Assembly: GCF_900109145.1 (NCBI RefSeq)
Contig: NZ_FNYY01000026.1
Coordinates: 1 to 53,779, forward strand
Length of the DNA: 53,779 bases
Origin: Marinovum algicola
Lineage (GTDB): Bacteria > Pseudomonadota > Alphaproteobacteria > Rhodobacterales > Rhodobacteraceae
Direction of reading: 5' to 3'
Numbering within the stretch: position 1 is the first letter of the stretch; each line of letters starts with the position of its first letter. Position numbers and translations under genes: made by a program. A model generated the notes under the pieces. That model did no database searches and was not told where the DNA came from. It was given only the letters and a program-made list of their open reading frames with translations. This document shows, in pieces, positions 1 through 53,779 of the stretch.

Positions 1-917
1 AGGATCGAGCCGCGCCCGCCAAAGAGCGAGATGCCGCCGATCACCACGGCGGTGATCGCCTGGATGTTGCCGATCACGCCGGTCGTGGCCGAGGGCGACA
101 CCGAGCCGAACCGACCGATCATCACCCAGCCCGCCAGCGCGCAGATGAAGCCCACCAGCATGTAGACCGACATCAGCGTTCGGTGCACGTCGACACCGGC
201 GAGCTGTGCCGCCTCGGGATCGTCGCCCACCGCATAGACATGCCGGCCCCAGGCGGTCGAGCGCAGCGCATAGGCCAGCGCTGCCACCAGCGCGATCATC
301 AGGAAGACGCCGAGCGTGAACCGCGCGCCGCCGACGTCGAAAGTGGTGCCGAGGAATTGCAGGAACGGGGCTTCGGCCTCGATGTCTTGGCTGCGGATGG
401 TTTCATTGGCGGAATAGAGATAGGTGGCGGCCAGCACAATCTGCCACATGCCCAGCGTCACGATGAAGGGCGGCAGTTTCATCCGGCTGACCAGCCAGCC
501 GTTGGCCGCGCCGATGCCGGTGCCGACGGCGAGGCCCGCGATCACCGCGAAGACCGGCGGCAGGCCGTAGTCGAAGGAGACCTTGCCCATCACCACGGTG
601 CAGAGCACCGCGATGGCGCCGACCGAGAGATCGATTCCGGCGGTCAGGATGATCAGCGCCTGCGCGGCGGCTAGCACACCGACGATCTGCACCTGTTGCA
701 GGATCAGCGTCATGGCGAAGGGCGAGAAGAACTTGTTGCCCAGCACAAGGCCAAAGATCACGAGCGCCGCGAGCAGCACGATCAGCGGAACGAGCGCGGG
801 GGTGGAATGCAGCAGGTCGTGGAACCGGCCCACGAAGCCCTTGTGCGGCGCGTCGAAGGAAGCGACGTCGCCCGACGCTCCCTCGGTGGCCGATTCGTAA
901 TTGTCCGCGTTGGACAT
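1..917 (-). CDS. frcC: Sugar ABC transporter permease, FrcC/RbsC type (3' end outside window)
   Basis: Reading the minus strand from the ATG at 917 gives at least 305 residues with no stop, so the C-terminus lies beyond the window. The protein has a hydrophilic N-terminus of about 35 residues and then many hydrophobic segments. The stretch around LTAGIDLSVGAI and the later GGISLFGGRG are typical of the BPD_transp_2 permeases of the ribose/fructose family. It forms the inner-membrane channel of a sugar importer. It follows frcB after a 347-base gap holding REP-like hairpins. The ATPase and any sugar kinase probably lie off the left edge. The fructose assignment rests on the neighbouring binding protein. 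Confidence 0.9.
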   Translation of the reverse strand, partial: MSNADNYESATEGASGDVASFDAPHKGFVGRFHDLLHSTPALVPLIVLLAALVIFGLVLGNKFFSPFAMTLILQQVQIVGVLAAAQALIILTAGIDLSVGAIAVLCTVVMGKVSFDYGLPPVFAVIAGLAVGTGIGAANGWLVSRMKLPPFIVTLGMWQIVLAATYLYSANETIRSQDIEAEAPFLQFLGTTFDVGGARFTLGVFLMIALVAALAYALRSTAWGRHVYAVGDDPEAAQLAGVDVHRTLMSVYMLVGFICALAGWVMIGRFGSVSPSATTGVIGNIQAITAVVIGGISLFGGRGSI

Positions 918-1083
918 GGGTGCCTCCCGGAATGTGAGTGCGAACGCCGCCCGGCGTTCAGGAATGGGAACGGGGCGGGCAGGTGGCCCGCGCCCGGCGA
1001 TGTTTCAGCTTGCGTGTCGTCGGGGCGTTCCGTCAATCACCGCGCCTGCAACGGCTCCGGTCCTGGCTGGACGCCCTCCGCGT

Positions 1084-1208
1084 CCCGGGCTTGATCCGGG
1101 ACCTCCAGGCCAACCCCAGGCCCCGGATCAAGCCCGGGGCAGGCTCCCGGATCAAGCCCGGGGCGGGCTCCCGGATCAGAGCCCGGGGCAAGCTCCCCGA
1201 TCAGGCCC
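1084..1208. repeat. REP-like inverted/direct repeat array between frcB and frcC
   Basis: The 17-mer CCCGGGCTTGATCCGGG at 1084-1100 has its exact reverse complement at 1122-1138. The same unit recurs at 1146-1164, and with small changes at 1170-1189 and 1196-1208, with a period of about 24-25 bases. The transcript can fold into alternative strong stem-loops. Such intercistronic repeats commonly stabilise the upstream mRNA or attenuate read-through, which would fit needing more binding protein than permease. The rest of 918-1264 shows no gene. Confidence 0.8.
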
Positions 1209-1264
1209 AGAGAGCGGGCTGCGGAGTGGGGCCGGACCGCCCAGAGACGGCCCGGCCGTTTGTC

Positions 1265-2284
1265 TCAGCCCCAGCAGAGGTCCTTGCCTTCCGCCACCGA
1301 GATCGACTCGACGCCTTCGACCGGCTGATCGGTGACAAGCGCCACGCCGGTATCGAAGAAGTCCTTGCCCTCGGAGGCTTCCGGCTTGGTGCCGTCCTTG
1401 GCCCATGCGGCAATTGCCTCGATGCCCAGCGACGCCATCTTCAGCGGGTATTGCTGCGAGGTGGCGCCGATCACGCCGGCCTCGATATTGTCGACGCCGG
1501 GGCAGCCGCCGTCGACCGAGACGATCAGCACGTCGTTCTCGCGGCCGATGGCCTTCAGCGCCTCATAGGCGCCGGCGGCGGCGGGTTCGTTGATCGTGTA
1601 GACCACGTTGATCATCGGATCTGTGGCCAACAGGTTCTCCATCGCGCGGCGGCCGCCTTCCTCGTTGCCCTGGGTCACGTCGTGGCCGACGATGCGGTCA
1701 TCCTCTTCGTCGCCCCATTTGTTGGGGTCGCCCAGTTCGATGCCGAAGCCCTGAAGGAAGCCCTGGTCGCGCAGCACGCCGACGGTGGGCTGGCTGATGG
1801 CGAGGTCGAGCATGGCGATGCGAGCATTGGCCGCCTCGTCGCCCAGCTTGGCGGCGGCCCATTGGCCGATCAGCTCACCGGCGAGAAAATTGTCGGTGGC
1901 AAAGGTCATGTCGGCGGCGTCGATCGGATCGAGCGGTGTGTCGAGCGCGATCACCAGCAGCCCGGCGTTGCGGGCCTGCTCCAGCGAGGGCACGATGCCC
2001 GAGGTGTCGGAGGCGGTGATCAGAATGCCCTTGGCGCCATTGGCGATGCAGGTTTCGACCGCCTGAACCTGGGTTTCGTTGTCGCCATCGACCTTGCCGG
2101 CATAAGAGTTCAGCGCGACGCCGAGCTCTTCCGCCTTGGCGGTCGCGCCTTCGCGCATCTTGACGAAAAACGGGTTGGTGTCGGTTTTGGTGATCAGGCA
2201 GGCCGAAACCGAATGGCTGCCCGCCTGGGCCGCACCGGCAAATCCGGCGCAGGTCACGGCGGTACCGAGAAGAAGCTTTTTCAT
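1265..2284 (-). CDS. frcB: Fructose-type ABC transporter substrate-binding protein
   Basis: 339 residues from the ATG at 2284. The N-terminus ([10 protein letters not shown]...AQAG) is a Sec signal peptide, so this is a periplasmic binding protein of the ribose/fructose (Peripla_BP_4) class. The sequence closely follows the rhizobial FrcB pattern as I remember it: [13 protein letters not shown] after the signal, [13 protein letters not shown], the hinge [15 protein letters not shown], and SVDGGCPGV with a conserved cysteine near the C-terminus. It captures the sugar for the FrcC permease. An upstream ATG at 2461 would run through the operator region and is not used. It is transcribed divergently from the ROK regulator. 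Confidence 0.9.
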
Positions 2285-2387
2285 GGTGTCCTCCCAAAGA
2301 CATAATCTCGTGCCGGTCACTGGACCGGCCCTCCCGTCTCGCCCATGCTGAGCGAGAACAAGGCAATACAACCTGATTCGCGACGCA

Positions 2388-2426
2388 GCGTCAATTAATA
2401 AATCATTTTGATTTATTAATTGACGC
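2388..2426. promoter_or_regulatory. Perfect 39-bp palindrome, probable ROK operator
   Basis: GCGTCAATTAATAAATCA (2388-2405), TTT, then its exact reverse complement (2409-2426). It sits in the 175-base gap between frcB and the divergent ROK regulator and is far AT-richer than its surroundings. Its length, symmetry and position suit an operator for the dimeric or tetrameric regulator, controlling both promoters. Binding is inferred. Confidence 0.85.
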
Positions 2427-2459
2427 GTGTAAAGTTTATAGAGTTGGGAGGGGTGATTC

Positions 2460-3659
2460 ATGACGCAGGAAAACAGTCGAAGCTTCAGCAGTGGTGTGAA
2501 CCAGAGCGGTGTACGCGACTATAATGAACGGCTGTTGCTGTCGATGATCCAGCGTCTGGGGCCGATGCCGGGCAGCGACATGGCGCGGCAATCCAACCTC
2601 TCGGCGCAGACAGTGTCGGTGATCCTGCGCTCGCTCGAGGCGGATGGGCTGCTGATCAAAGGCGCGCCGCAGCGCGGCCGGGTCGGCAAGCCGCGCATTC
2701 CGATGGCGCTCAATCCCGCCGGCAGCTTTTCCTTCGGGCTCAAGATCGGCCGCCGCTCGGCCGACCTGGCGTTGATGGATCTGATGGGCGCGGTGCGGGC
2801 GCAGACCCAGGTGCAGTATCATTTCCCCGACCCGGATGCCTTGCTTGCCTTTCTTCAGGACGGGATCGCCGCGATGTCGGCCGATCTTGCGCCGGAACAG
2901 CGCGCGCTGATCTGCGGCATCGGCATCGCCGCGCCGTTCGAGCTCTGGAAACGGCACGAGATCATCGGCGCCGACGACCGCTCTTACGACTCCTGGCATG
3001 GTCGGGACATCGTCAAGGAAATGGCGGCTTTCACCGAGCTGCCGATTTCGCTGGTCAATGATGCCACCTCGGCCTGTTATGCCGAGAACACCTTTGGCCA
3101 GGGTCGCAAGTTCCGCGATTACGCCTATTTCTTCATCGGCGCCTTTGCCGGCGGTGGGGTGGTGATGAACGGCGCGGTCTTCGAGGGCCACCGGGAAAAC
3201 GCCGGCGCGCTCGGGTCGCTGATCACCCGCGATGCCAAGGGCCGGCCGGCGCAGCTGATGGACCGGGCGTCGATCTTCTGGCTCGAAGCCGCGATCCGCG
3301 AGGCCGGCGGCGACCCCAGCCTGCTCTGGACCCAGGGCGCCGACTGGGCCGATTTCGAACATCAGCTCGGCCCCTGGATCGAGATGGCGGCGCAGGAGTT
3401 GGCGATGGCGGCGCTGTCCTGCTGCGCGGTGATCGACTTCGAGGCGGTGCTGATCGACGGCGCCTTTCCGGCGGCGGTGCGCGCCCGGCTGGTCCGGCGC
3501 GTGGCCGCCCTGGCACAGGACATCGAGACCATCGGCCTTTACCGGCCGGAGTTCGCCGAGGGCGAGGTCGGCGCCAATGCCCGCGTGCTGGGCGCCGCCT
3601 ATCGCCCGATCGCCTCGCAGTATTTCCTCGGCTCGGGCATGTTGAACTCCAGCGTCTGA
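2460..3659 (+). CDS. frcR: ROK-family transcriptional regulator of the fructose transporter
   Basis: 399 residues. The N-terminal winged helix spans about residues 22-80 ([20 protein letters not shown], then [17 protein letters not shown]). A ROK sugar-kinase-like domain follows, with [12 protein letters not shown], a DATSACYAE segment and the glycine-rich [14 protein letters not shown]. An RBS (GGGAGGGG) lies just upstream of the ATG. ROK repressors of this architecture sense sugars or sugar phosphates and act on adjacent transport operons; here it is divergent from frcB with a long palindrome between them. The symbol follows the rhizobial naming by position and is less certain than the family. 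Confidence 0.85.
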
Positions 3660-3661
3660 AC

Positions 3662-5269
3662 CTATCCCAGAATATGCTCTGCCGTGCGCATCGCCAGCGC
3701 GGCAATGGTCAGCGTCGGGGCGTTGACCGGCATGGTCACATGCGCCGACGACCCCAGGATGTAGAGATTGGGGTGCTGGTGCGCCTGCTGATGCGCGGTG
3801 ACCACCGAGGTGTTCGGATCGTCGCCCATGCGCGCCGTGCCGCCGATGATCGCGTTCGAGAGATACACCTCGTTCGAGGTGATCTCGGACGAGCCCAGCC
3901 GTTGCAGCACCTCGGTGTTGATCTTCCGGGAAATTTCCATGCCGGCGTGGGTGTACGCATCGATGTTGTAGGCAATGCGCGCCTTCGGCAGGCCGGCGCT
4001 GTCAACCTCGTCCGAGAGCGTCAGCCGGTTTTCGGGGTCGGGCAGGATCTCGCCGCTGGAATTGAGCCGCAAATGCCGCGACACGATGCGATTGAGTTCG
4101 CGGACCAGCGCCTGGCCCATGTATCCCTTGCGGATCAGCTCCCGTGCCACATCGGTGCCGTCGGAATTGCCGGAATGGCCGGAGTTCATGAAACTGGTGC
4201 CGATGGCCGCATGTGACGACCGGAAATCGCCGTCGCGCAGCTCTATCAGCCCCGAGGTCTGTTGCGGCCCGCGATAGGGAAAGACCGGGTCGCGGGTCAC
4301 GCCCTTGGTGTCCTGGTTGGCCTGGGTGATCAGATAGCGCCCCACCGCGTCAGAGCCGTTGGCCACGCCCCTGGGCGCGTTTTCCTGCGCCGACATCAGC
4401 AGCAGCCGAGGGTTCTCGATCGCATGGCAGCAGAGCGCATAGACATTGGCGGTGACGCGGGCTTCGCTGCCGTCGGGGCGGCGCACGTCGACGCCGCTGA
4501 CGCGACCGTCGGGCGCGACGTGGATCATCGTCACCACCGCCTCGGTGATGATCTGCGTCCCTGCCGCCTCGGCCTTGTCGGCGATCACCGAGCCGTCGAG
4601 CTTGGCGCCGACAGGACAGATCGGCACGCAGGTGTTGTTGCCGCAGCAGGGCGGGCGACCGTCGAATTGCACCGAGTTGCGGGCGTGGCTGAAGATGCCG
4701 GAATGCAGGCCCATTTGTTTCAGCGCGATATCGACGCGGCTGTCCATGTAGGAGGCCGGGATCGGCGGCATCGGATAGGGCTCGCTCCGGGGGGCGCCCC
4801 AGGTGTGTTCCATGCTGCCGGCGACCCCCCAGATCTTCTCGGCGCGGGCGTAATAGGGTGTCAGCTCCTCGTAGCCGACCGGCCAGTCGAGGCCGACGCC
4901 ATAGGTGCTCTTCATGCGGAAATCGGCCGGGCGCAGCCGGTCGGCAAAGCCGGTCCAATGCCAGGTCGAGCCGCCGTAGATCCGCAGGTAGGCGCCGACA
5001 AACTCCATCGGCCCGGCCTGGTCATAGAAGGTGGCATAGCCGCCATCCTCGGGATGCGGCGCCCAGGGGTTCGACGGATAAGGCGCCTGCGGGCCCTTGA
5101 CCGGGTTTCTGGTGAAGATCGACATCCAGTCATGACGCGGCTTTTTCGGCCCGGCCTCGAGCACCGTGACCTGCCGCCCGGCCTGTGCCAGTTCCAGCGC
5201 CAGATGCGACCCGGCCATGCCGGCGCCCACCACCAGAACATCGACGGTTTCCGGCACGGGCGTCGTCAT
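3662..5269 (-). CDS. GMC-family FAD oxidoreductase with iron-sulfur motif (dehydrogenase large subunit)
   Basis: 535 residues from the ATG at 5269, which overlaps the stop of the upstream small subunit (ATGA). The N-terminal Rossmann motif VLVVGAGMAGSHLALELA binds FAD. Near residue 210 the sequence CCGNNTCVPICPVGAK gives cysteines spaced C-C-x4-C-x3-C, the pattern that binds a 3Fe-4S cluster in bacterial FAD glucose dehydrogenases. The C-terminal part has GGTARMGDDP and NAPTLTIAALA, usual for GMC proteins. The large subunit has no signal peptide; in this class it is exported on the Tat signal of the small subunit. The expected role is oxidation of a sugar or alcohol in the periplasm with electrons passed to the cytochrome c. 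The substrate is unknown. The His usually four residues before the T of the HxxGT motif reads I here. Confidence 0.88.
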   Translation of the reverse strand: MTTPVPETVDVLVVGAGMAGSHLALELAQAGRQVTVLEAGPKKPRHDWMSIFTRNPVKGPQAPYPSNPWAPHPEDGGYATFYDQAGPMEFVGAYLRIYGGSTWHWTGFADRLRPADFRMKSTYGVGLDWPVGYEELTPYYARAEKIWGVAGSMEHTWGAPRSEPYPMPPIPASYMDSRVDIALKQMGLHSGIFSHARNSVQFDGRPPCCGNNTCVPICPVGAKLDGSVIADKAEAAGTQIITEAVVTMIHVAPDGRVSGVDVRRPDGSEARVTANVYALCCHAIENPRLLLMSAQENAPRGVANGSDAVGRYLITQANQDTKGVTRDPVFPYRGPQQTSGLIELRDGDFRSSHAAIGTSFMNSGHSGNSDGTDVARELIRKGYMGQALVRELNRIVSRHLRLNSSGEILPDPENRLTLSDEVDSAGLPKARIAYNIDAYTHAGMEISRKINTEVLQRLGSSEITSNEVYLSNAIIGGTARMGDDPNTSVVTAHQQAHQHPNLYILGSSAHVTMPVNAPTLTIAALAMRTAEHILG

Positions 5270-5712
5270 CGCTCGGGCTCCTGCCAATGGCCGAAGGGCC
5301 CGCCACAAAGCCCCGGCGCGGTGGCGAATGTCAGCGCCTGCCAGCCGAGGCAATAGTCGTAGTACGTCACCTTGCCATCGACCTCGCCGGTAAAGAGAAA
5401 GGTGGCGATCCAGCGCATCTGGTCGCCGGCGCGCAGGCTGGCCGCCTGGCTCATCGCCTCGAGATCGGGGCGCCGCCGCGCCAGCGCCACCAGGCCGAAT
5501 ATCGCCTCGGTGCCAAAGGCGCGGGCGAACTCGGTCTCGCAGGCCTCGAGCAGCAGCGGCGGCATATAGGTCGTGCCGCCGATGGCGCGGATGATGTCGC
5601 GAAACACCGCCAGATCGTCCTCGACCCCCAGCCGCGCCCTGGCGCCGGCCGGGGCCAGCGCCATGGCGGCGCCAAGGATGCGGATCACGTCGCGGCGGGC
5701 CAGGCGCTGCAT
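5266..5712 (-). CDS. Tat-exported small subunit, gluconate 2-dehydrogenase subunit 3-like
   Basis: 148 residues starting at the ATG at 5712, which shares a base with the stop of the cytochrome gene (TGATG). The N-terminus QRLARRDVIRILGAAMALAP is a twin-arginine signal. The rest is helical and resembles small subunits of membrane-bound FAD dehydrogenases (fructose, sorbitol, gluconate 2-dehydrogenase subunit 3), which chaperone and export the flavoprotein. It lies directly upstream of the GMC gene with a 4-base overlap, the usual order. Family assignment is by length, signal and context. Confidence 0.75.
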   Translation of the reverse strand: MQRLARRDVIRILGAAMALAPAGARARLGVEDDLAVFRDIIRAIGGTTYMPPLLLEACETEFARAFGTEAIFGLVALARRRPDLEAMSQAASLRAGDQMRWIATFLFTGEVDGKVTYYDYCLGWQALTFATAPGLCGGPFGHWQEPER

Positions 5713-6710
5713 CAGAAAGTCCTCACAAGCGCCAGCCCGCGCGAGCGGTTCGAGGCGCTATCCTTGTCGAGCATTGCCTTGTAGAGCAGCGGCATCGGAA
5801 TCCAGGCCGGCGGATACTTGTACCCCGCCACGTCGAGAACCAGCACCGAATCGCTTGGTTCGTGATAGGCGGCAATGGGCGAGACATGGCCCTCGCCATC
5901 CTGGCCGACGATGCCGCGATTGTAGTTCAGGATCACCCGGCTGTTCGGGTCCGACAGGCCGTCGAGGATGACGCTGCGCATCTGCGCCTCGTCATTTTCA
6001 TCGGCAAAGACCGTGGTCGGCTGCACATCAAGATGGGTCAGGTACTGGCCGATCTCGTCGAGCGTCAGCCCGTCGGTCACCACGCCTTCAAAGCTCTTGA
6101 CCTGTTGGTTGGCCGCGTTGAACAGGTTTTCCTGGGTGAAATAGGGGTAGGGATAGCGCTTGGGATCGATGGGCCGCTGCACCGCGTCCTCGTAGGAATT
6201 GAGCACCGCCGCCATGCTGGCGATCGAACAGAAAGTCAGGAATTTCTCGCTCTCCAGATAGGGCGCCACGCGGAAATAATCGTGGTTGAACCGGCTCTGC
6301 ACCACACGGGCGCCGCCCTCTTCGGTGGTGAGGTAGACAAGGCGGTCGTCGGCGCCCTCGGCCGAGGCCTTGACCAGATGCGTCACCGGCGCGGCGCTGA
6401 CCACCGAGGCTTCGGTGCCGAAGAACTCGGCCAATCGGTCGATCTCGGCATCCGAGAGCTGTTGCGCGATGGCCTGCATCACATCCGCCGTGCCGCCGCT
6501 GCGCTGACCGGATTTGTAGGCGTGCAGGGCGTTGCGCAAATAGGTCTGCGACTGGCCGTGGATGATCGGGATGTGATCGATTTGGGCAACGCCGTCGACG
6601 GAATGACAGCTCAGGCAGGTCTGGGCATCGACTTGGGGCGCGGCAAGCGCCGGCGAGGCGCCAAGCACGACAAGGGCGAGGGCCGGCAGGGTCGGGCGCG
6701 GAAGGCTCAT
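5712..6710 (-). CDS. Cytochrome c fused to phytochelatin-synthase-like cysteine peptidase
   Basis: 332 residues. A Sec signal peptide (1-23) precedes a class I cytochrome c domain with haem motif CLSCH at 32-36 and a probable axial Met near 78 (DVMQAIAQQLSDAEIDRL). From about residue 137 the protein matches bacterial phytochelatin synthases: FCSIASMAAVLN with the nucleophile C161, FTQENLF, GLTLDEIGQYL, GHVSPIAAYH with H275, and VLVLDVAGYKYPP with D293, completing the Cys-His-Asp triad. Bacterial relatives of this family cleave glycine from glutathione. Here the peptidase would be periplasmic and tethered to a redox carrier. The gene sits between the multicopper oxidase (ATGA overlap) and the small subunit (TGATG overlap), where a multihaem cytochrome c is usual in FAD dehydrogenase operons. 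The fusion is seen directly; substrate and partner are inferred. Confidence 0.9.
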   Translation of the reverse strand: MSLPRPTLPALALVVLGASPALAAPQVDAQTCLSCHSVDGVAQIDHIPIIHGQSQTYLRNALHAYKSGQRSGGTADVMQAIAQQLSDAEIDRLAEFFGTEASVVSAAPVTHLVKASAEGADDRLVYLTTEEGGARVVQSRFNHDYFRVAPYLESEKFLTFCSIASMAAVLNSYEDAVQRPIDPKRYPYPYFTQENLFNAANQQVKSFEGVVTDGLTLDEIGQYLTHLDVQPTTVFADENDEAQMRSVILDGLSDPNSRVILNYNRGIVGQDGEGHVSPIAAYHEPSDSVLVLDVAGYKYPPAWIPMPLLYKAMLDKDSASNRSRGLALVRTF

Positions 6711-8230
6711 GGCAAAATCCTTACATTCATCATCATGCCCGCGTCCTCATGCGGCAGGATGTGGCAATGGGTGACGAAATCGCCGTCGAAATCCTCGAAC
6801 CGTGACCGGATCGTCAGCGTCCCGGCCGCCGGCACCACGAAGGTGTCATGCCAGGGCCGCTCTGCCACCGGCTTCCCGTTGATTGCCACCACCTGGAACG
6901 GGTTGATGTGGATGTGCATCGGATGCGGATAGGCGGTGGTGTTGACGAAGGTCCATTCCTCGGCGGTGTCCAGTTTCGGGGTCAGGTGCCAAGTGTCGGG
7001 GTCATAGGACTGGCCGTCGATGGTGAAGGCGGTATCGAAGATGGCGCGCGGATCCTTGCGCTCGCCCAGAACCACCCGCCGCTTGCGGCTGATCTCGGCG
7101 TCGGTGATGTCGGGCGGAGTGGCCGCCGGCGCGGGCATCAGGCCCGAGGACGCGCCGCCGGGCTCCACATGCACCTGGGCGATGGTCCGCGCGTCAAGAT
7201 CGACAAGTCCGTGGCGATAGGGCTGGCGCTCCATGTCATGCAGACCGGGCGCCAGCCCCTCGACCACCACATCGAACCGGTTGCCGGGTGACAGGAGCAG
7301 GCTGTTCACCGGTTTCGGTTCATGCAGGGGTATGCCATCCCGGCCGACCAGAATGGCCCCGAGGCCCATAGCCTTGAAATTCAGTGGGCAAAACTGGAAA
7401 TCATTGGCCAGGAGCATGCGCCAGAACTGACGCTCGCCCTGGCGCAGCCGCAGGGTGGGGCGGTATTGGCCGTTCAGGGTGAAGATCCGCGGCGCGCCGA
7501 GCGACATGAATTGCCTCGGGTCGTCAAACGCTGCCGCGTCGCTGCCGATCACGGTCTGGATCACGATCTGCCGTTCGGGCAGTCCGGCGGGCAGATAATC
7601 TTCGGGTTCGACGAGAATCAGCCCCGCCATTCCACTGCCGATCTGTGCCGCGACAGAGCCATGCCAATGCGGGTGATACCAGAAACTACCGACAGGGTGG
7701 TTTTGGGGGATTTGCACGCGGTAGTTGAATGCTCCGCCCGGCTCGACAGTGAGAAAAACATTGTCGCTGGCGCCCTTGGGGCTTACGTGCATGCCGTGAA
7801 AGTGAAGATTGGTGGTGTTGAGATCATGTGGTGCGACATGGCCCATACCCTGTGGACCGCAAAGATCCGCGGCGCTCAGGAACGGCGAATCGGCAAGCTC
7901 GGGCAACGCAAGCGGGTTCTGCGGAAGCCCGTTTTCAAGCCGGATTTCCATTACGTCGCCGGGGTGGACGCGCAGCGTCGGGCCGGGCAACCCTCGGTTA
8001 TAGCGCCGCAATTTACGGGGTTTGTCGTCAACCAGCGCCTGAGAGAGCGTCGGGCGCAGGGTCGCCCGCAAGACGCCGGCCTCACTGCGGATCTCGGCCG
8101 GATTGGCCAGATCGCCGGGCCCGCCAAGGCCAAAGCCCGCCAGCGCATCCCCCGACCAGCCGACGGCGGCCACAGCGCCCAGCGCCGCGCCGCCGGCGCC
8201 AAGTGCCAATATCTGCCTGCGATTGTGCAT
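6707..8230 (-). CDS. Periplasmic multicopper oxidase with Tat signal
   Basis: 507 residues from the ATG at 8230. MHNRRQILALGAGGAALG is a twin-arginine signal. All four copper-binding motifs are present in order: LHFHGMH, WYHPHWHG, HPMHIH, and HCHILPHEDAGMM, the last carrying the type 1 copper His-Cys-His and Met ligands. The protein should oxidise a substrate with reduction of O2 to water, in the CotA/bilirubin-oxidase/CueO superfamily. It is the first gene of a four-gene overlapping operon and is transcribed away from the cyclase gene. It might accept electrons from the cytochrome fusion downstream or protect against copper; the sequence does not decide. A start 36 bases further upstream is possible but lies ahead of the Tat motif. 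Confidence 0.92.
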   Translation of the reverse strand: MHNRRQILALGAGGAALGAVAAVGWSGDALAGFGLGGPGDLANPAEIRSEAGVLRATLRPTLSQALVDDKPRKLRRYNRGLPGPTLRVHPGDVMEIRLENGLPQNPLALPELADSPFLSAADLCGPQGMGHVAPHDLNTTNLHFHGMHVSPKGASDNVFLTVEPGGAFNYRVQIPQNHPVGSFWYHPHWHGSVAAQIGSGMAGLILVEPEDYLPAGLPERQIVIQTVIGSDAAAFDDPRQFMSLGAPRIFTLNGQYRPTLRLRQGERQFWRMLLANDFQFCPLNFKAMGLGAILVGRDGIPLHEPKPVNSLLLSPGNRFDVVVEGLAPGLHDMERQPYRHGLVDLDARTIAQVHVEPGGASSGLMPAPAATPPDITDAEISRKRRVVLGERKDPRAIFDTAFTIDGQSYDPDTWHLTPKLDTAEEWTFVNTTAYPHPMHIHINPFQVVAINGKPVAERPWHDTFVVPAAGTLTIRSRFEDFDGDFVTHCHILPHEDAGMMMNVRILP

Positions 8231-8321
8231 GGGCCTGCCCCCTGTTGCCGCCCATTTTGTCACCATCGATTTAAAAAAGCGACTTACCTATATACCGTTA
8301 TCCGGCGTAACCAGTTATAAG

Positions 8322-8337
8322 TGTGATGAATATCACT
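8322..8337. promoter_or_regulatory. CRP/FNR-type binding site in divergent promoter region
   Basis: TGTGATGAATATCACT matches the CRP consensus TGTGA-N6-TCACA at all but the last position. Its core GTGAT-N4-ATCAC also resembles the FnrL box TTGAT-N4-ATCAA. It lies in the AT-rich 147-base gap between the multicopper oxidase operon and the cyclase gene, about 90 bases from the former and 40 from the latter. Use by CRP or FnrL is inferred. Confidence 0.6.
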
Positions 8338-8377
8338 TTAAATACCTTTACTTGGAAATCTCGTTTGAGATCGGCAG

Positions 8378-11300
8378 GTGGTCCGATTGCAGGTTGAAGA
8401 CTGGCTTCGCAGCCATGGGCTCGAAAAATACGTGGCGCGCTTTGCAGAGCACGAAATCGGCCTCGATATTCTCGAGACGCTGACCGGTGCTGATCTGCGC
8501 GAAATCGGCCTGCCGCTGGGCGCGCGCAAACGGGTGCTCAAGGCGATTGCAGAGTTCCGCGAGGCTGGCGACGGCCTGGCCCGGACCCTGCCGTCGGCCC
8601 GGCCGGATTCGGGCGAGCGGCGACAGATCACCGTGTTGTTCTGCGATCTGGTGGATTTCACCGGGCTGGCCACGGCGATGGATCCCGAAGACCTCGAGGC
8701 GCTGATCGCCCGGTTTGTCGAAACCTGCCGAATCGAAGTGGCGCGCTGGGGCGGGCATGTGGGCAATTACCTCGGCGACGGGCTGCTGATCTACTTCGGC
8801 TGGCCGCAGGCCCATGAGGATGCGCCGCAGCGCGCCGCCCATGCTTCGTTGGCGCTGATCGGCGCGGCGGCCAAGCTGCTGGCCCCCTCGGGCCTGCCGC
8901 TGCGGGTGCGGGTCGGCATGGCCACCGGGCTGGTACTGGCCGGGCGCAAGGTCGAATCCGGGTCGCTCCGGCTCGATACCGTGTTCGGCAAGACACCGAA
9001 CCTGGCCGCGCGGCTCGAGGCGCTGGCCGCTCCCGGCGAAGTGCTGATCGACAGCGCGACGGCGGCGCTTTTGCCCGAGCCGCGCTTTGCGATGACCGAT
9101 CTGGGGCCGCATCTGGTCAAGGGTTTCACCTCGGAGGTCGGCGTGGTGCGGCTTGACGGAGCCTCGATCCAGTCGATGCCGGGCCGGGCGCGCAATGCGC
9201 GGCTCGGCGAGGCGCCGATCGAGGGCCGCGCCCGGCCGCTCAGCCGGCTTGCCGGTTGGTGGCAGGAGGTGGTCGAAGGCGCCGGTCTGCGCATCGTGCT
9301 GCTCGAAGGCGAGGCCGGTATCGGCAAGAGCCACCTGAGTGCGCATTTCCTGCGCGCCTGCCGCAGCAGCGGCGGGCAGGGGCACGAGCTTCAGTGCTGG
9401 CCCTACAACGACAATGCCACGCTCTACCCGATGGTGGCGTGGCTCTACGAGCGGGCGGGCGTGCTGCCCGATGCCCCGGTCGGTCAGCGGCGCGACGGCT
9501 TTGCCGCGCTGGCAGCGCACCAGGGGCTGCCGTCCGAGGTCTATCTGAGCGGTCTCGGCGATCTGCTCGATCTCGATCCTGCGCCACTGGTGCAATCAGC
9601 CGAGCTGCGCCGTTCGGCCTGGTTCGAGGCCATCGCGCAGATCCTGCGCGCCGATTGCGCCCATGCGCCGATGGTTCTGGTCTTCGAAGACATGCATTGG
9701 ACCGATCCGCTGAGCGATCAGCTGCTCGGCCATCTGGCCGAATCCGCCGCCGATCTGCCTCTGGTCATCCTCGCCAGCGCGCGGCCGCAATATGCGCCGG
9801 GCTGGGCACATCACGGGCCGGTGCGCCGGATCGAGCTGTCGCGGCTGGGCCGGGGCGCGGCCGAACGCATGGTGGCGCAGCTTTCGGCCGGGCTGGCGCC
9901 GGAGGTGCGCGATCGGATCGTCGAGGCCTCTGACGGGGTGCCGCTGTTCGTTTCGGAGCTGACCCGCGACGTGATCAAGCGCGCCGGCGACGGCAGTGGT
10001 GACGCCGCCACGCTGACCATCCCCGCGACCTTGCAGGGGGTGCTGGCGGCGCGGCTTGAATCGGCGGGCGATGCGCGGCCGGTGGCGCAGGTGGCAAGCT
10101 GCATCGGGCGGATCTTCGATCCCGGAGTTCTGGCCCGGGTGACCGGCCGGGACTCGGTCGATCTGGCGGCCTTGCTGGACACGCTGGAAGCCCTCGCGCT
10201 GATCGAGCCGATCGAGGCCGGCGACACCCGCTACATCTTTCGCCACGCGCTCATTCAAGAGGCGGCGTATCAGTCGCAGCCGAAGTCGCGGCGGCGCGCG
10301 ATCCACGGTGCGGTGGCCGATACCCTGGCGCTCAGCCCGACCGCGGATGACCGTGTGCTGGCCAACCACCTGACCGCGGCCGAGCGCTATTCCGAGGCGG
10401 TGGAACGCTGGAAGGGCGCCGGCATCCGCGCCGCGCGGCGGTCGGCCCAGGGCGAGGCGATCGAGCATTTCCGCCGGGGCCTGAGCCTGCTTGACAAGCT
10501 GCCCGCCGGGCGCGACCGCGACGCTCGCCGGCTGGCGATGCTGTTGGCACTGGGGCCGGTGCTGTCGTCGCACGACGGGTATGGCGCCGAAACGGTCGGC
10601 GCGCTTTATGCCGAGGCGGCCGCGCTGGCCGATAGTGTCGGGCATCCCTCCGACCGCTTTGCCGTGCGCCGCGGGCTTTGGATGTACCGCCAGATGAGCG
10701 CGCAATACATCGCCGCCGAAAAGGTGGCGCAGGAGATGATGGCGCTGACCGGCGATGCCGCGCCCGATGCCGCGCTGTCGCTCGAGGCCCGGCGCGCGCT
10801 AGGCGCCACCGCCTTCATGCTGGGCAACCTGCGCGCGGCGCGGGGCCACCTGGAAGAGGCCATCGCCGGCTATGCCAAGGGCGACGGCGCCGGCAATATC
10901 GCACTCTACGGCGATGATCCGGGGCTGGGCTGCATGGCCTATTTGAGCAGCGGGCTGTGGTATCTCGGCGAACCCGAGGCTGCGCTGCGCTGCTGTGACG
11001 AGATGCTCTCGATCGCCCGGCGGATCGAACACCCGTTCTCGCTCGCCCGGTCGCTGACCTTTTCGGCCTTTACCTATCACCTGATGCAGGATTTCGACCG
11101 GCTGCTGCCCACCGCGCAAGAGGCGGCCGCGCTGGCCGAACGTTTCGAGTTTCCGTTCCACGAAGGGGTGGGGCGGATTCTTTTGGGCTGGGGGCTTTGT
11201 CGGCTGGGCGATCATGACCGTGGCCGCAGCCAGATCGACGCCGGCTTTGACTGCTACAACGCCTCGGGCAGCCACATGCTGCAACCACTCTATCTCACCC

Positions 11301-11674
11301 TGCGCGCCGGGCTGGCGCAAGATTGCGCCCTTCCGGACGAGGCTTGGGAAATGTCCCGGCAATCTCTGGCCGCGCTCGAACGCAGCCAGGAAAACCTTGT
11401 CCGCCCCGAGGTGCTGCGGGTGCATGGCGAGTTGCTGGCCCAGCGCGGGCAGGTGCCCGAGGGGCTCTGGCACATCGATCAGGCCTTGGCGGTGGCGGAA
11501 GAACAGGCCTCGGTGTTCTGCGCCCTGCGCGCGCATGTCTCGGCCAGCCGGATCAATCCGGGCCGGGCCGGGGCGCTGGCCGAGGCCCTGGCGCGGTTTC
11601 CGGCAGAAATGACCACCGCAGACCTTGCCGACGCCCGCGCGGCGCTGGCGACAATCCGGGAACGGGCCGGGTGA
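8378..11674 (+). CDS. SAM domain - class III adenylate/guanylate cyclase - AAA ATPase - TPR signalling protein
   Basis: 1098 residues from a GTG; a TTG at 8387 is an alternative start. Residues 4-65 form a SAM domain (VEDWLRSHGLEKYVARF). Residues 80-260 form a class III nucleotide cyclase domain (RRQITVLFCDLVDFTG with metal-binding D90; NYLGDGLLIYF with D134; TPNLAARLEA). A P-loop (GEAGIGKS, 311-318) and a Walker B stretch (MVLVFEDMHWTDP) mark a STAND-like ATPase, followed by a long helical TPR-like region to the C-terminus. It probably makes cAMP under control of the ATPase/TPR sensor. The downstream methyltransferase starts inside its stop codon, so they are co-translated. It is divergent from the multicopper oxidase operon, with a CRP/FNR-like site between. 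Confidence 0.9.
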   Translation: MVRLQVEDWLRSHGLEKYVARFAEHEIGLDILETLTGADLREIGLPLGARKRVLKAIAEFREAGDGLARTLPSARPDSGERRQITVLFCDLVDFTGLATAMDPEDLEALIARFVETCRIEVARWGGHVGNYLGDGLLIYFGWPQAHEDAPQRAAHASLALIGAAAKLLAPSGLPLRVRVGMATGLVLAGRKVESGSLRLDTVFGKTPNLAARLEALAAPGEVLIDSATAALLPEPRFAMTDLGPHLVKGFTSEVGVVRLDGASIQSMPGRARNARLGEAPIEGRARPLSRLAGWWQEVVEGAGLRIVLLEGEAGIGKSHLSAHFLRACRSSGGQGHELQCWPYNDNATLYPMVAWLYERAGVLPDAPVGQRRDGFAALAAHQGLPSEVYLSGLGDLLDLDPAPLVQSAELRRSAWFEAIAQILRADCAHAPMVLVFEDMHWTDPLSDQLLGHLAESAADLPLVILASARPQYAPGWAHHGPVRRIELSRLGRGAAERMVAQLSAGLAPEVRDRIVEASDGVPLFVSELTRDVIKRAGDGSGDAATLTIPATLQGVLAARLESAGDARPVAQVASCIGRIFDPGVLARVTGRDSVDLAALLDTLEALALIEPIEAGDTRYIFRHALIQEAAYQSQPKSRRRAIHGAVADTLALSPTADDRVLANHLTAAERYSEAVERWKGAGIRAARRSAQGEAIEHFRRGLSLLDKLPAGRDRDARRLAMLLALGPVLSSHDGYGAETVGALYAEAAALADSVGHPSDRFAVRRGLWMYRQMSAQYIAAEKVAQEMMALTGDAAPDAALSLEARRALGATAFMLGNLRAARGHLEEAIAGYAKGDGAGNIALYGDDPGLGCMAYLSSGLWYLGEPEAALRCCDEMLSIARRIEHPFSLARSLTFSAFTYHLMQDFDRLLPTAQEAAALAERFEFPFHEGVGRILLGWGLCRLGDHDRGRSQIDAGFDCYNASGSHMLQPLYLTLRAGLAQDCALPDEAWEMSRQSLAALERSQENLVRPEVLRVHGELLAQRGQVPEGLWHIDQALAVAEEQASVFCALRAHVSASRINPGRAGALAEALARFPAEMTTADLADARAALATIRERAG

Positions 11675-12519
11675 GCAACCGGGCCACGCATGACGTCTGG
11701 AACGGCCAGTCCGGCGCCGATTGGGCCGAACACCAGCCCGATCTCGATCTCTTACTGGGGCAGTCGATGCGGCGGCTGGCGGCGCTGCTGCCGCTGGCGC
11801 CGGGCCGCCAGGTGCTCGAGATCGGCAGCGGTGCCGGCAGTTTCAGCCTGGCGCTGGCCCATGCGGTTGCCCCCGGCGGGCGGGTGCTTGGCCTCGATGT
11901 CTCGGAGCCGTTGCTGCGCCTGGCGCGGGCCCGCGCCGAAGGCCGGGGCGACCTCGCCTTTGCCAAATGCGACATCCAGACCGATGCGCTCGATGCCGCC
12001 GGCTTCGACATCTGCGCCGCCCATGTCGGCATGATGTTCTTTTCCGATCCGGTAGTGGCGCTGACACGCCTGCGCCGGCGGCTGACCTCGGGCGGGGTGA
12101 TCGTCTTCAACGGCTGGGCGGCGCGGGGCAACCCGTGGTTTTCCCTGCCCCTCGGCGTTGCCGAACGGCACCTTGGCCCGCTGCCGTCCCCGCCGCTCGG
12201 CGAAACACCGCCGCCCGGCCCGCTGGCCTTCGCCGATGTGACCTATGTAACAGGCCTGTTGCGTCAGGCGGGCTATCGTCAGGTGGAAGGATGGCAAGAG
12301 ACCATCGCAATCCGCCATCCCGGAGGACTGGACGCGCTGATGCAGACACTGGCTTACGTCGGCCCGATTTCGACGCTCTATCGCCTGAAACAACCCGGTG
12401 CGGCGCAAAAGGCCCATATCGCCGGCGAGATCCGCGAGGCGTTCTCCGCCTTTGTCGATGCCGGCGGCGGCATCGACATGCCGGGCACCATGGCGTTTTA
12501 TCGCGCGGTTGCGCCATGA
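11671..12519 (+). CDS. Class I SAM-dependent methyltransferase
   Basis: 282 residues from a GTG inside the cyclase stop (GTGA). The SAM-binding motif is VLEIGSGAGSFSLALAHAV, followed by the acidic residue in VLGLDVS, a typical Methyltransf_11/25 fold. The N-terminus ATHDVWNGQSGADWAEHQ is common in this family. The substrate cannot be told. It lies between the cyclase and the DUF3307 gene, with overlapping stops and starts on both sides, so the three make one operon. Confidence 0.85.
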   Translation: MSNRATHDVWNGQSGADWAEHQPDLDLLLGQSMRRLAALLPLAPGRQVLEIGSGAGSFSLALAHAVAPGGRVLGLDVSEPLLRLARARAEGRGDLAFAKCDIQTDALDAAGFDICAAHVGMMFFSDPVVALTRLRRRLTSGGVIVFNGWAARGNPWFSLPLGVAERHLGPLPSPPLGETPPPGPLAFADVTYVTGLLRQAGYRQVEGWQETIAIRHPGGLDALMQTLAYVGPISTLYRLKQPGAAQKAHIAGEIREAFSAFVDAGGGIDMPGTMAFYRAVAP

Positions 12520-12905
12520 GCGCCGAGGCGCAATGGCTTCTGCTCCTTCTCCTCGGTTTCCAGGTCAAGCATCTGGCCGGCGACTACCTGTTGCAGACCC
12601 CCTTCATGCTGAGCGGCAAGGGCCGCTACGGCCACCCCGGCGGCCTGGTGCATGCCGGCATCCATGGCGCGCTGAGCTTCGGGCTTCTGGCGCTGACCGG
12701 GGTGGGGGCCGGCGTTCTGGCCGGGCTCGCCCTGGCCGAGACGGTGCTGCATTACCATCTCGACTGGGCCAAGGAACGCTGGCTGCGCCGGCAGGCATTG
12801 ACCACCGCCGATCCGCGCTTCTGGCTGGCGCTGGGTCTGGACCAGTTCCTGCACCATCTGACTTACCTCGGCATGGCGGCCCTGGTGGTGGTCACGCTGA
12901 CCTGA
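12516..12905 (+). CDS. DUF3307 family membrane protein
   Basis: 129 residues; the ATG overlaps the methyltransferase stop (ATGA). It is hydrophobic with about three to four membrane segments and the family pattern FQVKHLAGDYLLQT near the N-terminus, conserved histidines (HAGIHG, HYHLDWAKE) and LDQFLHHLTYLG near the end. DUF3307 proteins are inner-membrane proteins of unknown function often found beside regulatory genes. No role can be stated here. Confidence 0.85.
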   Translation: MSAEAQWLLLLLLGFQVKHLAGDYLLQTPFMLSGKGRYGHPGGLVHAGIHGALSFGLLALTGVGAGVLAGLALAETVLHYHLDWAKERWLRRQALTTADPRFWLALGLDQFLHHLTYLGMAALVVVTLT

Positions 12906-12979
12906 GGGAAAATATTCGCCATTTCGGACGGCTCTGGTCCTGAATCGGGCTATCAACCGGCGGCGACGGCGGGTAAGCC

Positions 12980-14221
12980 ATGGCGCATCATCCCAACAAC
13001 AACCGAAATACTGCCATGTCCGATGAATTCTACCGCCTGAGCCTTCTGCCGCCCTATGTCATCGCCGAGATCAACGCGATGCGCGCGGCGGCGCGGCGCA
13101 AGGGTGAGGATGTGATCGATCTCGGCATGGGCAACCCCGATCTTCCGCCGCCGCAGCACGTCATCGACAAGCTGATCGAAGTGGCTTCGAAGCCCGACGC
13201 CCACGGCTATTCCCAATCCAAGGGCATCCCCGGCCTGCGCCGGGCGCAGGCCAATTACTACGGCACCCGCTTCAATGTCGAACTCGATCCCGAGACCGAA
13301 GTGGTGGTGACCATGGGCTCGAAAGAGGGGCTGGCCTCGCTCGCCACCGCGATTACCGCGCCGGGCGACGTGGTGCTGGCGCCCGATCCGTCGTATCCGA
13401 TCCATACCTTCGGCTTCATCATGGCCGGCGCCACGATCCACGCGGTGCCGACGACACCGGACGAGTTCTATTTCGAGAGCCTCGAGAAAGCCGTCGCCGA
13501 TTGTCGGCCCAAGCCCAAGGTGCTGGTGGTCAACTACCCGTCGAACCCGACCGCCGAGACGGTGGACCTGGCGTTTTACGAACGCCTCGTGGCCTTTGCC
13601 AAGGACAACAATCTCTATGTGATCTCCGACCTGGCCTATTCCGAGCTCTACTATGACGGCAAGCCGACACGCTCGATCCTCGAGGTGCCGGGCGGCAAGG
13701 ATGTGGCGGTGGAATTCACCTCGCTGTCGAAGAGCTATTCCATGGCCGGCTGGCGCATGGGCTTTGCCGTCGGCAACCCCAAGCTGATCGCGGCGATGAC
13801 GCGGGTGAAATCCTATCTCGATTATGGCGCATTCACTCCGATCCAGGCCGCCGCCTGCGCCGCGCTGAACGGGCCGCAGGACATCGTGGCCGAGAACCGC
13901 GCCCGCTATCAGAAGCGCCGCGACGTGATGGTCGAAAGCTTTGCCCGCGCCGGGTGGGACATTCCTGCGCCGGCCGCCTCGATGTTCGCCTGGGCGCCGC
14001 TGCCGCCGGCGCTGGCGCATATGGGATCGCTCGAGTTTTCCAAGGAGTTGCTGACCAATGCCAATGTCGCGGTGGCGGCGGGCATCGGCTATGGCCCGCG
14101 CGGCGAGGGCTATGTGCGCATCGCCATGGTCGAGAACGAGCAGCGCATCCGCCAGGCGGCGCGCAACATCAAGCGCTACTTCCAGAAGATGGGGATCAAC
14201 ACCCCGGCGCAGGGGGACTGA
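12980..14221 (+). CDS. PLP-dependent aminotransferase, AlaC-like (class I/II)
   Basis: 413 residues from the ATG at 12980 (GGCGGGTAAG upstream); the ATG at 13016 (MSDEFYRL) is an alternative that fits the family's usual N-terminus. Motifs include DLGMGNPDLP, VNYPSNPTAETV, ISDLAYSELYYDG and SLSKSYSMAGWRMGF, whose first lysine binds PLP. The closest types are glutamate-pyruvate transaminase AlaC and LL-diaminopimelate aminotransferase-like enzymes. The expected reaction is amino transfer between alanine or a related amino acid and 2-oxoglutarate. It stands alone, followed by a G+C-rich hairpin element. Confidence 0.88.
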   Translation: MAHHPNNNRNTAMSDEFYRLSLLPPYVIAEINAMRAAARRKGEDVIDLGMGNPDLPPPQHVIDKLIEVASKPDAHGYSQSKGIPGLRRAQANYYGTRFNVELDPETEVVVTMGSKEGLASLATAITAPGDVVLAPDPSYPIHTFGFIMAGATIHAVPTTPDEFYFESLEKAVADCRPKPKVLVVNYPSNPTAETVDLAFYERLVAFAKDNNLYVISDLAYSELYYDGKPTRSILEVPGGKDVAVEFTSLSKSYSMAGWRMGFAVGNPKLIAAMTRVKSYLDYGAFTPIQAAACAALNGPQDIVAENRARYQKRRDVMVESFARAGWDIPAPAASMFAWAPLPPALAHMGSLEFSKELLTNANVAVAAGIGYGPRGEGYVRIAMVENEQRIRQAARNIKRYFQKMGINTPAQGD

Positions 14222-14223
14222 GA

Positions 14224-14292
14224 CCCGAGACCCGGGGGGCCAGCCCCCCGGACCCCCCGGCGGTATTTTCAAAGAGAAGAAGACCAGGGGAC
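14224..14292. repeat. G+C-rich dispersed intergenic hairpin element (copy 1)
   Basis: This 75-base gap between convergent genes holds a GGGGGGCCAGCCCCCC hairpin, then a C-rich and G-rich stretch, then GGTATTTTC and an A/G-rich tail (AGAGAAGAAGA). The same arrangement occurs reversed at 38907-38978. It probably doubles as a bidirectional terminator. Confidence 0.65.
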
Positions 14293-14297
14293 TTGGA

Positions 14298-15383
14298 TCA
14301 GCCCTGGGTGCGCAGAAGCAGGGCGGTGCCGAGGCCGCCGGCGGAGGCGATGGCGGCGAGGCCGGTGCCGGGCGTCTTGCGCAGCTGGTGAAACAGGTCG
14401 ACCGCGAGAATCGTGCCGCTGGCGCCTATGGGATGCCCACGGGCCAGGGCGCCGCCATCGCGGTTGACGATCTCTCGGGGGAGCTGCGCGCCCTGTTGGC
14501 AGGCGATGGCCTGGACGGCAAAGGCTTCCATGATCTCGGCGCTTATCAGCGTGTTAGCCGGGGTGCCCTCCAGGACAGCTTCTATGGCGGCCACCGGGGC
14601 GAGGCCGGGCATGTCCGGGGGGCCGCCGAGGGTTCTGCCGGCGATGATCCCGGCGCTTTGGCGGCCCTGGGCCACACGCTCTGACACCACCAGAACGAAG
14701 GCCGCGGCATCGGCGGCCACGGCCATGTTGGCGGCGGTGATCGTGCCATGGACCTGTGGTGCGCGGGCGCAGAGCCGGGGGGTGAGGGCGCGGGTGAAGG
14801 GATCTCTGGTGAGGCCGGCGATCTCGACGATGCCGGGAGCTGTGGCGGCGAGCGCCTTGCGGTGGCTTTCGATGGCCCAGGTGTCCTGTGTCTCGCGGCT
14901 GATCCCCTGGTCTCGTGCCAGGCGGTCGGCGGCTTCTGCCATGCCGGGGTCACGTTCCGGCCAGGGGGTGAAGCGGGCCTGGTCGTAGGGTTCGGGCGGG
15001 CGGCCGTCGGCGAAGCTGCGCAAGCGCTGCGGGCGGCGGGAATAGCTTTCGGCGCCGCCGGCGATCACCACCTCATGCAGGCCGCTTTGCACCATGGCCG
15101 CGGCGAGCAGCAGCGCGTCGAGGCCGCCGGCGCATTGCCGGTCGATGGTGAGCCCGGCGACGCGCTGCGGCAGGCCCGCCGCCAGGGCGGTGACGCGCGC
15201 CGGATTGCCGCCGGCGCCGAGGGCGTTTGACAGGATCAACTCGCCTATATCCTCGGGGGCAAGGCCGGCATCAGCCAGCAGGGCGTCGATCACCGGTGTG
15301 GCGATGTCGTGCGGCTCCAGCGTGGCGAAGGCGCCGTTGCGCGGCGCCACGGCGCTGCGGCGGGCGGCGAGGATGTGGCTCAT
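14298..15383 (-). CDS. Thiolase-family protein with altered active site
   Basis: 361 residues; the ATG at 15383 overlaps the stop of the AMP-ligase gene (ATGA). It follows the thiolase pattern, with the nucleophilic cysteine in DRQCAGGLDA and the His motif GGALARGHPIGASG. However, the C-terminal CxGGG loop that carries the second catalytic cysteine reads SAGGLG, and the usual NEAFA reads MEAFA. A classical thiolase at the right end of this window (52290) has both. The protein may therefore do acyl transfer or condensation differently from an acetyl-CoA acetyltransferase. Its coupling to a CoA ligase-like gene suggests they act on the same acyl chain. Confidence 0.85.
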   Translation of the reverse strand: MSHILAARRSAVAPRNGAFATLEPHDIATPVIDALLADAGLAPEDIGELILSNALGAGGNPARVTALAAGLPQRVAGLTIDRQCAGGLDALLLAAAMVQSGLHEVVIAGGAESYSRRPQRLRSFADGRPPEPYDQARFTPWPERDPGMAEAADRLARDQGISRETQDTWAIESHRKALAATAPGIVEIAGLTRDPFTRALTPRLCARAPQVHGTITAANMAVAADAAAFVLVVSERVAQGRQSAGIIAGRTLGGPPDMPGLAPVAAIEAVLEGTPANTLISAEIMEAFAVQAIACQQGAQLPREIVNRDGGALARGHPIGASGTILAVDLFHQLRKTPGTGLAAIASAGGLGTALLLRTQG

Positions 15384-16522
15384 GCCTCGGCCCTTCTGGC
15401 CAAGGCCGCGAGGTTGGGCTTGCCGGCCGGCAGGAGGGGCAGGGCATCAATGCGGATGAAGCGCTGCGGCACGGCCTGCGGCGGCAGGACGGCGCGGCAG
15501 GCGGCGCGCAGGGCCGCCTCCGGCGCGGTGCCCTGGACGAAGGCGATCATCCGGTGGCCCCTTGCGGCATCGGGGCGGGGTACCACCGCGCAGGCCGAGA
15601 CGCCGGGCTGCCCTGCCACCACCGCCTCGATTTCCTCGGGAAAGACATTGTGATCTGCGACGGTGACCATGCGGCTCTTGCGGCCGCGCAGGAACAGATG
15701 GCCGGCCGCGTCGAGATAGCCCATCTCGCCGATGCTCAGCCAGCGGCCCGCGCGCCGGGTGTCGGCAGCGGCGCCGCTGGCGTAGCCGTCGAAGAGATAG
15801 GGGCTGGCGACCCAGATCTCGCCGGTTTCGCCCGCCGGCGCATCGATCCGCAAGTCTACGCCGGGATAGGCGCGGCCGACCGATCCGGCGGGCGTGCCGG
15901 CCTCGCTCATGGTGATGAAACTGGTCTCGCTGGCGCCAAAGAAAACCCGCAGATCGGCCGTCTCGAACCGCGCCCGAAGCTGGCCCTGCAACGCGCTGTC
16001 GAGCGCGCCGCCGCCGCAGAAGATATGGCGCAGCGCGGGGAATTCCGCGATCCCCGCCGTCGCGGCGCCGCGCAGCAGCAGCCGCAGCTGTGTCGGTGTC
16101 GCATAGATCACGCTGATCCGCCCCGTGGCCAGATATTGCGCCTGCGCGCGGGGCCGCATTCCGGCCAGCGCCGCCACATCGGCGCCGAGATGAAACGCTT
16201 CGAGCAGGGCGTAGAGCGTGAGCGAATGGCCAAGATCGCCAAAGCAGGCATAGCGCGCGGCGGGGCCGAGGCCAAAGAGCCCTGCGGTCACCTCGAACGA
16301 GCGCTGCCAGCTTTCGGGCCGTCGCCGGATCACCTTGGGCGCGCCCGAGGACCCGGAGGTCTCGCAGAACAGCATCGGCGGACCGTCCATGGCCAGCGGC
16401 CCCGCTGCCTGTGACAGATGCAGCGCGCCGCCGTGCCGGAGGGCTTGGACCAGCGCAGCGAGCCCGCGCGCCTCTGGCGTCAGCAGGGCGCTCTGCGGCG
16501 ATATGACAAAGCTCTCTTGCAT
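15380..16522 (-). CDS. Short AMP-dependent acyl-CoA synthetase/ligase
   Basis: 380 residues if started at the ATG at 16522 (MQESFVISP). ANL-superfamily motifs are in order: ETSGSSGAPKVIRR (phosphate loop), FGASETSFIT, GEIWVASPYLFDGY, GEMGYLDAAGHLFLRGRKSRM (hinge) and the catalytic-lysine region PAGKPNLAAL. It is about 120-150 residues shorter than usual at the N-terminus, yet all catalytic motifs remain. Starts further upstream would overlap the tamB coding end. It should adenylate a carboxylic acid and pass it to CoA or a carrier. The substrate is unknown. It is coupled to the unusual thiolase by a 4-base overlap. Confidence 0.85.
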   Translation of the reverse strand: MQESFVISPQSALLTPEARGLAALVQALRHGGALHLSQAAGPLAMDGPPMLFCETSGSSGAPKVIRRRPESWQRSFEVTAGLFGLGPAARYACFGDLGHSLTLYALLEAFHLGADVAALAGMRPRAQAQYLATGRISVIYATPTQLRLLLRGAATAGIAEFPALRHIFCGGGALDSALQGQLRARFETADLRVFFGASETSFITMSEAGTPAGSVGRAYPGVDLRIDAPAGETGEIWVASPYLFDGYASGAAADTRRAGRWLSIGEMGYLDAAGHLFLRGRKSRMVTVADHNVFPEEIEAVVAGQPGVSACAVVPRPDAARGHRMIAFVQGTAPEAALRAACRAVLPPQAVPQRFIRIDALPLLPAGKPNLAALARRAEA

Positions 16523-16559
16523 CGCCCCGTTCTGGCACATCCCGCCGGCCAAGGCGACG

Positions 16560-19500
16560 TCAGTAATCGCGCTCGTAAAAGATGCCGAGTCCGGTGTCGC
16601 CATCGTTGCCCAGCCGTCCGCGCACGGTGACGTCATCGGTCAGGTCGAGGTTCAGGTTGATTTCGCTGGTGCCGTCGCTCGACACCGTGACATCGGTATA
16701 GACCCGCTCCGAGATATAGGTTCCGACGCTGGCTTCGGTGTTGCCTTCGGCATCGGTGGCGATATCCAGATCGTCGACCCCCAGGCCCTCGCGCAGCGTG
16801 CCGGTGAGGCCGAGGCCGCCTTGCCCCGAGAGCGTGCGGATCGCCGAGGCAAGCTGAACTGCCTGGAAGGCCGAAATCGAGGTCACGTCCTGGCCGAAGA
16901 GCAGGAGCGACAGCGCCTCTTCCTCGGGCAAATCCGGGTCTGCGGTCACCGTCAGGTCGGGCGCCGAAGCCAGCCCGTCGAGCCGCAGCGTGACATCGAC
17001 CTCGCCGACCTGGGTTGTCGCCGCGAAGGCGACCACAGGGTCAAAGCTGCCGCGTATCTGCACATCGCCCTGGGTCAGCGTCAGCCGGTTGCCCAGCAGG
17101 TCGAGCCGGCCACGGATCAACGAGAAGCTGCCGATCGGGACGATATCATTGGTCGATCCGGTGAGCCGCAGGCTGCCGCCGAGTTCGGCGTCGAGGCCCC
17201 GGCCGCGCACAAAGATGCGGTTGGGGGCCCGCACCAGCAGATCGAGCGGATAATCCGGGCCGATGGCATTTGCCGTCTCGTCCACCGGTTCGAGCCCGGC
17301 GAACCGCAGGGTCTGGCGGACATCGGCGGGCGGGTTGATGTGGCGCAGCCCGTCAAGCGCCGAATAGGAGGGCCCGATGTCGGGGATGCGCAGCTCGGCG
17401 GTGGCGATGTCGATCGCGCCGCCAATCCGCGCGCCGCCTGCCAGCGGCCCGCTCAGGGTGACGCGGCCGCCAAGCTGGGCCTCGTAGAGCGCGGCATCGC
17501 GCAGGGTGACATTGGCCAGCTCTGCTACGAGATCGGCGGTATAAGGCGCCTCGAGCGCGATCGGCCCGGAAATCCGCAGCTGGCCGCCGCTCGAGATATT
17601 GCCGGTCAGCGCCAGCCGCGCCTGGGCACCGGCCAGATCGGCCTGCCCGGTGATGCCGGTCACCGCGATATTCTGGGCCGGCAGCGCCAGTCGCGCGTTG
17701 GCCAGGCTCAGCCGGCCCGAGACCGAGCTCAGCGCCGGCGGGCCGTTGACCGCGAGATTGAAGCTGACAAAGCCGCTCAGCGCCTGTCCCTGAAGCCGCC
17801 GATTGGCCAGCGCCAAAGGCACCCGGCCCTCGGTCGAGACATCGAGGCGCGAGAAATCCTGGGCCACGCTGCCGCGCGCCGCCAGCTGGATGCCGCCCGG
17901 GCCGGTGCCCGAGGCGTCGATGCGCCAGCGGTCGCCCTGTTGATCGGCGGTGCCCGAGAGCGTTGCAGGGCCCGGCAGATCGGGTACCAGAATGCCCAGG
18001 TCGGCCACCGCGACGCGATAGCTCAGGCTGCTGCTGCCGCCGCCGAAACCGCCGTCGAGACGGAGGTCGAGGGCCTGACCGTCGAACACCAGGTTGCGGA
18101 AGGTCAGCGCGCCGCTGGCACCGCGGGCGACGTTGACGTCGAAACGCGACGTGCCGCGCAGCAGCGGCTCCACCGTCGGCACGCCAAAGACCGGGCTGGT
18201 GACGGTGCCATCGGCCGCGATGTCGAAACTGCCGGCCAGGGCATCAACCGAACCTTGCGCCGTCACCGAGATCGCGCCCCCCAAGGCGCGGCCGGCGAGC
18301 GGCGAAAAGGCGTCGAGCCTTGCGATGCGGGCCTCGAGACGGCCGTCGGCGCGCAGTTCGGTCTGGCCGTCGCCGGTGATCGTGCCGTCAAAGCGTGCGC
18401 CGGTGTCACCCGGCAGATTGGCCTCGGCCGCAACCTGCCAGACCGCGTCGTCGCGTTGCGCCGTGCCGGTCACGCTGGCCGGACCGGGCAGATCGGGCAG
18501 GGCGACACCGAGATCGGCCACCGCGATGCGATAGGTCAGATCGCCGGTCCTCGGGCCGAAGGCGCCGCTGACATTGGCCTGAAGCTGATCGCCGACGATC
18601 ACGGCACGGCGAATGGTGATCTCGTCGCCGATCTCCCCGGCCGCCGAAAGATCGAACGCCGTTGTGCCGCGCAGCAGCCCTTCGGCCACCGGCACGCCAA
18701 AGCGCGGGCTTTGCAGGTTGCCGCTGGCTGTCAGGTCGAAGCTCTGCCGCACGATATCGCCGCGGCCCTCGAGCGTGACCGAAGCCGCGCCCCCGAGATC
18801 GCGCCCGGCGAGCCCGGAAAAGGCCCCAAGCTCGGCGACCCGCGCCTCGGCGCGGCCGGTGATCAGCAGCGAGGTTTCGCCATCGCCGGAGATCGTACCG
18901 GAATAGCTGGCGCCGGTGCCGCCGGGCAGGCTGGCCTCGGTGTCGATCTGCCAGACTGCGTCGCGGCGTTGCGCCGTGCCGGTCAGTTCGGCCGGGCCCG
19001 AGAGGTCGGGCAGGGCCAGGCCCAGATCGGCAATCGTGAGATCGAAGGCGACGTCGCCGGTCTCGGGCCCGAAGCCTCCGGTCACCCGGGCGTCGATCTC
19101 CTGGCCGTCGATGACCGCCTCGCGGATGGTGATCGTGCCGCCGACGGCGCCCTCGGCCGAAAGATCGATCCGGGTCAGCCCGGGCAGCAGGGCCTCGGCC
19201 TGGGGCACGCCGAAACGCGGATCGCGCAGGGCGCCTTCGACGGTCAGGTCAAAGCTCTGCGCCAGCACGTCGGCCTGGCCTTCGAGCGTCAGATTGGCTG
19301 CCCCGGAAAGCGTGCGCCCGGCCAGCGGCGTGTAGGCCGACAGTCGTTGCACCACCGCCGCGGCCTCACCGGCGACCACCAGCGAGGACTGGCCATCGCC
19401 AGTGACCGAGCCGCGATAGCTGGCGGTCGTCTCACCCGGCAGCAGGGCATCGGCCGTAATGCTCCAGACGTCGCCATCCTGTGCCAGTTGCGCCGTGATT

Positions 19501-21323
19501 TCCGCCGCGCCCTCAAAGCCTTCGACAGCGCGCGACAGATCGGGCACGCGGGCGGTGAGCTCGGCCGACGAGGTGCCGGTGCGCAGGTTGGCCATGCCGG
19601 TGATGCTGGCGTGATCGGTGCGGATGGTCAGCGGATCGGCGCGCAGCCCGTCTTCGTTGCGCAACACCCCGAGACGCAGGACGCCCTCGCCTTCCAGCAA
19701 CGGATCGAGCTGGGCGATGCCGGCGCCGAGATCGTCGGTCGCGCCGTCGAGCACCAGGTCGATCACGCCGGTCAGCGGCTCGATCCGCCCGGTGATCGCC
19801 AGTTCGGCGGCCCCGGTCAGCGCGACGCCCGCGAGATCGGCGAACCGACCGAGGTTTTCTGCCGCCAGCGTCACATCCGGCGCAATGGTCAGCGGCGCCT
19901 CGGCTTGCAGGCCGCTGATCACGGTCGAGCCGGTGAGGCCATAGTCGGCCCCGGTCAGGGCGATGTCGCGCAGCCGCAGCGGCGCGCCGTTGGCCCATCC
20001 GAAGTTGAGCGCGCCGCGCACCTGCGCCCCGATCGCGCGGGCCAGGGCGGCGTCGGCGGGGGCGATGCCCTCGGCGTTGACCGACACGCCGCCGGTCACG
20101 CTCTGATCGTCGCGCTTGATGGTGCCGGTGCCGTCAAAGGCGACCCGCTCGATGCTCAGGCTGGCCTGCTGATAGCCGCGCGCCGCGCCGTTGAGCGACC
20201 AGACATCGCCGGCCGAGGCGTCGAAGGTCGCGGTCAGCGAGGCGCCGGCGACAGAAGTCAGATCCCCCGGCAGCGGCAGGATCACCGTGTCGCCCTGCGG
20301 CGGGGTGATCTCGGCGTCGAGGTTGAAGCTTTCCGGCCAGCCGTCGGCGGCGATGCGGGCCTCACCCTCGATCGTCATGGCGGCGGCCTGGACGCGCAGG
20401 GCATCGAGGCTCATCGCTCCGCTGGCACGCCGCTGGCCGCTGGCCACGAGCGCCACGTCTCTCCCCAGGAACTCGCGGAACTGCGGCGCAAAGACCGGCG
20501 CGATGTCGCCGGACAGATCGGCGGCAAAGGAGGCGGCGCCATCCTCGCTGCTGCCCAGCCGGACCTGGCCGGACAGCCGCTCTTCGCCGGCGGTGGCCAG
20601 CAGGATGTCGGCGGTGAAATTGCTGATCGGGTCGTTGCCTTCGACGCTCAGCGCCACCGACGGCCGGTCGGGAAGCTCGAGCAAATTCGCGGCAATGCCG
20701 TTTTCCGGCTCGCTCAGATCGAGATCGAGCGCAAGTTCGCGGCTGGCGTTGTCAAAAGCGGCATCGACGGTGAAAGAGCCCTCGCGGTCAAGGCGCCGCA
20801 CCTCGAGCCGGGTTTCGCCGGCGCCGCCGGCCAGCTGCGCACTGCCGGTGAACGCCATTTCGGCGGCCTCGCCGAACAGCGGCTCGCCGAGGATGGCCCG
20901 GTCGATCCGCATTTCGTCGATCTGGACCGAAACCGGCAGTTCGGGCAGCGAAAAGGCGCCGCCGCCACTGGCCTCGGGAGCAGGCATCTCGCCTTCGCTG
21001 GGCAAGGGCAGGCGGGGCAGGGCGATCTCCTCGACCGAGATCTCCTCGATCTCGACCCGGCCGCGCAGCAGGGCGCTGCGATTCCACGACAGGCCGACGC
21101 CCCGGGCGGTGAACCAGACGCCATCGGGATCGGTGACGGTGATCTCGTCGATCGTCGCGCGCGAGCTCAGCGCACCGGCAAACCCCTCCAGGCGGACCTC
21201 GCGCCCGGGCGCCGAAAGCGCGTCTTCGAGAATGCCCTGGATGAAGCCACGGTCGCTTTCACTGGTCTGGGCGACGGCGGCGGCAGGGGCGAGAAACAAA
21301 AGACAAAGCAGGAAAATCCGCAT
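16560..21323 (-). CDS. tamB: Translocation and assembly module inner-membrane protein TamB
   Basis: 1587 residues. A short N-terminal hydrophobic anchor (MRIFLLCLLFLAPAAAVAQ) precedes a very long repetitive beta-rich region, in which similar blocks recur (for example GDLTYRIAVADLGVALPDLPG and related copies four times). The C-terminus is the conserved DUF490 domain ending with GDTGLGIFYERDY. TamB spans the periplasm and works with TamA in inserting outer-membrane proteins or in phospholipid transport. Its start shares a base with the tamA stop (TGATG). A long open frame on the opposite strand is a G+C artefact. Confidence 0.95.
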   Translation of the reverse strand: MRIFLLCLLFLAPAAAVAQTSESDRGFIQGILEDALSAPGREVRLEGFAGALSSRATIDEITVTDPDGVWFTARGVGLSWNRSALLRGRVEIEEISVEEIALPRLPLPSEGEMPAPEASGGGAFSLPELPVSVQIDEMRIDRAILGEPLFGEAAEMAFTGSAQLAGGAGETRLEVRRLDREGSFTVDAAFDNASRELALDLDLSEPENGIAANLLELPDRPSVALSVEGNDPISNFTADILLATAGEERLSGQVRLGSSEDGAASFAADLSGDIAPVFAPQFREFLGRDVALVASGQRRASGAMSLDALRVQAAAMTIEGEARIAADGWPESFNLDAEITPPQGDTVILPLPGDLTSVAGASLTATFDASAGDVWSLNGAARGYQQASLSIERVAFDGTGTIKRDDQSVTGGVSVNAEGIAPADAALARAIGAQVRGALNFGWANGAPLRLRDIALTGADYGLTGSTVISGLQAEAPLTIAPDVTLAAENLGRFADLAGVALTGAAELAITGRIEPLTGVIDLVLDGATDDLGAGIAQLDPLLEGEGVLRLGVLRNEDGLRADPLTIRTDHASITGMANLRTGTSSAELTARVPDLSRAVEGFEGAAEITAQLAQDGDVWSITADALLPGETTASYRGSVTGDGQSSLVVAGEAAAVVQRLSAYTPLAGRTLSGAANLTLEGQADVLAQSFDLTVEGALRDPRFGVPQAEALLPGLTRIDLSAEGAVGGTITIREAVIDGQEIDARVTGGFGPETGDVAFDLTIADLGLALPDLSGPAELTGTAQRRDAVWQIDTEASLPGGTGASYSGTISGDGETSLLITGRAEARVAELGAFSGLAGRDLGGAASVTLEGRGDIVRQSFDLTASGNLQSPRFGVPVAEGLLRGTTAFDLSAAGEIGDEITIRRAVIVGDQLQANVSGAFGPRTGDLTYRIAVADLGVALPDLPGPASVTGTAQRDDAVWQVAAEANLPGDTGARFDGTITGDGQTELRADGRLEARIARLDAFSPLAGRALGGAISVTAQGSVDALAGSFDIAADGTVTSPVFGVPTVEPLLRGTSRFDVNVARGASGALTFRNLVFDGQALDLRLDGGFGGGSSSLSYRVAVADLGILVPDLPGPATLSGTADQQGDRWRIDASGTGPGGIQLAARGSVAQDFSRLDVSTEGRVPLALANRRLQGQALSGFVSFNLAVNGPPALSSVSGRLSLANARLALPAQNIAVTGITGQADLAGAQARLALTGNISSGGQLRISGPIALEAPYTADLVAELANVTLRDAALYEAQLGGRVTLSGPLAGGARIGGAIDIATAELRIPDIGPSYSALDGLRHINPPADVRQTLRFAGLEPVDETANAIGPDYPLDLLVRAPNRIFVRGRGLDAELGGSLRLTGSTNDIVPIGSFSLIRGRLDLLGNRLTLTQGDVQIRGSFDPVVAFAATTQVGEVDVTLRLDGLASAPDLTVTADPDLPEEEALSLLLFGQDVTSISAFQAVQLASAIRTLSGQGGLGLTGTLREGLGVDDLDIATDAEGNTEASVGTYISERVYTDVTVSSDGTSEINLNLDLTDDVTVRGRLGNDGDTGLGIFYERDY

Positions 21324-23134
21324 CAGAAGGCCTGACCAATCCCAATATAAATTTGTACGCCATCGCCGGTGTCGCCGGCCACCGGGCCCGCGACGTCAAG
21401 CCGGATCGGCCCGACCGGCGTCTTGTACCGCAGGCCGAGCCCCGCGCCGGCGTGCCATTCGCCGTCTTCGAACAGCTCGGCGCCGACGTAACCGGCGTCG
21501 GCAAAAGCCACCACGCCGATGGTGTCGGTCACGCCATAGCGCAGCTCGCCCGAGGCGGCGGCAAAGGAGCGGCCGCCCAGCGAAACCCCGTCGTAATCGG
21601 CCTCGAGCGATTGATAAGGCTGGCCCCGCACGGTGCCGCCGCCACCGGAATAAAACAGCATGCCCGGCGGCGCATCCTCGGCCTCGGGGCCGACCAGCGC
21701 CCCCAGTTGCAGCCGGGTGGCGGTGACAAAGCGTTCCTCTTGGCCATAGGCGCGATAGGCCCGGCCATCAAAGGTGAGATGCGCGCCCGGAGCTCCATCG
21801 ACGGTTTCATAAAACGGTGTGGCGGCGCCGCGCAGGAAAAAGCCGCTGGTGGCGTCGAGTGGATCGTCGCGCTTGTCATAGGTCAGCGCCGTGGGCAACG
21901 ACACGATTTGCAGCGTGCGCGTGGTCTCCGGTGTGGCAAACCGGTCGGTCACTTCGGAATAGCTGAGGCCGAGACCCAGCTCACCGGTGAGAAATTCGTT
22001 GAACTGCCGCGAGACACCGACCGTCAGCTCGGCCCGGCGCTCGAGGTAATCGGGCTCGTCCTCATATGCGAGACCGGCCTCGGCAAAAAACAGCGTGTCG
22101 GGGCCGTAGACCGCCGGCCGTTCAAACCGGAACGACAGCGCGTAATCGATTCCCTCTGCCTGAAGTCCGATCTGGCTGATCTCGCCCTCGACGCGAAACC
22201 GCTCGGCCCCGCCGAGGAAATTGCGGTGCAGCCAATAGCCGGTGAGGTTGAGCCCGCTAAAGGTCGATACCTCGACGCCGCCGCCGATGCGGCGCGGCTT
22301 GCGATCGATGACGGTGATTTCCATGTCGATCGTGCCATCCGGCTCGACCGCCTCGGCCTGATCGATCTGCACCGAGCGGAAGGTGCCGGTCTTGCGCAGC
22401 CGCCCGGCGGCGCGCTCGACCTCGCTGGTGGCATAGCGCTCGCCCTTGGGCAGCCCGGCGATCTGGCGCACCCGGGGCTCGCGCACCGTGGTCTGGCCGG
22501 TGACGGTGGTGTCGCCGAAACGGGCCCGGCGGCCCGGCGCGATACGCACATCCACGTCAAGCCGGGCCGTCGGATGGCGCGCGGCGATTGATTGATCGAC
22601 GATCTCGGCCTTGGGAAAACCGCGCTCACGCCAATCGCCCACGGCGGTCTGTGCGGCATTGCGCACAACGGTGGCCAGCGCCGGTGCGCCGCTGCGAAAT
22701 TCCTCGACCGGCGGATTGTCGCCACCCAGGGGCGCGATCTGCGCCTGACCCAGCCGGAAGCGGGGGCCGGGATCGACAAAGACGATCACCTCGTCAATCG
22801 TCGCCGGTTCCTGGAACGGGTCGATCAGCGCCGCTTCGCGTCCGTCGATTCCAATGCGGACGACGGCCGAGTAATAGCCCTGGGCATAAAGCGTTTCGAC
22901 CAGCCGGGTGTAATCGGCCCGCGCCGCCGCAACCACGTCGCGCGGCACGGTGTCCGGGGATTTCTCCAGCGTATTCAGTACCGAAGCAGATTGCAGGCTC
23001 TCACCCAGCGCGGCGGTATCCGCTTCCGACTCGAGGCCGACGAGCCGAAGTTGCACCCGTTCGAGCGCCCGCGCTTCGAGGGTCAGGCTGGCCAGGGCCG
23101 CCCCCACTGCCAAAAACCGGCCGAATTTGAACAT
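21323..23134 (-). CDS. tamA: Outer-membrane translocation and assembly module protein TamA (Omp85 family)
   Basis: 603 residues from the ATG at 23134, with an RBS (GGGAGTGAGC) upstream. A signal peptide (to about residue 24) is followed by POTRA domains, for example VFVDPGPRFRLGQAQI, and a C-terminal 16-stranded beta-barrel of the bacterial surface antigen type, with the lid-lock motif in GGGGTVRGQPYQS. The protein ends in F, as outer-membrane barrels do. An extended open frame reaches 23353 but lacks a signal peptide at its start. It precedes tamB in the same operon. Confidence 0.94.
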   Translation of the reverse strand: MFKFGRFLAVGAALASLTLEARALERVQLRLVGLESEADTAALGESLQSASVLNTLEKSPDTVPRDVVAAARADYTRLVETLYAQGYYSAVVRIGIDGREAALIDPFQEPATIDEVIVFVDPGPRFRLGQAQIAPLGGDNPPVEEFRSGAPALATVVRNAAQTAVGDWRERGFPKAEIVDQSIAARHPTARLDVDVRIAPGRRARFGDTTVTGQTTVREPRVRQIAGLPKGERYATSEVERAAGRLRKTGTFRSVQIDQAEAVEPDGTIDMEITVIDRKPRRIGGGVEVSTFSGLNLTGYWLHRNFLGGAERFRVEGEISQIGLQAEGIDYALSFRFERPAVYGPDTLFFAEAGLAYEDEPDYLERRAELTVGVSRQFNEFLTGELGLGLSYSEVTDRFATPETTRTLQIVSLPTALTYDKRDDPLDATSGFFLRGAATPFYETVDGAPGAHLTFDGRAYRAYGQEERFVTATRLQLGALVGPEAEDAPPGMLFYSGGGGTVRGQPYQSLEADYDGVSLGGRSFAAASGELRYGVTDTIGVVAFADAGYVGAELFEDGEWHAGAGLGLRYKTPVGPIRLDVAGPVAGDTGDGVQIYIGIGQAF

Positions 23135-23319
23135 GCTCACTCCCTGCTCTGCGGTTTTACCGCAGCTTATGACAGAGGAGGATAAGTCTCCATGGCCAAA
23201 GGCAAGGGTCGGATCAGGTTTTGCTGCCCAGTGGCGCGGCGGGCATCGGCCCGGCGCGCGCCGCAACCACCTCCTGGCCTGAGCTTCGACAGGTCGGCCG
23301 GAACAGTGGCCGGAAACGC

Positions 23320-23347
23320 AAAAGACCGGGCCGGGCCCCGGTCTTTT
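23320..23347. terminator. Bidirectional rho-independent terminator
   Basis: AAAAGACCGGG (23320-23330) pairs perfectly with CCCGGTCTTTT (23337-23347) across a 6-base loop, with A and T runs at the two edges. It lies 18 bases left of the left att repeat. In the uninterrupted chromosome it would sit directly downstream of tRNA-Ala on the minus strand, so it is probably that gene's own terminator. The rest of 23135-23531 holds the att repeat and integrase arm sites but no gene. Confidence 0.85.
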
Positions 23348-23365
23348 CTGCACGCCGATGCTGGC

Positions 23366-23385
23366 GGGATTTGGTGGAGCCTAGG
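23366..23385. repeat. Left attachment repeat of the integrated element
   Basis: GGGATTTGGTGGAGCCTAGG is identical to 36897-36916, where it overlaps the 3' end of tRNA-Ala. These two copies bound about 13.5 kb carrying an integrase next to this one. They are the att sites made by integration. Confidence 0.92.
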
Positions 23386-23505
23386 TCTACTAAGCCCTTG
23401 TCGCACGTCATCGCATTGAACCCCAAAATATTGCGTATCTTCGAGATTTTTGCCATCCATATGGTTCATGTAATTGCAGGTTGTCGCAATCGGTCCTATG
23501 ATAAG

Positions 23506-23527
23506 TGGCGGGACAAATGGCGGGACA
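23506..23527 (+). repeat. Integrase arm-type direct repeats, left end
   Basis: TGGCGGGACA occurs at 23506-23515 and 23518-23527, a 12-base period, just before the integrase start. The same pair with the same period and orientation is at the right end (36826-36847). An 11-mer CTAAGCCCTTG is also shared by both ends (23390-23400 and 36865-36875). This is the arrangement expected of arm-type binding sites in attP. Confidence 0.7.
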
Positions 23528-23531
23528 GACC

Positions 23532-24725
23532 ATGCCGAAGCTAACAGTTAGAAAAGTCGAAACTATCAGGGAGCCGGGAATGTACGGCGACGGGGAGGGG
23601 TTGTACCTCCGCGTGGGGCCAACCGGGGCCAAGTCCTGGATATTGCGAACGCGCATCAAGGGGCGAATTACTGCCGGTGGAAACCCGCTCCGCTGGGAGG
23701 GCGGCTTGGGGTCAGTCAGCCACGTTTCCTTGGCCGAGGCCAGGGACACGGCAAGGGAACTTCGCAAGATTGCACGGACTGGCGGCGATCCGGGCGCGGA
23801 AAAGAACAAAGAGACGCTGACGTTCGAGCAAGCGGCCCGGCGCGTCTATCAGTCATTGCTGCCCACATGGCGCAACGCAAAGCACGCGCAGACATGGATC
23901 GGCACGCTGGAAAACTACGCGTTTCCCGAATTTGGCCGCACGCAGATTCAGGACGTTACCACTGCGGATGTCCACGCTGTGCTTGCGCCTATTTGGACAG
24001 CAAAGCATGAAACGGCCAAGCGGCTCCGCCAACGGATCAGCAGTGTCTTCGATTGGGCCAAGGGCGCGGGCCATTACACAGGAGAGAACCCTGTGAACGG
24101 CCTGAAGAAGGCCCTTCCTCTGGTTCGTCACAAGCCACGCAACATGCCCGCCTTGCCTTGGCAGGAAATCCCGGAGTTCATGGAGGCGCTCAAAAGCCGG
24201 TCGAGTGTCTCGGCACTGGCACTTAGGTTCGTCGTGCTGACCGCCAGCCGTAGCGGCGAAGTTCGGGGTGCGATTTGGGGTGAGTTCGAGGACGCCACTT
24301 GGACCGTCCCGGGGGAGCGCATGAAGCGGGGTGAGCTGCACCGGGTGCCGCTCTCCGCCGCCGCGCTTGAGGTGCTTACATCGGTGCGGGGTCTAGATCC
24401 TGCAATCGTGTTCCCCTCGCCCTCAAAGAGCACCGGCGGGACGGCGCGGGCGCTGTCGGACGCGGCCTTCAAATCCCTCATGCAGAAGGCGGGATACGAG
24501 TATGTGACCGTCCACGGTATGCGCAGCGCGTTTCGCGATTGGGCATCCGAAAGCGTTCATGCGGACCGCGAAGTTGCCGAGGCTGCCTTGTCACACGCCG
24601 TGGGCGACCGTGTTGAGCGCGCCTATGCGCGCAGTGACCTTTTCGAGCGCCGCAAAACGTTAATGGACGCGTGGGGCCGCTATTGCATTGGACAAGCCGG
24701 AAAAATCGTGAGGTTGGCTAGGTGA
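23532..24725 (+). CDS. int: Tyrosine-type site-specific integrase (P4/DUF4102 class)
   Basis: 397 residues from the ATG at 23532; in-frame starts at 23505 (GTG) and 23517 exist but lie inside the arm repeats. The N-terminal DUF4102-like domain reads MYGDGEGLYLRVGPTGAKSWILR. The catalytic domain shows the first Arg in TASRSGEVRGA, the HxxR motif in VHGMRSAFRDW, LSHAVGD, and the tyrosine in RAYARSDLFERRK. It should recombine the element at the 3' end of tRNA-Ala, whose repeat lies 146 bases away. The next gene begins within its stop. Confidence 0.95.
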   Translation: MPKLTVRKVETIREPGMYGDGEGLYLRVGPTGAKSWILRTRIKGRITAGGNPLRWEGGLGSVSHVSLAEARDTARELRKIARTGGDPGAEKNKETLTFEQAARRVYQSLLPTWRNAKHAQTWIGTLENYAFPEFGRTQIQDVTTADVHAVLAPIWTAKHETAKRLRQRISSVFDWAKGAGHYTGENPVNGLKKALPLVRHKPRNMPALPWQEIPEFMEALKSRSSVSALALRFVVLTASRSGEVRGAIWGEFEDATWTVPGERMKRGELHRVPLSAAALEVLTSVRGLDPAIVFPSPSKSTGGTARALSDAAFKSLMQKAGYEYVTVHGMRSAFRDWASESVHADREVAEAALSHAVGDRVERAYARSDLFERRKTLMDAWGRYCIGQAGKIVRLAR

Positions 24726-25498
24726 AGTCGGACCATCACCAAGAAATTGTGGCAGTCATAGAAGAACACGTTCCAACATGGCAGTTGTCAGATTGGGATC
24801 GTGCGTTGCTCTGTAGAGATTGGATTATCGGCGAACTTGACGGTGACGAATTTACAAGCCGGTTTGGCCAAGTGGGTAAGGCCAAGGTTGCCGATCATAC
24901 TCAGCAAGACCAATTGCTCAAAGATTTCGAAGATGCGCTAGGCAAGCTGATTTCTGCAAATGCGCGCCTTCATCCGGATGTAAGACGTTCTCTCAATTAC
25001 GCCTTCTCCCAAAACCTAGATGCGCTCAATGATTCCCGAACGTGTTTCGAGAAACTGGTCGCTTTCGCGGAGTTACCTGAAGATAACGGTAACCGAACTC
25101 TCGAACCGGTAAGTGTTTCTAGGCCATTGGACTGGCTGACGGGTTGGATATTCGGCTGCGTGCACGGTACAGATCCAGACTTGGCCTATCGCGGCAAAGG
25201 CCAGAAAATTGGCGTTGATGCAATATCCGTGGCGCGGCAGGCCATTGCGCAACTTGAAGAATTTGCCCCTAAGGAGCAAGCTAGCGATACTTGGAAAAAA
25301 GTCATGCTCGTTTCAAGATGCCGAAGGATTTGGGCGGATCACGTAGGTGTGCCACCAGTAAAGCCAAGTGAAGGTTCAGCGTTTCACCGGTTTGTCGGAG
25401 ATATGACTTTGGCAATCGGCGAGAATTGGCAGACCGATGCAACGGTGAATGCGTGGCGCCGGTTGCGGGACAGGGATAGCAGAGGCCAAATTTTCTGA
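24722..25498 (+). CDS. Unknown protein coupled to the integrase
   Basis: 258 residues from a GTG overlapping the integrase stop (GTGA). The gene is markedly AT-richer than its neighbours and the chromosome. It is a soluble, acidic and mostly helical protein with no signal peptide or membrane segment. I recognise no domain. Translational coupling to the integrase suggests it is either a helper of integration/excision or cargo carried with it. Codon use points to a different donor. Confidence 0.7.
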   Translation: MKSDHHQEIVAVIEEHVPTWQLSDWDRALLCRDWIIGELDGDEFTSRFGQVGKAKVADHTQQDQLLKDFEDALGKLISANARLHPDVRRSLNYAFSQNLDALNDSRTCFEKLVAFAELPEDNGNRTLEPVSVSRPLDWLTGWIFGCVHGTDPDLAYRGKGQKIGVDAISVARQAIAQLEEFAPKEQASDTWKKVMLVSRCRRIWADHVGVPPVKPSEGSAFHRFVGDMTLAIGENWQTDATVNAWRRLRDRDSRGQIF

Positions 25499-25625
25499 CT
25501 TTCCTATACGTGAGGAAAGCCAAAGCACCCCATAGATTGTCAGCACACCGCAACCGGGCGCGTTCTTTGGCAAAGTCTTTCACTTGTAAGCCCTGTCAGA
25601 GACCGCCCAAGCATAGGGCTGACAA

Positions 25626-25820
25626 ATGGCAAATACCGACCCCCTGATTTGTGACAAGGATGGCGCCAAAATGATTGGCGGGTCAGTGTCAACTTTCTGG
25701 CGCCGCGTCGCAGACGGCACAATTCCGAAGCCGATCAAGATTGGCGGCATGAGCCGTTGGCGCCAAAGCTGGATTGAGCAAGTCATTCAAAAAGCCGAAG
25801 CGGCCCGCGAAGCCGCATAA
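25626..25820 (+). CDS. AlpA/MerR-like helix-turn-helix regulator (excisionase-type)
   Basis: 64 residues: LICDKDGAKMIGGSVSTFWRRVADGTIPKPIKIGG followed by SRWRQSWIEQVI is the AlpA pattern, with a winged-helix recognition segment and a closing R/W-rich strand. AlpA proteins activate integrase/excision genes of P4-like satellites and islands. It lies two genes downstream of the integrase and ahead of the replication module. A stem-loop follows at 25821-25854. Confidence 0.85.
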   Translation: MANTDPLICDKDGAKMIGGSVSTFWRRVADGTIPKPIKIGGMSRWRQSWIEQVIQKAEAAREAA

Positions 25821-25854
25821 GCAAACCCCGAGGCCGAAGGCGCACGGGGCTTGC
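25821..25854 (+). terminator. Stem-loop after alpA, possible terminator or attenuator
   Basis: GCAAACCCCG (25821-25830) pairs with CGGGGCTTGC (25845-25854) except for one internal mismatch. It is followed by GAAATTACG without a clear T-run, so termination is uncertain. Confidence 0.45.
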
Positions 25855-25928
25855 GAAATTACGTTCTTGGCGGGACGTGACCGCATCTTAGCACCGCCGC
25901 TGACGCCTCGCAACCAAGAGGTGCCAAC

Positions 25929-26084
25929 ATGGCAAAGAAGCAGAAGACCGAAACCCAATTCTCCCCGAGCATCGCCCCGAAAGAGGAAATCCAAGTCCGG
26001 CGCATCCAGTACAGGACCGGCCTGCCCTACAGCACCGCGCTTGTGCTGGCCCGGCTGGTCTTCGGGGAGAGCTGCCATGGGTAA
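25929..26084 (+). CDS. Small protein of unknown function (51 aa)
   Basis: The ATG at 25929 opens a frame ending TAA at 26082-26084, encoding a basic 51-residue protein (MAKKQKTETQFSPSIAPKEE at its N-terminus). The next gene begins 8 bases before this stop, so the two overlap. No domain is recognised; the codon pattern and coupling support a real gene. Confidence 0.55.
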   Translation: MAKKQKTETQFSPSIAPKEEIQVRRIQYRTGLPYSTALVLARLVFGESCHG

Positions 26085-26376
26085 CGAGAAACTCAAGCTG
26101 GCCCATCAGGGCCAGCCTTCTCCGCAGAGGCGGGGCCGCTCGGCAATGAGCAGGTGGGCGAAGCCGCAGCACAAGGCTGCGGCCCGCATGATGGGCTACT
26201 GCCTCACGCTGGGCACGTCCGGCGGATGGGTCGGATTTTCACAGTGGGCGAAGGTCCGTCTTGCGCCCGAGGAACGTGCGGCGCTGGCGTTCATGGCCTT
26301 ACGCTCGCTGGATCACGAAACCGCCTGCATGACCGCCGACGCGGCCTTGGGCTTCGAGCAATCGGAGGCGGCGTGA
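26077..26376 (+). CDS. Small protein of unknown function (99 aa)
   Basis: 99 residues from the ATG at 26077, starting inside the preceding small gene. Its stop shares a base with the start of the DUF3631 gene (TGATG). The N-terminal third is basic (QPSPQRRGRSAMSRWAKPQHK) and could bind nucleic acid; the rest is helical. Its place directly ahead of the primase/helicase-like gene suggests a role in the replication module. No family is recognised. Confidence 0.6.
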   Translation: MGNEKLKLAHQGQPSPQRRGRSAMSRWAKPQHKAAARMMGYCLTLGTSGGWVGFSQWAKVRLAPEERAALAFMALRSLDHETACMTADAALGFEQSEAA

Positions 26377-27656
26377 TGGACGGAGGTTTTGACGCTTACC
26401 TGGATGCCGGTTGCCCCGAGAAACCGGTGGACGTTCAAAAGGCTATCGCTGTCATGGCCAAGCTGTCGCCGGTCGAATACGACCAAGCGCGCGAGGCTTT
26501 CGCCAAGGAACACAAGATCCGACTGACAACGCTGGACGCTGAGGTTGAAAAGCTGCGTCCCTATGAGGACCGGAGGACGGATGGAAACTCCGACTTTGAG
26601 GAGGTCGAGCCTTGGGAACAGCCGGTCAATGGCTCTGACTTGTTGCACACGCTGGTCACGACGATTGAGCGGTTCTGCGTCCTGCCCGATCACGCGGCAC
26701 CGCTGATAGCGGCCTGGATCGTTCACGCCTGGGCACATGACGCGGCGGATATCAGTCCGGTTCTGGCTTTCACATCGCCGGAAAAACGGTGCGGCAAATC
26801 GACGGCCATGGCTGTTGTTCACGCCTTGTCACCGAAAGCAGAAATTGCGGCGAATATCACGGCGGCGGTTCTGTTCCGCCTGATCGAGAAGCACAAGCCG
26901 ACGCTGTTGATCGATGAGGCCGATACCTTCCTTGAGGAACGCATTGAAATGCGCGGCATGATCAACGGCGGGCACAACCGGCAATTGGCGTTTGTGTGGC
27001 GCTGTGAGGGCGACGACCATGAACCGAAACGGTTCAACGTCTGGGCTCCGAAGGCCGTGGCCATGATCGGCAACTTGCCGGACACGCTGGAAGACCGGGC
27101 GCTTGTCGTTCAACTCAAGCGCAAGGAGGGCAGTGAAACCGTCGAAAGAATGCGGGCCAGCCGGGTTGCCGAATTGCTTCCGGTTCGCCGAATGCTGGCG
27201 CGGTGGGTGGCAGATAATGAAATCGCGCTGGCCAATGCCGACCCTGACATGCCCGAAAGCCTGAATGACCGGGCGCAAGACAATGCACGGTGCCTGTGTG
27301 CCATTGCGGACGCGGCGGGCGGTGACTGGCCTCAAAGCATCCGCGCGGCGCTGGTGGGCATGGCCGCAGCGCGGGCCGGTGACGAACCGAAGTCCAAGGG
27401 CGTCATGCTGCTGACTGACATTGCCGACATCCTGGACCGGTGGAAGGGCGACCGGATCAAAAGTAATGATCTCGTGGCCGAACTGGTGGCGATAGACGAT
27501 GGACCGTGGGCCGTCTGGAAGGGTGGCGAGCCGATCACCACGCGCATGATTGCATCGTTGCTCAAGCCTTATGGCGTGAGACCGCAACAGGACAGAGCAT
27601 ACCGCTTCTACGCTGTCGGTGATCTGCGCGGCGCAGTGGGGAGGTACACGTCATGA
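26376..27656 (+). CDS. DUF3631 primase/helicase-like ATPase (replication protein of the island)
   Basis: 426 residues from the ATG at 26376. A Walker A segment FTSPEKRCGKSTAMAV (about 132-147), Walker B TLLIDEADTF (about 176-185) and an arginine-rich sensor region (NLPDTLEDRALVVQLKRK) mark an AAA-type NTPase. The C-terminal part (ADILDRWKGDRIKSNDLVAELVAI, then a winged-helix-like segment) is the DUF3631 domain. Such proteins are found in plasmids, prophages and islands as replication helicase/primase factors. Two iteron-like arrays follow directly downstream, supporting an initiator role. No primase catalytic motif is evident, so a separate primase could be supplied by the host or a helper phage. 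Confidence 0.88.
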   Translation: MDGGFDAYLDAGCPEKPVDVQKAIAVMAKLSPVEYDQAREAFAKEHKIRLTTLDAEVEKLRPYEDRRTDGNSDFEEVEPWEQPVNGSDLLHTLVTTIERFCVLPDHAAPLIAAWIVHAWAHDAADISPVLAFTSPEKRCGKSTAMAVVHALSPKAEIAANITAAVLFRLIEKHKPTLLIDEADTFLEERIEMRGMINGGHNRQLAFVWRCEGDDHEPKRFNVWAPKAVAMIGNLPDTLEDRALVVQLKRKEGSETVERMRASRVAELLPVRRMLARWVADNEIALANADPDMPESLNDRAQDNARCLCAIADAAGGDWPQSIRAALVGMAAARAGDEPKSKGVMLLTDIADILDRWKGDRIKSNDLVAELVAIDDGPWAVWKGGEPITTRMIASLLKPYGVRPQQDRAYRFYAVGDLRGAVGRYTS

Positions 27657-28006
27657 CGTACCTTGCCCGTCTGCCCCGAAAAAAGCGTCACAAGCGTCAC
27701 ATCCGTCACGCGGCAACGTCCCATGTGTCACACCCGTCACCAAGCGTCACGGAAAAGTCAATGAAATCAATAGGTGTGACGCTTGTGACGCTTGTGACGC
27801 TTGGAAGCGGGGTGGCAATGGGGTGCACGGCAAGTGTCACGGGATGCGTCACGCAAGCGTCACCGGAAGCCGAAGGTTGCACGAAACGCGCCCTAGCCAG
27901 CGCCATGGAAACCTTGTTTGGGCGTGGTGACATCATCGTCGGAGAACACGGAAGCGGTCAGAAAGCCAGGAAGCACATAGCACGGAAAGGTCAGTGCAAT
28001 GACTAG
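27653..28006 (+). CDS. Open frame over the GCGTCAC repeat array, doubtful protein
   Basis: 117 codons from an ATG overlapping the DUF3631 stop. The 9-base DNA repeats are read as tripeptide repeats (KRHKRHIRH, then VTLVTLVTL). No domain is seen. The overlap with the upstream gene favours translation, but the composition is better explained by a cis-acting origin. It may be both. Confidence 0.4.
   Translation: MTYLARLPRKKRHKRHIRHAATSHVSHPSPSVTEKSMKSIGVTLVTLVTLGSGVAMGCTASVTGCVTQASPEAEGCTKRALASAMETLFGRGDIIVGEHGSGQKARKHIARKGQCND
27685..27863. repeat. Iteron-like array of GCGTCAC repeats (possible replication origin, part 1)
   Basis: GCGTCAC or close variants start at 27685, 27694, 27703, 27725, 27734 and 27744 on the plus strand. 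The inverse GTGACGC starts at 27776, 27785 and 27794, and the plus orientation returns at 27834, 27846 and 27857. The period within groups is mostly 9 bases. About twelve copies occur in 180 bases, directly after the replication ATPase gene. This resembles iterons bound by an initiator; binding is inferred. Confidence 0.65.
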
Positions 28007-28014
28007 ATGTTGTG

Positions 28015-28141
28015 GGTGCAACGCAGGTGCAACACAAGGCGCAACCCCCGGTACAACCCCCCGCCAACGCCCCGCCAACGGGGGTGCAACATATACCCCT
28101 TATACCCCGTGCGTTGCACCCGCCCTCAGAGGCGGGGTGCA
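28015..28141. repeat. Second iteron-like array, GGTGCAAC repeats (possible replication origin, part 2)
   Basis: GGTGCAAC starts at 28015, 28026, 28038 (GGCGCAAC) and 28050 (GGTACAAC), a spacing of 11-12 bases, close to one helical turn. It recurs at 28083 and, inverted, as GTTGCACC at 28113-28120. An AT-containing stretch (ATATACCCCTTATA) lies between the last two. It is distinct from the upstream GCGTCAC array. Confidence 0.6.
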
Positions 28142-28192
28142 CGCACTTCCGAAGGTTTTCGCTCAAGGCAAACATTGGCGGAGAATTTGGCG

Positions 28193-28612
28193 ATGACCCG
28201 AAAAAACGGACGAAATTCGGATGGGACTTTCGCTCGCGGCAATCCCGGGAAACCTCAAGGTGCTCGCCACAAGGCTACGAAGGCCGTTCAGGATCTTCTT
28301 CAAGGTGAAGCCGAGGCGTTGACCCGGAAGGCTATCGACTTGGCTATAACCGGCGACACAACGGCACTGCGGTTGTGCTTGGAGCGGATTGCGCCGCCAC
28401 AAAAGGACGCGGCCATTTCGTTTTCCCTGCCTACCATCGAGACGATGGACGACGCGGCAAGCGCTGCGCGGGCAATTCTTCAGGCGGTTTCTTGCGGCGA
28501 GATAACCCCCATGGAAGCCGCTTCGGTCATGGCGGTGGTTGAACAGTTCCGTCGCACTCTCGAACTCACCGAAATTGAGCGCCGTATTGCGGCACTGGAG
28601 GCAACTAAATGA
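28193..28612 (+). CDS. DUF5681 protein, phage packaging-associated
   Basis: 139 residues from the ATG at 28193; an earlier in-frame ATG at 28007 would read through the iteron array. The N-terminus NGRNSDGTFARGNPGKPQGARHKATKAV is the DUF5681 signature (FxxGNPGxPxGxRxK). A helical C-terminus follows (SFSLPTIETMDDAASAARAILQAV). In prophages such proteins are commonly encoded just upstream of the large terminase, where a small-terminase-like role is suspected. Here no large terminase follows. The next gene overlaps by ATGA. Confidence 0.8.
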   Translation: MTRKNGRNSDGTFARGNPGKPQGARHKATKAVQDLLQGEAEALTRKAIDLAITGDTTALRLCLERIAPPQKDAAISFSLPTIETMDDAASAARAILQAVSCGEITPMEAASVMAVVEQFRRTLELTEIERRIAALEATK

Positions 28613-28935
28613 GCATCATCGATAAAAGGGTAAAAAAGCTGGAAGCCAAACGCTCTGACGGAAATTTCGTGTGGGTACGCGCGCCAAGTGCATGGAGCGA
28701 GGATCGTTGCAGGAGCGAAGCCAAAAGCTTGTTGCCGCAAGATTTCGTTTGGGAGGGTTGCGAGTTGAGTATCCAGCAATCGCCGGAATCTGAGCAGCTT
28801 GACGTGATCTTCGCCGGCAGCGGCAGCGAGCTAAGCGCCATCTTGAAAGAAGTCGCGCGGCGCGGCAATCGGATTACGAATGGTCGCCCGGCAGCCGGCC
28901 CTGACGCGGATGATCTGGGTGAGGGTGGCAAATGA
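28609..28935 (+). CDS. Unknown small protein (108 aa)
   Basis: 108 residues from an ATG overlapping the DUF5681 stop. It opens with a short coiled-coil-like segment (MSIIDKRVKKLEAKR) and then a mixed alpha/beta region. A similar opening (KRLGSRVENLEKTV) occurs in the next gene, suggesting both N-termini oligomerise. No family is recognised. It is part of the overlapping operon running from DUF5681 to the ejection-type protein. Confidence 0.65.
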   Translation: MSIIDKRVKKLEAKRSDGNFVWVRAPSAWSEDRCRSEAKSLLPQDFVWEGCELSIQQSPESEQLDVIFAGSGSELSAILKEVARRGNRITNGRPAAGPDADDLGEGGK

Positions 28936-29156
28936 AGCGGTTGGGCTCACGCGTCGAAAATCTCGAAAAAACAGTTGTCGCACCTCGGAGCTTTCAGATC
29001 ATCCGAACCATCTTGTGTCCGGGCGCGAGCGGTGTTTGGCGGGAGGACGTCATTTGCGTGCACACGCCAGGAGAAACATTCACAAGGCGGGAAGGCGAAA
29101 GTCATACGCAGTTTTTCGAAAGAGTTGATCAAATCAGCAAGGGGGCGGCGAAGTGA
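28932..29156 (+). CDS. Unknown small protein (74 aa)
   Basis: 74 residues from an ATG overlapping the upstream stop (ATGA); its own stop overlaps the GTG of the next gene. The N-terminal helix resembles that of the preceding protein. No domain is recognised. Tight coupling on both sides supports it as a real gene. Confidence 0.65.
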   Translation: MKRLGSRVENLEKTVVAPRSFQIIRTILCPGASGVWREDVICVHTPGETFTRREGESHTQFFERVDQISKGAAK

Positions 29157-31234
29157 GCAACGCGAGTTACGAGGAATTGATGGGGGCCGCGCGACGTGCA
29201 GACCGTGCCGGCGACGTCCGTGCTGCGCGGCGGTTTTTGGAGCTTGCGGCGGAAAAGAAACGGCAACGCCAACCTCTCGATGAGGAATTGCGCAAAGCCG
29301 CGCTTGTTGCCCTTGCGCGCAAGAAGCTGGCAGAAAAGCAGGCGGCCAAGACCCAGGGCCCGCCGGAGCCGCCGGAAGGCTATTTCATGGATCCTGTCAC
29401 CGGGGCTATGACTTCGCGCGAGCTTCTGAAAAACCGCATCGAGCCGAGCCGCAGACGCGCAGCCGCCGGGGGCGCGTTTCAAGGGGCAACGTTCCAGTGG
29501 GGTGATGAGGCTCTCGGACTGGCGGGCGGCAGTGAGGATGATCGCCGGTTCAACCGGGAATTCGCCCGCGCGGCTCTGGAAAAAGACAGTGAGGCCTATC
29601 CTTGGACCTCGGGCGGCGCGGAAATTGCGGGGGCGATCACCTCAGCCATGGCCACAGCGCCGCTGACAGCGGCGAAAACGGGCCTCGGGCTGCTGGCGCG
29701 CGGCGTGGGTCTCGGGGCGGCGGAAGGCGCCCTGTACGGCTCTGGTCGCGGCGAGGGCGCTGAGGATCGGGGCGAAAAGGCGATGGACGACGCGGCGATG
29801 GGCGGGCTCTTGGGGGCGGTTGCTCCCAAGGCGATATCTTCGGCCCGGCACGTTTATGGGCTCGGTCGCGGTCTGCTTTCGAGCATTGCCGATGTTCCCG
29901 ACCACGTGCGCGCGAACGCAGCCATTGCCAAGACGATCAATCGCAGCGGTAAATCCGCCGATGAGGTCGCGCAGGAGGTGGCGCAAGCCGCCCTTGAGGG
30001 CCAGCCGGAATTCCGGGCCATGGACGCCATGGGGGACGCTGGCGCGCGCCGAGCTTCTGGCATTGCGCGCTCTGCGGATGGTGAAGCATCGAGGATCACC
30101 GAGTTTCTGGAGCGGCGGCAGATGGATCAGGGCAGCCGGGTGGCAAGGTTCATCGAAGAGGGCTTTGACACCGGCGGCGATACTGCGGCCAAGCGGGAAG
30201 CGGCCTTGATCAAGATGCGCAGCGACACGGCGAATGCGGCCTACGACGCGGCCCGTGATGCTGCCGGCCCGGTGGATGTGCGTGGCGCTATCGACGTGAT
30301 CAATGCGCGTATCGGAGGCATGGCGAACAGCGGGGTTGCAGGAGACGGGATCGACGGCAGGCTATCGCGCGTTCTCAACCGCCTTGAGGCGAATGCATCG
30401 TCTCTCGGGCAGGGTGAGACGCGCCGCACGCTGAGCGACTTTGACCGGGTGCTTGGCGTCAAGCAGGACGTGGGTGACATGATGGGCGAGGCGCTGCGTG
30501 CTGGCCGCAACAACGAATACCGTGAACTCAAGAAGGTGCATGACGCGCTCGACAAGGCGCTTGAGACCGGATCGGACGCCTACCGGGCAGCAAATGACGG
30601 GTTCGCCAAGGCGAGCCGGGAGATTGACGCGATTTCACAGGGGGCCGAGATGAGCCGGCCTGGTGCGCGGGCTGACGACACCGTTGCACGCTTCCGGTCC
30701 ATGACGCCCGAACAGCAGGCACAGGCCCGCGTGGGCTATGCGGATCGGGCGCTTGCCAAGATAGAAGCCAACCCGTCGCCCACGGCTGACCGCTCAAAGC
30801 CGTTCCGAAGCACCAAGGGGGCGGCAGAGGCACGGGCAATGGCGGTCAACCCTGACACCTTCACCAACCGGATGCATCGCGAAGGCGCGATGTGGAACAC
30901 GCAGAACAAGGCGATTCAGGGCAGCCGGACGGCGCAAAACCAAGCCGACATCGATGAAGTCGGGCAGGCGGCGGCGGGCTTGCCGTCAGTTATGCGCAGC
31001 GCCGGCAACCTGAGCTTCGGGGATGCGGCGGCGTCGATCCTGCGCCCGGTCATGGACGCCACGGTTGGCATGAACAACAAGACACGAACGCTGATTGCCC
31101 AAGCGCTGATGTCGGACAATCCGAAAGAAGCCCTGAACATCGCGATCAGGCAGGAAATGGGCGCTGAGCAGCGTCAGCGTCTCATTTCAGCCATTGCGCG
31201 CAGTGCTGGGCTGCGGGTCAACGCGCAAGAATAA
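29153..31234 (+). CDS. Large phage DNA ejection/injection-type protein
   Basis: 693 residues from a GTG (GTGA overlap). The N-terminus is charged and helical (residues 1-65). A long Ala/Gly-rich hydrophobic stretch follows at about 150-225 (AEIAGAITSAMATAPLTAAK and the GLGLLARGVGLGAAEGAL region). The remainder is a helical Ala/Gln/Arg-rich body. This composition resembles virion internal proteins delivered with DNA by podovirus-like phages (P22 gp16/gp20 type) and is common in alphaproteobacterial prophages as an ejection protein. No catalytic motif is seen. It is the only virion-like protein of the element. Confidence 0.6.
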   Translation: MSNASYEELMGAARRADRAGDVRAARRFLELAAEKKRQRQPLDEELRKAALVALARKKLAEKQAAKTQGPPEPPEGYFMDPVTGAMTSRELLKNRIEPSRRRAAAGGAFQGATFQWGDEALGLAGGSEDDRRFNREFARAALEKDSEAYPWTSGGAEIAGAITSAMATAPLTAAKTGLGLLARGVGLGAAEGALYGSGRGEGAEDRGEKAMDDAAMGGLLGAVAPKAISSARHVYGLGRGLLSSIADVPDHVRANAAIAKTINRSGKSADEVAQEVAQAALEGQPEFRAMDAMGDAGARRASGIARSADGEASRITEFLERRQMDQGSRVARFIEEGFDTGGDTAAKREAALIKMRSDTANAAYDAARDAAGPVDVRGAIDVINARIGGMANSGVAGDGIDGRLSRVLNRLEANASSLGQGETRRTLSDFDRVLGVKQDVGDMMGEALRAGRNNEYRELKKVHDALDKALETGSDAYRAANDGFAKASREIDAISQGAEMSRPGARADDTVARFRSMTPEQQAQARVGYADRALAKIEANPSPTADRSKPFRSTKGAAEARAMAVNPDTFTNRMHREGAMWNTQNKAIQGSRTAQNQADIDEVGQAAAGLPSVMRSAGNLSFGDAAASILRPVMDATVGMNNKTRTLIAQALMSDNPKEALNIAIRQEMGAEQRQRLISAIARSAGLRVNAQE

Positions 31235-31352
31235 GCGGAACCGGGAGCTGCTACAACCACGCGGCCGTCGGGCCCTTCTTCAAAACGATCAAGTCTAGTG
31301 TTCTTTGAGCAGCGCTAGCTTAATCAGGGCAAACTAATTCCACTTAGCGCCG

Positions 31353-32348
31353 TTAATTATTTAGCGAGTAAATTACCTTTCGGGCAATATCTTCATTCTT
31401 TTGACTGCGTCCGGCGCCGGGGCTTCCGCTGTAGTTTTCGTCAAAAACGAGTAGCGTGTAGATCACGTCAGGCCCTGAGAAGAATTTTGTGAGATAGGTT
31501 TCCGATTGTCCGGCGGGCGCATTACAGACCATCCGAAGTTCTCTCGCCTGATGGTTATCGTCGAGCGAGATGCCGCGTGAACTAGTGGCGTAGTCTCCAT
31601 TGCAGCCCTGAGCGATAAACTGGGTGTCGTCCGGGTCACTTTCACGCAGGTCATCTATAGTGACATCGCTCACAATCAATGAAAAGCCCGCGACGCCACT
31701 TTCGTCTGCTTCCCAGGCCACCGCGTTGCTCCATCCGCGTTCGGATAGCTCAGACTCTGATAGGAACCGGAAATCGTTTGCGCCTAACTCGGATATCACC
31801 ATCGTAGCCAGTTGAAACAAGACTGTTTTGTCGCTTGTTGCGGTTGCTTTGGGCGCTGCGGCATAATCAAAGTTTCGGAGCGCACATCGGCGCGCGGCTT
31901 CCAGTGCACGATACGTACCTTTGAGGCTGTACGGGGTAACTGTGCCGAGGGCTTCGATATTGAGATAATGACCCTTCTTAAAAGCGTCCATGGCGGCGTC
32001 AAAGTCCCTAATGTTAAGGATCGCGAAGCTTGAATCTATCGCGCTAGCATTTCCGTAGAATGGGCGTCGGCGGTCGACATAGAGGGCGACAGGGAAAGTT
32101 TGGCCGGCAGTCAGCCCCAGATTTCCGGAGACGCCGACGGTCACGGATGCGTCAAAGTTGATCGAAAAATGTAAGGTACTTCCATGATTATAGGCCGCAG
32201 AAATCGCGCAGTGCGAAAATTTCCCTGTGAGGTCGTTGGTGTATGCTGCACCGGACCAGTTCCCATGTCCAAACGATGATCTAGGTATTTCCTCAGCGGC
32301 AGCTTGAGCCGATAGCAGCACCACGGCGAAAAAGGACGCAATTCTCAT
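31353..32348 (-). CDS. Secreted protein of unknown function (AT-rich cargo)
   Basis: 331 residues from the ATG at 32348, with RBS GGAGGA directly upstream; an ATG 18 bases earlier is less well placed. A Sec signal peptide (MRIASFFAVVLLSAQAAAEE) is clear. The mature part is beta-rich with about five cysteines and no recognised domain. Base composition is far AT-richer than the rest of the island and the chromosome, and it is transcribed against its neighbours, as expected of a recently acquired moron gene. Its start abuts the broken end of a ParB-like gene. Confidence 0.75.
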   Translation of the reverse strand: MRIASFFAVVLLSAQAAAEEIPRSSFGHGNWSGAAYTNDLTGKFSHCAISAAYNHGSTLHFSINFDASVTVGVSGNLGLTAGQTFPVALYVDRRRPFYGNASAIDSSFAILNIRDFDAAMDAFKKGHYLNIEALGTVTPYSLKGTYRALEAARRCALRNFDYAAAPKATATSDKTVLFQLATMVISELGANDFRFLSESELSERGWSNAVAWEADESGVAGFSLIVSDVTIDDLRESDPDDTQFIAQGCNGDYATSSRGISLDDNHQARELRMVCNAPAGQSETYLTKFFSGPDVIYTLLVFDENYSGSPGAGRSQKNEDIARKVIYSLNN

Positions 32349-32730
32349 GACAATTCCTCCGATCACATCTGGAAGGCTACATCGCGCTCAACGTTCTGTC
32401 CATTTTCTGATGCGGTCGGAATTGACCCCGACGCAGATGGCCGAACACCTCGCGAAGCGTAAGGAGCTTTGGGCGGCCAGGAATAACGCGAACACTGTTC
32501 GCGAAAAGCCCGGTAGACCGAAAGGGTTTGCGGGGGAAACATCCGACGCGACCGGTGTATCCGCTCGGCATGTTCAAAAGGCAGTCGCCCGCGCCTCCGG
32601 CGTCACCGAGGAAGCCCGTGACGCCATTCGGGGCACCGACATGGACAAGGGCACGGTGCTGGACGAGTTGCGCCGCGTGGCCCCTGAGCGCCAGCTAGAT
32701 GTGAGCGAAATGCGGCAGTTTGCACGCTGA
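32347..32730 (+). pseudogene. C-terminal fragment of a ParB-like protein
   Basis: The frame encodes a clear ParB/Srx-type C-terminal half from about 32413: SELTPTQMAEHLAKRKELW, then VSARHVQKAVARASG (helix-turn-helix), GTDMDKGTVLDELRRV. The N-terminal nuclease/CTP-binding half is missing; the frame before it is unrelated sequence next to the divergent secreted-protein gene. It looks truncated by that insertion. A short product could still be made from the ATG at 32347. Confidence 0.65.
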
Positions 32731-32747
32731 CCGCTTCCTAGCTCTGG

Positions 32748-32990
32748 TCAGTCTTGCTCCGCCTTGTTCAGCGCCACGCCCGGCCCGGCGGCAACCTGCC
32801 CGCTGTCAAGGAACTGGATGCCCTTGTCTTCGAGGGCTTTGCGGATCGCTTCGGCGCTGGAGTGTTGCAACCCCCCCTTTTCGGTCTCGAAGCGGTTGAT
32901 TGTCGTGAAGGAAACTCCGGCGATTTCCGCTAATTCCCGTGTTCCAAGTCGGAGGGCATTTCTCGCCATTCGAAGTTGCTCGGGCGTCAC
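32748..32990 (-). CDS. Xre-family repressor-like HTH regulator
   Basis: 80 residues from a GTG at 32990, with GAGG about 8 bases ahead. The whole protein is a helix-turn-helix of the Xre/Cro type: QLRMARNALRLGTRELAEIA, GVSFTTINRFETEKG, then AEAIRKALEDKGIQFLDSG. It is divergent from the operon at 33094, and the 103-base gap contains a strong promoter and an inverted repeat. It probably keeps the island's early operon silent. Confidence 0.88.
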   Translation of the reverse strand: MTPEQLRMARNALRLGTRELAEIAGVSFTTINRFETEKGGLQHSSAEAIRKALEDKGIQFLDSGQVAAGPGVALNKAEQD

Positions 32991-33009
32991 GTGATTACCT
33001 CGTTAGTAT

Positions 33010-33070
33010 TTTTGCTTACTGTGTATTGACAGTGGCCTGCATGGTTCTTATTTATACCCTGTAAGCAAAA
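33010..33070. promoter_or_regulatory. Divergent promoter with inverted-repeat operator for the Xre switch
   Basis: TTTTGCTTAC (33010-33019) and its exact reverse complement GTAAGCAAAA (33061-33070) flank a sigma-70 promoter reading rightward: TTGACA at 33026-33031, 17-base spacer, TATTTA at 33049-33054. The half-sites lie on both sides of the promoter, so a repressor bound to both would block it. Confidence 0.65.
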
Positions 33071-33093
33071 TGCGAACAAGGTAAGGAAACGTC

Positions 33094-33663
33094 ATGACTG
33101 TCCAAGCCACCGAATTTAGCCGTTCCTGGATCATGAGCCGCGCTTGGCACTACGTCCGCATCTGGCGTTGCGCCCCCACGGCGGGCACCCTGTCCCGCGC
33201 TTTGAAATACGCTTGGGGTGACATGAAGGCCCGGATGCAGGGCCTGCGCCTGACGGATGAATTGAGCGGCAATGATCAAGAGCTTGCCGCGCTCGAAGCG
33301 AAGGAATTCACCACGGCAGCCGAGCGGGACCGCATTGGGTTTCTGCGCACCGCCGTCGCTCACGAAAAGTCCGAAGGCGACTATGCCGAAAAGCGGGGGC
33401 TGATCGAAGCCGCCCCCTGCACCGTCACGTTCATCAAGGCAGACGGGACGCGGCGCATCATGCGGACCGAGCCGGGCAGGCTGATTGCCAAGGGCGACAA
33501 AGCCACCCGTGCGGGCCAGCGTGCCACCAAGACACGCAAAGCTCGCCACCCGAACCTGTTGCCCGTCTGGGACGCTGAGGCGCAGGCTCCGCGTTCCGTG
33601 AATCTCGCTACTGTCACGCGCGTTGTCGTTGACGGCAGCACACATGAATTCCGGGCCAACTGA
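33094..33663 (+). CDS. DUF2693-like SH3-barrel protein, first gene of the early operon
   Basis: 189 residues. The C-terminal half (CTVTFIKADGTRRIMR ... HPNLLPVWDAEAQAPRSVNL) matches the DUF2693/SH3-like beta-barrel found in phages and plasmids, thought to bind nucleic acid or protein. The N-terminus (SRAWHYVRIWRCA ... LSRALKYAWGDMK) has the Trp-rich helical motif common in small prophage proteins. It lies directly after the Xre-controlled promoter. The role is unknown. Confidence 0.7.
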   Translation: MTVQATEFSRSWIMSRAWHYVRIWRCAPTAGTLSRALKYAWGDMKARMQGLRLTDELSGNDQELAALEAKEFTTAAERDRIGFLRTAVAHEKSEGDYAEKRGLIEAAPCTVTFIKADGTRRIMRTEPGRLIAKGDKATRAGQRATKTRKARHPNLLPVWDAEAQAPRSVNLATVTRVVVDGSTHEFRAN

Positions 33664-33694
33664 GGCCCGGGACTGACCAAGGGAGAACCTGACA

Positions 33695-34093
33695 ATGACC
33701 AAGCCGAATCCCGCCACCGCGAAAGCCTACGGGTTGTCGCGCCGAAACCTTCTGGCTGCTGTGCCTGCGGTAGCAATCGCCCCGGCAGCAGCAGCGGTTG
33801 CTGCACCTGGCGCGCAGGATAAGCATCCGCAATGGCTGGCAGAGTATTACGAAACACAACGCGTCTGGGAACTGGCGGAGGAAGACACGCCAAGAGAAGA
33901 ATTTCTGTTCGAGCTCTGGCACGAAATGCAGCGGCAATTTTGCAGAACGCGCGCAACGACAATTGAGGGCATCGCAGCCCAAGCTGAGTGGCTGGTCCAT
34001 GATGCTGAGGACTACTGGGCCTGCGAGGACCAGAGGATCCTAGTTGAGAACATCTTGGCGGCACTGCAAGGGCTGATGGAGGCGGACGCATGA
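33695..34093 (+). CDS. Unknown protein with twin-arginine-like signal (132 aa)
   Basis: 132 residues. The N-terminus GLSRRNLLAAVPAVAIAPAA is a twin-arginine signal followed by a hydrophobic run and an AAP-type cleavage site. The mature part is small, acidic and helical with several tryptophans. No domain is recognised. The next gene overlaps its stop (ATGA). Confidence 0.65.
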   Translation: MTKPNPATAKAYGLSRRNLLAAVPAVAIAPAAAAVAAPGAQDKHPQWLAEYYETQRVWELAEEDTPREEFLFELWHEMQRQFCRTRATTIEGIAAQAEWLVHDAEDYWACEDQRILVENILAALQGLMEADA

Positions 34094-34332
34094 AAAAGTC
34101 GGCTTACTTTCGACGGGAACGCGACGAACTGGACGCGACCGTTTCTGACCTCGAAAACCTGATCGACGCGCAACAATGCGTTGTGTGGGAACTCATCAAC
34201 CTGCAAGCCGAGCCCGGCTCGGAGATTGACCGCCTTCGCAATGCGATGGTCGGGATTGCAAATGCCATGGCGAGCCGCGTGCGAGCAGAACATGCACGGC
34301 CGGACAGAGGGCGGAGGGCAGACGCAGCGTGA
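34090..34332 (+). CDS. Unknown small helical protein (80 aa)
   Basis: 80 residues from an ATG overlapping the upstream stop. It is a charged, coiled-coil-like protein (FRRERDELDATVSDLENLID) with an Arg-rich tail. Its stop overlaps a further small frame at 34332. No family is recognised. Confidence 0.55.
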   Translation: MKKSAYFRRERDELDATVSDLENLIDAQQCVVWELINLQAEPGSEIDRLRNAMVGIANAMASRVRAEHARPDRGRRADAA

Positions 34333-34490
34333 TGATCTGGCTCAGCGCCACACAAGAGGCAGCCGGAGTATATCCGGCCGGCGAAACCGGAGGGGAGGTG
34401 AGCATCAAATCTGAAAACCAGCTACGTCACGGACAGCCCGTTTTCGCGCGGGCTGCCCTTTTGTTTCATGCCACATGCATTCCCAGATGA
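34332..34490 (+). CDS. Possible small protein (52 aa) spanning a terminator-like hairpin
   Basis: An ATG sharing a base with the previous stop (TGATG) opens a 52-codon frame that ends over the ATG of the next gene (ATGA). The perfect stop-start chain favours translation. The frame nevertheless crosses a hairpin with a T-rich tail at 34434-34463, and the product has no recognisable feature. Confidence 0.35.
   Translation: MIWLSATQEAAGVYPAGETGGEVSIKSENQLRHGQPVFARAALLFHATCIPR
34434..34463 (+). terminator. Rho-independent terminator-like hairpin
   Basis: CAGCCCG (34434-34440) pairs with CGGGCTG (34449-34455) over an 8-base loop, followed by CCCTTTTGTTT. It would end or attenuate the early operon before 34487. 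Confidence 0.6.
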
Positions 34491-34984
34491 CATTTCAGTA
34501 CGGCATCAACCGGACCTGGTCGGATTGCTACCTTCCTCAGATCAAAAGCATCGTCGGGGCGCACCTGCTGGCGACCGCGCCCGACAATCTCGACATGAAG
34601 CACGCCACGGATTTGTTGATGCTGGACGCCCGCGATATGCGCATTGCCGCTCGCGTCCGCAGGCCAGGGTATGCGAGCCGATACCCGCATGAGTTCACCA
34701 TCCGCTCTGAGGCGGCATATGGCGGTGAAACAGAGCTATCCAAAATCGTGAACGGCAAGGGAGACTGGATGTTCTACGGGCACGCGTCCAGCAGGGGCTC
34801 ATGCTTCGATAGCTGGTGGATACTCGACTTGCGCGCCTTCCGCGCGGCACTGATTCGGCAGGTCACCAACGGGCATCCCATCCGTTGCGGCGACAAGCGC
34901 AACACGGACGGGACCGCGTTCAAGTGGTTTGACATCCGGTCGTTTCCGGCGAACCCGCCGCTGGTGGTGGCGAGGTCGTTGTAA
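34487..34984 (+). CDS. Unknown phage-type protein (165 aa)
   Basis: 165 residues from the ATG at 34487 (MTFQYGINRTWSDCYLP); an ATG 12 bases upstream is less likely. Features such as WSDCYLPQIKSIVGAHLL, MRIAARVRRPGYASRYPHEFTIR and GDWMFYGHASSRGSCFDSWWILDLRAF suggest a mixed alpha/beta globular protein related to unnamed proteins common in prophages and islands. No catalytic motif can be assigned. Confidence 0.65.
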   Translation: MTFQYGINRTWSDCYLPQIKSIVGAHLLATAPDNLDMKHATDLLMLDARDMRIAARVRRPGYASRYPHEFTIRSEAAYGGETELSKIVNGKGDWMFYGHASSRGSCFDSWWILDLRAFRAALIRQVTNGHPIRCGDKRNTDGTAFKWFDIRSFPANPPLVVARSL

Positions 34985-35078
34985 CCGCGCCATCGCCGAA
35001 CTTTTCACGAGAGGCATTGCATTGCGTCGCCACACGTCTAGCGTGATGTGATCGAAGCATTTTTTAATCGAGGGTTAG

Positions 35079-35531
35079 ATGAAACGATTCTCATTCATTG
35101 CGGTATTCGCTTTACTCGCAGCTTGCGCCGAAACCACCACGACACAGTTGGCGAGCAATGTTGTTCGGATCGACGCCAGTGCAGCCCCTGCCTGCGGACG
35201 CACAGGCGCTATCAAGCTGGTCAACAAGATGGCAGCCGTAGAGACGCTGCGCTTGGGGTATGACAAGTACATCATTTCCAACAGCCAGGCGCAAAACAAT
35301 GTTCGCGTCGTCGGGCACACCTACAATACCACCGGCACCTATGGCTACGGCACGTTCAACGCCAACACCTACGCAACCCCGATAATCGGCGGATCGACCG
35401 ACGCTGCGGTCATTGTCTACATGTACAAGGCGGGCGATCCGCAGGGACGGCAGGCCATCGACGCCAGAACAACTCTGGGCGCAAACTGGCAGGAAATCGT
35501 CGCTGAGGGGCCGCCGACAACCTGCAACTAG
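35079..35531 (+). CDS. Lipoprotein of unknown function
   Basis: 150 residues. MKRFSFIAVFALLAACAE carries a signal peptide with lipobox LAAC, so the protein is lipid-anchored. The mature part is rich in Thr, Asn and Gly (TYNTTGTYGYGTFNANTYAT) and probably beta-structured. Surface lipoproteins of this kind on phages and islands can exclude other phages, but nothing specific shows this here. It stands alone in the cargo region. Confidence 0.75.
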   Translation: MKRFSFIAVFALLAACAETTTTQLASNVVRIDASAAPACGRTGAIKLVNKMAAVETLRLGYDKYIISNSQAQNNVRVVGHTYNTTGTYGYGTFNANTYATPIIGGSTDAAVIVYMYKAGDPQGRQAIDARTTLGANWQEIVAEGPPTTCN

Positions 35532-35558
35532 CGTAGCTCATTACTGCTTGGGGTGTCG

Positions 35559-35714
35559 GTGAGGCGAAGTCTGTACCGGTGCACCAGTCAGGCCGCATGG
35601 CTGGCAGATAACCGCCACACCGACAACGGCACGCTGGCGCATATCATGGTGTCGAACGCAATGGCCGCGCAGGTCAGCCGGACTTGGAAGGGCTATTGGC
35701 AGCGTGCGGCTTAG
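35559..35714 (+). CDS. Possible small protein (51 aa)
   Basis: A GTG at 35559 opens a frame to TAG at 35712-35714, encoding a 51-residue basic protein ending with SRTWKGYWQRAA. The composition is protein-like (AAWLADNRHTDNGTLAHIMV), but there is no clear RBS. It may be a remnant of a larger gene. Confidence 0.3.
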   Translation: MRRSLYRCTSQAAWLADNRHTDNGTLAHIMVSNAMAAQVSRTWKGYWQRAA

Positions 35715-35786
35715 TGACGCTTGACAGCGGCCACCGGCTGACTCATATAACTCTTACTGCATCCCGGCAGACTTGATCTGTCGCCA

Positions 35787-35812
35787 GCCGTGGGCGTGAA
35801 AATGCTCACGGC
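35787..35812 (+). terminator. Stem-loop upstream of the NYN gene
   Basis: GCCGTGGGC (35787-35795) pairs with GCTCACGGC (35804-35812), with one G-U pair, over an 8-base loop. ATTTGCATTTTTA follows. It may end upstream transcription or shape the leader of the NYN gene 24 bases on. Confidence 0.5.
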
Positions 35813-35835
35813 ATTTGCATTTTTAGGGGTCTCGC

Positions 35836-36474
35836 ATGGCGCGGATTTTTGGATATGTCGATGGCTTCAATGTTTATCATGCCATTGATGACGCGAACAG
35901 AGCGGTGCGGGGCGCGCGGTCCCACCTCAAGTGGCTAAATCTATTTTCTTTATTGCAGGAATTCACCGATCCCGCGGTACACTCAATAGACGCGGTGAAG
36001 TTCTTCACGGCATACCCGACGTGGAACAAGGAGAAGACGGAACGTCACAAGAACTATACTCGCGCACTCGAATGTGCAGGCGTGACGATCATTGAGGGGC
36101 AGTTCAAACCTAAGACATGTTTCTGCAAGAACTGCCGGACCAACTACAAAGCGCGGGAAGAAAAAGAGTCCGACGTCAACATAGCAATGCATCTGATTAA
36201 CGATGCCCATCTTGATCGTTTCGATCAAGCATTCTTGGTGACCAACGACTCTGATCTATTAGGCCCGGTTAGGCTCCTGCGAAACACCTTCGATGACAAG
36301 CAAATCAAGGTGATCGCGCCCCCGTTTCGACGCCACAGCAAAGAGTTGTGGGCGGCGGCGGACAAGCGAGGGCAGATCCTAGAAGAGCATATGGAACGGA
36401 ACCTGCTGCCTGAAACTGCAAACGATGGCAGTGGGCGCGTTCTATTTCGCAGGCCAGACGACTACCGACCGTAG
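35836..36474 (+). CDS. NYN-domain (PIN-fold) putative nuclease
   Basis: 212 residues. The N-terminus IFGYVDGFNVYHAIDDA and the later EKESDVNIAMHLINDA and VTNDSDLLGPVRLLR are the conserved acidic motifs of NYN/LabA-type PIN-fold ribonucleases. A CFCKNC zinc-binding-like insertion lies at about residue 95-100. It should cut RNA using metal ions. The gene is AT-rich and lies at the tRNA end of the island, a usual place for cargo such as anti-phage genes. A defence role is an inference. The small frame at 36462-36584 overlaps its end on the other strand. Confidence 0.85.
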   Translation: MARIFGYVDGFNVYHAIDDANRAVRGARSHLKWLNLFSLLQEFTDPAVHSIDAVKFFTAYPTWNKEKTERHKNYTRALECAGVTIIEGQFKPKTCFCKNCRTNYKAREEKESDVNIAMHLINDAHLDRFDQAFLVTNDSDLLGPVRLLRNTFDDKQIKVIAPPFRRHSKELWAAADKRGQILEEHMERNLLPETANDGSGRVLFRRPDDYRP

Positions 36475-36584
36475 CCTCTTTTCTTTAACGCGCTCCACAC
36501 CCGCCCCACACGCATCACCACCCCACGTTCCTCCATCCGCTTCAAATACGTCCTGACACGCTCTGACGGCGTCCCACGAGGCAT
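36462..36584 (-). CDS. Possible small basic protein (40 aa)
   Basis: On the minus strand the ATG at 36584 opens MPRGTPSERVRTYLKRMEER and ends in SALKKRGYGR before TAG. A GTG at 36629, directly after an in-frame stop, could extend it by 15 residues. The sequence resembles a short winged-helix segment. It may be a real island-end gene or the tail of a lost one. The rest of 36475-36896 holds arm repeats only. Confidence 0.35.
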   Translation of the reverse strand: MPRGTPSERVRTYLKRMEERGVVMRVGRVWSALKKRGYGR

Positions 36585-36825
36585 ATCCGGCACAACGGCT
36601 GAATCGGTCGTAAAGCTGCTGTGCGGCACTCAGGCTCATCTCTGAGCGCTGACAGCACGGCTTTTGGGAGTTGATACTTAGAAACCGACAAAAACTAACA
36701 TACTCGCGAACGGCACCGTTGTTCATAGTCGGTGAGGGCTTCGGAGTGGCAGGGCACTTGCAGGCATGGGCGCGGAATGCAGTGATTCCCGAAATCCTTG
36801 AATCGCAGTCCCTCCGAAGGCCTTG

Positions 36826-36847
36826 CGGCGGGACAAGTGGCGGGACA
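36826..36847 (+). repeat. Integrase arm-type direct repeats, right end
   Basis: CGGCGGGACA (36826-36835) and TGGCGGGACA (36838-36847) repeat with a 12-base period, as at the left end of the island. A perfect 6-bp hairpin TTAGCC-GACC-GGCTAA (36853-36868) and the shared CTAAGCCCTTG follow before the att repeat. Confidence 0.7.
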
Positions 36848-36902
36848 CAGGGTTAGCCGACCGGCTAAGCCCTTGCAAACATTCAAATATAAGTCCGGGA
36901 TT

Positions 36903-36978
<76 letters not shown>

Positions 36979-37076
36979 TTGCCGATGACGCATCGTCCGT
37001 CCTCGTGACGGGCGTATTAGGCAAAGGCGCAGGGAGGTTCAAGCGAAAATCTTCCCCCCTGGGCCACTTTTTTCGA

Positions 37077-37400
37077 TCAGGAGTCGTCGTCTTCCGATGC
37101 GACGTCCGCGATCTCTTCGAGCGGCACGTTGTCATCGTCATCCTCGTCCTCGAGAATGTCGTCGCCGAGGTCGACATCGACTTCCGCATCCTCGTCGTCC
37201 AGCACGACCTCGTCATTGGTCTTGGCTTTCTTGGCCGAAGCGGCATCTTCCGCGTCGGCTTCGATCATGCGGTTCTTGGACTGGTCGAATTCCAGCACTT
37301 CGCCCGTATAGGGGCTGACGATCGGGTTGGCGTTCAGGTCATAGAATCGCTTGCCGGTGGTCGGGCAAAGGCGTTTCGTTCCCCATTCTTCCTTGGGCAT
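37077..37400 (-). CDS. TIGR02300 family protein
   Basis: 107 residues from the ATG at 37400; the open frame extends upstream, but this start matches the family. The N-terminus PKEEWGTKRLCPTTGKRFYD, then NPIVSPYTGEVLEF, is the TIGR02300 signature with a single-zinc-ribbon look. The C-terminal half is almost entirely Asp and Glu. These proteins are widespread in Alphaproteobacteria and of unknown function. Confidence 0.9.
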   Translation of the reverse strand: MPKEEWGTKRLCPTTGKRFYDLNANPIVSPYTGEVLEFDQSKNRMIEADAEDAASAKKAKTNDEVVLDDEDAEVDVDLGDDILEDEDDDDNVPLEEIADVASEDDDS

Positions 37401-37516
37401 CTGGGTCCCTCTTACACTTTCAGTCTTGCGGGCAATTGCGGTCCCCTGCCATAAGACCAGTGCCCGTGTCAAAGCCTTTGGCAAAAGGCACCGGATCGGC
37501 AGTTCAAGGACCCCAT

Positions 37517-38206
37517 ATGGGCCAACATTCGCTTCCCGGCAACCCCCCGGTGCCGCTACAGATGCGCACATCGGCGCGGGCGCGCCGGATCACCCTCAGG
37601 ATCTCGTCGCTCGACGGCACCGTGACATTGACCCGCCCGCGCGGCGTGTCGGAACGCGCGGCGCTGGACTTTGCCCGCGACAAGGAAGCCTGGCTGCGCG
37701 GACATCTGGCAAATCAGGAGGACGCGGTATCGGTGGGCCTCGGCGTCCGATTGCCGATCGAGGGTCTGGCGCGGCGGGTGGAGGCCGGGCAGGGGCGGCG
37801 GGTGCGGCTCGACGGCGACCGGGTGCTGGTGCCAGGGCCGGAAGAGCGGGTCGCGGCGCGGCTGCTGGGGTTTCTCAAGACCCATGCCCGCAGCCGGCTG
37901 GCCGAAGCCTCGGACCGATATTCCGCCCGTCTCGGGCGCGGCTATGCGCGGCTCACCCTGCGCGACACCCGCTCGCGTTGGGGCAGCTGCACGGCGGATG
38001 GCGGGCTGATGTATTCCTGGCGGCTGATCCTCGCCCCGCCCGAGGTGCTGGAATATGTCGCCGCACATGAGGTGGCGCATTTGCAGGAAATGAACCATTC
38101 CGCCGCTTTCTGGGCGCTGGTGACGCAGCTTTACGGGCCCTATCAGGCGCAACGCCGGTGGCTGCACCGGGAAGGCGCGGCGCTTCACCGCATCCGGTTC
38201 ACGTAA
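37517..38206 (+). CDS. YgjP-like (DUF45) zinc metallopeptidase
   Basis: 229 residues from the ATG at 37517. Family motifs are RITLRISSLDGTVTLTRP near the N-terminus, TRSRWGSCTADGGLMYSWRL, and the zinc-binding AAHEVAHLQEMNHSAAFW (HExxH plus a later His). It is a soluble predicted metalloprotease of the YgjP/DUF45 group; the physiological substrate is unknown. It is followed closely by a GntR regulator on the same strand. Confidence 0.88.
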   Translation: MGQHSLPGNPPVPLQMRTSARARRITLRISSLDGTVTLTRPRGVSERAALDFARDKEAWLRGHLANQEDAVSVGLGVRLPIEGLARRVEAGQGRRVRLDGDRVLVPGPEERVAARLLGFLKTHARSRLAEASDRYSARLGRGYARLTLRDTRSRWGSCTADGGLMYSWRLILAPPEVLEYVAAHEVAHLQEMNHSAAFWALVTQLYGPYQAQRRWLHREGAALHRIRFT

Positions 38207-38247
38207 AGCCTGTTGCGGACGGCGAGATTTGTGATCACAGTTGCGCC

Positions 38248-38895
38248 ATGTTGATCAACCCCAAGCCCGACAGCGCGGTGTCGACCCATGACAAGGTCTA
38301 TCGCGGGCTGCGCTCGCAGATCATGTATGGCGAGATTGCCCCCGGCGCGGCGCTCACCCTGCGCGGTATCGGCGCCGAATACGGCGTCTCGATGACCCCG
38401 GCCCGCGAGGCGGTGCGACGGCTGGTGGCCGAAGGCGCGCTGTCGCTGTCGTCGTCGGGCCGGGTGGCCACGCCCGAGCTGTCGAACGACCGCATCGAGG
38501 AGCTGGCGGCGCTGCGCTCGCTGATCGAGGTGGAGCTGGCCAGCCGGGCGCTGCCGCGGGCGCATATCGCGCTGATCGAGCGGCTGCACAGTATCAACCT
38601 GACAATTGCCGATGTGATCTCGAACCGCGATGCGGTGGGTTACATCCGCGCCAACCTCGAGTTCCACCGCACCCTCTACCTGCGCGCCCAGGCGCCGGCG
38701 ATGCTGGCGATGGCGGAAACCGTCTGGCTGCAACTGGGGCCGACGATGCGGGCGCTCTACGGCCGGCTGCGGCGCACCGAGGCGCCGCATTTCCACCGGC
38801 TGATCATCGCCGCGCTCAAGGCCGGTGACGAACCCGGCCTGCGCCTCGCGGTGCGTTCCGACGTCACCCAGGGGCTGAGGATGCTGGCCAACTGA
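38248..38895 (+). CDS. GntR-family (FCD) transcriptional regulator
   Basis: 215 residues from the ATG at 38248. The N-terminal winged helix contains the operator-recognition segment IGAEYGVSMTPAREAVRRLVAEG. A helical FCD effector domain follows (ELAALRSLIEVELASRAL, AVGYIRANLEFHRTLY, and histidines in HFHRLI that bind metal in this class). FCD regulators respond to organic acids or amino acids. Its targets are not evident here; it ends before a hairpin element. Confidence 0.88.
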   Translation: MLINPKPDSAVSTHDKVYRGLRSQIMYGEIAPGAALTLRGIGAEYGVSMTPAREAVRRLVAEGALSLSSSGRVATPELSNDRIEELAALRSLIEVELASRALPRAHIALIERLHSINLTIADVISNRDAVGYIRANLEFHRTLYLRAQAPAMLAMAETVWLQLGPTMRALYGRLRRTEAPHFHRLIIAALKAGDEPGLRLAVRSDVTQGLRMLAN

Positions 38896-38906
38896 GCCCG
38901 GCACCC

Positions 38907-38978
38907 CCTGCTTCCTCTTGCCGAAAATACCCTCGGGGGGGTCGCCCCTGGCGACGGGGGCAGAGCCCCCAAATCCGC
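38907..38978. repeat. G+C-rich dispersed intergenic hairpin element (copy 2, reversed)
   Basis: On the minus strand this gap reads GGGGGCTCTGCCCCC, then a C-rich block, CGAGGGTATTTTC and an AGAGGAAG tail, the same layout as 14224-14292. It lies between the convergent GntR and accA genes and probably terminates both. Confidence 0.65.
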
Positions 38979-38980
38979 CC

Positions 38981-39946
38981 TCAGGCCGCCAGTCCCTTCG
39001 ATCCAAGGTCGAGGAACTTCTGCCGCCGTTCCTTGCGCAGGGTCTCGCCGTCCTTCTCCGACAGGTCGGCCAGCATCTGCTCGATCGCCCGGCCCACGGT
39101 CTTGATCGTGCCGGTGCGGTCACGCTGGGCGCCGCCCATCGGTTCGGGGATGATCCGGTCGCAGACCCCCAGCTTGTAGAGATCCTCCGCCGTCAGCCGC
39201 AGCGCCTGCGCCGCTTCGCGCATCTTCTCGGCATCTTTCCACAGGATCGAGGCGCAGCCCTCGGGCGAGATCACCGAATAGACCGAATGTTCCAGCATCG
39301 CCACGCGGTTGGCCGTGGCAAAGGCCACGGCCCCGCCCGAGCCGCCCTCGCCGATGATCACCGAAATCAGCGGCACGCCGACGGACAGGCAGGCCTCGGT
39401 CGACCGCGCGATGGCTTCGGACTGGCCGCGTTCCTCGGCGCCCTTGCCGGGATAGGCGCCGGCGGTGTCGACCAGGGTGATCACCGGGAGACCGAAACGG
39501 TCCGCCATGTCCAGCAGCCGCGCCGCCTTGCGATAGCCCTCGGGCCGGGCCATGCCGAAGTTGCGGTCGAGCCGCGACTGGGTGTCATGGCCCTTTTCAT
39601 GGCCGATCACCATCACCGGCCGGTCATTGATCCGCGCCAGCCCGCCCATCACCGCCAGATCCTCGCCGAACTGCCGGTCGCCGGCCAGCGGGGTGAATTC
39701 GGTAAAGAGCGCCTCGATGTAATCCTTGCAATGCGGCCGCTGCGGATGCCGCGCCACCTGGCATTTGCGCCAGGGTGTCAGCTCGCGGTAGAGGTCCTTG
39801 AGCATCGCCGAGGCCTTGCGGTCGAGCGCATTGGCCTCTTCGTCCACATCCATCGGATCGTCGCTCTGCCGGGCAATGGCCCGCAGCTCCTCTGCCTTGC
39901 CCTCGATCTCGGCCAGCGGTTTCTCAAAATCGAGATAATGCGCCAT
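38981..39946 (-). CDS. accA: Acetyl-CoA carboxylase carboxyltransferase subunit alpha
   Basis: 321 residues from the ATG at 39946, the usual length for AccA. Motifs are [89 protein letters not shown] and [13 protein letters not shown], all characteristic. With AccD it transfers carboxyl from biotin-BCCP to acetyl-CoA, making malonyl-CoA for fatty-acid synthesis. A longer open frame to 40216 is not the gene. It stands alone, as is common in this group. Confidence 0.97.
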
Positions 39947-40013
39947 GCGACAACTCCTTTTCTTCACCGGGTATATGGCGCGATGTGCAGCCGGATGCAA
40001 TCTTTGGCGTGTC

Positions 40014-40610
40014 TCAGCCCGGCAGAAGCGCCGGCACCAGCGACGCCAGCAGCAAAACTGCCATCGCCCGGTTGAACAGCCGCAACTGGCCCGGCGCGCG
40101 CAACAGCCGGCGCAGCTGCCGGCCGAGTGTCGTCCAGACCGTGGTAGAGAGCACGCCGGCGGCCACATAGGTGCCCACCACCCAGAGCAGCGACGCCAGA
40201 TCGCGGCTGGCGGCATAAAGCGTGATCGCCCCCAGCGCCATGGTCCAGGCCTTGGGATTGATCCACTGGAAACCGGCCGATTGCAGAAAGGTCAGCGGCC
40301 GTCCCTGCTGCCGTGCCTCGGCGGGCGGGCTGGCATGGGCGATCTTCCACGCCAGCCAGATCATGTAGGCAACCGAGGCGGCCAGCAGCACGTCATGCAG
40401 TGCCGGCCAGCGGTCGAACAGCCGCAGCGCGCCCAGCCCGACCAGAAAGATCATCGCCGGAAAGCCGAGAATGATTCCCAGCATATGCGGCAGCGACCGG
40501 TGCAGGCCGAAATTGGCGCCCGAGGCCAGCAACATCAGGTTGTTGGGCCCGGGGGTCAACGTGCCGACAAGAGCAAAGACCGCCAGCGCGGAAAAGAGAT
40601 CAAAGGTCAT
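40014..40610 (-). CDS. LysE-family amino-acid exporter
   Basis: 198 residues with about five to six membrane segments. The N-terminal motif [20 protein letters not shown] is the LysE/RhtB signature, and [14 protein letters not shown] is the second conserved motif. It should export an amino acid or derivative through the inner membrane. It lies directly after a racemase-like gene on the same strand, 63 bases apart, so the two may share a transcript. Confidence 0.9.
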
Positions 40611-40673
40611 GCCGCAGGGATACCCGCCTTCGCTGCGGCGGGAAACGGCAATTGTTGCGTGCCGTCCTCGGGA

Positions 40674-41300
40674 TTACGCAAGGTCCAGCGCGCAGCGCAG
40701 TGCCAGTTCCGGCGCCGCCAGCACATCCGGCCCGAGACCGCCGAGAAGATGCGCCGCATCGGCCATCGAGGCCTGCGCCAGCACGACAGTGCGGAAATCC
40801 GGCCGCACCTGCACCGCCTCGAGCGCCGCCGCCGCGACGGCGGCGCAGAAATTGGCCACTTGCCCGGCCTCGAACAGCGGCCAGAATTCTTCGACCACCA
40901 GGGTCGTGACCGGCGGGGCGCGGCCCGTCTCTTCGAGGCAGGATTGCAGCAGGGCCCGGCTGGGGCCAGCGGCGCTACCGAGCGCACAGACCAGCAGGAT
41001 CGGCCCGTCGGATTGCGCCGCCGCCGCCATCATCGGCCGGTCGATGCGGATCGCCCCGGCTTCGTCCGCCGCTTCGCCCAGCGAGGTGCAGGTGCAGAGC
41101 ACCCGGCCCGGCGCGGTCTCGACCGCCTTGCGCATTTCGGCGGCGAGCTGGCGGGTCATGCCGTCGCTGCGCACCCGTGCCAGCCAGTCGGCGCGCACCC
41201 TGTGTTCGAGCCGCAGCGGCGGCGCGATCCGGTCGCGCAATCGATCGAAGATCCGGCAATGAAGCTGGGTGGAATGCAAAAGCGTGAGCGGCAGGGTCAT
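40674..41300 (-). CDS. Asp/Glu racemase-superfamily-like protein
   Basis: 208 residues. The N-terminus (LLHSTQLHCRIFDRL), then RVLCTCTSLGEAADE with a candidate catalytic cysteine, and VVLAQASMADAAHLLG near the C-terminus follow the aspartate/glutamate racemase/AroM-like fold. The second half-motif, usually GCT or similar, reads LAQASM, so the second catalytic cysteine is absent and racemisation by two cysteines is unlikely. It lies between mcl1 and a LysE exporter. The function is unclear. Confidence 0.7.
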   Translation of the reverse strand: MTLPLTLLHSTQLHCRIFDRLRDRIAPPLRLEHRVRADWLARVRSDGMTRQLAAEMRKAVETAPGRVLCTCTSLGEAADEAGAIRIDRPMMAAAAQSDGPILLVCALGSAAGPSRALLQSCLEETGRAPPVTTLVVEEFWPLFEAGQVANFCAAVAAAALEAVQVRPDFRTVVLAQASMADAAHLLGGLGPDVLAAPELALRCALDLA

Positions 41301-41368
41301 GGCAGGGTCCGGGTCGGCAGGGCCCCGGTCAGCGGGGCTCTGCCGTCATACCGCCAAACCGCTAAGGT

Positions 41369-42328
41369 TCAGTTACCGGCGATCATCTCAGATTGCCGCA
41401 CGATCACCTCGGCCTGTTTGATCGAGGCGATATCGACCAGCCGCCCCTTGTAGACGGTGGCGCCTTCGCCCTTGGCCTTGGCCTCTTCCATGGCGCTCAG
41501 GATCTCGCGCGCCTCGGTCACCGCCTTGTCCGAGGGGGTAAAGACCTCGTTGGCCAGCGCCACCTGTTTCGGGTGGATTGCCCATTTGCCGACCATGCCC
41601 AGCGTGGCCGAGCGCAGCGCCTGCGCGCGAAAGCCCTCGTCATCCGAGAAATCGCCGAACGGCCCGTCGACCGGCAACACGCCATGGGTGCGACAGGCGG
41701 CGACGATGGCGGCCTGGGCCCAGTGCCAGGGGTCCGACCAGTGTTTCTGGCCTTCGTGGATCATGTAATAGTTTTCCTGGGTGCCGCCGATGCCGGTGGT
41801 GGCCATGCCCATGGAGGCGGCGAAATCGGCGGCGCCGAGGCTCATCGCCTCGAGCCGGGGCGAGGCGGCGGCGATCTCCTCGACATGGGCGATGCCGGCG
41901 GCGCTTTCGATGATCACCTCGAAGGCGATCTTCTTCTGCCGGGACTTGGCCGCCTCGACCGCCGTCACCAGCGCATCGACGGCATAGAGATCGCCGGCGC
42001 AACCGACCTTGGGGATCATGATCTGGTCAAGCCGCTCGCCGGCCTGTTCCAGCAGGTCGACGACATCGCGATACCACCAAGGTGTGTCGAGCCCGTTGAT
42101 CCGCACCGACAGTGTCTTGTTGCCCCAGTCGATATCGTTGATCGCCTCGATGATATTGCCGCGTGCGCTGTCCTTGTCCGACGGCGCGACCGAATCCTCG
42201 AGATCGAGGTTGATCACATCTGCCGCCGAGCCCGCCATCTTTTCAAAGATCGCCGGGCGAGAGCCGGGGCCGAAGAGCTGGCAGCGATTTGGGCGGGCCG
42301 GGGGCTGGGGCTGGATACGGAAGGACAT
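41369..42328 (-). CDS. mcl1: L-malyl-CoA/beta-methylmalyl-CoA lyase
   Basis: 319 residues, the expected length. The sequence follows the Rhodobacter Mcl1 pattern along its whole length as I recall it: PPARPNRCQLFGPGSRPA, VINLDLEDSVAPSDKDSAR, LSVRINGLDTPWWYRDVVDL, FEVIIESAAGIAHVEEIA and GKWAIHPKQVALANEVF. It cleaves malyl-CoA to acetyl-CoA and glyoxylate and beta-methylmalyl-CoA to propionyl-CoA and glyoxylate, in the ethylmalonyl-CoA pathway of acetate assimilation. The 331-base gap to dgcN holds both promoters; a single TTGCAAAG at about 42562 resembles half of a short-chain acyl-CoA regulator motif but is not enough to call. Confidence 0.95.
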   Translation of the reverse strand: MSFRIQPQPPARPNRCQLFGPGSRPAIFEKMAGSAADVINLDLEDSVAPSDKDSARGNIIEAINDIDWGNKTLSVRINGLDTPWWYRDVVDLLEQAGERLDQIMIPKVGCAGDLYAVDALVTAVEAAKSRQKKIAFEVIIESAAGIAHVEEIAAASPRLEAMSLGAADFAASMGMATTGIGGTQENYYMIHEGQKHWSDPWHWAQAAIVAACRTHGVLPVDGPFGDFSDDEGFRAQALRSATLGMVGKWAIHPKQVALANEVFTPSDKAVTEAREILSAMEEAKAKGEGATVYKGRLVDIASIKQAEVIVRQSEMIAGN

Positions 42329-42659
42329 GTCGCGCCTCTCGGTAAGGAAATTACGTGATGATTGCGCTCAGCGATATTAAATTGCGCTGCGCCATGCAAG
42401 TGTATTTTGCAGTCGCAGCATTCCTGCGCCTGGCCGACTGGTGTTGCCACGCCGCTGGACGGCCTGCCAAGGTATCGGCAGGCTGCCAAGGCGGGTTTCT
42501 GCGTGGTGGCCCAGCTAGGCGCACGATTATTCGGAATTTGGGAAGAGTTTTCGCGTTATCTTGCAAAGAACTGTCGAAAGACACACGAATTCAGGAGGCA
42601 CTGATGACGATTCCGCGCTATATCTCTCGCCGAACAAGACGACTCAGGAGGCCTTCGCC

Positions 42660-43661
42660 GTGATCAAGACGCCCTATCTGCTGTTTCTCGGTGACGCGCC
42701 CGATGCTCTAAAAGCCAAGGTGGCGCAGGGGATCAAGGACTGGCGGCCCGAGAATGCCGTGGGCCAGTTCCGCATGGAAGGCTGCAAGGCCGACCTGGGA
42801 CTGCCCGACATGGGGCTGGCCGAGGCCCGCGCCGCCGGTGCACAGACGCTGGTGATCGGTGTTGCCAACCGGGGCGGCGTGATCAGCCCGGCGTGGAAAA
42901 AGGTGCTGGTGGCGGCGCTGGAAGAGGGCTTCGACCTGGCCTCGGGCTTGCACAACCTGCTGCGCGACGAAGCGGATCTGGCGGCGGTGGCCAAGGCCTG
43001 CGGCCGCGAACTGCACGATGTGCGGGTGCCCGATGTGGACTATCCGATCGCCAATGGCGTCAAGCGCAGCGGCAAGCGGGTGCTGGCGGTGGGCACCGAT
43101 TGCTCGGTCGGCAAGATGTACACCGGGCTGGCGCTGGACCGTTCAATGAAGGCGGCGGGCCGCAAGAGCACGTTCCGCCCCACCGGGCAGACCGGTATCC
43201 TGATCACCGGCGAGGGCATCCCGCTTGACGCGGTGGTGGCGGATTTCATGGCCGGTTCGGTGGAATGGCTGACGCCCGACAATGACGCCGATCACTGGGA
43301 TATCATCGAGGGGCAGGGCAGCCTGTTCCACGTGTCGTTTTCCGGGGTGACGCTGGCGCTGATCCATGGCGGCCAGCCCGATGCGCTGATCCTCAGCCAC
43401 GAGCCGACGCGCAGTCACATGCGCGGATTGCCGGATTATGCCCTGCCGTCGCTCGAGGCGCTGCGCGACATGGCGCTGCCGCTGGCCCGGGTGGCCAACC
43501 CGGATTGCCAGGTCGTCGGGATTTCGGTCAATACCGCCGCGATGTCCGAGGATGAGGCGCTGGCCTGCCTGTCGGAAATCGAGGCGCGCATGGGGCTTCC
43601 CACGGTCGATCCGTTCCGGCAGGGTGCCGAACGTCTGGCCGAGGCGCTGGACGCGCTCTGA
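42660..43661 (+). CDS. dgcN: D-glutamate N-acetyltransferase DgcN (DUF1611)
   Basis: 333 residues from a GTG at 42660, chosen because AGGAGG lies 8 bases ahead; the open frame upstream is not protein-like. Motifs are YLLFLGDAPDALKAKVAQGI, the P-loop-like VGTDCSVGKMYTGLALD, RPTGQTGILITGEGIPLDAVV and IEGQGSLFHVSFSGVTL, all of the DUF1611/DgcN family. In the marine D-glutamate pathway DgcN acetylates D-Glu from acetyl-CoA to N-acetyl-D-Glu. The epimerase-like dgcA and a D-amino-acid transaminase follow, which supports this assignment. Confidence 0.9.
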   Translation: MIKTPYLLFLGDAPDALKAKVAQGIKDWRPENAVGQFRMEGCKADLGLPDMGLAEARAAGAQTLVIGVANRGGVISPAWKKVLVAALEEGFDLASGLHNLLRDEADLAAVAKACGRELHDVRVPDVDYPIANGVKRSGKRVLAVGTDCSVGKMYTGLALDRSMKAAGRKSTFRPTGQTGILITGEGIPLDAVVADFMAGSVEWLTPDNDADHWDIIEGQGSLFHVSFSGVTLALIHGGQPDALILSHEPTRSHMRGLPDYALPSLEALRDMALPLARVANPDCQVVGISVNTAAMSEDEALACLSEIEARMGLPTVDPFRQGAERLAEALDAL

Positions 43662-43730
43662 GCTCCGGGCCGCGAAGCCCCGAAGCGCGACGGCGCGGCG
43701 AATTATTGGAAAGCGAAGAAGGAGCGGGAT

Positions 43731-44693
43731 GTGATCGAAACACGCCGCGATACCTTCCGTCTGGCGGAAGTCTTTACCATTTCGCGCGGCTCGCGCAGCG
43801 AGGCGCAGGTGCTCACCGTGTCCGTCACCCGCGCGGGGGCGACCGGCCGGGGCGAATGTGTGCCCTATGCCCGCTACGACGAAACGCTGGACTCGGTGGC
43901 GGCGCAGATTGCCGGGCTGCCCGAGGCGATCACCCGCGCCGAGCTGCAAGAGGCGCTGCCGGCCGGCGCGGCGCGCAATGCGGTGGATTCCGCGCTCTGG
44001 GATCTTGAGGCGAAACGCAGCGGGCGGCGGGTCTGGGAGCTGGCCGGACTGCCGGCGCCGGGGCCCGAGATCACCGCTTTTACCCTGTCGCTCGACACGC
44101 CAGAGAAGATGCGGGCGCAGGCCGCCAAACATGCGCATCGGCCGCTGCTCAAGATCAAGCTGGGCACCCCGGATGACATGCCCCGGCTCGAGGCGGTACG
44201 CGCAGGCGCGCCGGATGCGCGGATCATCGTCGATGCCAACGAGGGCTGGAGCGCCGAGGTCTATGCGGATCTGGCGCCGCATCTGCGGCGGCTGGGCGTG
44301 GCACTGGTGGAGCAGCCGCTGCCCGCCGGCGAGGACGAGACGCTGCGCGGGCTGGAGCGGCTGGTGCCGATCTGTGCCGACGAGAGCTGCCATGACCGGG
44401 CCTCGCTGGCCGGACTGGCGGGCAAATACGACATGGTTAACATCAAGCTCGACAAGACCGGCGGGCTGACCGAGGCGCTGGCGCTGCGCGATGCGGCCCG
44501 GGCGGCGGGCCGTGACATCATGGTGGGCTGCATGGTCGGCTCGTCGTTGGCGATGGCGCCCGCCGTGCTGGTGGCCCAGGGCGCGGCGGTGACCGATCTT
44601 GACGGGCCGCTGCTTCTGGCCGAAGACCGCGCCGCACCGCTGCATTTCGATGAAAGGGGTGTGCACCCCTCTGACCCGGCCCTCTGGGGCTGA
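43731..44693 (+). CDS. dgcA: N-acetyl-D-glutamate racemase DgcA (enolase superfamily)
   Basis: 320 residues. It is a dipeptide-epimerase-like member of the enolase superfamily: the catalytic KxK in LLKIKLG, metal ligands in VDANEGW, VEQPLP and CADESCH, and the second lysine in NIKLDKTGGLTEAL. It should turn N-acetyl-D-Glu, made by DgcN, into N-acetyl-L-Glu for normal glutamate metabolism. It begins 69 bases after dgcN and is followed by dat 22 bases later. Confidence 0.9.
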   Translation: MIETRRDTFRLAEVFTISRGSRSEAQVLTVSVTRAGATGRGECVPYARYDETLDSVAAQIAGLPEAITRAELQEALPAGAARNAVDSALWDLEAKRSGRRVWELAGLPAPGPEITAFTLSLDTPEKMRAQAAKHAHRPLLKIKLGTPDDMPRLEAVRAGAPDARIIVDANEGWSAEVYADLAPHLRRLGVALVEQPLPAGEDETLRGLERLVPICADESCHDRASLAGLAGKYDMVNIKLDKTGGLTEALALRDAARAAGRDIMVGCMVGSSLAMAPAVLVAQGAAVTDLDGPLLLAEDRAAPLHFDERGVHPSDPALWG

Positions 44694-44715
44694 CCGCTGA
44701 CAGGAGAGACAGCCC

Positions 44716-45579
44716 ATGGCCCGCACCGTCTATCTCAACGGAGACTATCTGCCCGAGGACGAGGCCCGGGTCTCGATCTTTGATCGCGGCTTCCTGATGG
44801 CCGATGGCGTCTATGAGGTGACCTCGGTGCTGGGCGGCAAGCTGGTGGATTTTCCCGGCCATGCCCGGCGGCTGACCCGCTCGCTCGAGGCGCTCGACAT
44901 GGCGGTGCCGCTCACCGAGGCGGCGCTGCTGGAAATTCACCGCGAACTGGTGGCGCGCAACGCGCTCGACGACGGGCTGATCTATCTACAAGTCACCCGG
45001 GGGGCACCGGGCGACCGAGACTTCATCTTTCCCGATCCCGAAACCACGCCGCTGACCGTGGTGCTCTTTACCCAGGCCAAGCCGAACCTGGCCGAGAGCG
45101 CCGAGGCCGAGCGGGGGCTCAAGGTGATCTCGATCGACGACATCCGCTGGGGCCGGCGTGACATCAAGACGGTGCAGCTGCTCTATCCCTCGATGGGCAA
45201 GATGATGGCCAAGGCCGCCGGCGCCGATGACGCCTGGATGGTCGAGCAGGGCCTGGTGACCGAAGGCACCTCGAACAACGCCTATATCGTCAAGGACGGG
45301 CGGATCATCACCCGGGCGCTGTCGAACGACATCCTGCACGGCATCACCCGCGCCGCCGTGCTGCGCTTTGCCGAAGAGGCGCAGATGAAGGTCGAAGAGC
45401 GCAGTTTCAGCATCGACGAGGCGCAGGCAGCGGAAGAGGCTTTCATCACCTCGGCCTCGAGCTTTGTCACCCCGGTGGTGCAGATTGACGGCGTTGCGCT
45501 GGGCGCGGGGGCGCCGGGCCCGGTGGCGAAACGGCTGCGCCAGATCTACATCGAGGAAAGTCGCAAGGCCGCCCTCTGA
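44716..45579 (+). CDS. dat: D-amino-acid transaminase
   Basis: 287 residues, the standard length. It is a class IV PLP transaminase: VYLNGDYLPEDEARVSIFDRGF, IRWGRRDIKTVQLLYPSMGK with the PLP lysine, EGTSNNAYIVKDGRIITR and SNDILHGITRAAVL. It transfers amino groups between D-amino acids and 2-oxo acids with D-glutamate as the usual product or donor. With dgcN and dgcA it completes a D-amino-acid degradation operon, funnelling D-Ala and others into D-Glu. RBS GGAGAG precedes the ATG. The 338-base gap downstream shows no gene I can support. Confidence 0.93.
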   Translation: MARTVYLNGDYLPEDEARVSIFDRGFLMADGVYEVTSVLGGKLVDFPGHARRLTRSLEALDMAVPLTEAALLEIHRELVARNALDDGLIYLQVTRGAPGDRDFIFPDPETTPLTVVLFTQAKPNLAESAEAERGLKVISIDDIRWGRRDIKTVQLLYPSMGKMMAKAAGADDAWMVEQGLVTEGTSNNAYIVKDGRIITRALSNDILHGITRAAVLRFAEEAQMKVEERSFSIDEAQAAEEAFITSASSFVTPVVQIDGVALGAGAPGPVAKRLRQIYIEESRKAAL

Positions 45580-45917
45580 GTCCAGCTGCGGCACCGCGGC
45601 AACAGGTGGCAAGGATCGGCCGAGGCGGGACGCAAAAGCCACGCTTTCCTGCCGATATCTGCCGCTCACAGGCTTGGCACTTGAGGCCGCGCATGCGGCG
45701 TGGTGTCTGTGGCAAAGCGAGGCCGGAGCGATGCGTCCGGGCTGCATCAGGGGCGCCGCCGCCCGGTTTTTCCGGCGCGGTCATGGCAGCTCTCACTGCT
45801 TGGTGAGCGCTGCGTCTGGCCGAGGGCCGAGGGCCTGCCAGCCCGATCCCTGGCGATGTGCCCGGAGCCGACCCTGACGCCGCGTGACCGGATTGTGAGG
45901 GTAATTGGGGGGCAATT

Positions 45918-46196
45918 ATGCTGGAAGGCTTGATCGTTTTGGCCGCGGCTCTGTGTGGAGCTTTGGCGGGCGTTGCTCTCGGATGGCGGTTGCGCTCCGC
46001 GCTGATGGTGCGGCCGCCGCATGTGGCCGAGATCGAGGCGCTGCGGGCGGAGCTGCGCACCGCCATCGGCCTTCAGGCCGACAAGGACGCCCGTATTGCG
46101 ACTTTGGAGGCCGATCTCGAGGCCGAGCGCACCGGCTATGTCCGCTTCGAACAGGAACGCCGCGGCAGCCAACTGGCCAGGCGCCAGTTCGGCTGA
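45918..46196 (+). CDS. Small membrane-anchored coiled-coil protein
   Basis: 92 residues. The N-terminus MLEGLIVLAAALCGALAGVALGWRL is a single membrane anchor, followed by a charged coiled coil (EIEALRAELRTAIGLQADKD) and an Arg-rich end. No family is recognised; similar short proteins occur in Rhodobacterales. A terminator hairpin follows. Confidence 0.65.
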   Translation: MLEGLIVLAAALCGALAGVALGWRLRSALMVRPPHVAEIEALRAELRTAIGLQADKDARIATLEADLEAERTGYVRFEQERRGSQLARRQFG

Positions 46197-46222
46197 GGCC
46201 ATCCCGTCTTGCCCGTTTTTCC

Positions 46223-46246
46223 AATCGCGCCCTCCGGGGCGCGATT
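46223..46246 (+). terminator. Rho-independent terminator-like hairpin
   Basis: AATCGCGCCC (46223-46232), loop TCCG, then GGGCGCGATT (46237-46246), a perfect 10-bp stem followed by GTCGTTTG. It ends the small coiled-coil gene. Confidence 0.7.
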
Positions 46247-46297
46247 GTCGTTTGCGGGGTCGTGGTTTGGCGTGGCACACAAGCGCGTGAGGATTAC

Positions 46298-46312
46298 TAG
46301 ACGACCGGTCTA
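46298..46312. promoter_or_regulatory. TetR-type operator upstream of tetR-MDR operon
   Basis: TAGACGACCGGTCTA is an inverted repeat TAGAC-N5-GTCTA, 21 bases ahead of the TetR start. TAGAC/GTCTA half-sites are typical of NemR-like TetR repressors that control quinone- or aldehyde-responsive reductases, which fits the reductase gene downstream. Autoregulation is inferred. Confidence 0.7.
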
Positions 46313-46332
46313 TTATTTCTTAGGTCACCGGC

Positions 46333-46929
46333 ATGACAGAGCACAGCAAATCCGATCTCAAACGGCTGCACATCCTTGAAACCGGCCGCGCCCTGGTGGT
46401 CCGGCACGGTTTCGGCGGGGTCGGCATCGCCCGCATCCTCAAAGAATGCGGCATCCCCAAGGGGTCGTTTTACTACTACTTCGAGTCCAAGGAGGATTTC
46501 GGCAAGGCGCTGCTCGACCATTATGTCGAAACCTATCTGGCGCGATTCGACACGCTGATCGCCGGCCCCGGAGCGGCGCGCGACAAGCTCGATCGCTTCT
46601 GGCAGGCCTGGCTGGCGCAAGCCGGGGCCGAGGGCATTGCCAGCCAATGCCTTGTCGTCAAGCTGGGGGCCGAGGTGGCCGACCTGTCCGACGACATGCG
46701 GCTGATCCTCGACACCGGCATATCAGAGCTGGTGCGGCGCATTGCCGACCTGCTGCGGGCCGGGGCCGAAGAGGGCTCGATCCGCCGGTTCGATGCCCCA
46801 GAGGCCGTGGCCCGGATGCTCTATGCGAAATGGCTGGGGGCCGCCATTCTCGCCAAGCTCGCCCGCTCTCAGGCGCCGCTGCAACAGGCGCTTGCAGAGA
46901 CGACAGACCAACTCTCACGCACATCCTGA
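46333..46929 (+). CDS. TetR-family transcriptional regulator
   Basis: 198 residues. The N-terminal helix-turn-helix reads ILETGRALVVRHGFGGVGIARIL and the recognition part ECGIPKGSFYYYFESKEDFG. The helical C-terminal domain has one cysteine (SQCLVVKLGAEVADLS), which in NemR-like proteins can sense electrophiles. It starts 21 bases after its likely operator and 12 bases ahead of the reductase, so it probably represses both. Confidence 0.9.
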   Translation: MTEHSKSDLKRLHILETGRALVVRHGFGGVGIARILKECGIPKGSFYYYFESKEDFGKALLDHYVETYLARFDTLIAGPGAARDKLDRFWQAWLAQAGAEGIASQCLVVKLGAEVADLSDDMRLILDTGISELVRRIADLLRAGAEEGSIRRFDAPEAVARMLYAKWLGAAILAKLARSQAPLQQALAETTDQLSRTS

Positions 46930-46941
46930 AGGAAAATTGCA

Positions 46942-47919
46942 ATGAAAGCTGCCACGCACGATACATTCGGCGAGCCCGTCGAGGTGCTCGCATCCACCGA
47001 GGTGGAAAAACCCGCGCCAGCGGCGGGTGAGGTTCTGGTCAAGATGACCTTCTCGCCGATCCACAACCACGATCTCTGGACGGTGCATGGCAGCTACGGC
47101 TACAAGCCCGAGCTGCCCGGCGCCATCGGCGGGTCGGAAGCGCTGGGCACCATCGCCGAAGTCGGCGACGGCGTCGAGGCCGCGCTTGTCGGCCAGCGGG
47201 TGGCCGTTGCCGGTGTCCACGGCAGCTGGGCCGAGTATTTCACCGCCCCGGCCGGCGGCGTGCTTCCGCTTCCCGAGGCGATCAGCGACGCGGACGGCGC
47301 GCAGCTCATTGCCATGCCGTTCAGCGCGCTGTCGCTTCTCGAATCGCTGAAAGCCAAGGAAGGCGATTGGATCATCCAGACCGCAGCCAACGGCGCGGTC
47401 GGCAAGATCATGGTGGCGCTGGCGAAATCCCGCGGCATCCACCTGCTGAATCTGGTGCGCCGGCCCGAGGCGGCGGCAGAGCTCGAGGCGCTGGGCGCCG
47501 AGCACGTGCTTCCGACTTCGGACGAGGGCTGGCAGGACAGGGCGGCGGCGCTGGTGGGCGACCGGGCGGTTTCGGCCATCGATTCGGTGGGCGGCGAGGT
47601 CTCAGCCGCGCTTGTCGATCTGCTGGCATCGGATGGCGAGCTGGTGGTCTTTGGCACCGCGACCGGCGCGCCGATGCCGCTGTCGTCCGGGGCGCTGATC
47701 ATGAAGCAGATCACCGTGCGCGGATTCTGGGGGTCGCGGGTCAGCGCCGAGATGGCGCCGGAAGAGCGCAAGCGGCTGATCACCGAGCTTGTGACCCTGG
47801 CCGCACAGGGAGCGCTGCGGCTCGACGTCGGCGGCACTTACGGGCTCGACGACGTGAGCGAAGCGGTCACGGCCGCCCGTACCCCGGGCCGATCCGGCAA
47901 GATCCTGCTGCGCGGCTGA
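46942..47919 (+). CDS. MDR-family NAD(P)H quinone/enal reductase-like protein
   Basis: 325 residues. It has a medium-chain dehydrogenase fold with the substrate domain GGSEALGTIAEVGDGVEAALVGQRVAV and the nucleotide-binding part IQTAANGAVGKIMVALAKSRGI, but no catalytic-zinc cysteines, as in zinc-less quinone or enoyl reductases (QOR/MECR-like). It would reduce an electrophilic quinone or alpha,beta-unsaturated carbonyl with NADPH. The TetR gene in front and the NemR-like operator support a stress-detoxification role. Confidence 0.85.
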   Translation: MKAATHDTFGEPVEVLASTEVEKPAPAAGEVLVKMTFSPIHNHDLWTVHGSYGYKPELPGAIGGSEALGTIAEVGDGVEAALVGQRVAVAGVHGSWAEYFTAPAGGVLPLPEAISDADGAQLIAMPFSALSLLESLKAKEGDWIIQTAANGAVGKIMVALAKSRGIHLLNLVRRPEAAAELEALGAEHVLPTSDEGWQDRAAALVGDRAVSAIDSVGGEVSAALVDLLASDGELVVFGTATGAPMPLSSGALIMKQITVRGFWGSRVSAEMAPEERKRLITELVTLAAQGALRLDVGGTYGLDDVSEAVTAARTPGRSGKILLRG

Positions 47920-47926
47920 GTGCTGC

Positions 47927-47961
47927 GCCCCTCCCCGCCGATCCGCCGGCAGGGGAGGGGC
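47927..47961. terminator. Terminator hairpin between convergent genes
   Basis: GCCCCTCCCC (47927-47936) pairs perfectly with GGGGAGGGGC (47952-47961). It lies between the ends of the MDR and DUF1244 genes. Confidence 0.7.
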
Positions 47962-47969
47962 CTCAGGGC

Positions 47970-48281
47970 TCAGCCCTTGTCGACGTTCTCGGCAAAGGCG
48001 GTCTTGAAGGCCTCGCGCTGATCGTCGCTGGCCTCGGACTGATGGGCGGCTTTCCAGTCGGAATAGGGCATGCCGTAAAAGATTTCGCGCGCCTCTTCCT
48101 TGTCCATCTCGATGCCGCGTTCGTTGGCGGCCTCCTGATACCAGCGCGACAGGCAGTTGCGACAGAACCCGGCCAGGTTCATCAGGTCGATGTTCTGCAC
48201 GTCAGTGCGCTTGTCCATCAGATGCGCGCGCAGGGTGCGAAAGGCGGCGGCTTCAAGCTCGATACGGGTCTGGTCGTCCAT
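47970..48281 (-). CDS. DUF1244 family protein
   Basis: 103 residues from the ATG at 48281. The family motif MNLAGFCRNCLSRWYQEAANERG with two close cysteines, then EAREIFYGMPYSDWK, is diagnostic. DUF1244 proteins are small, widespread in Proteobacteria and of unknown function. A longer open frame to 48359 is less likely. The next gene upstream on this strand is the lytic transglycosylase. Confidence 0.9.
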   Translation of the reverse strand: MDDQTRIELEAAAFRTLRAHLMDKRTDVQNIDLMNLAGFCRNCLSRWYQEAANERGIEMDKEEAREIFYGMPYSDWKAAHQSEASDDQREAFKTAFAENVDKG

Positions 48282-48340
48282 GGTGCGGGTCTCCCTTGGG
48301 TTCGGGATGAATATGGGGGGCTGCGGTGCGCGGGAAAAGG

Positions 48341-48928
48341 TCAGCGGGCGTGGCGACACCGGGCCAGCTGCACCTGATAGGTGATCGACCGGGTGCCGAC
48401 CTCATCGGCGACGCGCAGCAGCCAGGCCTTGCTGTTGTAGGACTGGCGGGCAAACCCAGTGTGGCCTTCGTGATAGGCCAGATACTGGTTGCGCGCATCT
48501 ACCAGCGACACGCCGTTGCGGGCGCGGGTCTTGTTCATATACCAGCCCATGAAATCCGTGGCATCGTTGATCCGGTCGCGCTTGGCACGGCGCTTGCCGG
48601 TCTCTTCGCGGTATTCGTCCCAGGTGGCGTCGAGCGCCTGGGAATAGCCGAAGGCCGAACTTTGCCGGCCCATCGGGATTACCCCCAGCGTGTAGCGCAG
48701 CGGCGTGCGGGCATTGCCGACGAATTTGCTCTCCTGGTAGATCGTGGCCATCTGCACATGCACCGGGACGCCCCAGCGCCGCTCCGTGGCGCGGAAGGCC
48801 CGGAAATATTTCGGGCGCTCCTCAAGAATTGCACAGGCGTCATCGAGATTGCGCGGCGCCGATTGATTGCCGCCGCCACAGGACGCAACGGCGAGCACCA
48901 TAACCATGGCGCGAAGGACTCTGCTCAT
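48341..48928 (-). CDS. Lytic transglycosylase-type lipoprotein
   Basis: 195 residues from the ATG at 48928; an earlier ATG in the frame gives a non-signal N-terminus. MSRVLRAMVMVLAVASCGGG is a lipoprotein signal with the cysteine in ASCGG. The mature domain fits the SLT goose-lysozyme-like fold: VQMATIYQESKFVGNART with the catalytic Glu, SSAFGYSQALDATWDEYR, and AYHEGHTGFARQSY. It would cleave peptidoglycan at the cell envelope. Confidence 0.88.
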   Translation of the reverse strand: MSRVLRAMVMVLAVASCGGGNQSAPRNLDDACAILEERPKYFRAFRATERRWGVPVHVQMATIYQESKFVGNARTPLRYTLGVIPMGRQSSAFGYSQALDATWDEYREETGKRRAKRDRINDATDFMGWYMNKTRARNGVSLVDARNQYLAYHEGHTGFARQSYNSKAWLLRVADEVGTRSITYQVQLARCRHAR

Positions 48929-49155
48929 TTGCCTCTCGCTCGTGTATTTGGTCTTTTGTTTTGTCGCAGTGTAGCGAAAATCGCCTGACAGGGAAATCAC
49001 GTTTTCCCGGGCGGCGGGCTTTGAGCGGGCCTGCACCCGGGCCGCTGCCGGGCCACTGTATGACCATGGGTCACAGTTTGTTTCCTTGATTTCCCGGCGG
49101 AAAATTGGACATTTCCCCCTTGATGACGCTAACCTGTGGCGGTAGAGGCCCCGGA

Positions 49156-49482
49156 ATGCACACAGCACGCGCAAAATATCATTTGGGACAGGTGGTCCGG
49201 CACAAGAAGCACCCGTTTCGCGGCGTGGTCTTCGATGTCGACCCTGAATTCAACAACACCGAGGAATGGTACAACGCCATTCCCGAGGACAGCCGACCCA
49301 AGCGCGAACAGCCGTTCTATCACCTGCTCGCCGAGAACGATCAGAGCTTCTACGTGGCTTACGTGTCCGAGCAGAACCTTGTCGCAGATTATTCCGGACG
49401 GCCTGTGGATCACCCGGATATCCCCGATCTCTTCGGCGAATTCGAAGATGGATCCTATCCTCTGCACTTCCAGCTGAATTGA
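49156..49482 (+). CDS. hspQ: Heat-shock protein HspQ (YccV-like)
   Basis: 108 residues from the ATG at 49156. AKYHLGQVVRHKKHPFRGVVFDVDPEFNNTEEWY is the YccV-like hemimethylated-DNA-binding fold. In enterobacteria HspQ modulates Lon protease and DnaA stability. It lies tail-to-tail with ggt. Confidence 0.92.
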   Translation: MHTARAKYHLGQVVRHKKHPFRGVVFDVDPEFNNTEEWYNAIPEDSRPKREQPFYHLLAENDQSFYVAYVSEQNLVADYSGRPVDHPDIPDLFGEFEDGSYPLHFQLN

Positions 49483-49488
49483 GGGGAC

Positions 49489-49507
49489 GGTGGGTTGCAA
49501 ACCCACC
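49489..49507. terminator. Hairpin between hspQ and ggt
   Basis: GGTGGGTT (49489-49496), loop GCA, then AACCCACC (49500-49507), followed by AAAAT. It is a perfect 8-bp stem between convergent genes. A degenerate copy (GTAGGGTGG ... CCAACC) lies just after it. Confidence 0.6.
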
Positions 49508-49558
49508 AAAATCGCCCCGTAGGGTGGATTTCCAACCAACCGCCGCCGAACATCCCGC

Positions 49559-51136
49559 TCAATATCCGATCGCGCAGCCGTCCTTGCGGGCGTCCGAGGC
49601 GCCTTCGAGCACGCCGCTGGCATGCATGCGGATCGCCTGCGCCCCGCCGATCGGCTCGGTCGGGGTCACCACATCATGCCCCAGCGCCGCCAGCTTTGCC
49701 GCCACCTCCGGGCTGTAGCCCCGTTCGAGCTGAAGCCGGCCATCGTCGAAAAAGGCGCGCGGAGCATCCACGGCGGCTTGCGGATCCATGCCGTAGTCGC
49801 GCAGGTTTGTGACAAAGCGGGCATGGCCGCAGGACTGGTACTGCCCGCCCATCACGCCGAACGGCATTTCGATGCGCCCGGCCGCGCCCAGCATGCCGGG
49901 AATGATGGTGTGCAGCGGGCGCTTGCCCGGGCCGAACTCGTTGGGATGGCCTTCGCGCAGGTTAAAACCGCAGCCGCGGTTGTGCAGCAGCAGGCCGAAT
50001 TTCGGACAGGCGAGGCCCGACCCGAAACTGTGGAAAATCGAATGGATCAGCGATACCGCCATACCGTCGCGATCGACCGCGGTGATGTAGATCGTGTCCC
50101 GGTGCACCGATTCGGCGATCCGCGACGGCCCCGGCAACGCCCGGCCCGGATCGATCCGCGCGGCCAGCTCGGCGGCCAGCGCCGGGCTGCACATCTGCGC
50201 CGTGGCATCCAGAACGTCGGGATCGGCAATCAGCCGGTTGCGGCTGTCATAGGCCAGCTTGCCGGCCTCGCTCTCGAGATGGGTGCGGGCGGCTCCAAAC
50301 GGGTCCATCGAGGCCAGATCGAACCGCGCGAGAATGTTGAGCAGCAGGATGGCGGTCGCGCCCTGGCCGTTCGGCGGATGTTCGAAAACTTCGGTGGCGC
50401 GGTACTGTCCGGTGATCGGCGTGGTCTCTTCGCCCCGGGTGGCGGCGAAATCCCCGGCGCAGTGCCGGCCGCCGACGGCCGCCAGCGCGGCCATCATGTC
50501 CTCGGCCACCTCGCCCTGGTAGAAGGCCGGCGCACCATGCCGGGCGATGCGGCGCATCACCTCGGCCTGGCCCGGCGCGCGGAACAGATCGCCCGGTTTC
50601 AGCGGTCGCCCGTCCCGGAGGTAGAAGTCGCGCGCCACGCCTTGCAGCCGCGGCGCCTTGTTGGGCCAGTCAAACCCCACGCGATCGGCCACCGGCACGC
50701 CCTCTTCGGCATAGCGGATCGCTGGCTGGAGCAATCGGTCGAGGCCTAGGCGGCCATGGCTCTCGGACATTCGGCAAAATGCCTCGACCGCGCCGGGGAC
50801 GGTGACCGCATCCGCGCTGCCATCGGGGATCGTGTCGTGGCCGGCCGCGCGCAGCCGTGCCGCATCGGCCGCCGCCGGTGCGCGGCCCGAGCCGTTGAAG
50901 CCCAGCACGCGCTCCGCCCCTGCCGGTTTGATCAGGGCAAAGCAATCGCCCGCCAGCCCGCACATATGCGGCTCGCAGAGGCTCATCAGCAAGGCGCCGC
51001 AGATTGCCGCGTCCATCGCCGTGCCGCCGTCTTTCAGGCAGGCCAGGGCCTCGGCCGCGGCCAGCGGATGCGAGGTGGCGACCATGCCGTTGGTGGCTCG
51101 CACCGGCGACCGTCCGGGAAGATGAAAATCGCGCAT
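49559..51136 (-). CDS. ggt: Gamma-glutamyltransferase family protein (YwrD-like)
   Basis: 525 residues from the ATG at 51136. N-terminal motifs are ATNGMVATSHPLAAAEALACL and GGTAMDAAICGALLMSLCEPHMCGLAGD. The Ntn nucleophile Thr lies in HRDTIYITAVDRDGMAVSL, followed by SIFHSFGSG. The family self-cleaves before that Thr and removes gamma-glutamyl groups, as from glutathione. There is no signal peptide, so it is likely cytoplasmic, as in YwrD-type members. It is oriented away from the anti-sigma pair. Confidence 0.88.
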   Translation of the reverse strand: MRDFHLPGRSPVRATNGMVATSHPLAAAEALACLKDGGTAMDAAICGALLMSLCEPHMCGLAGDCFALIKPAGAERVLGFNGSGRAPAAADAARLRAAGHDTIPDGSADAVTVPGAVEAFCRMSESHGRLGLDRLLQPAIRYAEEGVPVADRVGFDWPNKAPRLQGVARDFYLRDGRPLKPGDLFRAPGQAEVMRRIARHGAPAFYQGEVAEDMMAALAAVGGRHCAGDFAATRGEETTPITGQYRATEVFEHPPNGQGATAILLLNILARFDLASMDPFGAARTHLESEAGKLAYDSRNRLIADPDVLDATAQMCSPALAAELAARIDPGRALPGPSRIAESVHRDTIYITAVDRDGMAVSLIHSIFHSFGSGLACPKFGLLLHNRGCGFNLREGHPNEFGPGKRPLHTIIPGMLGAAGRIEMPFGVMGGQYQSCGHARFVTNLRDYGMDPQAAVDAPRAFFDDGRLQLERGYSPEVAAKLAALGHDVVTPTEPIGGAQAIRMHASGVLEGASDARKDGCAIGY

Positions 51137-51210
51137 CTGAACCTCCGTCGTGATGGATCGGAGGCTAGCGTCGCCTGGCGCAGAAGAAAATCGCGATTTC
51201 GGAGAAAGGG

Positions 51211-51260
51211 ACCTCGGCGCCGCGCACTGGGTGGGGGCTGTTAACACGCGGCGCCGAGGT
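51211..51260 (-). terminator. 14-bp perfect inverted repeat between ggt and the anti-sigma operon
   Basis: ACCTCGGCGCCGCG (51211-51224) and its exact complement CGCGGCGCCGAGGT (51247-51260) flank a 22-base loop. On the minus strand it follows the HATPase gene and is succeeded by CCCTTTCTCC, so it probably terminates that operon ahead of ggt. Confidence 0.6.
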
Positions 51261-51382
51261 GAAGCTATATGCAGCTACCCGTACTGTATCGCGTTCCATT
51301 CAGGCGTCGGTGGGATGGGATTGCGGCGGAACTGGGGCAAAGGCGCGAAACGGGCGGTAATTGATTGCAACTGTGCGCAATG

Positions 51383-51835
51383 TCACACAACCGAAAAGTG
51401 AAGTGTCAACTTGCTGCGACCGTCATTGCGTTGATAGTGCAGATCCGAGGTCATCTGGCGGATCAGATGCCAGCCGAATCCTCCCTCGGGCAGCTCCGCC
51501 GTCGGGCCCTCCAGGCTGGCGGCGCGGCCTTCCGGCAGGGCCTCGTCCGGGAAGGGCCGGCCGTGATCGGTGATGGTACAGGTCAGGGTTTCCGCGGTCA
51601 GTTCCATTTCGAGACCCAGCGGCCCGCCCTCGCGAAACCCATAGCCATGTTCGACCACGTTGTTGAGCGCTTCGGCCAGCACCAGTTCGACCGCGCTGCG
51701 CGCCTCGGCCGGGTGGCCCCAGTCCGCCAGTGCCACCATCGCCTCGCCCAGAAGGTTGCGCACGGCCAATCCGCCGGTGCGGGTGTTCAGTGAGATGCGG
51801 TGCGCTGTAATGCGGGGCTTGGCAACCGGTTCCAA
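51383..51835 (-). CDS. RsbW-like anti-sigma factor / serine kinase (HATPase)
   Basis: 150 residues from a TTG at 51835, chosen because AGGAG lies 9 bases ahead and no ATG fits. It is a GHKL ATPase of the anti-sigma type: VELVLAEALNNVVEHGYG (N box), CTITDHGRPFPDEAL (G1), GGFGWHLIRQMTSDLHY (G2). With the STAS protein encoded immediately upstream it forms a partner-switching pair that ties sigma-factor or effector activity to phosphorylation. No sigma factor or phosphatase gene is nearby. Confidence 0.87.
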   Translation of the reverse strand: MEPVAKPRITAHRISLNTRTGGLAVRNLLGEAMVALADWGHPAEARSAVELVLAEALNNVVEHGYGFREGGPLGLEMELTAETLTCTITDHGRPFPDEALPEGRAASLEGPTAELPEGGFGWHLIRQMTSDLHYQRNDGRSKLTLHFSVV

Positions 51836-51857
51836 GGGACGGTGCTCCTTTCGCCCG

Positions 51858-52196
51858 TCAGTCGGCGTGAGCCATCAGCGCCGCATCCAGTGTCGGAAAG
51901 AGCGCAAAGACAGTGTCCATCCGGGTCAGCCGGAAGACGCTTTCCACCGCCGGGGTGAGCCCTGCGAGATCGAGCCTGCGCCCGGGGCCGAGCTGTTTCA
52001 TCGCGGCGACGATGGCGCCAAGCCCGCTGGAATCGATGAAACCGACTTGCGCGAGGTCGAGGATCACCCGTCTGGACGGGCCGTCGGTTTCCGCTCGCAT
52101 CGCATCCTTGAACTGGATCGCCACCGCGGCGTCGATGCGCCCGGCGTTGACCGTGACGATCTGCAATGCGCCTTCGGTTCTGCTGGTCATGTCCAT
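51858..52196 (-). CDS. STAS-domain anti-anti-sigma factor
   Basis: 112 residues from the ATG at 52196 (AAGG ahead); a second ATG two codons later is possible. The STAS fold is clear, with the phosphorylatable serine in VGFIDSSGLGAIVAAMKQL. It should be phosphorylated by the kinase encoded 22 bases downstream and bind it in the unphosphorylated state. Confidence 0.9.
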   Translation of the reverse strand: MDMTSRTEGALQIVTVNAGRIDAAVAIQFKDAMRAETDGPSRRVILDLAQVGFIDSSGLGAIVAAMKQLGPGRRLDLAGLTPAVESVFRLTRMDTVFALFPTLDAALMAHAD

Positions 52197-52289
52197 GGCT
52201 CGGTCACCTTGCGTTACGATTTCGCCCCCACGCTAGACGGCAATCCTTACTAAATTGTATGCAGGGGTAAGGATTTGGGGAGGTAGGCC

Positions 52290-53462
52290 ATGAGCGAAGT
52301 GATGATCCTGGGCGCGGCACGCACGCCGATGGGCGGATTCCAGGGCGAATTCGAGGGCGTCGAAGCCAGCACGCTGGGCGGCGTGGCAATCGCCGCGGCG
52401 CATCGCGAAGCCGGCAAACCGGCGCTGGACGAGGTGCTGATGGGCTGTGTCCTGCCGGCCGGTCAGGGCCAGGCGCCGGCACGGCAGGCCGGGTTTGCCG
52501 CCGGCCTCGGCGAAACCGTGCCCGCCACGACGATCAACAAGATGTGCGGCTCGGGCATGAAGGCGGCGATGATGGCCTTTGACCGGATCGCCCTGGGCCA
52601 GGCCGGCGCCATCCTGGCCGGCGGCATGGAGAGCATGACCGAGGCGCCCTACCTGTTGCCCAAGATGCGCGGCGGCGCCCGGATCGGCCACGGCCAGGTG
52701 GTCGATCACATGTTCCTCGACGGGCTCGAGGACGCCTATGACAAGGGCCGGCTGATGGGCACCTTCGCCGAGGATTGCGCGGCGCATTACCAGTTCACCC
52801 GCGAGGCGCAGGATCAATATGCCATCGGCTCGCTGGACAATGCGCTTGCCGCCGAACGCAATGGCGCCTTTGCCGACGAGATCGCGCCGGTCAAGCTGCA
52901 CCGGCGGCATGGCGAAGAGATCATCACCTGCGACGAACAGCCCGGCAAGGCCCGCCCCGAGAAGATCCCGATGTTGAAACCCGCCTTCCGCAAGGATGGC
53001 ACGGTGACCGCCGCCAATGCCTCGTCGATCTCCGATGGCGCGGCGGCGCTGGTGCTGGGCACGCCGGAGGTGGCCGAGGCCCAGGGCGTGGCGCCGCGCG
53101 CCCGCATCCTCGGCCATGCCAGCCACGCCCAGGCGCCGGGCTGGTTCACCACCGCGCCGGTGCCGGCGGCCAGAAAGCTGCTCGACCGGATCGGCTGGAA
53201 GGTCTCGGATGTCGATCTGTGGGAGGTCAACGAGGCCTTTGCCGTGGTCCCGATGGCCTTCATGCAGGAGTTGGGCCTGCCGCGCGACGTGGTCAACGTC
53301 AACGGCGGCGCCTGCGCGCTGGGCCACCCGATCGGCGCCTCCGGCGCACGGATCATGGTGACGCTGCTCAATGCGCTGGAAAAACGCGGGTTGAAGCGCG
53401 GCGTCGCGGCAATCTGCATCGGCGGCGGCGAAGGCACCGCGATCGCGGTGGAGCTGATCTGA
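52290..53462 (+). CDS. Acetyl-CoA acetyltransferase (thiolase)
   Basis: 390 residues, the standard length. All catalytic motifs are intact: INKMCGSGMKAAMMA (nucleophile Cys), VNEAFAVVPMAF, GGACALGHPIGASG (His) and AAICIGGGEGTAIAVEL (second Cys). It condenses or cleaves acyl-CoA and acetyl-CoA, in beta-oxidation or polyhydroxyalkanoate/acetate metabolism. It contrasts with the altered thiolase at 14298. An insertion sequence begins 13 bases after its stop. Confidence 0.93.
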   Translation: MSEVMILGAARTPMGGFQGEFEGVEASTLGGVAIAAAHREAGKPALDEVLMGCVLPAGQGQAPARQAGFAAGLGETVPATTINKMCGSGMKAAMMAFDRIALGQAGAILAGGMESMTEAPYLLPKMRGGARIGHGQVVDHMFLDGLEDAYDKGRLMGTFAEDCAAHYQFTREAQDQYAIGSLDNALAAERNGAFADEIAPVKLHRRHGEEIITCDEQPGKARPEKIPMLKPAFRKDGTVTAANASSISDGAAALVLGTPEVAEAQGVAPRARILGHASHAQAPGWFTTAPVPAARKLLDRIGWKVSDVDLWEVNEAFAVVPMAFMQELGLPRDVVNVNGGACALGHPIGASGARIMVTLLNALEKRGLKRGVAAICIGGGEGTAIAVELI

Positions 53463-53474
53463 GCTCAATTGCTA

Positions 53475-53779
53475 GGGTCAGGACCCATTGATTTCCGCCT
53501 GTCGGCGTGATTCACGGTTCGAAAAACGAGCGGTGAACATGTCCGATCTTTTCTGGCTGACAGATGCACAGATGGCGCGTCTTGAGCCCTTCTTCCCGAA
53601 GTCCCACGGCAAACCCCGCGTCGATGATCGGCGTGTGTTGAGTGGAATTATCTTCATCAATCGCAATGGCTTGCGGTGGCGCGACGCGCCGAGTGCGTAT
53701 GGCCCACACAAGACACTCTACAACCGCTGGAAGCGGTGGAGTGACAGAGGCATCTTTACCCGGATGATGGCCGGACTGG
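53475..53779 (+). mobile_element. IS5-family insertion sequence, left part (cut by window edge)
   Basis: The sequence from GGGTCAGGACCCATTGATTT (53475) is the usual left terminal end of IS427/IS1031-type IS5 elements and is followed by a transposase start 64 bases in. The right end lies outside the window. It abuts the thiolase gene without breaking it. Confidence 0.8.
53539..53779 (+). CDS. IS5-family transposase, N-terminal part
   Basis: 80 residues visible from the ATG at 53539: FWLTDAQMARLEPFFPKSHG, then DDRRVLSGIIFINRNGLRWRDAPSAYGPHKTLYNRW and WSDRGIFTRMM, the DUF4096/IS5 transposase N-terminal domain. The DDE catalytic domain is beyond the window. Confidence 0.93.
   Translation, partial: MSDLFWLTDAQMARLEPFFPKSHGKPRVDDRRVLSGIIFINRNGLRWRDAPSAYGPHKTLYNRWKRWSDRGIFTRMMAGL

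Follow-up and report, generated by a model that had tools for sequence, protein, structure and literature searches.

What kind of element occupies a tRNA-Ala gene on this Marinovum algicola contig, and why does it carry a single virion-like protein? The window analysed here is the whole stretch of 53,779 nucleotides. A preliminary description had read the locus as an island on the plan of phage-inducible chromosomal islands (PICIs), and we examined its parts, its relatives and the phages that share its genes. Exact 21-bp direct repeats bound a 13,531-bp island at tRNA-Ala(GGC) (Table 1). In 300 trials with shuffled 600-bp flanks the longest common word was 14 bp (mean 9.1), which bears out the att repeats. 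The G+C content per 1-kb block is 55–65 per cent in the island and 61–73 per cent in the surrounding DNA. An Rfam scan found no RNA apart from the tRNA. The preliminary description had proposed looking for the same gene order at tRNA-Ala in other Roseobacters; three congeners share this tRNA-Ala and the right flank, with no island gene in the 12–16 kb examined.

Table 1. Features of the island, with profile matches (E-values) and relatives.
Feature	Position	Strand	Evidence or relatives
attL, 21-bp direct repeat	23365..23385		
Tyrosine integrase, 406 aa	23505..24725	+	PF22022 1.9e-26, PF13356 1e-17, PF00589 5.9e-11, phrog_1 2.6e-46
orfB, 258 aa, overlaps integrase stop	24722..25498	+	no useful family match
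AlpA-like excisionase/regulator, 64 aa	25626..25820	+	phrog_9834 9.1e-8
51-aa ORF	25929..26084	+	weak match in L023
99-aa ORF, upstream of rep	26077..26376	+	46-49% in rep-bearing loci L023, L022
Replication ATPase (rep), DUF3631	26376..27656	+	PF12307 1.4e-35; relatives 73-74%
Iteron array 1, GCGTCAC direct and inverted, within ORF 27653-28006	27683..27863		
Iteron array 2, GGTGCAAC/GTTGCACC	28015..28120		
DUF5681 protein, 139 aa	28193..28612	+	PF18932 1.2e-7; 62% in IMG/VR contigs
108-aa protein, coiled-coil look by eye	28609..28935	+	no family match
74-aa protein	28932..29156	+	kin of protein after DUF5681 in L132, z 7.1 vs shuffles
Ejection-type internal virion protein (putative), 693 aa	29153..31234	+	phrog_5880 2.6e-104; podovirus homologues
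337-aa cargo protein, signal-like N-terminus by eye	31353..32366	-	no match
ParB-like protein, 127 aa	32347..32730	+	phrog_3264 1.2e-4; 55% in L034
Xre regulator	32748..32990	-	phrog_7950 9.4e-8; 74% in L207, 60% in L208
WYL_2-like protein, divergent from xre	33094..33663	+	PF10902 7.3e-4, below cut-off; 46% in L207
132-aa protein, TAT-like signal	33695..34093	+	TIGR02811 0.0056, below cut-off
80-aa protein	34090..34332	+	ORF list
o169, backbone marker near tRNA end	34475..34984	+	10/295 family genomes, own included
150-aa cargo protein, lipoprotein-like by eye	35079..35531	+	no family match
NYN-domain protein, candidate defence gene HEC-09	35836..36474	+	PADLOC 2.5e-48; PF01936 7.8e-9; phrog_7929 2.3e-23
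attR, 21-bp repeat over tRNA 3' end	36896..36916		
tRNA-Ala(GGC), integration target	36903..36978	-	

Profile or repeat analysis recovered the integrase, AlpA, the replication ATPase followed by iteron arrays, the Xre regulator, the DUF5681 protein and the single virion-like protein, all as first described. The AlpA matches that of a Paracoccus island (L034) at 64 per cent. Seven of the eight copies of AAGCGTCAC in the window fall within iteron array 1, against 0.30 expected across the whole window; GCGTCAC occurs eight times within 250 bp, and 300 shuffles of the island reach at most three. The island thus has, as a PICI does, an integrase with a specific att site, an AlpA-type regulator downstream of the integrase, and a replication gene with a putative origin (the DUF3631 gene and the iterons).

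We selected 21 island ORFs and scanned twenty of them with Pfam and PHROGs, leaving out the iteron-spanning ORF. No head, portal, terminase or relaxase/mobilisation family was found among the twenty, and a tblastn search with structural proteins of three podoviruses, ejection proteins excepted, had no match below E = 0.1 within the island. The reported lack of capsid, portal, large terminase, tail and conjugation genes therefore stands for these twenty ORFs. A PICI likewise lacks capsid, portal and large-terminase genes; the head, portal, terminase and tail genes of a podovirus prophage are missing, as is the relaxase or mobilisation gene of an integrative mobilizable element. It is accordingly quite unlikely that the island is such an element, moved by conjugation and carrying the ejection gene as chance cargo. 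That reading draws some support from L120, where phrog_5880, DUF5681 and Xre genes lie near integrase, relaxase-like and MobC-like ORFs (the latter two by eye), and from rep-related stretches that have no ejection gene; it leaves unexplained the repeated retention of the ejection gene, and also the small terminase (TerS) of relatives.

The window island itself has no recognisable TerS or scaffold gene. DUF5681 was considered for the former, and it holds the same slot as TerS when two related islands (L035 and L036) are compared. By profile, though, it is unrelated to the Sf6 TerS (probability 0.1 per cent), and the identification is no more than a conjecture. The AlphaFold model has a pLDDT of 70 and a pTM of 0.41; in searches of the PDB the best sequence match had an E-value of 0.033, and the fold gave nothing at E ≤ 0.001.

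The match of the virion-like protein to phrog_5880 is full-length (residues 56–691 on positions 11–651 of a 661-position profile). The family is annotated as of unknown function, and its gene is the last of the injection operon in podoviruses; a putative gp16-like ejection role follows from this synteny and from the size range given in PMC8954989. The island protein is 45–52 per cent identical to that of pCB2047-C and 31–34 per cent to that of RHph_Y25. Its predicted fold is nearly all-helical (pLDDT 67), with no PDB match at E ≤ 0.001 by fold and no convincing relative by sequence (best E 0.057). Among 295 genomes of the family, only the window has a full-length phrog_5880-type copy in an island. 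No second phrog_5880 gene was found in its own genome, which therefore shows no obvious helper prophage.

A phrog_5880-type gene occurs in seven chromosomal islands, counting that of the window, from its family, Paracoccus and Bradyrhizobium; L207 and L210 have only the first third of the gene. Portal and major capsid genes were sought and not found in any of the seven. Six have firm att repeats and one (L036) tentative ones. The relatives lie at tRNA-Thr (L034, 23.3 kb; L210, 14.0 kb), tRNA-Lys (L112, 15.3 kb) and tRNA-Ser (L035, 14.7 kb; L207, 12.2 kb; L036, about 14.9 kb). None of 100 shuffles gave a word as long as the att words of L034, L207 and L210; the L036 word, only 14 bp, was reached in one of 100. 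An eighth island-like element is a circle of 16,066 bp, represented by an IMG/VR contig (L172/L181) of 16,186 bp whose ends repeat each other exactly over 120 bp. A small terminase of the Sf6 type occurs in three of the eight: L036 and L112 (PF20901, 4e-30 and 7.2e-34) and the circle, by a 47 per cent homologue. Four, of the Bradyrhizobium type, carry a fibre gene and share a further gene adjoining the ejection gene; its L036 copy matches a head-scaffold family (phrog_3927, 2e-7), and L035, L112 and the circle have homologues of that copy. L035 also has a TerL-like gene, the ejection ORF of L112 is frameshifted, and L034 has a three-gene ejection set in which the phrog_5880-type gene lies beside a phrog_598 'DNA ejection' gene.

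Within the family, rep matched nine of 295 genomes, the window's own included. Five rep-bearing stretches tested (L022, L024–L027) have no ejection gene, so rep is no marker of the class and o169 serves better. At o169 loci an ejection HMM matched L207 (5e-26), L208 (2e-16) and L210 (6e-29), and none of the same 392 ORFs matched when reversed; these three align only with the first third of the window protein. The protein of L207 has a further match (6.8e-26) to phrog_21712, whose label is 'major head protein'; this either counts against a satellite reading or is a mislabel. Large proteins in the same slot of L211, L212 and L214 (no phrog_5880 or HMM match) and of L216 (no HMM match) look ejection-like by eye, and L209, L213 and L215 have no ejection gene within the stretches examined. 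A class-wide search with query A2 matched 11 of 385 genomes, the own genome alone beyond 1e-40; the next best, G335 (L122), matched injection genes only. In the order Rhizobiales, four of 297 genomes matched at E ≤ 1e-20, two seen before and two new (G1169 and G1295).

The preliminary description had held that relatives carrying full phage modules at this site would point to a decayed prophage. Complete podoviruses do share the ejection gene: those of the pCB2047-A/C and RHph_Y25 kind have full genomes of 41–44 kb that include head and tail genes, and their integrase is only distantly related to that of the island (33 per cent in pCB2047-C). The backbone tells otherwise, with o169 in none and rep in one of 50,697 phage records; a search of viral_contigs for both gave nothing. 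One of 48 viral loci (L172) is island-like. Short fragments make up several of the loci. L144 and L179 had no match to the portal/head query set, and by eye an ORF of L179 looks portal-like.

We built an ejection-protein tree of 62 rows, with L172 entered as u172. L002 (a copy of L003), the weak or remnant L004, L028 and L029, the first-third matches L207, L208 and L210, and other weak genome matches were left out. Its starred branches force four or more switches between the phage and the island state, and the Bradyrhizobium-type islands form a clade with support of 100/100. L120 sits on a very long branch and its place is unsure. Within the Bradyrhizobium-type clade dN/dS is 0.08–0.20 (0.13–0.15 for L035 against L036). 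The window protein gives 0.24–0.38 against phages, with dS saturated, where phage against phage gives 0.07, so some relaxation is possible. Several pairs have an NG86 value only; elsewhere YN00 was computed too.

These results bear on whether the island is a podovirus prophage that lost its capsid, portal and tail genes and kept one ejection gene, which we regard as distinctly improbable. Partial remnants do exist, as in the truncated homologue between host genes of G246 (L028), the raised dN/dS of the window protein fits decay, and the scaffold-like gene of the Bradyrhizobium islands could be a leftover. Against this, the 693-codon ORF is intact, rep and o169 are nearly absent from phage records, other islands of the family pair the same backbone with ejection-type genes, and the tree has at least four changes of state and an island-only clade with dN/dS of 0.08–0.20; decay would not spare the same gene again and again. 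Taken together, the island kin, state changes, clade support, dN/dS values and absence of o169 from phage records favour PICI-like satellites over decayed prophages. The PICI-like plan finds support outside the window: kin share the backbone, the ejection gene or both, and searches turned up neither portal nor major capsid genes in them; one exists as a circle, and two Bradyrhizobium islands have TerS. With no recognisable TerS, the window island is not a demonstrated PICI.

A lone ejection protein might instead act in the envelope, or poison virions, and so block podoviruses, in a superinfection-exclusion or defence island whose mobility depends on its integrase only or on conjugation in trans. 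The candidate HEC-09 gene fits this. According to PMC10883804, a P22 particle in which gp16 or gp20 alone is foreign does not function, and SieA exclusion operates through these two proteins; EcCIMP1, an E. coli PICI, confers superinfection immunity (PMC11773190). The TerS, scaffold-like and fibre genes of the Bradyrhizobium islands and the circle, and the three-gene set of L034, go unexplained, and we consider the reading unlikely. An exclusion function is also compatible with a satellite life style.

We therefore lean, by a little, towards a phage-satellite-like element dependent on a podovirus helper, and gene content suggests that similar islands in related bacteria are parasites of short-tailed phages that supply a part of the injection machine themselves. 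The island's anatomy shows insertion at tRNA-Ala by its own integrase. Excision would involve the integrase and AlpA, and replication the DUF3631 ATPase acting at the two iteron arrays. Since the island has no capsid gene, its DNA would go into helper capsids, where DUF5681 might conceivably fill the small-terminase role. Three copies (3 x 13.53 kb = 40.6 kb) come near a 40.9-kb helper-type phage genome, so a concatemer could be packaged in a full-size helper head. The ejection-type protein would enter the particles that island and helper share. There it may either serve to bring island DNA into the next cell or, as one ill-matched component of a set of three proteins, impair DNA delivery by the helper itself.

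By description, the nearest precedent is EcCIMP1 with its helper vB_EcoP_Kapi1. According to PMC11773190, it too has an integrase, AlpA and a replication gene (a primase/helicase) and no identifiable capsid or terminase genes, and genes downstream of the primase resemble DNA transfer and head-morphogenesis proteins. Its helper is a podovirus judging by name (EcoP), 'podovir' being absent from the text of the paper. It differs in being gammaproteobacterial and in having its helper and transfer shown experimentally. PICMI satellites are also small, with integrase, AlpA and primase and no capsid-remodelling genes, and package concatemers in full-size heads, as may hold for the window island; they differ in belonging to Vibrionaceae and in having six genes in the prototype, and their description mentions neither 'ejection' nor 'terminase' in its main text (PMC10803314).

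Gram-negative and capsid-forming PICIs have an integration site, AlpA and a replication gene. The window island shares these, and some relatives add TerS and a scaffold-like gene; it differs in its ejection gene (with a fibre in some relatives), its alphaproteobacterial host and the lack of a recognised packaging gene. Known satellites steal or resize capsids, redirect packaging or make their own capsid (PMC11389934). Among the matches listed from the open-licence PMC literature, none describes satellites with their own ejection proteins.

We tentatively propose, at somewhat less than even confidence, that podovirus satellites lacking shell genes recur in Alphaproteobacteria and encode ejection proteins themselves, ranging from one gp16-like protein up to a set of three genes. 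Some of them would also bring a receptor-binding fibre, TerS or scaffold-like protein, and such satellites would equip the helper's capsids with an injection apparatus that they encode. If so, this would be the converse of capsid-forming PICIs, and by replacing the DNA-ejection proteins the satellites would attack the helper at a different point. One could then test to what extent the podoviral set of ejection proteins determines the cell envelopes that DNA is able to cross, and candidate satellites would extend to Rhodobacterales and Bradyrhizobium.

The window island is 13,531 bp long and ends on both sides in an exact 21-bp repeat, whose right copy overlaps the 3' end of tRNA-Ala(GGC); in 300 trials with shuffled flanks, the longest common word had at most 14 bases. 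In family scans of twenty of its twenty-one selected ORFs, one large protein of virion type came up together with an integrase, AlpA, Xre, a DUF3631 ATPase, and DUF5681. The same scans gave no hit to families for mobilisation or for phage capsid, portal, tail, or terminase proteins. The iteron arrays exceed chance expectation. The preliminary description had proposed a 13.5-kb att-bounded tRNA-Ala element with this gene plan and without capsid, portal, large terminase, tail, or conjugation genes, and these results bear it out, the absences for the ORFs scanned. It had also suggested looking for the gene order at tRNA-Ala in other Roseobacters. Three congeners share the tRNA-Ala and the right-flank genes and lack island genes in the 12-16 kb retrieved around it per congener, but the left flank is unlike the window's, so a perfectly clean empty site is not established. 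An NYN-domain protein within the island strongly matches the PADLOC candidate defence family HEC-09 (2.5e-48), as well as phrog_7929, and is likely anti-phage cargo.

Along its entire length, the virion-type protein aligns with phrog_5880 (2.6e-104). Relatives occur in 8 of 50,697 phage records: Sulfitobacter phages pCB2047-A and pCB2047-C (two each), Microcystis phage Mae-JY35, and Rhizobium phages RHph_Y25, RHph_N2, and RHEph18. In pCB2047-C and RHph_Y25 the gene stands after head and structural genes, and in pCB2047-C a putative fibre gene directly follows it. The homologue in L034, a Paracoccus island, lies behind two genes, one of phrog_598 ('DNA ejection') and one of 409 aa. Podoviral ejection operons hold gp14-, gp15-, and gp16-like genes in the size order small, medium, large (PMC8954989). 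Because the order in L034 agrees with these operons, we infer that the window protein most probably takes the gp16-like place in an ejection set; phrog_5880 itself is annotated as of unknown function.

A genome-contig search with alignment of the window protein gave seven loci, four within podoviral structural modules (L031, L032, L033, L037) and three outside them (L034, L035, L036). Matches in 35/242 Bradyrhizobium and 26/125 Paracoccus genomes were mostly weak or partial. Among fetched and mapped loci (all but L116, L117, L119, and L122 were sorted), head- or tube-region podovirus genes were matched in L110/L111, L113, L114, L115, L118, and L121; L112 matched none of these and has a small terminase (TerS), and was classed as an island. 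L033, from a record titled Candidatus Paceibacterota MAG, has a structural module as in Rhodobacterales phages and is probably misbinned. L028 (genome G246) holds a truncated podoviral ejection remnant flanked by host genes, a picture of real decay. In L120 (G798, Bradyrhizobium genus) a phrog_5880 gene (1.6e-97), DUF5681 (48%), and Xre are grouped together, with relaxase-like, MobC-like, and integrase ORFs nearby by eye; this ejection gene is possibly on a mobilizable element.

Coordinates and boundaries of the islands and related features
Locus	Feature	Coordinates	Repeat	tRNA	Length	Shuffles as long
Window	island repeats	23365-23385, 36896-36916	21 bp	Ala(GGC)
Window	ORF left out of scans	27653-28006
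Window	NYN-domain gene	35836-36474
L034	island		att 16 bp	Thr	23.3 kb
L035	island		att 39 bp	Ser	14.7 kb
L035	TerL-like gene	13343-14959
L112	island		att 47 bp	Lys	15.3 kb
L036	island, right end tentative		14-bp word	Ser	about 14.9 kb	1/100
L036	363-aa scaffold-like gene	11611-12702
L207	island		att 14 bp	Ser	12.2 kb	0/100
L210	island		att 17 bp	Thr	14.0 kb	0/100
L028	ejection remnant	14000-15688
L120	phrog_5880, DUF5681, Xre	6913-17689
L120	toxin-antitoxin pair	2964-4048
L216	toxin-antitoxin pair	12115-13208
L022	stretch adjoining tRNA	8402-18845		Leu

The right end of L036 is tentative because its tRNA-end word recurs further on and is matched in length by a shuffle. Its genes run integrase, AlpA-like, AAA ATPase, Sf6-type TerS (PF20901, 4e-30), collar-domain fibre (PF07484, 3.9e-15), 309-aa, 503-aa, ejection gene, and an adjoining 363-aa gene. 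The 309- and 503-aa genes have no family match and by position would be ejection-type. The 363-aa gene matches head scaffolding phrog_3927 (2e-7), with homologues in L035, L112, and the circular IMG/VR contig L172; a scaffold without a capsid, it is a candidate capsid-remodelling gene. In L035, DUF5681 occupies the TerS slot, a fibre (phrog_8763, 2.4e-27) and an ejection gene (phrog_5880, 6.3e-97) are present, and a large terminase (TerL)-like gene (phrog_2, 5.2e-30) lies at the end of the island with neither portal nor capsid, which is unusual for a satellite of such size. The Bradyrhizobium-type islands thus combine TerS, scaffold-like, fibre, and ejection genes, with no portal or major capsid gene found. 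Against the podovirus structural set, which consists of the proteins of three podoviruses, L034 and L112 matched only in injection-operon genes.

The Bradyrhizobium-type contig, IMGVR_UViG_3300005616_000155 (L172/L181), has an exact 120-bp terminal repeat, giving a 16,066-bp circle with the island genes joined in circularly permuted order. Identities to island proteins are 47% for TerS, 52% for the fibre, 69% for the ejection protein, 30% for the 476-like protein, 35% for the 372-like scaffold-type protein, and 28% for the integrase, whose domains are present. It had no match to structural proteins of the three podoviruses and is catalogued as a virus in IMG/VR. It shows that this element type occurs as a circular or concatemeric molecule, but not that it is packaged.

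In a 62-row tree of the ejection protein, the starred branches require at least four changes between phage and island states; three are explicable as a single gain with two losses, and the L120 branch is long and of unsure placement. Bradyrhizobium-type island proteins and the circle form one clade (100/100). The window protein clusters (100/96) with three podoviral contigs of IMG/VR, L135, L139, and L145. The L034 protein and its counterpart in a full Paracoccus prophage (L110/L111) share 78% identity. Estimates of dN/dS, rough because dS is saturated, were 0.13-0.15 for L035 versus L036, 0.08-0.17 for these versus the circle, 0.19-0.20 for pairs with L112 (whose copy is frameshifted), 0.24-0.38 for the window versus phages, and 0.07 between two phages.

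The backbone gene o169 occurs in 10 of the 295 genomes of the window's family, the window genome included, and we examined nine stretches from eight of the nine others. L207, L210, and the window have integrase, xre, WYL_2-like, and o169 genes in common, and the att core of L210 is that of L034. Proteins of L207 (1.8e-18), L210 (4.4e-20), and L208 (1.6e-5) match the first third of phrog_5880; a purpose-built ejection HMM confirmed all three, with no hits in 392 reversed ORFs. DUF5681 is found in L208, L209, and L214 (63-64%). The structural set had no match at E<0.1 in L207-L210 or L212-L214; as it covers three podoviruses only, the absence of other capsid types holds only for proteins that had a family scan (twenty of twenty-one window ORFs, ten L035 proteins, and parts of other islands). 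By eye, the same toxin-antitoxin pair appears on L120 and on L216, an o169-type element from pTAV4 of Paracoccus versutus. L022 (G141) has the window's rep at 73% and no ejection gene, together with two copies of one transposase and, by eye, a von Willebrand-type protein ending in a sorting-like C-terminus. In L007, L132, L133, and L134, the gene after DUF5681 codes for a small protein that by eye has an R..RLE look. DUF5681 itself stands downstream of replication genes in L133 and L134 and upstream of tail-type genes in L132 and L007; it merits a separate study of its role.

The satellite reading of the preliminary description gains comparative support from att-bounded relatives that have ejection-type genes and no portal or major capsid gene found. 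On these comparative, not experimental, grounds, a satellite-like nature is well supported. The nearest precedent is EcCIMP1, established as a PICI, whose helper is a podovirus by name; no terminase or capsid genes can be identified in it, and DNA-transfer-like genes follow its primase (PMC11773190). Given this precedent, the window island is not categorically new. Among the literature matches listed, with preprints and most subscription papers outside their scope, none described alphaproteobacterial satellites that carry ejection genes.

The simplest explanation is a podovirus satellite that would contribute an ejection protein. P22 particles take up foreign ejection proteins (PMC10883804); a whole foreign set, or gp16 and gp20 together, is functional, whereas particles with a single foreign gp16 or gp20 are dead, and SieA exclusion is largely evaded by one foreign set. 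PICMIs are packaged as concatemers in full-size heads (PMC10803314), and three island lengths (3 x 13.53 kb) come to 99% of the pCB2047-C genome (40.93 kb), a ratio that is no more than suggestive; the Bradyrhizobium-type scaffold-like gene could instead alter helper capsid size. By analogy with P22, the ejection protein could either deliver island DNA or spoil the helper. The full set of L034 fits delivery; the single protein of the window fits either delivery with a matching helper or helper spoiling.
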